This document shows positions 1 through 64,000 of a DNA stretch of 64,000 bases, piece by piece. Both the position numbers and the translations under genes were made by a program. The DNA is from Ceratodon purpureus (Eukaryota; Streptophyta; Bryopsida; Pseudoditrichales; Ditrichaceae). The stretch lies in contig CM026426.1 in the NCBI GenBank assembly GCA_014871385.1, positions 38,209,776-38,273,775 on the forward strand, written 5' to 3'. The notes below the pieces were generated by a model. That model saw only the letters and a program-made list of their open reading frames with translations, was not told where the DNA came from and ran no database searches. How positions within the stretch are numbered: the stretch's first letter is position 1; each line of letters starts with the position of its first letter.

Positions 1-3000
1 GCAGCACATGTTAGAAAAGTGAGGACAGGTCAGGGGCGCGTAGGTAGAAAACAGGTGGAAGAGCTACAAGACAAAATATGTCAAGTGAGCACGGAAAATT
101 CTTTGCCTCCGCACAAGGAGTCAGAAACCTGGGACGATAGGAAACGCAAGAGGTTTAAGGTGAGAGAAGGACCTGATGTCCTACAGGGGTTAGACAACCT
201 AAGATCGGATTCAGACGTCATGGAAGACATTCTTTATGTCTCTCAGTTCTACACTGCAGAGCATTTAGATGGCGGGGATGAGAGTGGAAGGGTAGGTGAC
301 TTAGGTGCAGGATTGGAGCCACCCAAAACTACTGTGTCTGGGCTGAATTTACCAGTTCGAAGCTCATCTGTAGACAATGATGATCTGCACTACATTGGCG
401 ACAACATGAGTAGAGAAGATGTAATGCAGAGGGCTCAACAATACGCAGCATCGCTTACTCTGGACGGTGAATACAAGCTAGGACCCCCCCCTGTTCCCAA
501 AAACATTGCAGGATTGTACTACCTCCTTCAGGAATCCCCTAAGGCTATAATAGTAGAGCGGTCATTACTCCACGACCCTGAATTGTGCATGATGGCGTTA
601 GAAGATCTGGAGATACATGACCAACTAGGCACAAAGATCTTAGCATCTATCGGGCCTTGGGTGGCGTGGAGAGAAGCTCAGGTAATAAACACTTTGTACT
701 ACGGACCCTAATTTAGTGTGCCGTACTGCAAGAAGTAGGTTGTCTTTGTGGTGCTTTGAAACATGGCTTATGGGGCATTCCATGAGACTTGATATTGCAT
801 TCAGTGGGATACACTAAACAAACTTTGTGGTACCAATTTGTTTTTTTGTACTGCAGGGTGCTGGTAAGGACGGAAAACATCACGCAGAAGTGGTCCAGTT
901 TGTCATGATGTCTGTTAAACCTTGGAATCCATACATAAAACCAGCGAACCTGGAGGGTAGGAAAGCAGAACTAAAGAAGCTGAGATTGTACTTGAAGTAT
1001 CTAGGGGAAAAGGCAGAGTACGTGTCCCTCAAGCTCAATGCCGAGATAGCACTACAGGAGAAGCGTGAGGCTCACATTCGAACTCAGCTGCGGCGGTTTG
1101 AGGACAAAGAGAGAATGAAAGTCGAAGACAGTACATGGGCATAGTCGCCTCTTTTCAGGATCTTGACACGGCAGACTGTTCAGGGGCTACCAGATCGACC
1201 CTGGAACCACACTTCAGAGGAACTAGAGAGTATTTTGGTTGTGTTGCAGAAGGAAGCTACAGCTGAACCAATGACCCTAGAGCTAGAGTGCCCTCATATC
1301 GTAAGGGCTTTGAAGTTGTATACCAGAGTGTCGCTAGGGCGCACTTGTGCTCTCGCCCATCCCGTGAATGGGATGACGAGGGAAAAAGTGTTAGCCATTG
1401 CTAGGGACAAGACAGAGTTGCAGCGACTATCCTCTTGTGCGCAGGACATAATAGACATTGGGTGGTCATTGTTTCCTTGCATAAAGGTAGGGTTCTGTTA
1501 TCCTCTCAGTACATGTTCGAGCGATATGGTTGGTCTAATGGCATTTCAGGGCTGGAACCAGGAACCCGTACTGGAGAAAATTGAGAATTTCCTCTGTCGT
1601 GTCACTAGACGTGCTGTGCTAGACATGCATCGTACTGATGCGTACAGAGATGTGCTTGCTGCCATGTGGTGGGCACAGGGTCTTAGTGATCCAACTTTGC
1701 TTCGAAAACATTGTGATGAGGTATTAAACTGGCAATTCAGTTGTAATGTGCGTGAAATACAATGTCTAGGTTATTTGCTGCATTTGGTATTGATGTAGTG
1801 CAGAATGGTTACAGTACTTCTAACATCTGCCATCTGTCTATATGTCAGGTTACTTCGAAGATACTATATGTACGTGAGGACGTCGATGTTGGTTGGGGAA
1901 TGCTTGGACTGGATAATGTACCGTATCCCCCTCCATCTTTGAAGAAGTATGTCGATAAGGCAGTACAGGCGCTGATGGACCTCCGCGAGAAGGAATTGGA
2001 ATTGACTTTCCAGAGGCTTGGATATAAAGGAGCGCTGCCGCCCATCGATCTCGCACATTTGGATATCCCTTTCTGCTCTCAATTGATTAGCTCCCAAACA
2101 TTTCAGATAGATTGGCGGAATATAGACGTGTCTCCAGAGGCTCACGGGGGTGAGAGAGAGAGGAGAATATTGTATGAGCATATGAAGAATCCCAGCCCAT
2201 CAGTGCTTCTACCAAACCAGAGGTGGTATCGACGAACTCCAGCACATCTGGCTTTAAAGCTGGGGCCGTCCCGTATATCCGCCACTATTTTCCCCATGCG
2301 ACCTCTGGATCTCGACAGTGACCTTGGTTCCTATCCCATAGACGATATAGCAGGACAAGACCCCCCCACGGGCATCCAGCTAGCGGTGAACATAACACAT
2401 GTCCTGCATACAGACTGTGTGGGTGATGGTCTTCCTACATCCAGCAGTATAACAAACGTGCTCCCTCTAGCGACTGTTGCCCCAAATCGGGGTCAACACA
2501 TCGATGCAACTCCATCTCCCGTAACACCACCGTCGCGGATCGTAGCCCATTTCCTGGAAGCAAGACCATCGATTGGATTGCTACGTACACCAGAAGATCC
2601 GGCTTCCGCACCACCAGCCTTTAACCTCAATGAGTCGACTAATTCACGAACAGAAGATTACAAACCAGCAGAGTCCTTGCCATTGGGGATACCGCGACCT
2701 CATACAGATCCGGCACCTCGAACCTCCACAGTATGGGCCCAGCCCAGTAGGTAGTATAGACTGTAGCTTATCCCATGTAAATTTTCATACAGTTGCTAGA
2801 ACGAAATCCTCTTCATTGTCCTTTCAAACTTTGCCATCCCTCTAATGTGTATTCTTTTTTGTACTATAGCCTTGCAACAAACTGTATGTTCTTCTTTGTG
2901 CTACAACCTTGCGACGTACTTTGTACTTATGTTTGAATTCTCATGTCCTACATGCAGCGCGTACAGAATATCAAAGGAACGTATATCTCAAGATCATGGC

Positions 3001-3330
3001 CGAGGGGAGGGGGCATTCTTGTCTTTTGTCTTCCGGAAAGGCAGCACAACCTTGTACCCCGTCCCGGACATGCAGTTAGTAGACTCGCCAGAAGGTAGAG
3101 TCAGTTCCCCCTTGATGGACTTCTTTTGTGCTTGGTTTCAGGACTGCGTGCCAGAGCCAATTCTCCTTTCTAATTTACTGCCAGCAACAGCTCTGTACAA
3201 AGTCATCCCGAAGACAACGGTCATTGAAGCACTGCGTCGGTGCTTTCATATGAGCTCTGGGTTCATGCACGTGAAGGGCAATACGATCATGGTCCGCACG
3301 TTTAGGGGGGCCCACGCAGGGGGTGACTGA
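1..3330 (+). CDS. MULE accessory gene B of E1, function unknown (N-terminus outside window)
   Basis: I do not recognise the protein, but it is clearly homologous to the minus-strand gene B of E2. Exons read as before-1 to 681, 857-1486, 1550-1720, 1849-2750 and 2958-3330, with GT-AG introns (682-856, 1487-1549, 1721-1848, 2751-2957) that keep phase. Matches to E2-B include a GPPP..GLYYLLQ segment, SPLF followed by RPWNHTSEEL, ALKLY.R, and LYVREDVDVGWG. The middle is charged and probably helical (about 900-1130); the C-terminal third is Pro/Ser-rich and then globular. One TAG interrupts exon 2 at 1142-1144, where the E2 copy has Trp (TGG), so the copy is probably inactive. The ending is uncertain: TGA at 3328-3330, or a splice to the open segment at 3460. 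Homology to E2-B is strong; exon ends are by eye. Confidence 0.7.
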
Positions 3331-3459
3331 GATGACTACATAAGATCTCACCCGTATGGTATTTGTCCTCTCTTTCACAGCCATTGCTTGAGATCATTTG
3401 CGTAAGACGTGTACTCCCTTACATTCTCTTGTGCTTCTATTTCGTTTATCCACTAGGTT

Positions 3460-3849
3460 ATGGAGAAGCTAGAGTTAGAGGTGAAGGAAATCCTGGTGGC
3501 AATGGTGGACCTTCAGTGTCCTCCCGCCCATGACAAGCAAAAAGAGCAGCTTCAAGTAGACCGATCTGGAGCAGGGAGACGGATGCCAGTGTCCCTTTCT
3601 AATCGCCGAAAAGTACCATCGCAGCAACACAGACAGAGAGGGCTTTCAGTAGTACGTGGTGCAAGTCACAAGGGTGCACCGTTGCAAGTCGTGCCTTTTC
3701 CAACACGAGATCAGTTTAAATGTGTTAAGCCCAGCAGTACGTATGTTGAACTTTTGGGAGGATTTTCTAGATGGAAGAGTAGAGTGGAGTCTAGAGGGTT
3801 GAAGCATTGTGGATGCACCTCTGTGGTGTCATGTGTCCACAACACATGA
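3460..3849 (+). CDS. Possible last exon of gene B in E1
   Basis: This is an open segment of 129 codons right after a good acceptor (CCACTAG at about 3458). It encodes a basic, Gln/Arg-rich sequence of no recognised family. If it is spliced from a donor near 3312, another frame giving a Gly/Arg-rich tail is equally possible, so frame and membership are unsettled. It lies between gene B and the 3' end of the convergent transposase. Confidence 0.25.
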   Translation: MEKLELEVKEILVAMVDLQCPPAHDKQKEQLQVDRSGAGRRMPVSLSNRRKVPSQQHRQRGLSVVRGASHKGAPLQVVPFPTRDQFKCVKPSSTYVELLGGFSRWKSRVESRGLKHCGCTSVVSCVHNT

Positions 3850-4209
3850 GGTTGTTGTGCACATTTTAAAAGAAATATATGTGGTAAAATTTATGTACTG
3901 CATGTATGGCTACTGTTGTTTGGCTACTACAAAGGGAACTCCTTCATGTCCGATGCAATAACAATGCAACAACGTAGTAGACTTAGTATAGAATACTCTG
4001 ATGTTTATATATCAAATGGTAGGTACGAACCGTGGTACACATTATGCCTAACGGGCAAACGAGAAATACTAAAGCATACAAAAAGAAATAGCCTATAAGG
4101 AGCACTACATAATAAAGGCTCCAAATTACCTTCATCACACATATTTAGATCATTAACTCTAAACATCACATAGATTGAGGGAAAGAGAAGTATCCTGCCA
4201 GACCAAATG

Positions 4210-7200
4210 CTACACCCTAGATCGTTTACCGGATTTCGGTGTTTCAAGGCGACCTGGTTTTCTCTTTAAGGACCAGTCGCCACCTCGAAGTGGGAATGAC
4301 GCATGGGTATCCTTACTGTCAGGACGAACTATTCCACGAGCTATCATCCTTTTGTACTTCCCTCTTATGATTTTTAAGTCTGACACCAGATGAAGCTGTA
4401 GTGTAGTGTGTTGTGCAGTAGTACATAGAAGGTCGTTGAAAACAACCTCCGGGCTGTCCTGTGTGAGTGGTCGTTCTGTTGTTGGTGCAGAGTTGTACTG
4501 CATCTCCGTACTGTTTAGAACAATAGGGTTCTTTGCACTACCAATACTTGGCCCTATTATACATGAAGCACTAGAATTGTTGTCTGATTCTGCACCGCCC
4601 ACATCCTCATCCCCTTCTCGGGGCATAGATTCAAAACACTGAGCTAGTGGGATTGTCCTTTGTACTCCACACTTTGATCCTGCCTCCCGAAGGATAAGGC
4701 CCTCCTCAATGTCAGGGTGTTTCATGACAAAACACTTCATCACATGCTTGCACATTGTGCCCTGTTCTGCCATAAAACAATCACACTGAGCCCATTCAGT
4801 ATCAGGTCCATAAACGGTATGTACCTGGGGATAATTGTTCACTGAGACAACAAGTGCAATATCCTCGCCCCCTGGATTCAAGCTAACGTAGTCATCTGGG
4901 ATTTCTTGGCCGGCCAATATGGCACTACAAATGATAATCTCTTGCTTCCTGTTTCGAATGAATCCGTACTCCTTTAACACCCTGAAGTACCAGTAGTGCC
5001 CAGTCACTACCCGCTGTAGATCATCAGCTGTCCAATCCATTCGCCGCCCCATAAATCGTTGCTTCTCCAGGTACAGGATGCGCTTTAGATTAGCGTGGTA
5101 CGACTCTATAGGAGCATTCGTGTTCTGTCTTGCATGAGGAATATTCCGATTAGAGATGCAACACATCCCTATCTTCTTCCTCCAATGTTTATCAATGTAT
5201 TTCATGAATCTCTCTGCAGATGGGCGACGCAATCGAATCTTATCAAGTTCGCTGTTGGCCCACTCCACAGGGTCATTCCCGTGGACGAATCCCTTCCCAT
5301 ACATGATGTCCCCAACTTCCTTCAATGTTTTTGCCCTGTCCTCAATGCGACTTATCTTTGTTCTAGCATTCTCGGCCCATGCCTTCTTCACATGCCAGAA
5401 GCAAAGAAGGATCTTTGACTGTGGCCAGAGCTTTCTACAGTCCAGCAAGACAATGAATAAGTCAGGATCACTGGACAAAGCAAGACAAGTGAGAGCAAAC
5501 CACTGTTGATTTATGAAACATCCTATTCATTTAGAATTTGAACTCTTCTAATAACTTACTGCAAGACGTTAATTTCCGCTTGGGCATTGTCAACAATGAT
5601 AGAAGAAGGCTCCCAAGAAGGTAGTTTCTTGGTGACTTTGTCCTTCAAGGCCTGTAGTATAGGCTGTAGATGTTCTTCTTTTGCTGAAGTAGAGAAGAAG
5701 TACGCTACAGGTATCCCGCTTCTCCATTCGTCAAACACCATCACGGTGTATAAAGGATACTGCAGAACATATTTGCAAGAGCAGTTAGTAACAGGGAATG
5801 GTTTGTAGTGCAATCCAGACAACGGAGATATGCTTAGACGTAGTCCACGAACGTGTAACCACTCTACACTTCGAATGTTTACTATAAGGTCACAGAACCT
5901 CCTCAGCAGCAGCATTCAAAACAAAACACAAAACATGAACTGAGATTGTCTTACCCTTGAGTGGCTTGTGCCCAAGGTAGCATCGATTGCAAGGGCACCT
6001 TTATTTCCAAACTTCAGCAACATTTCAAACTGCCATTCAGTTTGAAATCCGAGTGCAAACGGGTTGTTCTGCTGCTCAGCGATATTCATGTCGAGCAAGC
6101 TGTGCTCCTGGTAAAAAAAAACACGTTTAATGTTCTCGTCCTTCCACATTCTCAAGCTCACAACCTCGTTCTTGTGCTTCATCCACAAATCCCCTGCACG
6201 CTTGTTGGCCAAGTTCCTGACGTCATGAGGCAACACGATCATGTCCCTGTGCACTGGGACATTCTGTAAGGCGAGCTCCATCATGTGCGCCTTGTGTTGT
6301 ACCATCACCTGAGTTGGTGTTAAGCCACAATCCAGGAGTTCAGTTAGCTCACTCTTCTTCTTATCAGAAAGACATGTGCCCATAGAATGTTTGAAACCAG
6401 CCACTGTCACACCGTGACACTGGTCCCCATTGCTATTCACATGCTCGCTTATCTTGTATACAAGCTGACACAAGCTGTTATCCATGTAATTTTGCTTCGC
6501 AATGAAGTGCCGCAAGCACCCCCTCTTCATCGAGGTTCCAGCCTCCTTCTGACCGATGCGAGTCTTGTGATGGCCTGTCTTTCTGTCAGAGACATGACAT
6601 CATAATCCGCCACGGGCTTTTTCCCTCGCTTCTTCTTCTGTAATACACTGGCTATTGTCTTCTTCCTCTTCAATTGCTCTGCTTGTAGGAGACCCTTCAG
6701 GTCCTTGATATAGATAGCCAAGTCATCAGCAGGACCGTAGTTACAACTGAACATGTGCAATGTATTGCAGAACAACATTTAGAATTTGAAGGTTTTGATT
6801 CATTTTTAACTTGAGAATCTGCTCCAAACCATATGAAACAGACATCAGGGATTTATTACCTAATAACCTTGGACGCGCTATTTGCTCGGGGGATATTCAG
6901 AGAGCCTGGTGCCCTCTTCCTTTGAGTCTCCTTAGTGAACCTGCACGGGAAATTTTTATCCATACCTTCTCCAGTTCTGAAGTCATCCAATCTGCTCCAT
7001 GGAATTACGGCAACCTCGTGTAAAAAGTATTGTCCTGCACTTTGAGTTCGAATTGGCTCCCAAGCAATGTCATCTTTGCAAAAAGGTCCTGGTGGTGGAG
7101 TTTGCTTGAATTCCCTCAATTTCTTCAGGAGCTCCTTCTCGCGCTCTGGTCCCTGGTAAGGGAACTCTTCGGTATCCCAGTCATCAACAAGTACAATCGG

Positions 7201-8160
7201 TGGTGCCTTTCCTGAGCGTGTACGGAAGTTCCTCTTGCGGACTGTAGGCCTTGCAGATCGGCGCTTTGGTGATGCTGCAGGAACGGCCTCTGCCTTTGGA
7301 GCACCATGAGCCCCTACACCTTTCTTGAAAGTACCATCGGTAGAAAGACCTTCTCCCACGTTCTCTGACTTCGTCGCACACTTTGGAGTTGTCTGTTTTG
7401 AAGGGCCTTGAATCTCAGTCAGATTGACCTTCGTACTCATACAATCTGCAGCCTTCGATGTTGGCGGCTGATCACACTTGGCATCAGCTGCGTTTCCACA
7501 TTCTCCCCTACTGTTCCCCTTACCCAGATCTACATCAATATAGTTCTCAGAAGCAGAAGAATGTTCTGACAAGTATACTTCAGAGTCTACATACTTATCT
7601 TTCATTCCAGTACTTAAAGAACGGAGTCTCTCAATAACATCATCAGTTCCAGAGGATAGCATAGAAGACTCATCACTAACAACTATCCTCCGCACTGAAC
7701 CACCTAGACCAGCAGAGTTTTGGGATTTCTGGTAAGTTGAAAAGTCCCTAGACAATGTGTTATCACTTGTGACATCAATGTGCACAGGACGCTCATAGAA
7801 AGAAGGCTGAGATGAACCCTCCCAAAGGTCCACTAATGAGCTCGAGGAATACATAAATCCAGCATCATTCAAATTGAACGTGGAATCACTGCTGTACTCT
7901 GAACATAAATCAACAAATGATGGACCAACTTCCCCTTTCTTCAACGGCCCACCAATCTGAATTGGATCCTCCCTAGACTTTCCATTCCTCGCCTCTCCAA
8001 TTTCATCAAGATGTTTCTCAATTGTCAGGTCAACAAATGCTGCACCTAGTTCATAAAGACTTCATGTCACCTTCTTACTGAGCTTCACTGCTTCATGTAA
8101 ACGCCTAGGGACAATGCAACAGTCCGAGTCATCACTGGACAGATCAACACCTGGGGCCAT
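4210..8160 (-). CDS. MULE transposase A of E1 (four exons, nearly intact)
   Basis: Mutator-like transposase that should cut and join the element ends. Exons read as 8160-6860, 6746-5955, 5759-5560 and 5470-4210. The N-terminus is acidic and Ser-rich, then basic. A WRKY/GCM1-like zinc region follows, with PCRF in exon 1 and MKRGC..EHVN..CHG in exon 2. The DDE core shows LAIDATLGT (first Asp), VMVFDEW, SSIIVDNAQ and LLCFWHVKKAW. A SWIM finger CDC..MCKH is present at about 4770-4740, and a basic tail ends GKRSRV. Exon 3 is exactly 200 nt, as in E2. Defects seen: TGA at 8062-8064 (codon 33) and a one-base frame change within exon 2 near 6570. The start at 8160 is the first ATG, followed by an acidic segment. 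The family call is secure; activity is doubtful. Confidence 0.85.
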
Positions 8161-8179
8161 TTTTTAGAACTACGTAGGA

Positions 8180-8400
8180 AGCCAACCCTAAACCACAGAA
8201 TCAAAGGGAAGACAAGCATGTCAACCACACAAAACAAAGAAACCTAAACCACATCGCTTCCTCTCTAATTCCTCTCCATTGCACACGTTTGTTGCAGGAC
8301 GAAATACATCTTTTAAGCAGAACATGTGTTTGGTGCAGCATAAACCCTAAGCCGCATCCACCCTAACCCTAATACCAAAAGGAACCCTAATTTTTGGATC
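8180..8400. promoter_or_regulatory. Telo-box-rich 5' flank of MULE transposase A (E1)
   Basis: Just upstream of the transposase start the plus strand has several CCCTAA/AAACCCTA copies (near 8187, 8341, 8364-8372 and 8386). In plants, AAACCCTA telo-boxes are common near transcription starts of genes active in dividing cells. Similar copies lie near the start of gene B in E2 (25732 and 26028). This suggests the two genes share promoter chemistry; the exact transcription start is not visible. Confidence 0.4.
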
Positions 8401-8739
8401 CTGGTAGAACAACAAATAATCTGCACTGCATGATTGGCCTAAACCTTTAGATACCCCCATTCTTAGAAGAATGTCGGAATTATCCGTTATCTAAAGTGCA
8501 GTTTAAATTCTCAGATCCGGATTAGTTGGCAGCACAAAAACTTATGGGACCCGCCATTCAGAATACCCCACTGCAAGACAAGCCATGGCTGGAGTAACAG
8601 AGCCCAACAAAAAATCGTTAATGCTCATCCATAGGCCACGTTGGGCTGGGAAAGACAGCTGGCATAGCCGTCACGGGTGAGCTGTCAGAAGGCCGGGTCC
8701 CATTGCAACCCGGGATGGTCATGGGAGAGACAGCCTGTA

Positions 8740-8807
8740 CCGGGCAGCCCCCTCCTGCCCGAAATGTGCAAAATGTAGAGTTTGTGGGGGGGTAGTTAGT
8801 GCGACCC
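8740..8807. repeat. Right terminal inverted repeat of E1 (outer part)
   Basis: Read on -, this end shares with the E2 left end an outer G(A/G)GTC..C.CTA.CT..CCCC block, then an A/T-rich stretch, then a run with CAG and CCCC(C). The match is about 15 of 20 in the outer bases and weaker inside. The partner repeat lies left of the window, so the full length is unknown. Confidence 0.55.
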
Positions 8808-9333
8808 GATTTGAGTAGCTGCTATGACATTATGATTATACGGTCATTAACCATCAAGCACAATCACAGAGATATGAAATTGATTGGATTCATTATGTGT
8901 CCCCAGATTCATTAAAAGCAAAAATCATCTTTTAGCCTACAGCCTACATGGACTCGACATTGACCACATTGCATTACATTGTCAGAGCCATATACCGTAG
9001 CTTCCTAGCAGCTTGGGCACCTTTCCGCCTAATAATTATTTAAAATACGAAAGTCAATTAGGCAACCTGGAAAATAATATACTAAAATTGGGCCGTTTTA
9101 AGAAGTAATTAAAAATAAGATAGGCATTCCTCCATGTTGTTCTTCTAGTTCATAGATGGTTATTGCAATTTTCATCTTAGGCGGCTGCGATTACCCTAAA
9201 CGTTTTCCTTAACCACCATTAGTTACCCTAAAATCTCTCTTTCATGTGTGTCAGGGTTTTCTTTGGTGTCACAGTTTGTTGCATGTGAGAGATATGCTGT
9301 ATTTGTGAGAGAGTGAGTTGTACAAGACTCACA

Positions 9334-11345
9334 ATGGCGAGGCACAAGACATTACAATGTATGTTTAGACCTATTGACAAAGATGAGATGCAAGTATGTG
9401 TGGAGCGTGAATTTGCAGCATTAGAGAAGGGATTCGAGCTGGAGAAAGCTATGGAGAAGGAGGTTGTCAAACGGCCTGTTGGGAGACCCAAGAAGGAGCT
9501 TCAAGCAGTTTTAATCTCACCAAAAGTGGAGAAACGTGAAGAGTCAACTTCAAAGAAGGCTCAGGTTAGAGGCAACCATACAAACTGGTTTATGCCTACT
9601 CTTTGGGATCCCATACATGCTGCAATGAGAGTGCATAAGAATTATACTGCTACTATGAGGTATTTGCAATCAAAGTAGAAGCTTCCAGGACAGACTGGCA
9701 GTGTTTATGATGATCTCAGTAGAGGGACACTCTTCAATTGGTTCACTCCTTCAGGAGAGTTGAAAGAAGGGGTGAAAAAAAAAATTTATGATGAGAAGTC
9801 TTCGTTTACTGAAGGTTCTCAACATAAATATGTTCTGGCAGAGTATGCTGAACTAGAGGAAGAGATCATTGTAATGCTACAAGGCCTTAGAGATGCAGGT
9901 CAACCCTTGTTTGCATCTTCAGTGAGAACAAGGATTAGAACCCTAATTGAAACTAGACAACCTCAATTACTTCAGCAAGAAGGCAACAGAGCTTTCAAGG
10001 TCAGTTTAACTTGGTCAAGGGCAGTTGTGAAAGACAACTTGAACTGGAGCTACAGAAAGGTTATAGGGACTGCAAGAAAACTACCAAAGGATTGGGAAGA
10101 GCTAGGGTTGAAGATGGCACAAAGAGCTGCTTATCTTATCAAGGCTTATTCAATTCCACCAGAATTGTTTGTAAACACAGATCAAACAGGCATACACCTA
10201 ATTCCTACAGGAGGGGCTCATACACGGGATGTTAGAGGTTCAAAACATGTACTGGTTCATGGAGCAGATGACAAGAGGCAGATTACAGTGTCAGTATCTT
10301 CTACAGCAGCTGGAAACCTTTTACCATTCCAAGTTGTTTTCACAGGGACAACCACAAAGTGCTTACCTATACAGAATGTTGGGCGAATTGACTGTGAGCA
10401 AGCTGGGTGGCACCTCACATATTCAGAGAACCATTGGTCAAATGTTGAAACATGCGACTTTGTGATCAAGATTTTACAAACATACAGGCAAGATCAAGTT
10501 CAGCGTTTAGGACTACCCAAGGAGACCAAACTGATATGGTTGATTGACTGCTGGAGTGTGCACAAGTCAAAGGAGTTTAAATCTTGGATGAAGGTTAACC
10601 ATCCCCAAATCCTTATCATTTTTGTGCCTGCATGTTGTACAAGTGTCTACCAACTAGCTGATGTTGTTCTACAGAAGCCATTCAAGCATGGATTTAGACA
10701 AGCATTTGACTCCTACACATCAGATGATCATTATCCAACAACTGAAGCACAAGGCAGCAAAAGATGTGAAGGTTGATACTAAAATGAAAGCATTGAAGCC
10801 TCACCTTTGTGGCTGGCTGTTCAAAGCGTGGGAGCATTTACAAAGCAAGCAAATGGTTGAGGCAATTACAAAAGGGTGGCACCAATGTGGTTTGCTGCAA
10901 GCCTTTGAACCACCATTTCAGATGGCTGCCATGGATGTGAACATGAAGACACCTCTGTTTGAGGTTGAGACAGAGGAGGTTGAGCCAGAGGACAACAAAA
11001 AAGAAGAAGATGTGGACACAGATCAGCTTGTAGAGTCAGTTGTGCAAGATTCATTAATAAAAGTTGCTGAGATTGCATCATCAAACAGGAAGTCAAGTCT
11101 CTCTACTCTCAAAGGCATGGCTCGAAAAAGGTAAGCTCTTGCAAAAACAAACCACAAATTCTGTGAGAATCATGTTTGAAGTGATTAGATCTGTGAAGAG
11201 AATGCAACGAATATGCAATATGGTAATGAAGAATACCTGTGTTTGAAATTGCAGACCTGTTGCAGCCTTTAACACACCTCCTGCTGCCTCCAAGGAGAAT
11301 GCCGAACCTCCAAAGAAGCGAGGCCGCCCCAGGAAGAACCTCTAG
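9334..11345 (+). pseudogene. pogo-type DDE transposase with AT-hooks at both termini
   Basis: A transposase of the DDE_1 (pogo/Fot) group. The ATG at 9334 opens a basic N-terminus with the AT-hook-like VGRPKK (about 9478-9495). A helix-turn-helix-like region follows. The catalytic core shows VNTDQTGI with HLIPTGG (about 10170-10210), LIWLIDCWSVHKS (about 10530-10570) and YQLADVVLQKPFK (about 10648-10686). A GT-AG intron at 11131-11254 joins ARKR in frame to a last exon ending PKKRGRPRKN, a second AT-hook, with TAG at 11343-11345. Two lesions are seen: TAG at 9676-9678 and a frame change near 10720-10740 between two otherwise conserved segments. The family and the last exon are well supported by reading frame; the gene is broken. 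Confidence 0.8.
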
Positions 11346-12480
11346 CCTGCCTAGCTCGCCACAGCACCCACATCAGAAAGTCTCGGTTAGAAGGTGCGGT
11401 TGGCATAACAAGCCGAGCAAAAAAGAATTGAAACAAATGGCTTTGAAGAAGCAGCGGCGAAAAAAAATGGAAGAAGAGGTAGCAGCTAAGAAGAATTGGA
11501 AGAAGAAGGGCTGCAGCTCTACAAGCAGCAGAGGGAAGCACCTCGCCACGGCACATCACCCGCAGGCTTCGACGTCACAGCAGTGGCCACGGCAGGTTTC
11601 CGAGCAGGCTTCGACGGCACAGCAGTGGCCACGGCAGATTTTCGAGCAGGCTTGGACGGCACCACGGCACCAGCAGGCTGCATAGAATCCAAACGCCACC
11701 AAAACGCAACACATCACCAGCAACGTAACAGCAGGCTTCGACAGCACCAGCAGGCTTCGACGTGGCTACGGCACAGGAGACCAGCGCTGCACGGAATCCA
11801 AACGCCACCTCGAAACAAACCAGATCACGACCACCGAAACGCAACACATCACCAGATCACCAGCGACGCAACAGAAAACCAGATCACCAGCGACCCAACA
11901 CTCTCCGAACTCTCCATCACTGCCCCTGCCCAACTCTCGCCACTCTACCGCGATAACCACCGTTGCGCTTCATGGCCTGAGAAGTCCGGCGGTGGCGTGA
12001 ATGGGAGGAAAGTGCCGTCGATACTACCATGCAAGTGATGCAGTTATGGACTGAGATCGAAGCTTTGGACTGAGATCGAAGCTGTGAAATGGAGAGAAGT
12101 GCGAGAGTGGAGTGATGTGAGTGTAAGTGTCTCTGTTGGCGTTCGAGATCTGCTCCGCTGCTGCTTCGTCATGTTGATAAGGTTTCTCCACAGATGTGGT
12201 TCTCGTGGTCCTTCCGTTGCCGGAGCGCTTCCCTTATCAGCGTGACTTGTGTGGTGCCAGGACATCATGTTGCATGCTCGTGTTTTTTTTAGACCTTGTT
12301 TCTGACTTATGCGGTGTTTTGGTTACTGTAGAGAATCAACAGTGCTATTTTATTGAATTCCAGCACATGTGGTGTGAATTATTGCGATTTTAGGCACGCT
12401 TTGAATTTAATTTCTTTTTTTTTGGGCACAAATGGTCACTAATTTTCCAGAAATTTAGGCACCTTTCAAATTAATTATTT
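11346..12480 (+). repeat. GC-rich internally repeated 3' tract of the pogo element
   Basis: Downstream of the transposase the element carries imperfect repeats. CAGGCTTCGACG occurs at about 11562, 11604, 11731 and 11750; GAATCCAAACGCCACC at about 11686 and 11790; CGCAACACATCACCAG at about 11706 and 11840. Long frames are open on both strands, as expected for repeated GC-rich DNA, so I do not call a gene. The last ~100 bases are A/T-rich next to the terminal repeat. Confidence 0.5.
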
Positions 12481-12700
12481 TCTGCCCAAGCTGCTAGGAA
12501 GCTACGATAACTGTTAACCATAGCCGCACGGGTTGTCTAATTTTTCCTTATCTCGGTTTTGGAAACAGTATCCCACATGAGCGTCTGCTTACGGTACTAG
12601 CATCGTTCAGTTCGTGTTGTCATCGTTCTGAGCTTCAGTTCCCACTGTCATTTGCGTCATCGTTGTCTCGACAAGTGAGAGAGTCCGAGTACCTTCGACA

Positions 12701-13147
12701 ATGATCCCACAACGTACGAGACAGTGGTACCGGGATATGCTTTGCCTCTGCGGAGAAGGCTTTCTCCCTTGTAGTGGTTCGCGTCACCTGTATGGCAACG
12801 AGGAGTGTTGGAAGAGATTCGGGCCATGTAACGACGCGGGCGCCTTTGAATGGAGAGAGCGCGGTGGCGCAGAGTATGTTGCGTACGTGTCTGAGTTGTA
12901 CGAACGAGTGTACCAGAAGCCACTTTGGAAATGCGTTGGATTGCCATGGCACTTTACTCGGGGACTACTCGCTGAAGAAGATGGTGAAGTGGTAGATTGG
13001 GCGCAGTGCGCCATATCCCTTCACAGACGGGGAAGGCGGAATCAAGCACCGAAGATAATGAAGAAATATAGCGACCTGCGCCGTCCACTGCCATTCAAGA
13101 ACCGGAAGAGTAAACCAGTCCTTTCGACACCATCCGCCTCCGATGGG
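12701..13147 (+). CDS. Unrecognised Cys-rich exon or gene
   Basis: Open from an ATG at 12701 to a consensus donor GTATGT at 13148. The ~149 residues start with a Cys/His cluster (CLCGEGFLPC..H..EEC) and end in a basic segment RRGRRNQ..KNRKSK. No family is recognised. Reading through the donor gives only a short tail, so a spliced 3' partner is likely. The coiled-coil frame starting at 13343 is the obvious candidate, but no acceptor that joins them in phase is clear. It lies just outside the right end of the pogo element. Confidence 0.4.
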
Positions 13148-13342
13148 GTATGTATTTCTCCCGTCCTCCGGGTCTTGTCCGTCGTCGCTGTTACAGCTGC
13201 TGTCAATTCTTAGTGAGTCCTGGGCATCGCTGTTGTTTTATATCTCAAAGTATGTAATGGTCGCACTTGGAGAACCGATGATTGAGCTTTTCGATTCTAT
13301 ATTGTGTTCTGGATTTACGGTACACCTCGGACCCCTCCTACA

Positions 13343-14032
13343 ATGGTGACGAGGAGTCGGTCAGAACAGCTCCCAGAACCGACAACACCGCAAGAGGTTC
13401 ATGTGACTCCCTCTGCAGATGAGGAGGTAGTTCCTTCCAATGCCTCGGTGGAACATGAGACTACAAAAGACACGTCCAAATTAATACTCTCCGCTATGGC
13501 GAAATTAGGGGACACAGTCGCCGATGCGGCCAAAGACAGGAAAGCCAAGCTCAACGTAGAGGGCACGAAGTGCAGGAACAATTATCGCAAGGCGTTCCAG
13601 AGGCACGAAACGTCGCAGAAGAGACTTGATTCACTTCAGTCAAAGCTATCGTACTGGGAGGTGAAACTCGCGGAATTGGAAAAACAACAGACACGTGCTT
13701 TCTCGTTCCGCAACGACGCCATGGCCCGGAGGTCCAAGGGAACGGTAATAAAAACAGAAGAACAGGAGTCCGCTCCAGTGTGCACAGAGGCAGACATTTG
13801 CAAGGATGCAATGCACAGTGTAATGGAAAACACTGCGTTCGCAAAGTCCCACGTGGAGAGATTGAAGGGAAATACGAAGGTGCAGCACGAGATCGTGGAC
13901 ACTGGCCATGGGAAACTCAAAATTACTTGCCAGCAGGCTATATCCCGTGCAAAGGCATTACGTGCAGAGATTTCGGAAGTGGATGCGTTGCTGGTATTCC
14001 TTAATCGCCCAAACGAGATGATCCAAGCCTAA
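13343..14032 (+). CDS. Unrecognised coiled-coil protein
   Basis: The ATG at 13343 opens 229 codons to a TAA at 14030-14032. The N-terminus is Thr/Pro/Glu-rich and probably disordered (to about residue 50). Two long charged stretches with regular hydrophobic spacing follow (residues ~55-120 and ~160-225), typical of coiled coils. No catalytic motif is seen. It could be the 3' exon of the gene beginning at 12701. An AATAAA signal at 14591-14596 lies downstream. Confidence 0.45.
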   Translation: MVTRSRSEQLPEPTTPQEVHVTPSADEEVVPSNASVEHETTKDTSKLILSAMAKLGDTVADAAKDRKAKLNVEGTKCRNNYRKAFQRHETSQKRLDSLQSKLSYWEVKLAELEKQQTRAFSFRNDAMARRSKGTVIKTEEQESAPVCTEADICKDAMHSVMENTAFAKSHVERLKGNTKVQHEIVDTGHGKLKITCQQAISRAKALRAEISEVDALLVFLNRPNEMIQA

Positions 14033-14899
14033 GAACAACCGAAAGTGTCTTCTTTGTATGAAGAACCCAAGAACAGGGCCAGATGGTGCTTCACGTACTA
14101 CAAGTTTGGGATATTTTCACTATATCTCAGAGTCACGGCGAGTGTTTGATTACTTGAAGGATATATGTCTGAGTCGTTAGGGATTGGTATCAAACAGTAC
14201 TGTCCATAGCAAAGTTGATAATACCCCTTGTTTTCCGTTATGCGATACGTGTAGGAACAGATAGTCCATAAACTCCTAACAGATACTGCGGAGACATCTG
14301 ATGTTGGTACGAATTACCTGTGAACTCAGTCTCTCAGACATTATTGCGAGAGGTGTATGAAAGCCGAACAGACTGCTTTTTAACTTGAACATGACTTTCA
14401 AGAGTTTATATTGTTTCTCAACTGATTTTGTAGGTTTCAACTCAGACGAGCATGCGATATCCATTCAACGTGAAACAAAGTAGAAGCTGCTGTGCACGAG
14501 TACAGGAAACCCAGGAATATTCACAATACTGTAATTATTGAATATGCCTGAACGCAGGTTCATGATGATACCCTGTCATTATCACTACGAAATAAAACAT
14601 CAATCTTCCCAACCTGGGTCATTGATCGAGGTATCGGAGTACACAACCGTTTTCACGACTGAGCACAGTTAATGTAATGGGGACGACTAACCACCTCATG
14701 TAAGAAAAGTAAAGATTTAGATTTCTATCGCTAGCTATCTCCTGGCCCACCCGCACTGTCAGGGTTTAACTCTCACCCACGAAAGCAGGTCCTGACTCGA
14801 AGTCTGGCAGTGCACTGACCAATCAGAGTCGACAAGCATCCGAGCACATGACCGCAAAATTTTCCGGTCATCTCTTCTGGTCATGAGAACCAGGTCTCC
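14033..14899. other. Non-coding flank with a possible polyadenylation signal
   Basis: No convincing reading frame. AATAAA at 14591-14596 could end the transcript of the 13343-14032 gene. From 14740 onward the sequence holds several short palindromic pieces (for example around GACCGCAAAATTTTCCGGTC at 14849), continuing into the inverted-repeat element at 14900. Confidence 0.4.
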
Positions 14900-15332
14900 C
14901 ACTAAGGTAGAAACACCTTAAACCGTGCGAATAAGAGATTCAGCATGGTTGTGGACCTCGTGTGTACTGTTTGTAATTTTTCTTGGATGGGGAAACAAGA
15001 GGGAGAGTGAATGCAAAAATTTCCAGAATTAAATAGCAAAAACTGAATTTACTACTAATTTTTGAAGCGAAAAGTGTACATGACCTTAAAGTGATCAGTA
15101 GACTCTCCTTTTGTGGCGCTCACGCATGTAGCTAAAACCGTGCAAATAGAGTTAATGAACCATGAATCTATGAACCAACCACCTCCCTACACGTGTCCAT
15201 ATCGAGTCACTATTCATGAACTATTTATGAAATTGCTGTGCACGCAATAAGGTCCATGCCATGGGCGGCACAGGGGCGGTCTACCCTGCGCTTCTGGGGG
15301 GCCGCACGGTTTAAGGTGATTCTACCTTAGTG
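14900..15332. mobile_element. Small inverted-repeat element (MITE-like)
   Basis: CACTAAGGTAGAA.CACCTTAA with ACCGTGCG (14900-14929) is repeated inverted at 15303-15332 with one mismatch in 30. The 433-bp body has no coding capacity. An extra AAACCGTGC copy lies inside near 15135. No clear target duplication is visible, so this may be only the core of a larger element. Confidence 0.55.
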
Positions 15333-15404
15333 CACCCTGCACTTAGGTCCGGTGAGGATTGGTTGTTAATTCCTCTTCTCTGCAATGAATTTCTTCATTT
15401 GCTC

Positions 15405-15405
<1 letters not shown>

Positions 15406-15435
<30 letters not shown>
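15406..15435. repeat. Poly(A) run of 30
   Basis: An uninterrupted run of 30 A. It could be a retroposed tail on +, but no recognisable SINE or LINE body precedes it. Confidence 0.8.
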
Positions 15436-15436
<1 letters not shown>

Positions 15437-16189
15437 ATTCCCAGAAGCTCTGTAATCAATATTAATAGATTGGATTAGAACATTTTGAGTTAGCACACAT
15501 GCAGTAATGTAAACTCCTCGCAGTCCAGTAAATACAAAAGAACCCAATGATGAAAAATATGTAATTCTCTAGTACTTTATATCTACTTAAGTAGAAGATT
15601 AATCAACGTAGACAATCGCAGTCGTAAATATGTAAGAGCATATTATACTAGGTCTCCTCTATGTACTGGTTTTTCATCTCTCGTGTTATTTGAACAAGGT
15701 ACTTTTACATGGCTTTTATGAATGTATTCAAATATGATGAAAACTCGAAATTCATTTTTTATTTTTTTTAATGTATTTACTTTTTTTTATTTAAATAGGG
15801 TATAAAGTCAGAAAGTACCAAAATTTTAAAAGTACTAAAGAGGTTTGTTTTGTCTTCGAATGCATTATATGTGAAATGGTCCAGAAACGTTTGATCAGTC
15901 TTATAAAAGTATGTTAAATTTATAAATTTAAAAAACAATGAATGGTATTTGAACTAGTTTAAATTACTGAACTTCAAACTTTTGAAATATATCAAAAGAT
16001 TATAACAACTTCTATCCAACGGTCCACAAAAGGAAGTTATAATAGTCTTACCCATAGATTTTTTGGGAATTTATGTATTGTAAGTACATTTACTCAAGAA
16101 TAACACAAACATAGAAACCATTGATTAGTTAACCAACAGTGACATGTTCTTTGTCACAACCATTACTCTTCAAACGCAGCATTCATTAA

Positions 16190-17045
16190 TTTGTTCATTT
16201 ACTCAATTTTTTACTTCTACAATTCAATTTTGTAAAATAATAAGAATATGCATAACTAAATATGGAGAGTTCAATTAAAATTAAACACGACTACCTCCAT
16301 AAGAATAATTATACAGATATTTAAAACGCTTCACGTATATAGTATTTAATTTTTGATCCTTTGTAATTCCATTAAAAATAGTAGTAGTATGAATTCAAAG
16401 ATACTATTTGCGCGTTTATTGTAAGAAAGGAGTAACATTTAAAGGCATGAACATTTTATTTTGTTTAACATTTTTTTAATTCATAACTTGTTCCTTTCTT
16501 CACTTTCCTACTTCTACATTTTAATTTAGTAACAAGATTAACATACACATAACTAAATATGGAAAGTTGAATATGAACATAACACGATTAACACCTGAAA
16601 AATGATTAACTCACTTTACGTATATAATATTTAATTTAAGTTCATATTTAGTTTCAAGATACTATTTGCTAGTATACTGTAAGAAAGGATTCACATTTTA
16701 ATCTTTAACATTTCAACCTTTTTAACATTTTCCCAATTCATAATTAGTACTTTTATTTATGTTTTACTTCTACAATTTAATTTTATAAAAAGATAAAAAC
16801 ATGTTTAACTAAATTTTGTAAGTTGTGTTCACTCTGAACATAATTGATACTGAAAGGTTGATTACACAGATATTTAAAACACTATTCGTGCAGAGTATTT
16901 AATTGTTGTTCCTATTTTATTATTCGTAAAATATTATTCGCATTTAAATACAGTGTTTTCTTGTTTATTATAAGAAAGGATGAACATTTAAACTTTAAAC
17001 ATTTTACTTTGTTCAAAATTTTCATAATTCATAATTTATTTTAGA
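16190..17045. repeat. Diverged ~250-300-bp tandem triplication
   Basis: Anchor blocks recur in the same order. ACTAAAT.TGGA.AGTT (or a relative) occurs at about 16255, 16551 and 16806; TAAGAAAGGA..(A)CATTT at about 16422, 16680 and 16971; CATTTTATTTTGTT-like blocks at about 16450, 16700 and 17003, each followed by AATTCATAA. Spacings are about 250-300 bp. The copies have diverged enough that only anchors align by eye. Confidence 0.6.
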
Positions 17046-17075
17046 TTTCAACATAAGTTAAATCTCCAATACATG

Positions 17076-17325
17076 ACCATATTCGTTATTTTGAGACAAT
17101 TTCAGAACTTTGAGACTTTTTGCCTACAATTTCAGCAATTGTTTTTAGACAATTTGAACTTTTTTTTGACTTTCTAATTATAGATTATCCTTGACTCGAG
17201 GATAATCTTCCCATATATAGTCAAAAAGTTTTTGACAAATATAGAATCAATCAAGAAATCAATGAAAAAGCTATAGTCAAGCATTAAATTGAGACTATGA
17301 AAAGTCTCAATATAACGAATATGGT
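17076..17325. mobile_element. 250-bp foldback/MITE-like element
   Basis: ACCATATTCGTTATTTTGAG at 17076 and its inverted partner ending at 17325 match at 21 of 22 positions. The centre holds a further palindrome GATTATCC...GGATAATC around 17185-17208. No coding capacity and no clear target duplication. Confidence 0.55.
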
Positions 17326-17446
17326 GTTATACGTGATTTAATTACTGTATGTGCACATTGATTTTTTTTAAAATATAAATGAATCTCAATGCACTTTCTG
17401 GTGAATTTGTTAACAAAAATTTTTAATTAGAGAAAAAGTAAATATG

Positions 17447-17525
17447 GGAGATGATTTTGTTATGTTGGAGATGATTTTGTTACATGGAAGATGATTTTGT
17501 TACGTAGGAGATGAGTTTATTATGT
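17447..17525. repeat. Short tandem repeat, ~20-bp unit, four copies
   Basis: The block (G)GAGATGATTTTGTTA recurs four times with drift, the last as GAGATGAGTTTATTA. A local slippage array, 250 bp left of E2. Confidence 0.7.
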
Positions 17526-17779
17526 AAGAAACACCGCTCTCGTATAGAAGTATTTTTAATGATTTCCATAAATGTGTGGTTTAAAATGAAGTATTAATAT
17601 AGTTGAGTAATTTTGTATGTGTGTAACATCGTAATTTGTTACTAGGTTCACTCCATGAAGAGGATTAAAGAAACTTTTACTGTTCACCATTATACGCTAA
17701 GAAGTTTGGACCATTAACCTTACATAATTCATGCACAAAAGTATTTATTAAAAAACATATCCTATTAACAGTCACTAAC

Positions 17780-18045
17780 GAGTCTCTCTATCTTGCCCCT
17801 ACGAGCATTGCAGTTTATTCATTCCAGCGCAAGGGCAGCCCCCTCGTCCCCGGCCCTCCTACGCACCCGATCCTCCCCTCGCCCGACCCTGGCCGAGCGC
17901 CCCCCCCCGGCCTCGTGAACCCCCATTCTCCCCGCCCGCCCGCGCTGCCTCTCCCCCGTGCCCGGATATGCCCCCCACCGGGCCCCGTTCCCACCCTCGC
18001 GTTCCCATGTCATCGTCTCCCTCGCCCCCGTCGCCCTCGTACCTG
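17780..18045. repeat. Left terminal inverted repeat of E2
   Basis: About 266 bp, C-rich, inverted copy at 26494-26775. Shared blocks include GCAGTTT.TTCATTCCAG, CACCCGATCCTCC, TCGCCCGACCCTGGCCG, TGAACCCCC, TTCCCATGTC.TCGTCTCC and CTCGCCCCCGTCGCCCTCG. A run of nine C here corresponds to a 25-G run in the right copy. Confidence 0.9.
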
Positions 18046-18491
18046 TCGTCTCTCGTCAATGCCGCCGGCACTGTAGACGTCTGCAGGGATTTCTGTTTCT
18101 TGGCGGCGGCGCAGCTCTGTGATGGTGACGCTTCTTCCTGCTCTGGTGAGGCCTCTTTGGCGCCGATGTCTAGTGCAAATTTGGATGCATTGTGCTCTCA
18201 TCGCGGGACTGATGTTGCTGGAGGGCGACGGTGGAGGGTGGTCGAGAGTTGATCATGGGAAACGCTGCAATTCTCTGGGAGTGGTTGCAGGTTTATTTGA
18301 GAGCGGACTTCATGATATCTGAGACTTCGGAAAGCTAGGAGGTCTGAGGAGAGTGGAGGGCGATGGAGGCTGATGGTCCAACCCAAATTGAGGAGACGAA
18401 TGCTCAAGGGAGCACTCTCCTGCCGGAGATGGAAGACTTCTAGGCCTGGAACTTCGACGGTGATCCATGACAGACAGGGTTTAGGATACGC

Positions 18492-21400
18492 ATGTCTCCT
18501 CGGTCGACGTCTAAGCGGGACGACTATGGGGCCGCAAGAAGGTCTTCGTCTGTGCAAGATCTTCGTGGGGACAATCATGTTGTTGACCTAGCTGGCGTGG
18601 AGGACAACTTCAGTTGGGGCGTTGGTTCTTCTAGTGCGGTTGTCTCTGGAGACTCTGTAGATGTGGATAATGGTGCTGTTGACGAGTATGACGGTGTTGG
18701 TCTTGTATCTAATGTTGGGGGTGCAGTATAGCAAACCATCAAAGTGGAGGACGAAAATCCTGATAGAAAGGGGAGATCAAGCATGAAAGGGAGAGAAGAA
18801 AAGAAGCATAGGCCTTCTTGGAGGTATATGCCGGATAAGGTGAAGATGTCCGTGCAAATCTCACTTCCTAATCCTTTCACTAGGGCAGACCTGCGCTGGA
18901 AAACGAAGTGCAATCAAGGGCGAGGTAGGTGACGTGAGACACAGAAAGCTACAATACCATGGGACCGACTAGATGACTTCTTGGAGGGCGAAATGTCAGC
19001 AAGGCAACATCCCTGCACCTTTGTCGAAGAGACCAGAAAGTGCAAGAAGAAAGGGGAAAGGAAGTAAGTGCGAGCAGAATCAGCTGTCCAGGAAATTAGG
19101 TAAGGGTCCTACAACATTTGCTTGTCTTTCCACCTTGACGAGTTCCATGCCTGAACCTTTTCCGAGCTTGTCCTAATGTACCTACTATCTCGCCATCCCT
19201 GTCATTATAATTACTCACGTCCTAATGTTTCGCCAGAGGTTCTGAGTCTATCCACTGTCTGTCCTAATTGTGATATGTGCTCGTCATGACAGTGACCTCA
19301 TAATCTAACTACTCTGTTTTCGGCAGGTTTCGGTGTCAATATGGTCCAGAGGATTATACAAATCAGTACAGGGTGGAAATTCAGAAGGTTTTTGCCCATA
19401 CCCTTCCTCAAAAGAAGAATTCGACTAATCAAAGAGAAGCCCTGCAACGTGCTCAGAAGATTGTGGACAAGGCTGCAAAGGAAGTAGCAGCAAAACCGCG
19501 CCCTAAAAAGAAGAGTAAGACAGACCCTCTACCTGACTTGAACGCTAAAGCTGTAGATGAAGATGTTGAAGAGGAGGCTAGACTGAAGGAGGCAAAGGAG
19601 CGGCTGCTTCAGGCTCAGGCAATGCTGGATGCAGTAGTGAAAACAAAGAGGAAGACTAGGGTGGGCAAGAGACATGCAGGAATGTCCATGAAGCGTGGAT
19701 GCCAGTGTAATTTTGTGGCTAAACAATTGGAAGTTGATGAAAAATTGTGTACCATTCAGTTTCATTGCAATGATCATGTTAACAAGGCTGGAAAGCCCTG
19801 TCATGGCGCAAAATTTGGAGGACAGCGAGCAGGACTATGTGGACACTTATCAGCTGCAACAAAACAGTGGATTGTTGACTCACTTAGGTCAGGTAAATCA
19901 CCTGTACAGGTCATGGCAGTCCACAAGGCGGAGGTGCTGCGATGTGCTCAGAACAACCTCCCAGCAACTCGAGATATTTTTGTTATGCCTTCTGATGTGT
20001 ATAACATCGCCAACAAATTGGCGAAGGAGTTGTGGGAAAAGCATCCACGGGATGCTATGAACATCCGTATGTGGATAGACGAAAATCTTGACTGTTTCTA
20101 TCATTACAAGGAATATGGCAACATTGAGTTAAATGACCCCCTCCTGATGAAGATGACCCTTTCTGCTTCGCCATCCAAAGCGAATGGCAACTGGAAATGA
20201 TGGTTAGGCATGGCCACCGTAGACCTCTGTCTATGGATGCAACATTTTCGACTAATGGCCCAAAGGTGAGTTCTGTGCTTTAACCCTTTAAATAAGTGCT
20301 TCGCTCAATTCGTTCCCTGCTTTGTGGACAGGCTGTCCTCAGTAAGATGTCTTCGTTTTTCACACTATTCTCATGTTCTTTGTATGTGAAGTATCCCCTC
20401 TATTCTGTTATGGTCTTTGACGAATGGAAGCAAGGCATTTCAGTTGCTTTTACAATCCAAGGACAATCAAGGGAGATGGACATAGTCCCATGGCTGAAGA
20501 AGTTGAACGAAAGGTGTATTGCAGTAAAGCCTGATTGGAAACCAAGTTCTTTTCTGGTGGATAATGATGATGCCGAGCTCAACTCTATAAGGTAAGACCT
20601 GTACCAACCATGCGCATGTCTTGAGGTTAATTAAGAGACTACCATAACCCTGTCCTAATCCTTGTTCCGGCTGTCCTGAATTTAGAACGGTGTGGCCTGA
20701 GACTGAGCATGTAGAGGGACAAAGGAATGACGACGTGAAGATTATTTTATGCTTATGGCATACCCGCAAAGCCTGGCTTGAGAATGCAATGCAGAAGATA
20801 AGGGCGAACTACCTAAGGGCAGAAGTCGTGGGGGCCTGTGCAGATTTGGTGTACGGGAACGGGATTCAGCAGGGGGACTTGGCTGTACGGGCGGCTCAGG
20901 AGAGGTTCCAACACCTGAAGGCGAAGTATCCACGGACCAAGGCGTTCTTCTCATACTTTGAGAAGACATGGATAGCAAAGATCGAAATGTGGGTGAAAGG
21001 GTATAGAAATATACCTCATGCAAACGAGGACACGAATGCAGCCGTCGAAAGCTACCATGCGAATTTAAAGGCCATTCTTAGGACAAGCAGGCAAAAATTT
21101 GATGGAAGAAGGGTGAACTGGCTAGTATATCAGTTGGTTAAGGAGGTCCTTACCCACTATTGGTATGTTGTTCAATGTAAACTGTATGGTTTCATAAAAA
21201 ATGGTAAAGCTGAAGGGATAGTGGCCAGTGCTGTCATGAGGGCTGCAGAGATTCCGGACGAGCATGTACGAATCTATGAGGAGGAGGATGTGGCCTATGT
21301 GGCATTGCAGACCAACTTCCCAGAGATTTGGGTTGTCATGAGCCGGAATTCAGACTGGGCTAACTGTAACTGTCCTCTAGGACAGAGAGGGAACATCTGC

Positions 21401-21686
21401 AAATATGTAGTCAAGGTTTTCAGCATGTTCAATAATGAGGTTGAGCCTGCAGATATTATTAGGTATGCCGGATCTCTGAGGTGAACCATTGCCCCTGGAT
21501 TCAATACTGCTGGGATGGATGCTTTTGGAAAGGAGGAAGCCACTGCTATGGAAAGGACAGCAGCTGTGAAGACAGAGAATCCTGAGAAGACGCTTTTCGA
21601 TTTCAAAGACGTATTGCGAGACTGTGAAGGGATGGCCGTAGGGTATACAAACCTTAGGAGTCAGGACACACTTCGTGGCTCTTGCG
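18492..21686 (+). pseudogene. MULE transposase A of E2, decayed
   Basis: Homologue of the E1 transposase with the same exon plan: 18492-19063, 19327-20265, 20392-20591 (200 nt, as in E1) and 20686 onward. Conserved parts are IPWDRLDDFLEGE with PCTFVEET (exon 1), CQYGPED, MKRGCQCNF..CHG, LSMDATFST (first catalytic Asp), VMVFDEW, SSFLVDND, LCLWHTRKAW and a SWIM-like finger in which CxC..CKH has become CNC..CKY. Lesions seen are TAG at 18729-18731, TGA at 18930-18932, a one-base frame change near 20150, and TGA at 21482-21484, where E1 has Arg. Coding similarity continues to about 21686. The ATG at 18492 matches the acidic start of E1. Family call secure; the gene is dead. Confidence 0.85.
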
Positions 21687-22028
21687 CATGAATTTAGAGG
21701 GAAATTGTCTGATCTAAGAGTGAAGAAAAACAAAGGTCTCCTTCACCCTCTGTCACAGCCATCCTTCAAGGTCGGAGATAATCCAAAGAACCTCCGTCGC
21801 TTTAAAGCTTTTTTGGAGACTGGTTGCTAGAAAAACAGTACTAGGACAACTAAGAGTACACGTTAGGACAAGTCTATCTTCTTAGGACAGGCATGAGCCC
21901 TAGAAAAAGTCTATCTTATCAATACAAGCATAAGCCCTTGTTCTTCATGTGCATTTCTTGTATTTTATAAAACTCACTATCAATTTCTCTCTGGTTACAA
22001 GAAGTTCAATCCTAACCTGCAGAGATTA

Positions 22029-22341
22029 GTGACAGCAATGTCTTCTGGAATCTGCCCTTTTTTCGCTGTCCTCTCTGTCATATTTGTCGTCTGTGTCCTG
22101 TATGTGTCCTGTATGTTGTCTTTGTCCTCTTTGTCCTCGGCTTCACTATTCTCCTTTTTGGTCTTTTTTTTAAATTTGTTTTTTTCGTTTTTAGTTTACT
22201 TTTATTTTTATTTTTTAGTTTTAAATTTTTTTATATTCTTTTTTTCTTTGTCTCCCCTGTTTTCTTCATTTTTCATTTTAAATAAAGATTTCTGTTATCT
22301 CATTTCTTAATTTTTTTTCGTTTTATTTGTCCTTCCTTTAT

Positions 22342-22372
<31 letters not shown>
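22029..22372. repeat. Pyrimidine-rich stretch ending in a 30-T run, between genes A and B of E2
   Basis: The intergenic centre of E2 is T/C-rich with repeated TTTGTCCT pieces and a T run at 22343-22372. On - this would be an A-rich tail region downstream of gene B. No gene is supported; the frames here are low-complexity. Confidence 0.6.
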
Positions 22373-22375
<3 letters not shown>

Positions 22376-22855
22376 GTGGCGGAGGAGTTGGATACGGACC
22401 CGGCTTGCGGGACAGGAGAGGTCAGGGTTGGGGCTGGTCCGATAGATGAGCCAAGTGTTCCGGGAGTGGTCGAAGAGGGCGAGGATTTCATAGGGGCCAT
22501 CACCCCGGTTGTGCTGTTCAAGGGCCCGTACTAGATGGGGTGCTACTAGTATTGTAGATAGTGAAGACAGATGGTAGGAACGAGTACATGTGAACACTGT
22601 AACCACAGACTTATACTAATGACTCGCGTTTTGTAATACATGTTGCGTTGTTAGGACAACAGCTTCTTTAGAAGACACGGGTCTTGTTGGTAGAACAACA
22701 ACACATTATCCCTATTTTGAAGGGACGTTTTGGATAGCCACTTTGTAAGGACAGGCCGCGTTACTAGTCTGGGCAATGGTGAAATACTAAAAAAAAAATT
22801 AGGGAATTAAGGACTTTGTAACAGTTCTTCTCCACATCTCCAAAGCCTCGAGAGT

Positions 22856-25260
22856 CTAAAAAAAATACCCCATCTCAATGTTCTCCCGAAGGAACAGTAC
22901 GTGGCGGAATGAGGTCAGGACAGCCTCGTACTCGATCCCAGGACGATCGACCGACATGTCCCATAGGACATGTTCTAGCTGCGTTGCCACCATGTCTCGG
23001 CACGCCTTCACAAATGTCCTCCTCCAGGTGATATACTTGGCAACCTGATCTTCTCTCTTTGCTCCCGAGTCCAGCACTGTCTTGAAGTCCTCGAAAGCGG
23101 TCCTTGTCATGTCAAGAGTAGGGAAGTGTATCTTACCACAGCGAATCAGCTCTTCCATGGCGAAAAGCACCTGCGCTAGTCTGGAATGCAGCTTGTCCTG
23201 AGTTAGGCCACCCACGGGGCATAGCATGGGCATCCGGCCGCCCACTTCAGATCGTGCGAAGAGTTTCAGTGCCTGCGCCATGTGAGTGGGCTTAGTGCAG
23301 TGATCCATGTCGATGTACTCGTCCTCTGTCCATTGGATTAGTGCATTGAACTCCTCTACCGTGTGCTGGAAGGGGCGCCGGATGATGGAGGGTGCCGGTA
23401 CGATGATCAACTCTCGAAAAAGAGGGGACCAGCACCAGGCCTTATCCTCAGCCTCGATCAGCAAGCCCTCATTGAACTTGATGACCTCGTCTGCGATGTA
23501 CTTGGTCCGACTCTCCTCCACTGTCCTACGATTATGAGCCCACTCTCTCTGCGCCACGGAATCTGTCAGGACGTCGTCATGGTGCAGATAGAATGCCTCG
23601 ATCTCCTTCTTGATTTCGTCACCTAACCTCCTTACAAAGGCTGTCTTGCACTTGTCGACTCCATCAACAACTGACTTCGGTAATGTATCCGGCAAAAATC
23701 ACCATGACTACCGAAAATACGCTCAGTCCACCGGGTTGTCCTAACTGAAATCAAAAAATCACAAATACTGAACTTTTGAAATACTCACGAGGATCTCGGG
23801 TGTGAACTTCAGCACTCCCCACGCCGATGCCACTCTCCTAGACAGCTGCTCCATCTCCTGCATGGCTTTCAGCTCCTTGGTCGCTTCCTGCAAGTCGGTG
23901 AGTTTCTCCAATGCTATGATTTCCCCACTCTGCTCGACCAAACAATACAAGCTGGGAGGGGGTCCGGGCGGCTTAGGCGCTGCTGAAGGATCCAAATCCG
24001 GGAAGAGCTCCCTCGCCCTCTCTTGCGCCCTCTTAATACATTTCCCCCGATAGGACTACCTTCCCTCCTCGCCCTCTTCCCTGTGGCCGTGTTCTGAGTC
24101 GCCGCAGCTGCCGCCACTACTGCATGTGTCTTCCCCCTAACTCCCTGAGTCCCTGCCGCTTGCCAGTGCTGCCCGCCCCAATGCATCTTCCCCTTCTGCC
24201 CGTATTTCCCCTTCCCAGTCTCTACCCCTCCACCTGATTCACCTGCTGCACCCCTCTTTGCACTTGATCCCCCACCTCCAATCTGGCCTCGCTGATATCT
24301 ATGCCTCTCCTCTAGCACGTCTGCGACAATGGGCTCAAACTCCACCCTAACCTTTTTCAACGTCGGGGTCACCTCCACGGGCTCGAACTCCTTCGCCATC
24401 CGAGGATGGTCTGCGCTCCCACTCCTGATCTCGACAACGTGCTCCCGGGTGTCCTCACTCCCGATGTCTTCATCACCTGATTCTTCATCATCAACGACCC
24501 GAGATCTCTTCCCAGGTCTTCCAAACTTCGGCATGAGATGCTTTCCCAGCATCTGCCAGGGAATGGACAAATTGTATTTTTTAAATAGAGCCCGGGACTC
24601 CTTATTCCCATTCAACCCCCGAGAGGGATAGATCTTTAGCCTCCCCAGCTTCTGCGAGTCATAGACCGGACACATGTCGATTTGTCTATGCCACCCCAGG
24701 TTCGCCTTATCAACCATGTCTGAGTTGCAGTACCGGCATATGAAAGGAATTTTTGCCCTTGCTTTCCCACTTCCCTGGGAGGACACATAGGAGCGTCGCC
24801 AAAGGCGATTTACCTCCACCATCATCCAATCATATTCGGAGATGGTGAAAGCGTCTCGGTTGGGGGGGTAGGAAGTCCATGTACTTTGGCAAACAATCAC
24901 CTCCTCGGGGCCGTGCTTTCCCTACACAAGTAACTGACCATCGAAATTGAATTAGTACGTGCTGCATGAGAAAGGGGACAGAAGCAGCAAGCTAGGACAG
25001 AGTTCAATTCTGGTGGATAATTTACTCACCCTTGGTCTTGGCCTTGGTGCGTGCTTTTTGATTTTCACCTGCTACTCCACCTGCAGATCTTTGAAGTCCA
25101 GCACAGTTGCTCGGTGGCGGAGCACTTTGCATGCGTCATGGGCTAAGAGTCCACCAAGGTCGGAAAGGGGTGCTTTGATTGACGTGAGATGCAGAAGGCA
25201 GCAATGAGTGGCATAATTCAGAGTCCACGAAACCCCTAAACCAAAAGAAACGTAAAACAA
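22856..25260 (-). pseudogene. MULE accessory gene B of E2, decayed
   Basis: Homologue of the plus-strand gene B of E1. Reading 5' to 3' on -: an exon ending at 25030 with a basic KKHAPRPRPR end; an in-phase intron 24922-25029; a long exon from 24921 with a CxxC..H.x4.C finger (CRYCNSD..GWHRQIDMC, about 24750-24670), acidic and Gly/Arg-rich linkers, then KPPGPPPSLYCLV; and a last exon 23695-22856 with WSPLFREL, RPFQHTVEEF, ALKLFAR and LFLRENIEMGY. The finger suggests nucleic-acid or protein binding. Lesions: a one-base change in a G run near 24047 shifts the frame, and TAG lies in frame at 25072-25074. The junction near 23700-23789 is unclear. It lacks the long C-terminal extension of E1-B. 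Confidence 0.65.
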
Positions 25261-25616
25261 ACAGGAAAGGAAGAAAAAAAATTAAATTTGAAACAAAGAA
25301 AAGAAACAGAAGAGAGATGATGAAGTAAACAAGGGCTGCAATGTAGTGGAAAATGAAAGGGATTGCGACAAGTTGTGGACAATGGATAAGTGATCCAGTC
25401 CGCATTGGGAAATGGGAAATAAAAGCGAATAGAGGGGAAAATAGAAAACAAAAGTAGTAGGGGACAAGAGAAACAAGCAGAGTACAAGATAGAGGGAAAG
25501 GGGGAAAAGATGGTGCGAAAGAGGCAAAAATATGTGAAAATGGCAGAGGTTGGAAGGACAGGGGAGAGACAAAATCGAAAGTAAAGACAAAGGACAGGAG
25601 TAACCAACAACAAAGG

Positions 25617-25644
25617 AAAAAAAAAAAAAAAAAAAAAAAAAAAA
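25617..25644. repeat. Poly(A) run of 28 inside E2
   Basis: A homopolymer in the A/G-rich 5' flank of gene B (25260-25830 is strongly purine-rich on +). No gene is seen in this flank. Confidence 0.8.
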
Positions 25645-26493
25645 GGAAAGAAGGACTTGTCCAGGGTACAGGGAGGTTGATAAGGGAGAACAAAAGAATA
25701 CAGAAATTAACAAACTATACAGGTAAACCCTAAACCAAGGGCATGACGAAGAGACTGGAGAGAAGAAAACAAACATGAAAACAAGAGGACAATGATAAAA
25801 AAAAATAAGGACAGTAAGTAGGACAGCCGTTTGTCGATATGAACCAGGAAACTCTAAATCCTAGAACCGGCATGGAAGACAAAAATCCGCAAACTTAGGA
25901 CAGGGGGCAGAATACAATGACTCGGGAAAGCCGGTAAGTGAAGACAACGACGACGAGGAAGACACCAGCGGAGGGGAAAACAACACTCACCAGGTGATTG
26001 AGGTTCGCCATCGTCTCAACGTCGCACCCTAAACCTTCGCCTCGCCTCCTGCTAGCTTCCGCGTCCCCTGTCGCCACCGCCTAATCCCGGCCAATAACCT
26101 GAGTCGACGATGAAGACCCCAACGCCCTCGACACCACCTCCAATCTTCGGGGAAGATATCACCGGCGACAACAGTATCGCCCCAGACCGCGGGATGAGAG
26201 GCGAAGAAGAACCGCAAAGAGATCGCACCCAGATGCTGGCCGTTGTTGCGTCCCGCCCCCGTAGCAACAAACACCGAGAGCGGTATCAGCGAAATCCTCC
26301 CCTTCCTCCTCCCCAAAGACAGTAGGCAACTCTAACTAACAGCAAACGCAACGACTATCAGAAATCCTAAAGCATCTCATAGGCGCAGCTCTAGACAAAA
26401 CTCCGTAATGCACCCACCTCCATCGGAATATTCCGCCATAGCCCCGCAAAGCAACGCAACAAAGTGTCTCTTCTCCGGAAGGGAGGTACGAGG

Positions 26494-26775
26494 ACGGGTA
26501 CGAGGGCGACGGGGGCGAGGGAGACGACGACATGGGAATGCGAGGGTCAGAAGAGGGCCCGGCGGAAGGCAAACTCGGGCACGGGAGGGAATGCAGCGTG
26601 GGCGAGCGGGGAGAACGGGGGTTCACGGGGCCGGGGGGGGGGGGGGGGGGGGGGGGGCGCGGCCAGGGTCGGGCGAGTGGAGGATCGGGTGCCTAGGAGG
26701 GTCGGGGATGCGGGGGCTGCCCCTGCCCTGGAATGAACAAACTGCAACGCTCGTTGGGGTAAGATAAAGAAACCC
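26494..26775. repeat. Right terminal inverted repeat of E2
   Basis: Inverted partner of 17780-18045, about 282 bp. It is longer because of a 25-G run (26633-26657) where the left copy has nine C, plus small indels. It ends GGGGTAAGATAAAGAAACCC at 26775. Confidence 0.9.
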
Positions 26776-27488
26776 ATCACTAACATTTTGAATGTCAAAG
26801 TCACTGCCATTATTGAGTAATATGTATCAATTAATAATTACTATCCCATAAGGGAAACCGATTTCTTAATTAGAATCATGTTGAGTACTACAATGACATA
26901 ACAATTATGTATGTATTTGTCTAGAATGTTTTTTATATTAGAGTTTTTGTTCGATCTTAATGGACTTTATTCCCACCTTCATGAAATTTACACTCTGCCA
27001 TTATGAGCTTGCACTCCTTTGAAAGGCCTTAGGTAGCAATGTGAATGGAAATACAAGACTTTCAATCTCACCCTGATTTATCATGTCTGATGGTAAATAT
27101 CTCGACCACTTAAAAGTGGTGCATTGAATTTGACAAATATGATTTCATGGCAAATACATATACTTTCTAATGATGAATCAAAATACATCCTTTTTATTTT
27201 ACGTTATATTTATTTTTTACGCTATCGGAATGCATCTTACATTCAAAAAGTGACATTGCAATTGTCTGCTATAAATAATTCAAAAAGCACAAATTCCATT
27301 GAAAATATAAAAACCATCGCATTATTCACTCAATTAACATTTAAACTTTAAATAAAAAAATAAAAAAATACACATGAATAAAAAAAAACTTAATCTGATT
27401 TCTTCAATTTAATTGATCATAGAACCCTATCTAATTATAAAATTTAATGAAAATTATGCGGCTCTGCATAATTTAACCATGAACTCGA

Positions 27489-27493
<5 letters not shown>

Positions 27494-27534
<41 letters not shown>
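27494..27534. repeat. (TA)n microsatellite
   Basis: About 20 perfect TA units. Confidence 0.95.
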
Positions 27535-27536
<2 letters not shown>

Positions 27537-30500
27537 TTTTTAATACTTATAATTTAATGCAATTTCTTATGATTAAATTTGAACACTAATGACAACTGAA
27601 GGAAGCCCTTTAAACTAACATAGTTCATGGGTGTAATAATGTAATTTAAATATATGTTACATTTGGTAATCAAATGAGACAAATTTTTTTTAGTATAGAA
27701 GTTTTTCACTAAATACAAAAATGATATTTAACACCTAATTTATTTTATTTTTGAATAACCCGATTTCTCTTGCAATTGGGGAAAAAAAAATTTCGGTCCA
27801 GTGAGATGCATCAATAAATTTGTGCTATATCAAAGCTTTTAAAAGTCTTAATTTCATCTACGTGCTTTACTGAAGCAACTAAAATAATATGATTTTAGGG
27901 GATGTCATTGAATATGTTATTATAGATCTGGTATATGTAAAGGTCAAATTGTCTCATATGTACTTGCTGTCAAGGATCTCTCCAAGTCTGAAGTAGATCT
28001 TGTACATTTCTGAATTTACTCAAAAGCGTTACACATGTAGTTTCTGTTCAAACAGAATGTATGTATATTTTCATATGTTTTTAAAGTTAGCTTTTATTAG
28101 AAGTAATTGGAGGATACATTTCCGGTGTGCAATGATATAAATTGTAATGCTTGTTGGACTTGTTAATAATCTATAATATTTTGGTATTAATTTTTTTATA
28201 TAGTGATAATTTCAATAGTGCTATCTTACTACTTATCCATTTTTTTAAATGCTTTGTCGTCATTTCTTGCAATTGCGTTTGTACAGGGAAAATCATAAAA
28301 ACTTTTGTGCTTCAACAATGCTTTCATATGTTTAAATTTCATCTTGAAATATGACAGTAGCAAATTGTTTAATATGTACTATAAAGCATTTGAAATTATA
28401 TTATTATCCTAGTGTTTAAATATTTTTAATGTACAAATTACAAGAACAAACATTAAAATGGTATCATTTCATATTTGATTGAGCATCCTCACAGAAGAGA
28501 ATGAGTCATAGAAATCATTACCTCCTAGTAATAAATGTATGAGCTACAAAACATGCGAAAAGAAGAGAACTCAATAGGAAAAACTAGACATACCATAGAA
28601 AAAAAATCTCTTCACTCCACAATGAAGAGTAAGTATTGTTCTACATCTATACTTTATATTACTCTTAATAAATCTTAAAACAAACATAAACATTTGTGAA
28701 AGTACATAGAATACTAAAATTAGTTATTATTACCATGGCTCCACAGAGCATCGCCTAGTGGTTACCGTCAAGGGTTAATTTCCACTAAATCCTCAACAAA
28801 CTAGAGATTTACGCTGTTAATACTTGCACTCCTCTTGGAAATGCTGGTACAATTGTGTTGTTCTCTCTGATTGTCAACTTAAAAATTCCCAAACATAACT
28901 CTGCCAAAGTCAACGACCATGTGCTTGTGGTCTTTCGTATTGCAGTGCTTGTTGTTCACAATAAGCATTCCTTTTCAAAGGGTTCCTTCCAAGAATTGTA
29001 AAATGTGCATTATCATATGATATTCCTATACAGTTGGTATATTTGTTCACATAATTCTTCAACATTGAATTTAAATTGAGCTCTAGATATGTTTTAGAAA
29101 AAGACTAAAATGCTTTTAATTTTGGTGAAGAGGAATGGTAATTAACTTAGTATCTTAATGTGTTTAATTAACAAATTGGGTTCAACACCTAAAGGTAGTT
29201 TTCCTGTGCTTGGAGTCGCCAAAACTAGAACTAAATCGGATGATATGATGTAGTCATGAAGGATAACTTTCAATCAAAGTGTAACAAGAGCATTTTGGCC
29301 CTTCTACACACTGAAATTATTGAATCCCACACTATCACCCTCAATGGTATTAAGAAGGATTCTGTACAGAAGTTAATTTAGCATATTTGCTATTTCTCTA
29401 TGGGTTGATAAGCAATCCAGTGTACATTTGATACGTTAAGTGGATACATTTGAAAAGCACGACAATAGTGCTACATAGAGAGAAACGCCACTACTAAAAG
29501 TATAAGTAAATTATATCACTTGATAGTTTTTACTTTTTTGCGCTTTTTAAAAAAACTTATTAAAGAAAAAATTCTTTATTTAATTATATTATGTAAACAC
29601 ATTTAATTACTTTAATTTCATATAAAAATAATGTTTAACAATCACGTGGTATGTTTGTATTATCTATAATATATGAATATAAATTATAATATACTTTGCG
29701 GAATACTCTGTAACATTGACAAGACAAAAACTTGTTGGCTTTCTATAGGAATACGGGAAGACATTGGGAAAACACCGTTGTAGCGTGCATTGGGCAATCT
29801 CAAGAACATTGTGCTTGTGTTGTAAACTTCGAAGAGGACTGTCACACAATACTATACAAGTGGAAGTGTAGTGCAGATAGATAAAAACTCCGGACCCAAA
29901 ATAAGGGCCGGCGTGAATACAGTGTCTGTTCAAGTGTAGTGCACTACATGGAACACATTGTGGTGTTCATAAGTAACACTTCGATAAGTGTAATATTTAA
30001 TATACATTAATTTTTTTTAAAAAACTCTAAAGTGGAATAGTGTTGGAGTCAAAATTTTAGCTATCTGCAATGACATTGCGGAATGTGTGCAACATGGGAG
30101 GATGATTTATCCATGAAAAAGTTGGAGTTTCAATAAATAACACGAGATTCTCTGCAAAGCACAGTAAAATCATGTGCTTCTTTTGTCTTTCGAGATGAAA
30201 TGAAGACGTGTGAAAACATTGCTAAAGCACGGAATTATGTGAAGCTGGCAGCTATGGGAACCCTTTGAAAAGCGGTTTATGTACAAATCATGGAAGTACA
30301 AATTATTCAAAGATGTATTGGAAAACATTAATGGAATAATAACTTCTCAAATTAATGAATTTTAATAGAGGTCAATTAATTATAGAATTGAATACTGTTT
30401 GTGAAATATAACATTCAATATAAACATTTTTTTGAAAAAGGTGATCCTTCATTTTTATTTGAATTTAAGTTTTTTATTTAAGTCTCACGTGTTAAAGAAC

Positions 30501-30795
30501 AAAAAATTTAAATAATACGAAATAAAATTTTGATTTCAATTTGTTTGGAGATAGATATTTGGTTCCTATATCATTCGAATATTCTACTTTTAATCTGTGA
30601 TTTCATTATAAACCAATGTATGAACAAAGCACTGCAAGAGTTTAAATCAAGATTTTTTAATACTTTATGCAATTGCAATGGTTGATTTTAATATTAAAAT
30701 CATTTTTAATATTCACAGAAATTTTGTTGCTTCATTTCGATTAATTATGTGCCTTTAATTATATATATATATTGCATGTTTAAATAATAGATAGA

Positions 30796-30865
30796 TAGAA
30801 ATACAAAGAAAGAGCACCCTAAACCTAGGATAGAAATACAAAGAAAGAGCACCCTAAACCTAGGA
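30796..30865. repeat. Perfect 35-bp tandem duplication
   Basis: The unit starts TAGAAATACAAAGAAAGAGC and ends AACCTAGGA, occupying 30796-30830 and 30831-30865 without mismatch, so the duplication is recent. It contains a CCCTAAACC telo-box-like core. Confidence 0.9.
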
Positions 30866-31043
30866 GAATTTATAGAAATATGTGCAGATATGTGGATAGG
30901 TGGTGGTTTAACCTCTACAGGACAGTCATCCACATTTGCGTTTTTTTAGACTTTGGGCACTTTTTTAGAATACCTGTGACTTCAATTTTAGTCGTGATTT
31001 TTTGAATTTTTTATTAATGTAGGTCGTAATAAGGACTTTGAGG

Positions 31044-31046
<3 letters not shown>

Positions 31047-31087
<41 letters not shown>
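31047..31087. repeat. Poly(T) run of 41
   Basis: A long homopolymer. It could be the tail of a minus-strand retroposed sequence, but no body is recognised. Confidence 0.9.
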
Positions 31088-32809
31088 CAATCAGACATTT
31101 TTTAATGTAGTTTTGGTATCCAAAGTGAAATTTGGTCCTCGACTAGTAATTTGGCCAGCCATGTAAAATATATTCTTTAACTTTGAGATTTTTTCTATAA
31201 ATAGTGCATGTTGTCGTATTTGAGAGTTTTCAAATAAAAACTTCTTTCAATACAAAATGTTCACTCCACAAAATATCAATTTGTTCCCACCGTTTTGGGC
31301 AGTGTACTAAAAAAACTTCTTATTTATTTCATGATAGTTACAAAATTATCCTTTTTGAGTTTTCTCTTTTTTTACCTTAATGAATGGACATCAATCTTTA
31401 CTTTGACAGTCTGGATTGGGATATTATGATGTAATGAAATTTATAGGAAAGAAATATGATTTAGCATGTTTTACTATTTAACTTAATAAAAATATTGTTT
31501 TCAACATGCTACACTTGTCTTATGTGTGTAATTTTATTAATGAAGTTACCAACCTTAGTCTTCTTTGTCATGCACCAAAACTCCCAAAATCCATCATGAA
31601 AACAACCCGAGGAAAATTAAGTTAGAGAGTGTCGACCTACTTAAAAATTGTATCGAAAAAGTATGTTCTCAAAATTCAAATGATATAATCTTCTAATCTC
31701 TACGGGTGATTATGAGGAAATTTTATGAGCTATCTACTCCATTGATCTCTTTAATGATCTTACGGTTAGAATTTGAAAATAATGATTTTTTAGACATTCT
31801 TCCCTTTCACATTAGAAATGGGCCATGGCAGTTTTTAAGCATATTGTGGTGAAACATAGTCAAGGAAACTTAGAGGTAAAGTGCATCCCCAATAGCCTCG
31901 CTCTGCACCAAGAATTCTTGAACCCCGAAAAACTTCATCAACACCACCGGGGGAAGCACAATGAAGTGTACCAAAAAAGTGCTCCGCTCATTGCCAATTT
32001 CAGCCCTTATCGCAGAAACATAAAAAAGTGGCATTTTGGTTGTTGGTATGTAGGGAAGAAGTCCAGGTATAGAAAATAGACTTGATTACCTAAAGTGTGG
32101 GAGAATATGGTACGAATTTGCCTCTTCTACAATGCCGTACGAGAACCTTAAAGTCCGACAAAGTGAATGCAGTCATTTGAAGAAGTGATAAGAACAAGTG
32201 TCAAATGTTGTCAGAAATCACTTTTGATTCCATGGGGACCTCCGTTTGTGAATTGCGGTTGTAGAAATGAGAATGACCACTTCAAATGAAAGTTTGGGTG
32301 GACGAGAAATATTACAAGGACGTTTTTAAAACACTATTTTTCGGGAAACTTTTTGTGAGGTTTTTTTCACCGAACATTGTTTTTTAAATTGGAAAAAACA
32401 TCCTCTAAAGACAATAGAAGGCCCCAAATGAAGAAATTAAGACTTTGGAAAAGTTCATTTTCATGATTTAGAACTAGTGGTCAAATTAAGTTTCAATTGA
32501 AGATGCTTTTTTATGGAGATGCTTATAAGATACCTTATGACACCTTAAAAGTGACTAAAATGCTCAAAAACTACACCAAAATGCTCAAAATCAGCTTTGA
32601 GCTTTAAAAAACAGCATACTTCATATTCACTTCTTAGTGATCACATATTGCACTTTGTGGTACACTTTATTGTGCTTCCCCTCCACCACCAGTACACTTC
32701 CTTTCGACGTAGTGGAGTAGGTGATCATGTAATGCCAGAGGATCACGCAACGGTTTTTGTCGTCACGCTATGGATAAAGAGTTTGTAGATTATGAATCTC
32801 ATACCCCTT

Positions 32810-32860
32810 CACACCTGGAGGTGTGGGCCACCGGCGTACAACCGGTTAACTCCAGGTGTG
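32810..32860. repeat. Nested hairpin
   Basis: CACACCTGGAG (32810-32820) pairs perfectly with CTCCAGGTGTG (32850-32860), and the loop holds a second short pair, ACCGG / CCGGT. It may be a transposon end or a structured RNA; neither is proven. Confidence 0.6.
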
Positions 32861-32866
32861 CCAAAA

Positions 32867-34170
32867 ACCCGAAGTGTTTTCACATTTGAATTTCCGGTTC
32901 GAGACAAATTGGGATTGGATGGGGGGGCTAGTGGAGAGGTATGGATGGGAGCGTTCACATCGGAATAGACACGGACCTAGGAGTGGTATGATGTGGGGCC
33001 GCCATAATGTGGCATTCACATCCAATTGAGTTGACAAGGTGGTGTTAAAATTTCGGGCAGGTTGGGATGTGCAATGGGCAGGTTGACGGGCAGCTCCTCA
33101 TGCATCGTCTCCCTCGTCATTACCCATGCTCTCCCTCCCGATCACTGTTCACTCCCTCTTGTTTTGTGAGATGTGTTCTATGAGCTCTCGTATGGAATTT
33201 GCAGTATTGTTTGAGCGTTTGCATTTTCGGAGTATGTTGTTCACAATTTGGGATGGTTTGGCCATGGATTTGATCACGCGCACTTCAGTTTTCACTTCGT
33301 TCCTGGGGAGGGTTTTGTATTATCTGTGATCTCTGTATTCCAGTTGTCGTGCCTCGTGGCCTTCGCGCATTCCCCCATTTCTACCTGTGATCAGCACCTT
33401 CAAGAACCTACATTTCATGCTGGTTTCCTTCGACAGAGCATACTGTTTCTGACATTGAAAGATGTTGTGTATCCGGAAGGTGGGTTGCGGGAGGAAACTT
33501 TCCTCTTCGAATCGACCACGCGAGAGGCAGCTGTGCAATTCTCCGGCGGCGATGGAGGACGTCGGGGGGCGATCCTTCCCAGGTAAGTTACCTGAACCGC
33601 CAATTGTTTGTGCGCATCATGTCATCCCTTTCCATTTGGCAATCGCAGTTGCTGTATTTAAATTCAATCCCCCACCGTAGAGTACGTCCACTTCTTCCTG
33701 CTTGTTGTCCTCACGGTTGTTGTCGTTAGCCTTTCCCATGGCTCCCTCACCGGATCCTGCCAATGTCGCGCTATTTTTTCCTTCTTTGGTACTGTTACTT
33801 CAAAACGTTGTGGACACAATGTTCAGACCCCTTGAAACTGTTCCGCTCGATGAGGGAGACCATAACGTGGACGTTGCTGATGTTCATGATATACACAAGG
33901 GGCCTGTAAACATTTGCACATGACGAACCAGTGAATAACGAGGTTATTAGTATGTGATTTCAACGGCAATGTGGGAATGTTAGTCATAATTTGTGCCATC
34001 AGTGAATAAGCCACTCATTAGTATGTGTTACCAAAAATGAAAGACGAGAATGTGTCAAAAACCTTCTTATTAGCATATGGTAAAGTTTTCCAAGCGTTGA
34101 TGAAGGTCTGATGACGAGATTAGTCATATCTATACTCTACATCTCTATGATCACGCGATAGAAAGTGTAA
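32867..34170. other. Flank of the Harbinger region, no firm gene
   Basis: GC content rises relative to the desert and several short frames occur (for example MAPSPDPANV at 33738), but none shows a family motif or a clear splice. It may be the 5' part of the Harbinger element. Confidence 0.35.
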
Positions 34171-34262
34171 GCCATGGGAGCTTGGTAGAAGCAATTCTGG
34201 TGAAGTTGTTCGCGGGTGAGGCGAGAGGTCCACGGTTCTAACCCCGACTGCGGGGAGCGGGT
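34171..34262 (+). repeat. tRNA-derived (SINE-like) sequence
   Basis: CTTGGTAGAAGC (about 34181) resembles a pol III A-box region, and GGTTCTAACCCCG (about 34234) a B-box with T-arm. The spacing fits a tRNA body, but acceptor-stem pairing is not evident, so this is a tRNA-derived repeat rather than a working tRNA. Confidence 0.4.
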
Positions 34263-34442
34263 CTTCACGCACTTTTTCTCGTTCTGTATTTTGCATATGT
34301 CAAAGTCATCAGGTAAAGTCTCATTATTCATGGATGGAGTAACATTACGTGATGAGTGTTAAGTACCAGGTAATACACATGGTAATGTTCTAACAATTTG
34401 CATATGCTAACAGGTTATAGGCTCCTTGTGATACTTCAGAAT

Positions 34443-35612
34443 ATGAACACGATCATTGCATCGGTGCTCCATGATTTTAGAGTGGCTCATTTCGCAACCT
34501 TGCTGGACCGGGAACTCGGGTGGTGGGTTTTGCCACGATCAACTTCGTGGTTTTCACGCTTTGTCCTGAAAGAGTACGATGACAACAGGTGGTTAGAGAA
34601 CTTCCGTATGACCATGGCTGCTGTGTTTAACTTGACAAATCTGCTACGCCCACACATTGAGAGGCAGGATACACATTACCGTAGAGCTATCCCACCAATA
34701 GTTCGGGTCGCATGTTGCCTTTTCAAACTAACCCAGGGGGCCACCCTCCACATTTGTTCCGAATTCTTTGCAATAGGTGCTAGTACAACTTCTGGGATCA
34801 TTCGAGACGTTGTGAAGGCGGTGAATGACGAGCTGCGAAGAGAGATAGCCTGGCCGACATGGAACAAGCTGCAGGTGGCGATGGAGCAATTCAAGGATTT
34901 TTCGGGGCTGCCTGTAGTAGTTGGAGCTATCGATGGTACACACATCGACATACGCAAGCCGACTCAAAGCGCAGAAGACTACTACTATTTCAAGAGCGGA
35001 GGGTTCACCATTCAGTATCAGGCAGTAGTGGACCGGAAGAAGAGATTTATTGACGTCTTTGTTGGTATGCCAGGCAGTACGAATGATGTACGCTAGTTAA
35101 GGCGATCCATGCTTTACCATAAAGCTATAACTACTAACCTATTCGATCTCTCAGATTTAGTGGATGGTTTCGTGCCATACCTAATCGGGGATAAAGGGTA
35201 CCCCTTGCTGCCATGGTTAATCACTCCCTATCGGGAAGGCCCTGACGGAAGGCGCTCTGTGCAGGAAACACTGTTTAATCGCAAACTTTCTCGTGCACGC
35301 AGCGTGGTCGAAAATGCGTTTGGCATTTTGAAGCAGAGCTTCAGAGAGCTCCACACCGTTTCTGACCTCCACGTTACATTGGTACCTGACGTCGTTATGT
35401 GCTGCTGTATATTGCTCAACTTGTTATTTGGTCAGTCCCCTAAGGAGGTAGACCGCCTGCTTGCAATGTTGCAACGTGAGGGAATGGCCCCCGCTGCAGA
35501 GGACCATCTAGTCGTGGAAAACCCCGGGGAAGATGAGCCTAATGGAGACATTGTTCGGGCAGATCGAAAGCGCGCTCAACTGGCAATGTATCTTGTCCAG
35601 CAGCGCCTCTGA
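34443..35612 (+). pseudogene. Harbinger (HARBI1-like) transposase
   Basis: DDE transposase of the PIF/Harbinger family. It probably begins with an acceptor at 34414 and reads MNTIIASVLHDF from 34443. The core is complete: VVGAIDGTHIDIRKP (first Asp, about 34915), YQAVVDRKKRFIDVFVG, GMPGSTNDVR (second Asp, about 35070), LIGDKGYPL, then FNRKLSRARSVVENAFGILK (Glu, about 35310). One TAG at 35094-35096, directly after NDVR, is the only interruption of about 390 codons. It ends at 35610-35612. Its partner is the Myb-like gene at 37483-36089. Apart from the stop the copy looks young. Confidence 0.88.
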
Positions 35613-36009
35613 TCAGGTTCTGTGCCTCAACCAGTTCTTCATTGTAGATTTTTGATGTTTGGATTATCTGTTAGAGCCTTCGGGCAGAGCGATGCCTCAT
35701 GCAATTCTTTTTTAAGTCATGATGCAGGTTGCTGCTTGGCGGATACTGGAGACTCTGGATAACATGGTGGGCTGGGTAGGAGGGACACACATCATACGAC
35801 GATGGATCTTCCAGAAGGTAAGCAACGACCGCTCACTCTGTTTTTATTGCAAAGTCGAGTACATCTAATTGAATTATTTCTATGTTGCACTCAATTTTAT
35901 TCTACGTCTGTTTAGTGGTCACAACACTACAGATTTGAAGCTGTAACCAAATGAGACTAACGTTAGTCATGCCCATTTAGATGCGGGTTTCGGCAGCTCT
36001 TACAACGTC

Positions 36010-36032
36010 GGGGGGGGGGGGGGGGGGGGGGG
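36010..36032. repeat. Poly(G) run of 23
   Basis: A homopolymer between the convergent Harbinger genes. A similar run lies in the E2 terminal repeat. Confidence 0.9.
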
Positions 36033-36088
36033 AGGCGTTTGATAGAGCGGCAACGTCAGGAGGCTCGTTAGCAGTGGGGAGCGATTCA

Positions 36089-37483
36089 TTAGGAGGGGAG
36101 CCATTTGCAGGTGCTTTCGGTGGAGGAGGTGGGCCCCATGGGCGCCACTGTTCGACCAATAGCCGATGCCAAGCTCGCCAGCGCATGGACAACCATCTGT
36201 TGATTCATCAACTCTAGTCTAGCCTGCTCTTGAGCAATCCTCGCATTTTCCATTAGCATGTGATCTCGTTCTCTTTTGTACTCCAAACTTTCCATGAAGT
36301 GTTTTGCATGTGTCTCCAATTTGGCTTTCTCCATGGTCCTTTGTGTCTCGTTATTTCTCTCAGTACCTTCACCATCTTCTCTGCGCTTTCCATGACACCG
36401 TCTGCTATAGAAGTTGAATCAATGCTCCTTTTTTTCCTAACGCCTGTGTTACCCATGGACTTCCGTAGCTCTGCTCCAGCAGTGGACGTAGCTGATGATG
36501 ACAATATGTGCACCTGCTCTAGGCGCCGAGCTTGTCGAGATACAAGGATACACTCCCTGCTGGAGCGCTCACTCGTGCACTGTTGGTCGGGGCTGGGGCA
36601 GCTACGAAGGGCATGCCGTATGCGGGGCTAGGCGGGGCATTGAGATTCAGGTCCTGGAAGAGAGGGACGGGGTTCGGGATGGTACCTGGTCCCCAATGGA
36701 GGTTGGCAGTCGATGCAGTGTGCATGGCCGGACTTAACGTTCGACGCACATGCGGTGGTGTCTGTACGTCATGGCTGTGACCAATTGAGACCACCGGGGA
36801 GTCGGTGCTGGTCAGGTCTATCGAGGATTGGCGTCCACCCTCTGCACCTCCATGTACAATTCATAGTGGGAAGCCATGGTAATCTGGTATCCCTCCTCCC
36901 CCATGCGGAGATGAGTACTCCTTCCCCAGGGGTGTGGAGAAATTCTGGTCATTGGGGTCCGATGAATCTCTCGCGTGGGGAGGGTTCATTGTGGCCCTAT
37001 CTCGAAGCCACTCCGCCATTTCCCTATAAGCTGTTGCATAAAAAGTCTTTGGTAACTTCATACTCTTCTTCTCTGCGGCTGTTGTATCCGTGAAGTACTC
37101 CTCGGAGTTGGTCCTAGTCTTTTGATGAAAATCCCAGATTTTTTTAAAATCTGATAGCAACGACGTCCACTTGTACTTGCATGCGTCACGGTCACGGTGC
37201 AACTCCCCATCTCTCTTGGCCGAATTCATAATAAGAGCAATTTTTCCCCACTTACCTAATTTTGGGCACATGAGCTCCCTCGGATCCTCAACCGTTAATT
37301 CATCAATATACTCTTGGCGCTTTGCTGCAATCAGGGCCAAAATCTCTATCTTTGTCCAATTAGGATCTCGGTCCTTTTTCCCTTGCGGGCCTCCATCATC
37401 TTCACCTGCGCTCTGGTTCTTGCCTTTTCGTGCTGCTCGCTGAGCTGTGGGCCTCGGAGCCTGACCTACAGATGTGCCGCTAT
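36089..37483 (-). pseudogene. Harbinger Myb/SANT-like partner protein
   Basis: The DNA-binding partner that Harbinger elements use with the transposase. After an acceptor (TGTACAG) the exon starts at 37483 with a basic segment (RAARKGKNQ). A Myb/SANT-like domain follows (DPNWTKIEILALIAAKRQEY, later LGKWGKIA and ACKYKWTSLLSDFKKIWDFH, about 37360-37130). Next comes a Pro/Asn-rich linker (NLNAPPSPAYGMP), a basic stretch (GVRKKRSID), and a C-terminal coiled coil (MEKAKLETHAKHFMESLEYK, on to ARIAQEQARLELMNQQ). Coding potential moves between frames at least twice (between about 36860, 36520 and 36330), so the gene is broken or has unseen small introns. Upstream exons are not identified. Confidence 0.65.
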
Positions 37484-37506
37484 CTGTACAAACATTTCAT
37501 AGTTAG

Positions 37507-37525
37507 TTTTTTTTTTTTTTTTTTT
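37507..37525. repeat. Poly(T) run of 19
   Basis: Immediately upstream, on the gene strand, of the first Myb-like exon; a short homopolymer in the probable intron. Confidence 0.8.
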
Positions 37526-37779
37526 CTTCATTGTACTCACTTTGGCATCGGAGGGGTGTGAGGTGGGTGTGCAGGGACATGTCATCGAATGAGATTGTAA
37601 CCATAACGTGAGCATGTACAGGACGAAGAAGTACATGACATATGAGGGCGGTGGTCCTATTGGGGTGTCCAATAGGACTGTCCCAGTGAGAAATTCCCTT
37701 CCCCCCCAACATTTGGACCACGATACCATAACCTTTCTACATGATTCCAATGTGTGACTTATGAAAAGTAATTGCATCT

Positions 37780-38354
37780 ATTCATGTAGATTAGTTTAAA
37801 AAAAAAAAAAAATGTATTTATTGATCATCTACTATTTCGTATCCGTCTTGTTAACAATATATCCGGAATTGTCCGAATTTAGAAAAATGGCTTAAAGGAC
37901 GGATAAGGACAAGTTCTTCATATGCAACGTCCGCGAAATTTGTTGTGGTGGTAAATGAATGTATAATGGACATACTTTTATGAATGCCAAGTTTTTTTTC
38001 CAAATTAATGCATCACTAGGAATTTTCTAAAGTAGGTTTTTTCAGCCTAATTCACACAATTGAAAATGCATATGAAAATACCACTTTGAGTGATTTTTTT
38101 TTGCAATAACGTGTGAAAACTACCATACGTAGGTGCTCATAATTGCCAAATTTCCAAATAAGCAAAGAATCATAATATGTAGTCACAACTTAATGTAGTC
38201 CGGAAAAGGAAAGCAAAAGGATTGGGGCAATCCGGTTCCCCACGTGGGTGTGAAAAGGGTAGAGTGTAAGGAGGGAACTTGGATTCTTGGGACTCATGAT
38301 GACTTAAGTGATGGAGGAATGGGAGGGAAAATCCCAAGTCAAGGACAATGAGTG
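37780..38354. other. AT-rich spacer right of the Harbinger genes
   Basis: No gene. Short AT-rich sequence with an A run at 37798-37812. I see no Harbinger terminal repeat here. Confidence 0.5.
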
Positions 38355-38545
38355 CATTCAAGGTGGAGGGAATGGGAGGGAATGTACATAATTGGACAGG
38401 ATGTGGAGGTGTGAGGTGGATGGAAAGGGTGGGAATGCAACCGATTGGACATGTGGGACTTTGAGGTGGAGGGAGACGGAAGGAATCCCTAGGATTGGAC
38501 ATGTGGAAGTATGAGGTGGAGGGAAAGAGAGGGAGGTTGTTTGGT
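38355..38545. repeat. ~51-bp purine-rich tandem repeat, about four copies
   Basis: ATTGGACA.G(A)TGTGG recurs at 38391, 38444 and 38494, each followed by (T)GAGGTGGA(G/T)GGA. A partial unit starts at about 38358. Spacing is 50-53 bp. Open frames on - are only the repeat. Confidence 0.75.
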
Positions 38546-38689
38546 TGGCCAAATTATGTGAGAGGTAGAATGTAAATTAGAATATCATTGCTATAAAAAT
38601 GGAGGTTATTTAAATGTATCAATAAAAAATGTGGGTATTGTAAAGGTTTTTTTTAATGTTTTTATTTAATAGAAGAAATTAATAATAAA

Positions 38690-39190
38690 AGGAAAGGAAG
38701 TGGAAAATAAAAGAAATAAGATTCAAATAAGAAACCGAAAGGGCACAAAATGAATAAATAAATAAATGAGAACAAAAGAAAAGGGTACTACAAATGGAAG
38801 AGACGGGATTTAAAATTGAAATAAAAAGAAATGGATGATAAAAGAAATAAGATTCAAATGTGGTAGGAAGGGTGTTTAAAATTTAAAAAAAAAAAATGAG
38901 AACAAAAGAAAAGGGTACTACAAATGGAAAAGAAGGGAATGAAGAACGAAATGAAAAGAAATAGAAATTAAAAGAAATAAGGATTCAATACCGGTGGGAA
39001 GGGTCCATAAAATAAAAGGGAATGTGGAGGTAATGGAAGTGAGAATTACACATTTGAAAAAAGAGGGTATTAAAAATAAGAGAAGAGGAAATTAGCATTT
39101 AAAGAGAAGGGTATTATAAATATAATAAAAGGGAATTATAATAAAAGAAAGGGGTGACGTTGATATTAAAAAAAAGGAATTAAACACAAG
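38690..39190. repeat. ~130-bp A/G-rich tandem repeat, three diverged copies
   Basis: ATGAGAACAAAAGAAAAGGG followed by TACTACAAATGGA starts at 38766 and 38896 (period 130), and AAAGAAATAAG.ATTCAA starts each unit at about 38711, 38841 and 38970. Further decayed GGGTATTA.AAAT pieces continue to about 39190. Confidence 0.7.
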
Positions 39191-39354
39191 AGAACATGGA
39201 ATTAATAATAGAGCTGAATCTTTTGTGGAGCTTGAATATAAAGCGGCAATTTAACATTTTTATTGGATGTTCCTTCTTTTTAATTCATTATTCAAATCAT
39301 GGTGTAGCTAAGGTAATTTATTTTAGTATGGAATTGGATTTGAGTTTTATTATT

Positions 39355-39417
39355 TTTAGTTATGGGTCATGCGTTTTAGTCTGTTTGGTTATGGATCATG
39401 AGTTTTATTAATTTGCG
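39355..39417. repeat. Left part of a TTATGG-rich minisatellite split by the LTR
   Basis: Units of the type TTATGG(A/G)T(C/T)ATG.GTTTT. The array resumes at 41677-41823 beyond the inserted element, so the element landed inside it. Confidence 0.7.
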
Positions 39418-41671
39418 TGTCGTAGCACGGTGGTAACGTATTCAGTTAAATAACCTAAATAACGCGTAACACGCTAAAACCGCGCCAAGTTTGTTCCCAC
39501 GAAGAACCTGCGGTTGTAAACACAACTGAGAGAAGAGATAATCTAAAAGAACCACATAAAAATCCCAAACACAAACCCAAGAAACACCCAAGGCTACAAA
39601 ATCTAAGGGATTGGAAAATCCCGGATACTCCCTATCACGGAAAATTCCACTATCCGAAGGTGGAAAGTGGAGCACTATTTATTCCCAAAGACTACAAGTA
39701 ACACATCCTATCTTGACACAAACTACAGGCCCAGAATTCCGACCCTAGAGCCCATCACTATGTACACAGAAACATCCCAGAAAACCCATCGTAGTTAGCT
39801 ACTCTATGACAGCATCTCCGGGATTACTAGTGGAATCTTTACTGCTGCTCCACTTTTCTGTCACCAACCGACTTCCGTAACCGGAATAATTCTAGCGGTT
39901 TAAGCTAGAATGCTCAAAGAGGCTTTGTAGTTAGTTCCGGGGATTTCGCCCACTGATTTGTCAGGGTTTTCTCCCTACTTCACGTACTCCTACACTAATA
40001 CTCCCTCCGCTTGGTGTTTCGATGGGGGCAGCCTTCTCGCGGAAAACTGTCCCACTGAAGTCTCGTACCACTCCCCCCAGAAGGGGTGGAAATGCGGAAA
40101 TGGGCCACTACCCTCACAACGGGTACAATGCTGTGTTCCACAGGTCACATAGAGTAGGGCCACGTTTCCACGTTTCCGAGGTTGGGGTGGATTGTGGAAA
40201 TGGTGAAGCTCAAATCCTTGTACCGAAGTACCCCCTTCGAATCCCCAAGTATCCTCGAGCCGGAGTACACCCTCCGCACCCAAGTCTGGTATCTTCCACT
40301 TCCACTTTCCGCCCTCTCCTCCTTTCCACCCTTAGTGTTCCTCCGTCTAGCACCTTCCGCACAGGGGGTGATACCGAACTGATTAAGCAAGTACACCAAT
40401 CCTAAACAGGGGCGGCTGCTAGCTCACCAAGTACCCCCTTGCATGAGAGCAACGGCTTGAATTAGGGATGTTTTAAAACTTGCTTAATAGAGGCTCACAG
40501 CCCGAACTGACCTAACACGGTATACTAGCCTAACTAACCTACACAGCGTTTATGGGGACCGGTGCAAACTCGGAAACAGCAAGAATGGGAAGGAGGGACC
40601 ACTCACTTTGCTCATGCACTCAAGAAAACAACTCAAGACAAATGTGGAGTAAAACATAAAGCCTGAATTGAACAAAAGAACACAAACATCGCAAAATGGT
40701 GAGAGAAAACCCCAAGGGTTCTCCCTTTTAAACTACTGAGCCACGGACCGCGTGATCAGAATCACGGGCCACGTGGCAGCAGACTGACTCTCCGCTACCC
40801 GAAGAGCCAAGGCCCGAAACTAGCAAAAAGACAAAAACAATAAAGTCTAACTAATCTTAACTACCTGCCTCAACAACTTGCACCTGAATCTAACTAGAAT
40901 CCTAAGCACTACCCCTCTTCTTTCGCTCCTTGGCCTCCATCTTCTTCAGCCGCCGCCTTTCCTTGCGGCCCAGCGCCGTTAGTGGAGCAAGTGGAGTCGC
41001 CACCGGCCCGGTCTCGACACGTGTCCCGAGTTCTTCGCCGGACCGACCCACGACCTCCGCATTCTCCGTCACCGAGGGAGTGGTCAACTTGCTGTCGTGC
41101 CCAAGGTCCGCGGCAATTGCGGCACGTGGCCGCCCACTTGGCCCGCCATCCGAAGAAAGTGGCGGCGGTCAACTGACTGCCGTCCGGCTTCCGCGGGACA
41201 GGTGGCAGTTCCACCGGTCCACTTTCTGAAAAAGGTGGCGGCGGTTCCCGGGAAACAACCTGGAAGGTTGATGGAGTTAAACCCTAGCCGCCTTTCCAAT
41301 ATCCCGGTTGAAACCCTAAAAAGGAGAGAGTCGGATCCTGCCTGGTCCGGTTATCAACCTCCCCACTTTCCGCTTTCCTTGTTGATCGTGCTCCACCATG
41401 GCAAAGCTCCTCTACTCCTTGATGCGGCCCACTCTCCCAGTTTCCGCCACTTTTGCCTTGAGATTTCCACCTTTAGGGGAGTTCTAACACAATACTAATC
41501 AAGTGTTTTTAACTAATTTAACACTTTTTATTTTTCCTCTATTTCTATTTCTAACATTCTAACCTAATGTCTACAATAACTTCTAACTAACCTATAACAT
41601 CTATCCTATTTACTACTTTTAATCTAAAAACGAAGTCAAAACTAAAATTCACGGAAAGTCGTGACACGACA
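39418..41671. mobile_element. Solo LTR of an LTR retrotransposon (fossil)
   Basis: A 2254-bp block starting TGTCGTAGCACGG and ending GTGACACGACA, flanked on both sides by TTGCG (39413-39417 and 41672-41676), a 5-bp target duplication. Short inverted ends TGTCG/CGACA are typical of LTRs. No internal repeat of its own ends and no gag-pol coding is seen, so a solo LTR, probably Ty3/gypsy by its size and ends, is the best reading; a small non-autonomous element is the alternative. The family within gypsy cannot be told. A perfect duplication suggests moderate age. Confidence 0.7.
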
Positions 41672-41676
41672 TTGCG

Positions 41677-41825
41677 TTATGGATTATGAGTTTTAACTTC
41701 ATTATGGGTTATCGGTTTTGACTTCATTATGGGCTTTGACTTCATTATGGTTGTGGGTTATGGATTTAAACTTCATTATAGGTTTTATTATTTTTGGTTA
41801 TGGATTATGGGTTTTGACTTCATTG
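41677..41825. repeat. Right part of the TTATGG minisatellite
   Basis: Repeats of ATTATGGGTTAT(G/C)G(G/A)TTTTGACTTC with drift, at least six partial units, continuing the array seen left of the LTR. Confidence 0.75.
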
Positions 41826-41935
41826 ATCAATGTAATAAATAGTATCTCAACATTCCTGAAATGATACGTAGAGGATTGTTTAATTTCAAAATAAATTGTA
41901 AGGACCAGCCAGTGCGTGGGTTGAAGCTATACAAG

Positions 41936-42050
41936 GATTACTCAGGGTTCTGAAAGCATCTTAAGGGTTTAAAGAGCATCTTCAGGGTTTGGGGAGAATC
42001 TCCAGGGTTCAGGGAGAACTTGATTGGGTTTAGGTTTCAGGGTATCAACC
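41936..42050. repeat. ~22-bp CAGGGTT tandem repeat upstream of the transposase-like gene
   Basis: CAGGGTT, AAGGGTT, CAGGGTT, CAGGGTT, then GGGTTTAGGTTTCAGGG, spaced about 22 bp with AGCATCTT or GAATCTC between. These are reversed telo-box-like cores about 450 bp upstream of the gene at 42469 and may be promoter elements or simple slippage. Confidence 0.6.
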
Positions 42051-42468
42051 CATTGATTTGCTAGGTAGGTGCGGTTCCAAGAAGATGGACAGGTGAGGTC
42101 AGTTGAGATTCTTGGAATTTCGAAAGGAACACCGCTGAGCCACTAGATGAAACATGATCAACGGTGCTCGGATTCTCTCGCACCTCTGGAAGTCTGTGCC
42201 TCGAACTCTCTGTCCTGATCAGGGTTTCCATGCACGATGTCTCTGCGGAAGCATGCACTCTCTGTCTATGGTAGTTTTCGAGATGATGTTTGTTGGTGAG
42301 GTTTTATGTTCTTGCGCCCCATCTTCGAAGTTGGATCTTTTACATGGGTTTAGTTCAAATTTTAAGTCCTCGAAGTGCTGGGCTGATGTTAGGGTGACTA
42401 TGAAGTGTAGTTTCCATTCTGATCGGCAGTAAGGCTTCCCCCGAATTAGATTTCTCTGCTTTTTTGAG

Positions 42469-45400
42469 ATGGCCCGATCAAGGTCAGAGTGGTGCCGGCG
42501 ACAACTGAGCCAGGAGGCTCTCCGAGTGAGGCGAGAACGAGAGAGGAGTAGGATAGTGAGAGCAAGAAACAGGGCTAAACAGTCTGAGCGTTTCGAAATG
42601 CTCTTTCTCAGCAGACATCTACTGCCTCCGACAGTTCTAATTGTACCGCGCCAGTGCAGAATGGGAGAAGAGTGTCAGAGTTGGGGTCAAGTGTTGCTCG
42701 AGATGCAAGGGAGTTGGCATTTACTGTCAATGAATTAACTTGTGGGAGGGATTTAGAGTATCAGCGAGCGGTGCTGGATAGGTTCTTATTGCAGGCTCTG
42801 CTTCAACGCGCGTTACCGGACTTTGTAGTCCAGCGCCGAGAGACCGAGCACTGCATAGTAGTGTGCAATCGAATTGCAGACGCCTGGAAGGAGTTGAAAT
42901 TTGGAGTCGGGAGGGACAGGTACCTGGCAAGAAACGTGATTGAGGCGGCGGTGATTTCGTTGCGAGATGCTAGGGCTGGGCAAGCTGCAGCTGAGTGCAT
43001 CGGCATGAACAGGAAGACAATCCGGCGTGGTCTCACCCGGCGGCGTCTCTTACACAATCGAGACCACGGTGTTGTGTGGGCGAAGGGGGACCGAAGAAAG
43101 AGGAAAGACGCCTTGACTCAAGCCGTTCTTGATGTCGTCATAGCCTGGTGGACAGAGGAGACGCGGGTGAGCCCTCAGAAGAAGGACGTTAGGCGAAAGA
43201 GAGTTGGAGTTAACAAGTTCATTGAGCATGCTGGGCAATGGTTAGAAGAAAGCCAAGTACGATTGACGGGCTGTAAATACTTTGGTTTCAGAGTTATTAG
43301 GATTTTGGTGTAAGTATTTCGGGAGAGTGCTTTCTTCATTGTTTAGGAGATTAGGTCTTGACGCAGTCTTATGAGACTGTTGAGTGATTCTGTTTAGGGT
43401 TGTTTCGAGGTCCGTCTTTCTGCTGCGGTGCGTACGATGGTCCTGTTATGTTATGTCACATGGAGAAATAAAAGACACATTGTCCTTGGCATGGCTGTTT
43501 TCCGGTTTACTTCTACGCTGCTCCTATTAGGGATGGTCCAGTTCCCGCTCAGGATACTCCAAGCACCCGTTTTCTAATTTAATTCCTGTCAGTATTGAGG
43601 TCTGTCGTTCCCTTCTATGCTGGTATGGTCATGTTCCACCGTCGGAGACACCGTCCTGCTTTAGGGAGTCCTTGTCCTGTTTAGTAGAAGTAGGAACCTG
43701 AGTACATACCACGGATCCTTGCCGGTTAGTCGTCAGTTCCTGAAGGAAAGGAGAACTGAGTTTGCTACAATATTGATGTTGCTGTTCTTGCTCAGGAAAG
43801 GACGGTGATTGAAGATGTATTCATTTTCCTTTACAGAAATCTATGGTTCCTACGTCCATGTCCTGTTCCTGTTCTCTGTACGGTTTTCCAGACATGACTC
43901 CTCGGTTGTCTGCTCCGGAAGGGGTGGTTCCTGATTGTCTAGGTCTAGTGTCCGTTCCTGGTTTGGGTCCTTTCCGGATCATAGGTTTAGGACAAAGATT
44001 CATGCATGTTGTGGGCTTTTTAATATGTAACTCACTATGTTTTGTGTACATCCAGCTTGATTTCTACAGCAGCTTCAAGGCAACGCATGATCAAGTCAAA
44101 GTGTCCTTCATCTCATTTCGGAGACTGCGTCCATTTTTCGTGAGGCGCCTCAAGGATTTTAACAGTTGCTGCTGTCGGTACCACATGGAGATGCAAGAGA
44201 TTGTGGTCGGGTTCAATAACATGAGATTTGCGAAGTTTCATTTCCAGGGAGGAGAAGGAACGTGCACTTGCGGTTGCGAATCTGTGTGCTGTAACATAGG
44301 TGGAGACGGTGAGGCCAGAGGAGTTGTTGTATGCCAGGTGAGGCAGCACGTCTACAAGAGGACAAGCGAGTTGTGGGAGCAGAGCTTATGCCCACGGCCC
44401 AAGGGAAGTGACTGGCACAAACTCAACTGTGTAAGAGGAGAGTGTTCCACTTGCGGTTTTCACTTGATTTCCTTGTGTGACAATGAGTTCGATGCAGATA
44501 ATGAAGCTCAGTTGGAGTGGAGGAGGTTTGAGCTAGTCAGTGCCGGTGCGAACAAGGAGGGTGATCCGAAGAGAGTCGTACGCTTGGAGTATAAGCATAC
44601 CAGGGCCAGAGAATTTCTGGATTATGTTGCATTGAAAATGCCCGTATTTGTTCTGCATCAGCACACAGCCAAATGGCAGGATACAGAATTCAAGAGGTGC
44701 CTGGAGACACTACAGGAGGGGGAGGTGATGTCGCTTATAGACTATGCTGAAAATTACAGCTTCAAGGCTCAAAACGAAATTCAATCGGAGCACTGGTTTA
44801 ACTTTCAGATCACAATTCTGGTTCATATTATGTACAGTGTAAATCCGTCTTTCAATTTACATGACCCAAAATCTAGGCGGTTAAATACCACGTACTATTA
44901 CTATGTCAGTGATGATAGGAAACATGACTCTTTATTTGTGCAACATTGTTTAATGTTGCACTGGAGAGAATTGTTGCGTACAGGGATGACACCAATGCGC
45001 CATGTCATCTGGAGCGACGGCTGTGCAGCCCAATTCAAGGGATCAACGGCATGGTTTTTTGTGGCCAGGTATGACTCTCTTTCTTGTTCATCGAATGCCT
45101 CATTGGTTATGTTCTGAAGTTACTGTTTGCTGCAGCTTGCATGGTTGTTTTCCTTTCGTGCTTGGAGTTCTACTGTTCTTTTTTAGCATCGACGGTGGAT
45201 TGTATATCCTGTTATGTTAGAATTATATTACTGTTCAGTTTATCAGTGTTCAATTTCAGTATGGATTTATCAGGACCAAGTAATCCCTTCGCTTGTTCAA
45301 TTTTAAGCTTACTTCATTGCTGTTTCTTCATGTTGTTCTTAGTCATTGCGAGTAATGTGTTAATACTAGGTGTTTTGTCAGTGGTGTTTAGTTATGGTTC

Positions 45401-46692
45401 AATATTAGGCTTCGTTCTTCGTGTTTACTCATTGCCTTGCGGCTTTGTATTTGGTTTATAGTCATTACTGTTCTATCATGGGTTCGTTTTGGGCTATGTA
45501 CATGTTTTATTAGTGATTGCTGTTCTTGGCTTTGTTCTTGCTGTTCAGTCCTTGGTGTTTGCGGCTTTGGGCTAGGTCTAGTCTTTTGTGATTACAGTTT
45601 AGATTTATATCACTGCATGTAGTCATGAAGTGCTGCCTTCGATGCAGGTACTCGTTGCTGACAATTTGTGAGCAATTGCCTAATAGCTGCTCATTAGATT
45701 GGCACTTTTGGGGCACCGGCCATGGGAAGGGCCCCCATGACGGTGCCGGTGCGTGTTTGAAGCAATGTATCCGGAAGGAGCAACTTCGCCCTGGGAGTCA
45801 GAGGTTGCAAGACGCCGCGGACGTTGTCAACTATCTCCAGACAGCCATGGATCGGCCTCATGCTGCGTACGCTGGCGCTAAAAGAGTCGTGGAACGCCAT
45901 TTCGTGTTGATTGGAAAAACTGAGGTCAATAGGAAGCAGTCCATATCAGCCAAGACTGTGGACGGGAGTAGAGCCATGCATTCCGTTCGAAGTGTCAGCG
46001 CTGCCAACAATGTTCTGCTGCAGGTTCGGAATTACTCTTGCTTCTGTGGAGTACGCGTTTGCGGCGCAAGAGGAGTATGCCGTAGCAATGCCCATGTTTC
46101 GCCGTGGAGAGTAGTAACCCTGGAGCCAACGCAAGCCAACGATGCAGTGCAGGAAGACGAAGATTTGGAGCAGGACTGGCTCGTGGAACCAGACTGCAAC
46201 GACCTCGCCATGTCGCTGGAGATTGGAGACCATTTCGCAATCAAGGCCGACCCTGAGGATCCGCACTCCGGAGGAGCCCAGTTTTTTGTACTCATCTGCA
46301 CGAGAAAGTTGTACGTCGTAGAAGACGAGCAGAGTACCGATGGATGGGGAGGGACTGTAGAACGTTCGGACGAAGTAGTTGAAGGTTTTTATTACCAACA
46401 ACGAGGTGCGAAACAGAATTCCTATGTCCTGGTGGATGGACCACGGCCGACGAAGATCCTGTCGCACTTGGTGGTTGCCATTCAATTCTCTATGAAACTC
46501 CAGAAGCACAGACAGAATGGGGGAACTTCAGTGTACAAGCTCAGTGACGAAGCTTTGGCGAAGATTGAGGCTGTACTTTGTAGAAGGGCCACCGTCGAGG
46601 ATTTGGAACAGGATGACTCTGAAGGAGACGACCTTGACACGGATCACGAGGATCCGGATGCTGAGTCCGAGGAGGACATGGATTCGGAGTAG
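42469..46692 (+). CDS. Transposase-like protein of an uncharacterised DDE-like family (SDGCAAQFK / HGKGP type)
   Basis: A large three-exon protein. The middle and last exons are firm: intron 43257-44055 joins LEESQ to LDFYSSFK, and intron 45069-45647 joins FFVAR to YSLLT, both in phase. Features in order: a basic bZIP-like start (MARSRSEWCRR, 42469; frame change or missing splice near 42600), a helix-turn-helix-like KTIRRGLTRRR, VSPQKKDVRRKR, Cys-rich pieces (NSCCCRYH, CTCGCESVCC, CPRPKGSDWHKLNC..C..C), DYAENYSF..Q, HVIWSDGCAAQFK, and WHFWGTGHGKGPHDGAGA. These resemble a widespread, mostly unannotated family I know from animal genomes. The conserved Asp residues suggest a transposase or nuclease, by inference. 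The C-terminus is a folded domain and an acidic tail ending at a TAG (46690-46692). No terminal repeats found. Confidence 0.65.
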
Positions 46693-46896
46693 CGTGGACA
46701 AAGGTATCTCTTTTCACATTTTAGGGTATCTTCTTGTTTCGTGAACGATGTATTTTACATGCTACACAGTAATGTAGTTGAGCTCATCTCCTTGTTATGT
46801 TATCATTTGCGTGCTTGGAGTTCTATTGTTTTGAAAACCATTCCTCGAGGTCGTGAATGATTTTGATGGTTGATGATGTTGTGTGGTAATTTGCAG

Positions 46897-47195
46897 GAGT
46901 TGTTATCAATGGTCAAGCTATGCCAACTGCTCCATCAAGTGAGAGAACCGACACTGGTGCTGATAATGTCCTGGCAACTCTTGCGCCTCTTGACGGGTAC
47001 ATAAGAATGATTGCAGTACCAGTAAGTCTGGAAGTGTATTTAATTTTGCGTTGATGGTATTGTTGAAGATATATACAAATCATGTTTAATTGAAATGCCG
47101 TAAGACTTGTTTCATTATCTACATGAGAGAAGTAACCTCAGATGTTGTGGTCTTGATGTTCGCAGGATGTGGCCATATTTGGATACTCGAAATGA
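46897..47195 (+). CDS. Possible small spliced exons, unrecognised
   Basis: A segment after TTTGCAG (46896) is open to a GTAAGT donor (47022). It joins in phase to 47166-47195, giving a short peptide that ends IAVPDVAIFGYSK. It could be the 3' end or untranslated exons of the preceding gene, since a donor CAAAG/GTATCT follows its stop at about 46704. No family. Confidence 0.25.
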
Positions 47196-47603
47196 TGAGC
47201 TTACGGATGAGGAGCTTCGAGACCAGATTAGTGAGCTCATCTCCCTGTTGTGTTGCTGAATAGTACGTATTGTTTCGTTTCATTCTGTCAATCATTCTTA
47301 TGTACCCGTCAGGAGACGCAAGAGTTACTATTTTGCATGTTACTATTTTTACAATGGTATTCATTACGGATTTGACATGCTAGGTTAGGGCTCATTAAAC
47401 TTCAGGATTAATTACTTGCCGGCGACTCAATTTAGCAGCGTACTAATTCATGGTTTAGGGTACTGTGCATGGGGCAGCTCTGAGTCTGCTCTTCCGGGAC
47501 TTCAGCGGCAGCGAAGGGCACGCACTGACTTGCCATAGAGTTCACTTACGCATAGAAGTTCGACATTGCGTAGTTTCCAGTACGCGCAAGAGGACACTTG
47601 ATA

Positions 47604-49110
47604 ATGGAAGACTTGGAGAAAGGGACCCTGGATGAGCTCGACGAACTCGGCGCCGTGTATTTCACCGTGAAGATGATGACCACTGCGCAACGAGTCACCC
47701 TGGTACGTGTTCCGACTACGTGCTACACCTTATTTGAATCATGTTTAGCACTGTAGCAGCTCCCTACATGTCCGAGTTCACCATTCCGTAGCACGTTGCA
47801 TGTCTACATTCAGCTTCTACATCGTTGTAACAGGGTCTACTTTATCTGGATTTCATGCAGGACATCCCGGCCGCTTTTACGGAGACGACCGGCTGGCCTG
47901 GGAATCCACGTGCTACCCTCGTCACGTCGAGCAGAACTCAGGAGGAGTGGCCCATTGAATTCTCCGTTGTTGAAGCTAGTGGCGGTGCCCGCACTGCCTC
48001 GAGTGTTGGGCATGGGTGGACGTCATTTCTCGAGGATCACAAAGTCAAGGAAGGGAGTCTTCTCATCTTCGAATTGGTGGATGCCTCGTGCTTAGTGGTG
48101 ACTATAGTCCACTCTCATCGCCCAAGGGAGGTCGTACGGGAGGGAGGAGAACAGTCAAACCCCGGAAATGCCCATGGCCCAGTCTTAGAAAAAAGCGACG
48201 TGGATGAGCTTCACGACGTCCGCGCCTTGTATTTCACTTTGAAGATGCTGACGAAGACGCACCGTGGAACCCTGGTAAGATCTCCCTCCCACTGCTACAT
48301 TCAGCTTCCACTACGCTCTCAAATAATCTAATTCTGTTGGATTTCACGCAGGACATCCCTCCTGCTTTCACCGAGAAGACAGGGTGGCCTGGGAATCAGT
48401 CTTGCACCCTTGCCACGTCGAGTAGAGCTCAGAAGGGCTGGCCTATTCAATTCTCTATCCAACATGGAAGTGGCGGTGCCCGCACTGCCTCAAGTGTTGG
48501 GCATGGGTGGACGTCATTTCTCGACGATGAAAAGGTCAAGCAAGGAAGTCTTCTGATCTTCGAATACAAGGACGCCTCTTGCTTACTCGTGAGTATATAC
48601 CACCCTGATCGCCCGAGAAAGCTCTTAATTGAGGGAGGTGAACAGTCAAACCGAAGAAAGGCTCATGGCCCAGTCTTCCAGAAGACCCTAAAGGCAAGTC
48701 ATGTGCGGCATGGACACGCGTCAAGACTGGTTAGTTCACCCATTTCTCTCGTAACAATTATGTTCTTTTCATCTGTTGGAGTTTTGGATCCTTATTCCTC
48801 GTTAGAAGGTATTCACTGAAACTGCTAATTCTTTGTTGTTACGCCATTGTGTTTTTTTCGCAGGACTTTCCGACTGCCTACTGGCGTGAATACGGCCCCG
48901 GACCACTTCAAGGATACCTACTTCACTCTCTCAAGGCCATCCTCGGCAGTACGCGTAAAGAGTTCTGTCTATGAAACTCCAAAGCAGACATTTGTCTTCC
49001 TTAGTAAGGGCTGGTCGGATTTTGTGGCCATGAACGACTTCAGAGTTGAAGATACCCTCACGTTCGCTGCAGTGGGCACGCATGAGTTCAACGTGGATCG
49101 CAGCAGTTAG
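47604..49110 (+). CDS. REM-like protein with tandem B3 DNA-binding domains
   Basis: A plant B3-domain protein, expected to bind DNA in the nucleus. Exons 47604-47702, 47861-48274, 48352-48729 and 48864 onward are all phase 0. Each B3 domain is split by an intron at the same place: (A/V)YFT.KM.T..R.TL, then D(I/F)P.AF...GWPGN. Domains 1 and 2 are nearly duplicates (both contain ARTASSVGHGWTSFL, then GSLLIFE..DASCL). Domain 3 begins DFPTAYW but reaches TGA at 48972-48974, while its second half (FVFLSKGWSDFV..F.VEDTLTF) continues in another frame to TAG at 49108-49110. That is a one-base shift inside domain 3 or an unseen splice. The start ATG at 47604 precedes an acidic EDLEKGTLDELDELG, echoed before domain 2. 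Confidence 0.8.
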
Positions 49111-50220
49111 TGACAAACTGTTTCTACATAGTTTCTGCTGATATATAGTTGGTAATCTGCTGTTTCGTAATCTTGGTAGTACATAGCAGTTTAGTTTAGG
49201 GTTTTCAATTTGCGTTTTGAAGGATGCGGTCCCTCTCCGAACAATAAACGTAGTTTTGAGGAGCAGCGTGAATGCTTTGAATTGTAGCCGTTGTTTGATT
49301 TATCGAATTGACTCAGGCAATTGTTGTCAATCTACCCGACATCAGTTGCTGTAACACTGATCAGTTGGTGAGAAACGGCACTCGCTACTCACGTTTCCTG
49401 TGTTAGACATGTGATTCGTTGTGAAGTCACCATGTATCTAAGTTTTTTGTTCAGCTTTTTCTTTGTGAGTGAAAGCTGGTCCTTTAGCTAATCTTGTCAT
49501 TCCATATCTGTGAGTGGTTGCGTATTTTGTTGTCTCTTGCATGCTCTTGTAGAGCGCACATTTCTCCCTTGTTAAAATGTTTGCAGTCCTAATTTAATGG
49601 TATGCAAAGCAACCGTCAGCAAAATGACGAAAATAAAAGAGCCATCTCGTTAGAATAGTATCGTGTGCCTAAGGTCCAATTTCACGAAACTTGAATCACA
49701 GGATACCTTTAAATTCAAGAACATGAACTACACACTCCAAACAAATCCTTAGAACAAGACAGTTGATTATATGTTACCCAGATCTGGCCTGGGATTCGAC
49801 CTGTTTTGTCATTCCCATGTGTCAGTTTTGAATTAAGAACTGGAAATGCATATCTGCGATTTTCAACATGTCGCAATAAGATTCAAACAATGAGGTCAAC
49901 AAGGATCATATTCAACGGAGGCCCAAAGCCAAGCTCAAATTTTATGCAAACTCTGGTGGTGGTCAAGAATCAAGAATAACACCACTCACTCACACTCCAG
50001 CTGAAACTAATCCGAACAGAGACAACCAACATGGAATTCAGAAAAACCGGGTTTCACAAAACGCAATGTTCCCATATGCTCTACCGTCATCAAGTTACGA
50101 ATGTCTCAAAACTGACATGCAGGAGCAACAGTCTACTAGTTTCCCACGGCATTGCTGTAACAGCTCTAATGGTCACACAAATGCCGGTTGCCCTGTTCTC
50201 TATTTGAATTGAACCTGTAC
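49111..50220. other. Intergenic, no gene seen
   Basis: Between the convergent B3 (+) and AT-hook (-) genes. No frame longer than expected and no repeat found. An AATAAA at about 49243 could end the B3 transcript. Confidence 0.5.
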
Positions 50221-50829
50221 CTACCTAAATTTAGCCGGGATAATCTCCTTTAGGTCACGTTTCCTTCCCGCATGACGCAGAGCATGACCTTGGGCTGTAG
50301 ATACATCCTTCAATGCTCTTGAAGCTCGAGTTCCTGTCTTCAATTTAGAGCCTGCTTTACCTGCAGGGCGTCCCACGGCTCTCTTCTTCGGAAGCTCCTC
50401 ACAATCCAAGATGGCCTTCTTCAGTGCGCCAGCAACTGGTGGGACTTGTCGGCGTTTTGCTGCAGATGACGTGGGCTCGGAAGCCACAAGGTCAGACACT
50501 GCAGCGAAATGCTTCAGTGACTTGTTTATCGAAGGCCCTTCAAAGTGCCATGGAACCTCCTCTTCATCCTCCGTTTGATCTTCACCCTGGGTCTCCTCTC
50601 CAACATCGGCAGTGTGCTCCTCTCCAACTTCGGCACTTGGCTCCACAGTCACTGCTACATCCACATCCTCTTGAGATCGCGCCCCCCCCTGCAAGAAGAC
50701 ATCAGACGAACACCACGTCCTTGTAATCTCCTCGCCGTCACTACTGCTGTACTCAACTAATTCTTTTGCCTCCGTATCTTGCTCCTTCAAAGCATCCGCC
50801 AGTGAGCCCTTAGAACCCTCGCACCCCAT
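50221..50829 (-). CDS. Acidic/basic nuclear-type protein with AT-hook-like motif
   Basis: 202 codons from ATG 50829 to a TAG at 50221. The first half is acidic and Ser-rich; the second half is Lys/Arg-rich with KKRAVGRPAGKAGSK (AT-hook-like GRP core) and a basic C-terminus, so DNA or chromatin binding is likely. It starts 86 bases after the stop of the RING gene on the same strand and has an acceptor-like TTTCGCAG just upstream. It may therefore be an alternative 3' end of that gene rather than a separate gene. Confidence 0.45.
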   Translation of the reverse strand: MGCEGSKGSLADALKEQDTEAKELVEYSSSDGEEITRTWCSSDVFLQGGARSQEDVDVAVTVEPSAEVGEEHTADVGEETQGEDQTEDEEEVPWHFEGPSINKSLKHFAAVSDLVASEPTSSAAKRRQVPPVAGALKKAILDCEELPKKRAVGRPAGKAGSKLKTGTRASRALKDVSTAQGHALRHAGRKRDLKEIIPAKFR

Positions 50830-50914
50830 TGAGGCACTCGTAGTAGGAATTTCAGAGGGGGCAATCTGCGAAATCCTACCTGCAAGAAGGAAAGGGTTCG
50901 CTGTGCTCTTTTTC

Positions 50915-53900
50915 TTAATTTTTTCCCCAGCCCTCCACTTTCACACGACAGATTGGACAATACTGTAACCCCAGCGTGCATCCAAAGCATAACACGTCGT
51001 GGCCGCATGGCTGCAAAGAAATGAAGCACATTCACGTCATTGTCCATTTTACATTAGAAATGTACAAGAATCACAGTCACTGTGTTTTAAAACAGGGATG
51101 GACCACCAATGCGTAACCTTTAAACCAAAAACCTTCTATCTTCGCCAAAATTGAACATAACAGCCAAGACATTGTAACAGCAAGTGCATAGACTATGAGG
51201 GTACACTTAGCAATGCTTAAACAGGCTCTCAAAGAGGAATCTGCCCATAAGTCTATGATTCAATGATTTGAGTTCAAAAAGCTGGTCGACTTGGTCAGTT
51301 TCGTTTGTAAACCACATCCTATCTAGGTCAGAAAATCATATCCCACGAGTAACGAATCTGCACTATTGTGGAACAGAACATCAATTATTGCCTTGCGAGA
51401 CGAAGAAATCAAGGTGTAGCTAATTCTGTGAATGCATAGATTGTGAAGTTTAGATGATTACCTTTACGTAGACAACTGCTTTCTTCATTCGACACAAGGT
51501 GCATTCCAAACTTGGCATGTCTTCAGAGGCGGTGGCTTCATCCGCAAGCAACTCTTCCTTGCTCTTGTTCCTCGGTACTGACTTTGCTACTTTTTGTTTC
51601 TGTGAAGATTCTTGGGACGCATGAACGAGTGCCTCCTTCTCCCACGATGAGGCTGGCTCGCATCCTGATCCTGTTACTGAACCCATTAGAGCACGTTAGA
51701 ATTCTGCACATATACGTTGGTTACCAAAAAACAGAACCTACAACACCTTAAACCCTAACACCCCGGAATGATTATAATACCCCGGAACTGACTCTATCCG
51801 GAACGGGACTGATCCGTTACACCCCGCAACTGACTCTCCCACTCCGGAACTGATCAGTTACACCCCGGAACCGACTCTACCACTCCGGAAGTGATTTCAA
51901 CACCCCGGAACTCGTTCTACCACTCCGAAACTGATTCAAACATCCCGGAACTGGGTCTAACTCTCCGGAACAATCCTCTCCAAATTCGTTCCTTCAATTA
52001 ACCCTGCCTCTCTACCCGGAATGGCCACTTTATGGCAGGAACGGATCCCATACAGCAAAGCAGGTACGTACTCTCGCAAAAACAGTGCTACTTCTGCGCA
52101 GGAACATACTCTCCCATTCAGACCAGGCCCGGAATTGTTCCAGAGCTTACGGGAAGAGCAGGATTCAAACAATCCGGCACACGAAACAGAGCTGTGTACC
52201 TCTACCCTGCCTTTATTTCCTTTATGTTCCCCGGACCGAGGAGAAGGAAAGTCCGGATTAGTAATCGAGGCACTCTCAAAACCCTTCTACCTCCACTCTC
52301 TCACTATATCACAGGAACAACGTGAGACACCGAGCAAGCAAAAGAATGGACCGCTCATTAACCCTAAGGACTTATGCTAAACTAAACTCAACAGGGACCG
52401 TAGACCTTAACTTAAACAACAAGCTCCTTCTAACCCTTGCACAGTGAGAAAACAAAGGTGTAATGAAAGATACGGTACCTGATACTTCAAGATCGTTACT
52501 TGACTGACTTCTCGGTTTCTCAATTTTCGGTTTCAAGACAACTGTGGCTGAAGTAGGGCGTATCCCAATCGCACGCAAACTCTGATCTCCAAATGGCAAC
52601 CCACAGACAGCAACTGCACATGTCTTCGCTCTCTGCGCGTGCTCATACAAACAGTATGGATGGTAGGTGTGGCCACAGGAAAGGGTGGAGTAATCGTAAC
52701 AAGTATACCACAAAGAATATATTGGGCAAGCATTCAAGATATGAGTGACCTGCGGGCAACCCTCCACCGGCAACGGGAAGAAAGCTGCTCCTTCACCATT
52801 TCGCATGCGGCACATTTGCTCCTCCATAGCCGATATGATCAACTTCAACCCTGAAACCCTACTCTCAACGGCTGATTGAGACGCTGACATTGAGAACTTC
52901 TTGGCTTCCATCTCAGCGACAGTATCCTCACACCCAGCAATGGCCGTGACGTACATGCGAATGGCACTATCCTCTAAGCCCCTCTTGAACACAACAGACT
53001 CAATGTCGGCGTTCACTCTCAAGACCTCGGCAGTAACGGACTTCACTTCCTCACGACTACAGGGGTCACCTCGCAACTCCAACTCTCTAAGAAGTGCCGC
53101 TTTCAGCTCTAAGCTACTTCTCAACGCTCTTTCCTGCTCACCGAGGCTTCTTAGCTGGGCTTTGCTTTCACTCAGCATTGCCTGGCGGTCACTGCGCAGT
53201 AGCAAACTCCTGCGCAGCCTGTCCTCAACGGACACAAGCTCCTCACCACCTTGCTCCAAACTCATCGTAGCCTCCTGCAACAAAACCTTGGTACTTGACA
53301 TTACCCTTGCTAAACTTTCTACCTCCTCTGGCCCCCATCTTGGAGCCACACCATGCCTTCCCGCCCTGCTTTGGGACTTCTTGGCCATGGCCGCTTCTTC
53401 CAGCGCCTCCTCCGACTTGGGAGTCAAACACAATGTCTTTGGGAAGCTTGACTGCGGACCACCAGGAGCAGACAATTGTCTCTTTCCTATCACGGTAGGA
53501 GCCTCCTCATCAGCATTCTCACTCTCCCTCAGTCTTTTCTCTTTCCTCGCCTCTGCTTTCCTCCTCAAAGCTTCCCTCACCTTCCGTCGCTCAGCAGAGA
53601 ATTGAGCCCACATTAGGAGAAAAATGAGCTCAAAATAAGGCCGTCTAAGCCTGCCCTTTCTAGGTGAACTCCCTACTTTGGGCACCTCTGCCGCTGGCAG
53701 CGGATGCCAGAGTTGCTGCCCGCACAGAACTGCGTGGCGCACTCACAACAAAGGTCCTCGGAATATTAGGTGAGACATGAATGCCTCGGCTCGGGCTTTG
53801 GTCCCAAGTGGGCAGGTTGTGTCAGCCCGACACTGTAGATGTGCCCTCCACACGCCTCCCTCGGAGGTCATTGGTTCGAGCCCCCGTGGCGGTTGCTGGC

Positions 53901-54515
53901 ACCACGGTGGCACCTCACATGCCATGTCAAAAAGTACGCGGGCAGCGCCTGTTTTTTTCTCTCACGTGCCGCTTACACGGCCTTTTTGTGACCTCATTTT
54001 TCTCCTAATGGTTCACTTGATTTCCTAAAGACATGGAAATCAAACCCCTCGCAAACGCAAGGGTGATCTCTTTATTCGGAGGCTCATGCTGGTCATAAAC
54101 GCGGAAGTAGAGGTCCTTGATCGCTCTCTGCTCTACAACGGAGGTGTGTCCCCTGTAGTCCCACCCAGACTTCGAAGATTTTTTGCCAAAATAGCTACAC
54201 ACCATAGACTCAGGAATGTTCTCGCGGATATCGCCTACAATGACCACGCCCGTGGGAAGGCCTTCGCACAGAAAACGTGAAGACTCCATTGTCCCCAGGT
54301 GCATGAGAAGCGATGGGACAGCAATAACTCCACCAAGAACTTCACTGACAGCTTCCAAACTCAAGTGGCGACACTGGAAAAGCGGGAGGATGAGAGGACC
54401 ACGAAATGGCGGGACATAGGTTTCTACTGGAAATGGCGGGACACAGCTGCCAACCTGTGTGCTTGGCACCAGAATCGGAGAGCCACTCAGCGAGCAAGAA
54501 CCCACATGTCTAATT
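50915..54515 (-). CDS. RING-finger protein (probable E3 ubiquitin ligase) with a MITE in its 5' part
   Basis: Exons on -: about 54515-52479 (interrupted by the MITE at 54010-53611), 51670-51462 and 51010-50915. Both introns (51671-52478 and 51011-51461) keep frame. The last two exons build a C3HC4 RING: CTLCRMKKAVVYVK, then PCGHDVLCFGC with CPIC, stop TAA at 50915-50917. Such RINGs bind ubiquitin-conjugating enzymes. Upstream are a long coiled coil (VEDRLRRSLLLRSD through about 52860) and a second Cys/His cluster (CPIYSLWYTC, SCGHTYHPYC, TCAVAVC). The 54515-54011 segment is globular and unrecognised. Without the MITE the flanks read in frame (LGNQVN / WAQFSAERRK). The true 5' end is not found. 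Confidence 0.7.
51750..51975. repeat. Intronic CCGGAACTGA minisatellite
   Basis: About ten imperfect units of (C)CCCGGAACTGA(T/C)TCTA.CACT in the first intron of the RING gene, period 25-33 bp. The strong conservation of the CCGGAACTGA core relative to the spacers is notable. Confidence 0.75.
53611..54010. mobile_element. 400-bp MITE inserted in the RING gene
   Basis: CATTAGGAGAAAAATGAG (53611) and the inverted CTCATTTTTCTCCTAATG (to 54010) start about 40-bp terminal repeats; both continue with TCA..A.AAGGCCGT.TAAGC. The match is about 35 of 40. The body has no gene of its own. No target duplication is evident. It carries a tRNA-like segment at 53791-53892. Confidence 0.75.
53791..53892 (+). 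repeat. tRNA-like pol III box pair inside the MITE
   Basis: TTTGGTCCCAAGTGGGCAGG (about 53797) resembles an A-box and GGTTCGAGCCC (about 53873) a good B-box, 75 bases apart as in tRNA-derived SINEs. A complete cloverleaf is not evident. Confidence 0.4.
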
Positions 54516-56075
54516 CAAATCTGCCGCCTCCTTGGGAGTCCGGTCCAGGAAACACGATGATGTGGCAGGGGCGGCGTCTTACGAGACCATGCCAAATTCT
54601 ATCCGTTCCTGTGGGTATCCCAGTCCGTTGGGGGATACCCCAAGCGGACCATCACCCATGAGGGACGGCAACAAACCTAGCATGTACGCGTGAATGCATT
54701 TCATGAGAAGCATCAAAGACATGTACTGACTCCACAATGAACTGTTCTCTGAAATTCAGTTTTCACTTGCACATTATTTGCCCTCATGAACTCTACAGTT
54801 TCAAAGGGTGCACCAGGACTAACCTGCCGGCATGGGATGATGCTGTGATTGCAGGCTCGGAGAGGAGTCCGCAATTGGCAGAGACTGCAAAGCTCATGAA
54901 CAAGGCGCCGTTAGAACAGTAGAATGAAAATGCAAGTAGTTGATAGAAACAAATTAGCATAAAGAAAAAAATGGTTCCCTAGCATATCTATACTGTACGG
55001 AAGTGAACAGTAGAATTTAGAAGGAAAGATGTTCTGCGATGTCGAGAGTGAAAGCTTATATACTCCACGAGGTAACGGCCAAGGGCTTGAGAGTGGCTCC
55101 TCGGACTGTGAGCTATCGGAGATAGATATGCCGATGAACACTGGCTGCCCCAGAATTTTAATCCGATAAAATTTGAAAGTTAATACATGGGGTACCCCAG
55201 CTTTTACAAACCTTCGCGTTACCATCGTGTTTTTACTAATCTCGGACTCGAGTCAAATTCCAGTCCACTATAGCGGTGAAGATTTGCCACCGTCCTACCA
55301 CCGTTCAAATATTCTACAACCTTCGTGAAAACCGAACCTGGGAGTCAGGCTCGGGCCTTAGCACCCCTCCCCGGTGTGAACGCTGTGTTCCAGACCTCCA
55401 CGTTCACTGTGCCTTTACCTACTACCAATGGCAGTGGGGGCGCGTGGGTACTCACCATCGGCAAATGTGTGTACTGTTGACATCAGACTAGAGTCCCATT
55501 TCTTTTTGGCGCCTGTTTTGCCTAAGATGAGTACCCTGGGTGGAGGAGCATTTCTGCGTACTTACCCTCCTCAACACACGACTAGCAGTGGAAGCATTTG
55601 GGCCCTGGCACGTACACACTACACAGTGGTCTCTATTTAGCGAAGTGGAGGAATTAATTGAAGTGCGCAGCAATCGGAGTGTGGAGAGGCGCATTTGTTG
55701 TCTCTGTCCTCTTAGGCAGAGACTATGTGGAGACTTCCCCCATCAACTCAATCCGAAAGTCCAATGACCTATCTACAACCCTTTTCACATTTTGAAACAT
55801 GATAGGGTATATTTTGTGTCCGTTTTCACACTTTGGGGTGTAGCTCCCGTGGGTGGTGACGTGGCAGTTTTCATGCACTTTGAAGAACAGTATTCGTGTG
55901 TCGCGGCGACCCCTGAGCTCGCGATGAGGCTGCTAGGGTTGCTCTGTCGTGGTGGTGGAGAGGCTGGACATTTTGAGGAGCTCTGGGACGGTGTTGGAGT
56001 TTTTGAGGATTGAGATTGGTGTTGGTATACTTCGGTACAATAGTTTTTACGTTGCTGCAAGAGCTCGTTAAAAGT
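54516..56075. other. No firm gene
   Basis: Several medium frames occur on both strands (for example + 54299-54661, antisense to the RING gene exon), but none has a family motif or convincing splicing. The 5' exons of the RING gene probably lie here. Confidence 0.4.
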
Positions 56076-56525
56076 ATGGTGAGGAACAAGCCTTCTGGGG
56101 ATGCGTTTGGCAGCAACCGGCGATCGCCCACAATGATAAGGCGGCGGCGAGATGAGATGAACGCTGCGAAAGATGCTGCGGCTAATCAGACTGCGGATGA
56201 CACTTCCCTGTCGAGGCTGAGCACTTCCCCTCGCAGCACCTCTCCGACAGCCAGGTGAATTGCCTAAGCGACCTTTGCCTAATCGCTGCCTACTCCTGAT
56301 GCAAAACTTTTGTTTGGTGGGAGACATTGTAGCATGTTGTTACAAATATATTGCGTTTTAAGGACGTGGGAATGTGAAGCATTGTTAGCCAATCTGATTT
56401 TCGTTATCTGGTGATTGCCTCTGTAGGTTGAAGGTTAGGGATCGTAAAAAATGTCTATTCTTTTTTATTTTCTTAGGATGACGGATGCCTTCTTTGGAAG
56501 GAATGTGCCAGTTCATGGGGTTTAG
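56076..56525 (+). CDS. Possible short two-exon gene
   Basis: ATG at 56076 opens a basic then Ser/Thr-rich peptide (MVRNKPSGDAF, RRSPTMIRRRRDEMN) to a GTGAAT donor after ACAGCCAG (about 56255). An acceptor TTTTCTTAG at 56476 joins in phase to MTDAFFGRNVPVHGV and TAG at 56523-56525. About 76 residues, no family. It may be the 5' end of a longer gene. Confidence 0.3.
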
Positions 56526-56967
56526 AGAGAAGAGAATGGACTGTTAGCAAGGTGAATAGGGTGTAATTCTTCAATTTAATCTCTTAGTCTGAAAGCACAA
56601 CATTTTCTACTTCTTGGATTTTGTAAATTGTAACCCATGAAGACAGTGGCGATTGTATACTTTCTTGACAAATTGGTGGAATATGTGTAATTAAGTGTTA
56701 GCTACTCAGACAGCGCTGAAGAATCTATTTCCTCATTTGCCTGATTCAGTCCTAATTTCAGAGCCTGCGAAAGCTGTTGGTTGTCCTTCAATTCTTTTTG
56801 AGATCTCACCTCATAACTTACAGGACACATGTGTTTTTACAAAACCCATCTGCGGTGGCCAAGGTTTGATAGAGTTTTGGGAGGAAGGAAACCACGATTT
56901 GTAGTCCGCAGGCTCTCATCTACATCCTTTCATTCACAATTCATCATCTACATCTTTACATCCACAG

Positions 56968-57255
56968 TCTTTTTACTCAAACAAACAGTCTTACCCAAAC
57001 AGTCTTACCCAAACAGTCTTACCCAAACAGTCTTACCCAAACAGTCTTACCCAAACAGTCTTACCCAAACAGTCTTACCCAAACAGTCTTACCCAAACAG
57101 TCTTACCCAAACAGTCTTACCCAAACAGTCTTACCCAAATAGTCTTACCCAAACAATCTTACCCAAACATTTTTACTCAAACAATTTTACTCATACAGCT
57201 TTACTCAAACAACTTTACTCAAACAATTTTTACTCAAACAGTTTCACTCTAACAA
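56968..57255. repeat. 14-bp minisatellite with a purity gradient
   Basis: The unit ACAGTCTTACCCAA occurs as about 11 perfect copies from ~56985 to ~57135, then about 10 progressively changed copies (TACTCAAACAATTTT type) to ~57255. The long open frame across it is an artefact of the repeat. Confidence 0.9.
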
Positions 57256-57370
57256 TTTTACTTAAACAATATTGCTTATATGATTTCATTTACACAGTAT
57301 TGCTTACATGATTTCATTTACACAGTATAGCTTATATGATTTCATTCACACAGTATTGTTTACATGGTTT
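57256..57370. repeat. ~29-bp repeat following the minisatellite
   Basis: ACACAGTATTGCTTA.ATGATTTCATT recurs about four times with drift, and may derive from the decayed 14-bp units. Confidence 0.7.
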
Positions 57371-58940
57371 TGACACAATGGTTTTGACTGAATGATTTTA
57401 CTTCAATGGTTTTGTTTTCATCTTAATTGAAAGTTGATCAAGTTTCAATTAAAGATTATAAAACCAAATGTGTTTGTATAAAAAAAAATTAGATTTATTT
57501 GATGGAAATTATGAAGAAAAAATATCTAATTTTGTTATCTAATTTTAATTGATTTAATTTAGAATAAAAACACACAATACTATTTTCAAAGATTACTGGA
57601 TTTTTTGATTTTTTTATATCAATCATTATAACTACTTATATGCATTAAATTAAAAAGATAACCATTATTATTTATTAGTTTTAAAACGCATGCTATGTGT
57701 TTTAAAATAAAATCAAAAAGTGTAATCTAAAACACTTAGATGGAAAATCAATTGATTGAAAAAGACAACTTTTTATTATAATCAATAATTTCATCATTCT
57801 ATGTGAGATTACGTAATAAATTTGACAACAAACAATTATTTTATAATGATACATTGAAACCAAAGTATTCTAAAGATTCAACTTTAGCTCAAAAGTCTGT
57901 AGTAATTTTATGACTATGACCTTGGAAAAGATAAACTTTCAACATTGAAGTGTAATTTTTTAATTGCTCGACATCTCAACAAAATTTGGTGAATTTCTTT
58001 TTTATTTTAAATAAACAATGATTATATTATAATGTAAGACATTAGGAATGTCCAAAACAACTACGAAGGAAAATTTTATAGGATTATGTATTAAAAAATG
58101 CAATACATTTTCAACAAAAATTTGAAATTTTTTTAATTTTTTACTAGTCAAATCATTGTTTATCACATTCAATAGAGGTGGAGTTGATTACATTTCATTT
58201 TAAAAAATAATATTTAAATGTTTATTATAATGTTATTTCCAACAAAGCTAGAATGTAGTCTTGATTGAAAAATCTTGTAATATCGAACTTGGTCCAATAA
58301 AACATGCTCTTCATATCATTTGAAATCTATATATTATATTTTTCTAAAAAAATTAGACCTCCTTTATAAACATATTTTAGCCATCAATGAAAGCAAGTTG
58401 CTCACCATTCTTTACAACTAATCTTTATTAATAATATTAATAATTTTATAGCAATATTTTACCAAAATGTTATTATCACCTAAAGGACCAAGTATTTGTT
58501 CTACAAATAATTGAGATTGTACACAAGTTCCTACAATGTCAATTTTCAATGTGATTTTTTGAAAACATTTGTGGACGTAAGAAATTACAAGAGCTTTTAG
58601 TGCATACAATTTATTGTTCGACTATAACTCCAAAAAAAAGAAGTTATGCTCCTTTAAGTCATTTTTCCTCAGCAACGGACTAACTCCAATTTTTTTGCCA
58701 CATTCCTTTAGTACCTTTGAGATTTTTTATACAAGTCACTAATATGATTCCTTTTTAGGCTTCCAAAAAAAATAAAAATTCAATATTGAAATATCTCCCT
58801 TCAAGAGTTTGCCACATTAATTTATTTTATTTTAAAATTTATATTTTTGTAAACTAACATCGTAGGAACTTGCCCAAAATTTTAGTTATTTGTTGAATGG
58901 ATACTTAGCTCTTTGTGGTTTTTGAGGACAGAGCCTCACG
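57371..58940. other. AT-rich gene desert
   Basis: About 1.6 kb of AT-rich DNA without supported genes or clear repeats. Confidence 0.7.
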
Positions 58941-59246
58941 GTTCCACCGTTCTTGTTTTACTTCGGATTTGGTGATACACTTTCTACATGAAGTTTTAGG
59001 GTTTCATTAGACCAACCGACGATGGAACCCTTAGATTCAGCCGTCTTCAAATTGCAGGGTGTGCCAACAAAGGTGGCTGTAGATGTTGTTCCTTATTGAT
59101 CTGTGACGACTCTCTGCTCCTTCTCTATCACGTCTCTGGTGAGTGTCCAATTGTACCATTTTTGTTGTCACGTGAACTCTTCCGCAATTTTTTAGTATCG
59201 TAATTTGGCTCTTCCGTTGCTTTTCCTGGTCCATAGTGGTAGAGGT

Positions 59247-59801
59247 ATGGCTACATTCGGAAATGTCAAAGGAGATGAAGTTTTATATGGGCCGGACTCC
59301 GACTGTCTGAGTGTTCACGAAACTATGCGCAATTCAGTGGAACGTAAACGTCTGCGTGTGGCTCGATACTTGATGAAACACAATTTGTAGACGCTGGAGT
59401 GGGTGAATTTTGCAAGTTCCCTGGCACAGGAACACGTACATCCTGGAACACACTGCGAGGCTCTTCGGTCAGCAATCTCGTTGGTAGATGAACTCCCGGA
59501 GGACCTAGTTTTGAAGAGTATTTGGCCGAAGTTGATTAAGACCCTTTCCCGCGAAGAGTTGCTTCGGACACCGTTTCCATTTCAGTCAGAATCATACCTA
59601 GAAGTCAAAAATTTCCAAACGTGCTGCACTCTACGAAGAGTATGTCGAGGATGGAGGCGGTTTGTAGAGGACATGAAAGAGTGGAACGATGGCCTTGTAG
59701 CATGGTGCTTTGGAATGCACAGGATTCCATTAGGACAGCAAGAGGATCCACACAGTAGTACTGACACAGCTACTGATAGTGACGCAGAGTCACAGGAATG
59801 A
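59247..59801 (+). CDS. F-box-like protein, one in-frame TAG
   Basis: From ATG 59247 (MATFGNVKGDEV) one frame runs to TGA 59799-59801 except for a TAG at 59388-59390. The downstream part contains VDELPEDLVLKSIWPKL followed by LRRVCRGWRRFVED, which fits an F-box-type helical motif used to bind SKP1 in ubiquitin ligases. The C-terminus is acidic and Ser/Thr-rich. The start may lie after the TAG (an acceptor-like TTGTAG is present), in which case the gene is intact. Confidence in the F-box call is moderate because only the helix pattern supports it. Confidence 0.5.
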
Positions 59802-60181
59802 CGCAACGAATACTTCCTGTAGTAATCACTGAACAGAGTTTATTAGCAATTGATAACGCGTTACAACGGGCCCCTAAACGCAGTCACCAAGCACAAGACT
59901 ATCTGCCCAGTACTCTTGGTGACTTTTTTTGTACGAGATCTTCAATGACGACTAATATACGTAATTAACGTTATCCACGTTGTGGATGTCCTCATCTGTT
60001 GCGTCGTTCAATTAGGGTCAGTTCGAAAGCAAGTAAAATGTGTTAAGGTTTGTAATTATGTCTCGCATCTATTTGTTACTGTAAATCGTCGGAGCTGTTG
60101 TCTTTGGCGCAGGAAGGTGTCATTGTTTCGGTATTAAGCGTGAAGGAGGGCGGTTGGGCGTTTCACGTGGATAGAAGCATC

Positions 60182-62486
60182 ATGAATAATCCAGCATACT
60201 CCCAAGAGAACACCACTAACCAGGTATGATATTCAATTAATAGTGTTGATATGTTACTTACAGTTTGTATAAAACATTTTGATCTAGGACAGTGTATGTG
60301 CTGATACTACAGGCTGCTTCCACGCCACATCCGCCGGCTCACTCCACCTATCCGCATCGGCAACCGTATATGCATCCGTGGACTTAGCAGTCGATGTACC
60401 CTCCGCCTGCAGCATCACCTGTGGAAACGGCAGAACATCTTCAGTACATGTATCACGCACTCGGGCACCCACAGATGCAAGGACATTCACTAGTAATGCA
60501 AGGAATGGAAAACTCTAGGCACATGATGAAACCTGGCGTTTCAAATATGGAGTACATGATGGCCGGGGTCTCCCCGATTGCTGATCCTCGATGTAGCGGC
60601 ATGCAATCGAAATATGTTCCACCTCCGAATCCTCCACAATACCAGTCATCCTTGGGTCGCGACCGTAATAGCGTTGGAAGCGTTGGGAGCGTGGGCCCAG
60701 GTTATCGGGCTCCGATAGATACTTCAAGAACGGGGCAATTTCAACACTCATCAACAATGCCGATGCAGATTCCGGGTGCCCCTTATTATTCACCTGGTAA
60801 TGCGCCATGGCCGGGATGGAGAGGCCCGACATCTGGCCTTCTAACCCAGACAACTTCCACGAAAGGAACAACCGACATGACAGAACACGGAGTCTCCAAG
60901 AAGATGCTGCAGAGGCGGGCACAGCGTGAGCGATCCCGTGCTTATAAAATAAAGTCTCAGCAGTGGCCTGTAACGATCGCAGCTACGGAGAGCAGAGAAA
61001 TACCGAAAGATGTACGACCCTTTGTGCACACACAGTTCAGAGCATCGGCGAGTCGTTGGTTGAATATGTAAGTGATCAAATTCCGTGATCATCCCGACAC
61101 GGACATCAAAATACTAAAAGATGACCTTGACAGGAGGTTCACTTTTGACCTACTGCTCAAGGAAGGCTATGATTTTTTTTAAGCATATACATCAAAAGCA
61201 TTCTCAGAACTGCTCGATACCTATGGCATAAGCATTGGATTCAAACAGGCAGAGGCGAAAAACATAAATTTTGCCCTTCCCGGTTTTACCCCGCACTGGT
61301 TACGTATTAGCGTACGAAAGAAGTAGATGACAAAGCTAGACTTCTGAAAGAGGAGAGAGAAGCAAAGAGGAAAGAGCGAGAGCTTCGTCTCCTTAGTACA
61401 GGCGCAGGAGAAGCCGCTGCCGATCCAGAGTGGGATGTATGTAAATCAAAACCGCCTTCTTTATTTTTCACTCATAGTCTTCTTTCTTGGTATCTACGTC
61501 CAGTGAAGTACCTTAATCTAGACCTGTTAGGTATCTTATTACTAGGAAGCGTACTGATATTTGAATTATTAAAATCTGCCACCACTAGCCTCTATTAGAC
61601 GAGGACGAGGACAATGTAGACTGGCTTGACCCAGAGTCAAGCAAGGATTCTGTGCCAGAGGACGATCCATCGAACTCTTTGCCAACGACCGAACCCGACG
61701 CAATGGTAAGATCTTATACCACTTATGTACGTAGAAGGGGACAGTGCTTGTGTCAGCCTTGTTATCGATAGCCACGCCGCATGCTTCTTGAATAACAAAT
61801 CCGTTACCATGTCGTGCAACGATTTTATCATCCATGTTTTGTTGCACAGTAGGAACAATTTTTTTGTAGACATATGTAAGTTAACCCTTTATATTTTTTG
61901 CCTTTACAATAATTGTAGCAGGCGCCTGTGGTATCCAAGAATGGTACTGCAACCACGCCTGGCTCGAAAGTGAGTGTATTATCCGACTAGATATGTAAAT
62001 TGCACTGACAATGAGGCACAGTTCCTGAAAACATTGTAAGACGAATAGTTTTATTCAAGGATGGAAGTGGAAGTATTGCAAGATCCACCCGAGCATCTAC
62101 ATTGATTAAAGATATGTAGTCTGTGTTGATCTTGGTCGCAGGAGGTGAATGAGACTTCGGGCACACCGAATCACTCTACCGCGGCTGTTGTGAACCGTAC
62201 CAAGAGCGATCTTGTAGGCAGGTCTCTGGGCCGAGAGCTTGGAACCGTTACAACCCAACTGCAATCAATTACCAAGAGGATGGACGACGTGGAGAGGCAC
62301 ATGACAAAGAACGATCAGGACATGGCGGAAGTTCAAAAGAAGTTAGACCTATTACTAGGCTTCATCATGCCAACTGGGGCGCAGAGACCTCCGTCCGCCG
62401 ACTTATGTAATGTCCAAACATGTCCAAACGACAGTTTATCCGTTAGTGGAAATCGGGCAGAGAGCTACGAACATAAGTGTTCCTAA
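60182..62486 (+). CDS. Multi-exon unrecognised gene with in-frame TAG/TAA codons
   Basis: Exons: 60182-60223, 60313 to about 61326, about 61312-61437, 61589-61705, 61922-61969 and 62142-62486, most with clean GT-AG borders. The start MNNPAYSQEN and Pro/Met-rich text (MYPPPAASP) look disordered; a basic stretch (KKMLQRRAQRERSRAYKIK) follows. A conserved-looking globular part comes next (FVHTQFRASASRWLN, VIKFRDHPDTDIKILKDDLD, LDTYGISIGFKQAEAKNINF), then an acidic part and a C-terminal coiled coil (QLQSITKRMDDVERH). Stops lie in the coding-like frame at 60385-60387 (TAG), 61069-61071 (TAA), 61180-61182 (TAA) and 61324-61326 (TAG). The first could be removed by splicing; the two TAAs inside the globular part suggest a pseudogene. 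Confidence 0.5.
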
Positions 62487-62815
62487 TTCCACTTTACCTA
62501 CAGAAATAACAGAAGTCAATGTCGTTTCTTGCTCCGGATCAGGAGTCTCTGTTGATTCAACGCAAATCTCCACTTCGGATCAGAACTAGGCATGTAAAAT
62601 GTAATAGGATTTCTGCAATATCGCCTCTCTTAATTTGTAGGGAATAGAGATGCAATGTCTAACATGAACATCTATTATGGATAACTATAAGCTAATACTG
62701 CTGTGTATGTTTATTTGTAACAGACTCCTTTTTTTTATGTAACGGTGGACGTGAACACAGTCTGGTCCCTATCGAGATAGTCACAATTGACATCGAGGGG
62801 GGAAGGGGAAACCCA

Positions 62816-63631
62816 ATGACTGGTCAGCAGGCAGCATTTGGGCTACTAGACAATGGGGAGACTTTAAGACCATTAAAGCGACCTTACGAGACTAGTGAAG
62901 AGCATCTACCACTCATTTCAAGCTTCCAGGCATGTCTGACTTATAATTCTACATGGAACTATGTTACTACAGGCACAAAGGGTGTGGTCAAATCTCTGTT
63001 AGCGCAGAAACGGAAGAAAACATGCGGCAAAGCTGCACTCCCTATCACATCCATAGGAACATGGATACGAGTTATTCAAGATCTGAAGTCCGTACTGGAT
63101 ACGGTGTCGATTCCAAGACCAACGATGAACTGGAAAAGACCGTCGAAGTTCCTCGATTACATTCCACCATCTGAAAACAAGGCACGCGCGGAGGGGGTAA
63201 GCCAAAATATCTTCTTCTAAACCACCTCATTTATGGTCTCCAGATTTTTGTACAGTACTGACATCGTTCTTCCCCTAACCTTTCCATGTTTATAGTGTCT
63301 ACTCGTGCCGCTGAACAAGGCAGTGTTGGTTCTTCACCCGGACCACTCCAACACTATTGTTGCACTAGGACGATGTAGTCATTCCTTAGGATCATATAAG
63401 AAGAAGCTCGTTCCCAATGTGAAGGGTGTTTCATGGGAGTATGGAATGCAGCAGGTGACCCTGGAACATATTTACCCGGAGTTTGCCAATTTACCAGTGT
63501 TGTATTCTGATCACCAACATGATGGAATTGTTGCTATATCGCATGCATTGAAGGGTGATTTCTCTGAAGATTTAACTATTCTCTCGCAGACACTTTACTT
63601 TAATATTATTGAAGTGAGCAAAGTGAACTAA
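62816..63631 (+). CDS. Unrecognised two-exon gene, possibly continuing the upstream gene
   Basis: Exon 62816-63196 (MTGQQAAFGLLDNGETLRPL) is joined through intron 63197-63295 in phase to 63296-63631, ending TAA at 63629-63631. The second exon reads CLLVPLNKAVLVLHPDHSNT and SHSLGSYKKKLVPNVKGVSW, a folded-looking segment with no family known to me. The N-terminus may extend upstream through an acceptor near 62723. Confidence 0.5.
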
Positions 63632-64000
63632 ACAATGGAGAAGTACATGACAATCCTATACCACTCGGGAATGCTCTGTATTAGTGTAGATGTTTATTGC
63701 AGTTAGCATCATCTCCTGTAAAGCCACAAGATTAATGGTGTGTATTGTAGTATTGGATGATTGAATCATCAAGGAAATTACTTCATACCACCACATGTGA
63801 TCAATTGTTCAGGAACTAACATTTGTCTATGCAAAGGTTTATTTCTTTAACTGTTATAGGGCATTGATGTCGAACATGAAATTGAAAGGAGTTTTTGTCT
63901 AGGTACTGCGAAGGGCATACGGGTGAAGTCAAATACTCCTTGGGACAGGATTTGATTTGGCTTCGACAACGGATTGTGCTAATGTATGGATGTGGCTACT
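63632..64000. other. 3' flank, no gene seen
   Basis: A/T-rich downstream sequence with no frame of note up to the window edge. Confidence 0.5.

Follow-up and report, generated by a model that had tools for sequence, protein, structure and literature searches.

Two elements in the window (the whole stretch of 64,000 nucleotides analysed here, from the moss Ceratodon purpureus), E1 and E2, are Mutator-like elements (MULEs) in which a transposase gene, A, lies tail to tail with a second gene, B, and each lineage of their family has its own scattered DNA word, newly found here: TAGGACA for E2, GTAGTGC for E1 and CCAGGAC for a third lineage, E3. B is under purifying selection, and the whole arrangement resembles the VANC and Kaonashi anti-silencing of Arabidopsis. 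By analogy with these systems, we infer that B binds the word and counteracts silencing, and we give slightly better than even chances to a scenario in which B reads the lineage-specific word scattered in its own element and thereby shields it, with E1-type elements adding a protease.

The pairing itself had been claimed in an earlier note made from the sequence alone, and both genes were located where it placed them, in convergent orientation; the four-exon plan of A, with a third exon of about 200 nt, was likewise read by eye in both elements (Table 1). The MULE hallmarks, terminal inverted repeats (TIRs) together with a target site duplication (TSD) of 8-11 bp, are present in E2, in E3 (TIRs of 215 bp at 99.5% identity, perfect 9-bp TSD) and in c1, and the transposase domain was also found. 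c1 is a complete E1 relative of 18,477 bp (C1:25978076-25996552), with imperfect TIRs of about 30 bp and the perfect 9-bp TSD GTTCTAGTG on each flank. E1 itself ends on the A side at position 8807 (GGGTCGCAC...) and runs leftward beyond the window into locus L009; a search of 18.8 kb in that direction found no match for its own TSD. The Pfam MULE domain (PF10551) matches exon 3 of E1 A with an E-value of 1.8e-5 and 25.5 bits, below the curated cut-off of 27.6, and exon 3 of E2 A with an E-value of 0.061; the remaining A exons of both elements gave no MULE match because the domain is split over exons. E1 A also carries, near 4740-4790, a CxC..CxH arrangement which we take to be SWIM-like. Between E1 and E2, identity amounts to about 40-43% for A (matching exons) and about 26-30% for B.

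Table 1. Positions in the window of the two elements, their genes and the E2 word
Feature	Position	Strand	Basis or remark
E1 element, in-window part	1..8807		93-96% DNA identity, piecewise, to c1
E1 B1, core plus front part of Ulp1 domain	1..3330	+	Catalytic half of Ulp1 domain missing at about 3295; finger left of the window
E1 A (MULE transposase), by eye in about four exons	4210..8160	-	Pfam MULE match in exon 3
E2 element, 8996 bp	17780..26775		TIRs about 280 bp (82%); 9-bp TSD GTCACTAAC/ATCACTAAC (8/9 match)
E2 A (MULE transposase), by eye in about four exons	18380..21690 (about)	+	Pfam MULE match in exon 3 at E 0.061
Short array of tandem TGTCCTNNN-like units	22067..22138	+	Between A and B of E2
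E2 B, final 52 codons with the stop codon, in opposite orientation to the remainder of the gene	22376..22534	+	Comparison with L013
E2 B, with C2HC zinc finger (CRYCNSDMVDKANLGWHRQIDMC), then variable linker and core	22856..24921 (about)	-	Early stop at 22856-22858
TAGGACA, 15 copies in E2	19169..25902	both	About 1.7 expected; none in TIRs; 5/15 in rough coding mask

Both B copies of the window are broken, a state which the earlier reading had missed together with the lineage-specific words. E2 B has an early stop at 22856-22858 where its relatives read through, and E1 B1 has lost at about 3295 some 0.82 kb with the catalytic half of its Ulp1 domain; the deleted half is present in c1 B1, though that copy has one in-frame stop. 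The zinc finger of E1 B1 sits to the left of the window (L009:9508-9804). E1-type elements often carry two B genes, in tandem.

A strict C2HC finger pattern is present in 20 B copies of the three lineages (15 E2-type, one E3 and four E1-type). The finger had been described for E2 B, where it is indeed present, but it is not limited to E2, as C-x2-C-x12-H-x5-C also occurs in E1-type B. The residues following DK vary by lineage: ANLGW in 12 of the 15 E2-type copies, SELAW in the single E3 copy and NALSY or NGLSY in the four E1-type ones. B had also been called uncharacterised, which is only half true, since the E1-type copies read end in a protease domain of the Ulp1/C48 type, the gene running in reverse to the transposase. 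Pfam C48 matches two B2 copies with an E-value of 5e-4 (single-sequence scores of 20.4, 20.4 and 11.9 are at or under the cut-off of 20.7), a profile matches yeast ULP1 with an E-value of 1.7e-4, and in Foldseek all nine matches of the protease model at E <=0.001 are Ulp1, NEDD8 protease or SENP5, the predicted structure being itself weak (pLDDT 51). At the positions which we take to be those of the C48 catalytic His, Asp and Cys, of which His and Cys were aligned to ULP1, the residues are conserved in all four relatives read (B1 and B2 of c1 and c11), and the presumed oxyanion Gln in three of them. No Ulp1 match at E <=1 was found in the 18 E2-type loci L011-L028, nor any in the E2/E3-type tails of L013, L027, L035 and L036 apart from one at chance level in L036 (E 0.1). 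The VANC domains DUF1985 and DUF287 had no match in the B exons of E1, E2, c1 and c11 (Pfam, E <=10) or in further E2-type and E3 B exons (E <=1); Pfam gave no usable match on the E2-type and E3-type B exons, and the profile of the B core found only chance-level matches among solved structures. An AlphaFold model of the core was too poor (pLDDT 44) and was set aside for structure searches.

The arrangement had been reported as present twice; it belongs instead to a family of well over 100 loci in this 362-Mb genome, among the matches listed. Searching with the E2 B exon listed 149 merged loci; at 115 of them an A lies no more than 15 kb away, convergent in every case, where random placement predicts 0.4% (in a control with rounded sizes for four contigs). 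With the E1 B exon, A lies within 15 kb at 83 of 144 loci listed and is convergent at 82. Reciprocally, outside contig C6, a convergent B was found within 15 kb at 79 of 86 A loci, and B loci lacking an A in 40 kb number 7/75 (E2 exon) and 7/39 (E1 exon), all among the matches listed; at least one B counted as A-less (C8:9746933) lies in a locus, L019, which does contain an A. The matches listed for this one genome gave no sign of B existing chiefly as a host gene in single copy. The median dN/dS between copies is 0.10 for the B core (29 of 153 pairs kept at dS 0.03-1.5), 0.03 for the finger part (14/55), 0.23 for the linker (24/55) and 0.04 for exon 4 of A (37/66), at a median dS of 0.7-0.9 for the B copies compared. 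Among the E1-type Ulp1 domains, 9 of 10 pairs are saturated, the other (c1 B2 against the broken B2 of L009) having a dN of 0.10 and a dS of 0.42. The linkage to A, checked in one genome, and the purifying selection between copies both support the suggestion of the earlier note that the element benefits from B.

When neighbouring sites are collapsed, 13 dispersed TAGGACA sites remain in E2 versus 1.7 expected by simulation. The E1-type word, read as GCACTAC, occurs 25 times in c11 (1.6 expected), spread across some 19 kb of its locus, and 14 times in c1 (1.8 expected); E3 has 19 CCAGGAC sites, 15 of them dispersed versus 2.9 expected in the part tested, where GCCGTCC scored as high. The enrichment within the element was significant in 12 of 15 element stretches (the exceptions being L026, L035 and L036) and in 2 of 9 control stretches. 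Collapsing was introduced because in one control stretch, at 54-63 kb of the window, the highest-scoring 7-mer belonged to a 14-bp minisatellite. Tandem arrays are small (that of Table 1 and L033:6001-6036), most word sites being dispersed. Nor are the words limited to non-coding DNA: besides the 5 of 15 copies in E2 (Table 1), about half of those in c11 are in coding stretches, by a coding/non-coding split that is rough, as stop-to-stop frames take in intron ends, and about 8 of the 19 E3 sites fall in protein-matching stretches. By eye, some c1 words (TTGTRCTGCAG) resemble splice acceptors; telobox-like TTAGGGT words are also enriched in c1 and c11.

Across the genome, close pairs of words lie beside the genes of their own lineage. 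Of the 120 places of TGTAGTGC pairs, 100 were listed and 79 of these are within 8 kb of E1-type genes, surroundings that make up 0.77% of the genome, and none is near E2/E3-type genes. For TTAGGACA, 26 of 44 pairs are near E2-type genes, two more near an unassigned B and none near E1/E3-type genes; for CCAGGACG, 11 of 39 are near E3-type genes, three more near an unassigned B and none near E1/E2-type genes. Anagram control pairs were near no lineage (0/63 and 0/21, or 0/84). Compared with reversed controls, the genome-wide counts are 120 versus 32 for TGTAGTGC, 44 versus 99 for TTAGGACA and 39 versus 40 for CCAGGACG, so that for two of the three words the information lies in the location alone. 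The places are also not all independent, many of them being homologous copies of a single site. Conservation was assessed for TAGGACA only: in non-coding comparisons it is unaltered in 507 of 784 cases (65%), versus 814 of 3737 (22%) for flanking 7-mers (251 of 342 ordered pairs passing the filters), and is kept in 219 of 255 cases versus 1042 of 2746 for anagram 7-mers, doing better in all 30 qualifying pairs out of 171.

Each lineage encodes, besides the transposase A, a convergent accessory protein B. In the mechanism we propose, it is the C2HC finger of B, and neither A nor a host factor, that most probably binds the short word of the lineage in the element's own DNA. Bound B would then protect the element against host silencing, as VANC does for the VANDALs of Arabidopsis, and the putative Ulp1-type cysteine protease of the E1 lineage could remove SUMO or a similar modifier from silencing proteins at the element to which B is bound. 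Speaking against this mechanism are the lack of a DUF1985 or DUF287 match, the word copies in coding stretches, the splice-acceptor-like words of c1, the pair counts that for two words do not exceed the reversed control, and the element stretches without significant enrichment.

Among known systems, maize MuDR (mudrA/mudrB) has the same convergent geometry and a 9-bp TSD; to our knowledge, neither a Ulp1 domain nor scattered words are features of MuDR. It is likewise a two-gene TIR-MULE, with mudrB as second gene (PMC6446971, in part). Sequence-specific transposon anti-silencing has been worked out in the Arabidopsis VANDALs, where VANC binds family-specific motifs in the non-coding DNA (PMC5735166, PMC10398659, in the parts available). 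Like VANC21 and VANC6 in the same sources, B is a MULE accessory gene with conserved domains and a variable region, associated with family-specific words in its own DNA; it differs by the absence of a DUF1985/DUF287 match and by its C2HC finger. VANDAL TIRs are absent or short and degenerate (PMC6446971, in part), whereas those of E2 and E3 are long and those of the E1-type c1 short and imperfect. The words differ as well (YAGTATTAY and AGTTGTCC/AGTTGTAC for VANC), the VANC targets lie in tandem repeats whereas the moss words are mostly dispersed, and removal of DNA methylation is a trait of the VANC system that is putative for B. E1-type elements resemble Kaonashi (KI), whose KIUs are described as VANC-type genes with Ulp1, acting on their own motif (review PMC13317346, partial text), and the MULEs with ULP genes found in melon, rice and grapevine, in which a C48/Ulp1 gene lies in reverse to the transposase (PMC2528002, partial text), a likeness not seen in the E2/E3-type loci and tails read. 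Yet E1-type elements have a tandem B pair, a 9-bp TSD, short imperfect TIRs and a moss host, and their E2/E3 sister lineages share the finger and core without Ulp1 in the tails read. As the excerpted review dates the angiosperm Ulp1 capture to the monocot-eudicot split (PMC13317346), the capture in moss would be separate or much older. It is a tentative proposal, which we rate a little under even, that this is a transposon-encoded, sequence-specific anti-silencing system of a moss, invented independently of VANC or far older than flowering plants, in which reader and word co-diverged in three lineages, one with a SUMO-type protease. If true, transposons came early, or more than once, to evade silencing by recognising their own DNA, and an arrangement lacking the VANC domains would offer three natural reader-word pairs in one genome. 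Among the titles of open PMC papers listed, none is on such a moss system; the one paper listed for moss elements of this kind with ULP1 concerns Ginger transposons.

The words might instead be binding sites of the transposase A, B being a helper of integration or assembly like mudrB. Subterminal repeats are bound by the transposase in CACTA and hAT elements, and A also differs between the lineages; the two genes go together, so that the data fit either protein as reader of the word. But the words are not terminal, extending through E2 with none in the TIRs and over the c11 locus, and we consider this explanation unlikely. We hold equally improbable that the words attract a transcription factor or chromatin protein of the host, recruited by each lineage as an enhancer, with B acting in something unrelated such as interference with the SUMO pathway (E1 type). 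Enhancer clusters likewise show conserved, dispersed words, and the telobox-like enrichment would fit; against it, there are three words in three lineages, and none of the places listed lies beside genes of another lineage than its own, which would require three host factors, whereas a co-diverging reader encoded by the element accounts for this naturally.

Already disfavoured, and in our view very improbable, is the capture of a host gene by transduplication, B doing nothing for the element that carries it, with words that are artefacts of mutation or homology. MULEs often capture genes, ULP-carrying ones are known (PMC2528002, in the part available), and many word pairs are copies of a single site. 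Such a capture is hard to reconcile with the low dN/dS of the B core and finger at the divergence given above, with the enrichment of the words within single elements relative to simulation, and with the persistence of TAGGACA beyond that of its flanks.

The earlier note had asked whether homologues of B, the gene convergent to the MULE transposase gene A in both elements of the window (E1 and E2), adjoin MULE transposases, and in the present genome most of those listed do. The B exons of E2 and E1 were used as queries, keeping for each the best 150 scored matches out of 190 and 328 candidates, respectively. Among the matches listed, 115 of the 149 merged loci of the E2 query have A within 15 kb, convergent in all 115 cases, when random placement would give 0.4%; for the E1 query, A lies within 15 kb of 83 of 144 loci and is convergent in 82. 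Outside contig C6, which carries the window, a convergent B is listed at 79 of the 86 A loci. Unpaired B loci among the matches listed are mostly on C6 (25/34 and 46/61 for the E2 and E1 queries); elsewhere, the lists show no A closer than 40 kb for 7 of 75 (E2) and 7 of 39 (E1) B loci, and at least one of these loci does have an A, outside the matches listed. The dN/dS comparison between B copies suggested in the same note showed clear purifying selection.

Contig C6, on which the window occupies 38209776-38273775, measures 110.5 Mb, 30% of the 362.5 Mb genome. The review PMC13120521 gives 358 and 349.5 Mb for Ceratodon purpureus and about 30% for sex chromosomes, and C6 may be a sex chromosome. 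Among the matches listed, C6 holds 105 of the 144 E1-B loci versus 74 of the 149 E2-B loci, as well as 105 of the 143 merged Ulp1 matches despite its smaller share of the genome. Many C6 copies contain stops.

The elements themselves could be delimited to different extents (see table). A carries the MULE domain, which is weak against Pfam's own cut-off. For E1, no partner of the target duplication was found within the 18.8 kb fetched to the left. Neither of the two B copies in the window is intact: B1 of E1 has lost the catalytic half of its Ulp1 domain, and B of E2 has a premature stop and an inverted tail. For B2 of E1, the Ulp1 part is in L009, left of the window, and another 36 kb to the left comes a core resembling B2; insertions presumably set these parts apart.

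Elements and other features (L032, locus of c11, an E1-type relative; TIR, terminal inverted repeat)
Feature	Position	TIRs	Target duplication	Remarks
E2	window 17780-26775	~280 bp, 82%	9 bp, 8/9 positions alike	
E1, A-side end	window 8807			rest extends leftward beyond window
c1, E1 relative	C1:25978076-25996552 (18,477 bp)	short, imperfect	9 bp, perfect	
E3, third lineage	C10:6337955-6345890	215 bp, 99.5%	9 bp, perfect	
Deletion in E1 B1	window ~3295			~0.82 kb gone
Reading frame between E1 and E2	window 9289-10776			DDE_1-type match (PF03184, E 5e-5)
Poly-T and poly-A runs	window 22343-22372 and 25617-25644			flank inverted E2 B tail
E2 B end and T-run	window 22376-22850			look rearranged
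Minisatellite	window 56988-57155			14-bp unit, ~12 copies, with word GGTAAGACTGTTT
Second MULE transposase fragment, c11	L032:1181-2448			diverged, beside main A
c11 B1	L032:8268-8939			expected oxyanion-hole Gln substituted

All lineages share in B the finger C-x2-C-x12-H-x5-C, the strict pattern matching 20 B copies and not every fetched copy. E1-type elements often have two B genes, B1 beside A and B2 about 7-8 kb farther out, and in c1 and c11, which were read through, a Ulp1/C48 domain terminates both. With Pfam C48 both B2 tails scored E 5e-4, falling 0.3 bits short of the cut-off, and c11 B1 scored 0.2; a profile of three Ulp1-domain sequences retrieved yeast ULP1 (E 1.7e-4), and all nine Foldseek matches of a weak protease model at E ≤0.001 were Ulp1, NEDD8 protease or SENP5. 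All four domains have the catalytic His, Asp and Cys, three of them also have the Gln, and the c1 B1 domain has one in-frame stop. Since c11 B2 retains the Gln that B1 has replaced, the two genes may have split roles. The domain was absent from the E2-type and E3-type B tails that were read (L013, L027, L035, L036), and none of the 18 E2-type loci gave a match when searched for ULP.

Each lineage also has its own dispersed word: TAGGACA (or the overlapping TTAGGAC) stands out in the E2 group, GCACTAC (GTAGTGC on the other strand) in c11, c1 and E1, and CCAGGAC in E3, where another 7-mer, GCCGTCC, equals its score. Enrichment, tested against a third-order Markov null after adjacent sites had been merged, reached p ≤0.05 in 12 of 15 element stretches (z 5.8-15.9) and in 2 of 9 controls (z ≤6.1), so that this null is somewhat lenient; no significant word came from L026, L035 and L036, the last a 4.2-kb E3 piece. 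Per 10 kb, TAGGACA occurs 17-29 times in four tabulated E2-group elements versus 0-2.7 elsewhere, GTAGTGC 7.6-17.5 times in E1-type elements versus 0-1.3, and CCAGGAC 17 times in E3 versus 0-3.8. Across all 18 fetched E2-type loci TAGGACA counts range from 5 (L018) to 23, and the words are found in coding stretches too.

Close word pairs were mapped over the whole genome and compared with the A/B match lists (≤8 kb). For TGTAGTGC, 79 of the 100 places listed out of 120 lie by E1-type genes (footprint, 0.77% of the genome), and none of these 100 by E2-type or E3-type genes. TTAGGACA is by E2-type genes at 26 of 44 places, with 2 more by B genes without lineage assignment, and by E1-type or E3-type genes at none; CCAGGACG is by E3-type genes at 11 of 39, with 3 more by unassigned B genes, and by E1-type or E2-type genes at none. 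Two anagram controls were near no lineage (0/63 and 0/21). Binomial P values of this placement overstate the case because many of these places represent the same site in homologous copies; counted as 2-kb clusters, 45/61, 18 (+2 unassigned)/32 and 11 (+3 unassigned)/30, respectively, are near their own lineage. Against reversed controls the pair totals are 120 vs 32, 44 vs 99 and 39 vs 40, and TTAGGACA and CCAGGACG pairs are thus no commoner genome-wide than these controls. Conservation figures cover TAGGACA alone of the three words: in alignable non-coding DNA of the E2 group it is intact in 219/255 comparisons versus 1042/2746 for anagram 7-mers, which it beats in 30 of 30 qualifying element pairs, and over 251 ordered pairs in 507/784 versus 814/3737 for flanking 7-mers. 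Identity is 0.83-0.89 in the motif columns and 0.56-0.78 in the ~12 bases around.

ULP-carrying MULEs and VANC systems are already known in flowering plants. VANC, the anti-silencing factor of Arabidopsis VANDAL MULEs, and its targets offer a model for an accessory gene with a family word (PMC5735166 and PMC10398659), and according to the review PMC13317346 the Ulp1-carrying VANC genes, KIUs, likewise act on their own word. B is an accessory MULE gene that is under selection and encodes a zinc finger, and its element contains a lineage-specific word that is conserved, much like VANC and its targets; because of this resemblance, B may read the word in its own element and act as an anti-silencing factor, a reading whose chances we consider roughly evenly balanced. 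The words could instead be bound by the transposase or by a host factor. On present evidence B is not a VANC by descent, since DUF1985 and DUF287 had no match in the B exons searched and the TIRs of E2 and E3 are long. As far as searches of open PMC papers tell, the moss-like host and the coexistence in one genome of three lineages, each with a word of its own, are new, as are the tandem arrangement of B genes, the C2HC finger and the presence of Ulp1 on one lineage only.

The telobox-like TTAGGGT is present in 10 copies in c1 and 14 in c11, with about 2 expected in each. Near the 3' end of L030, some 0.6-1 kb past the right end of c1, a reading frame without introns that resembles histone H3 was recognized by eye.
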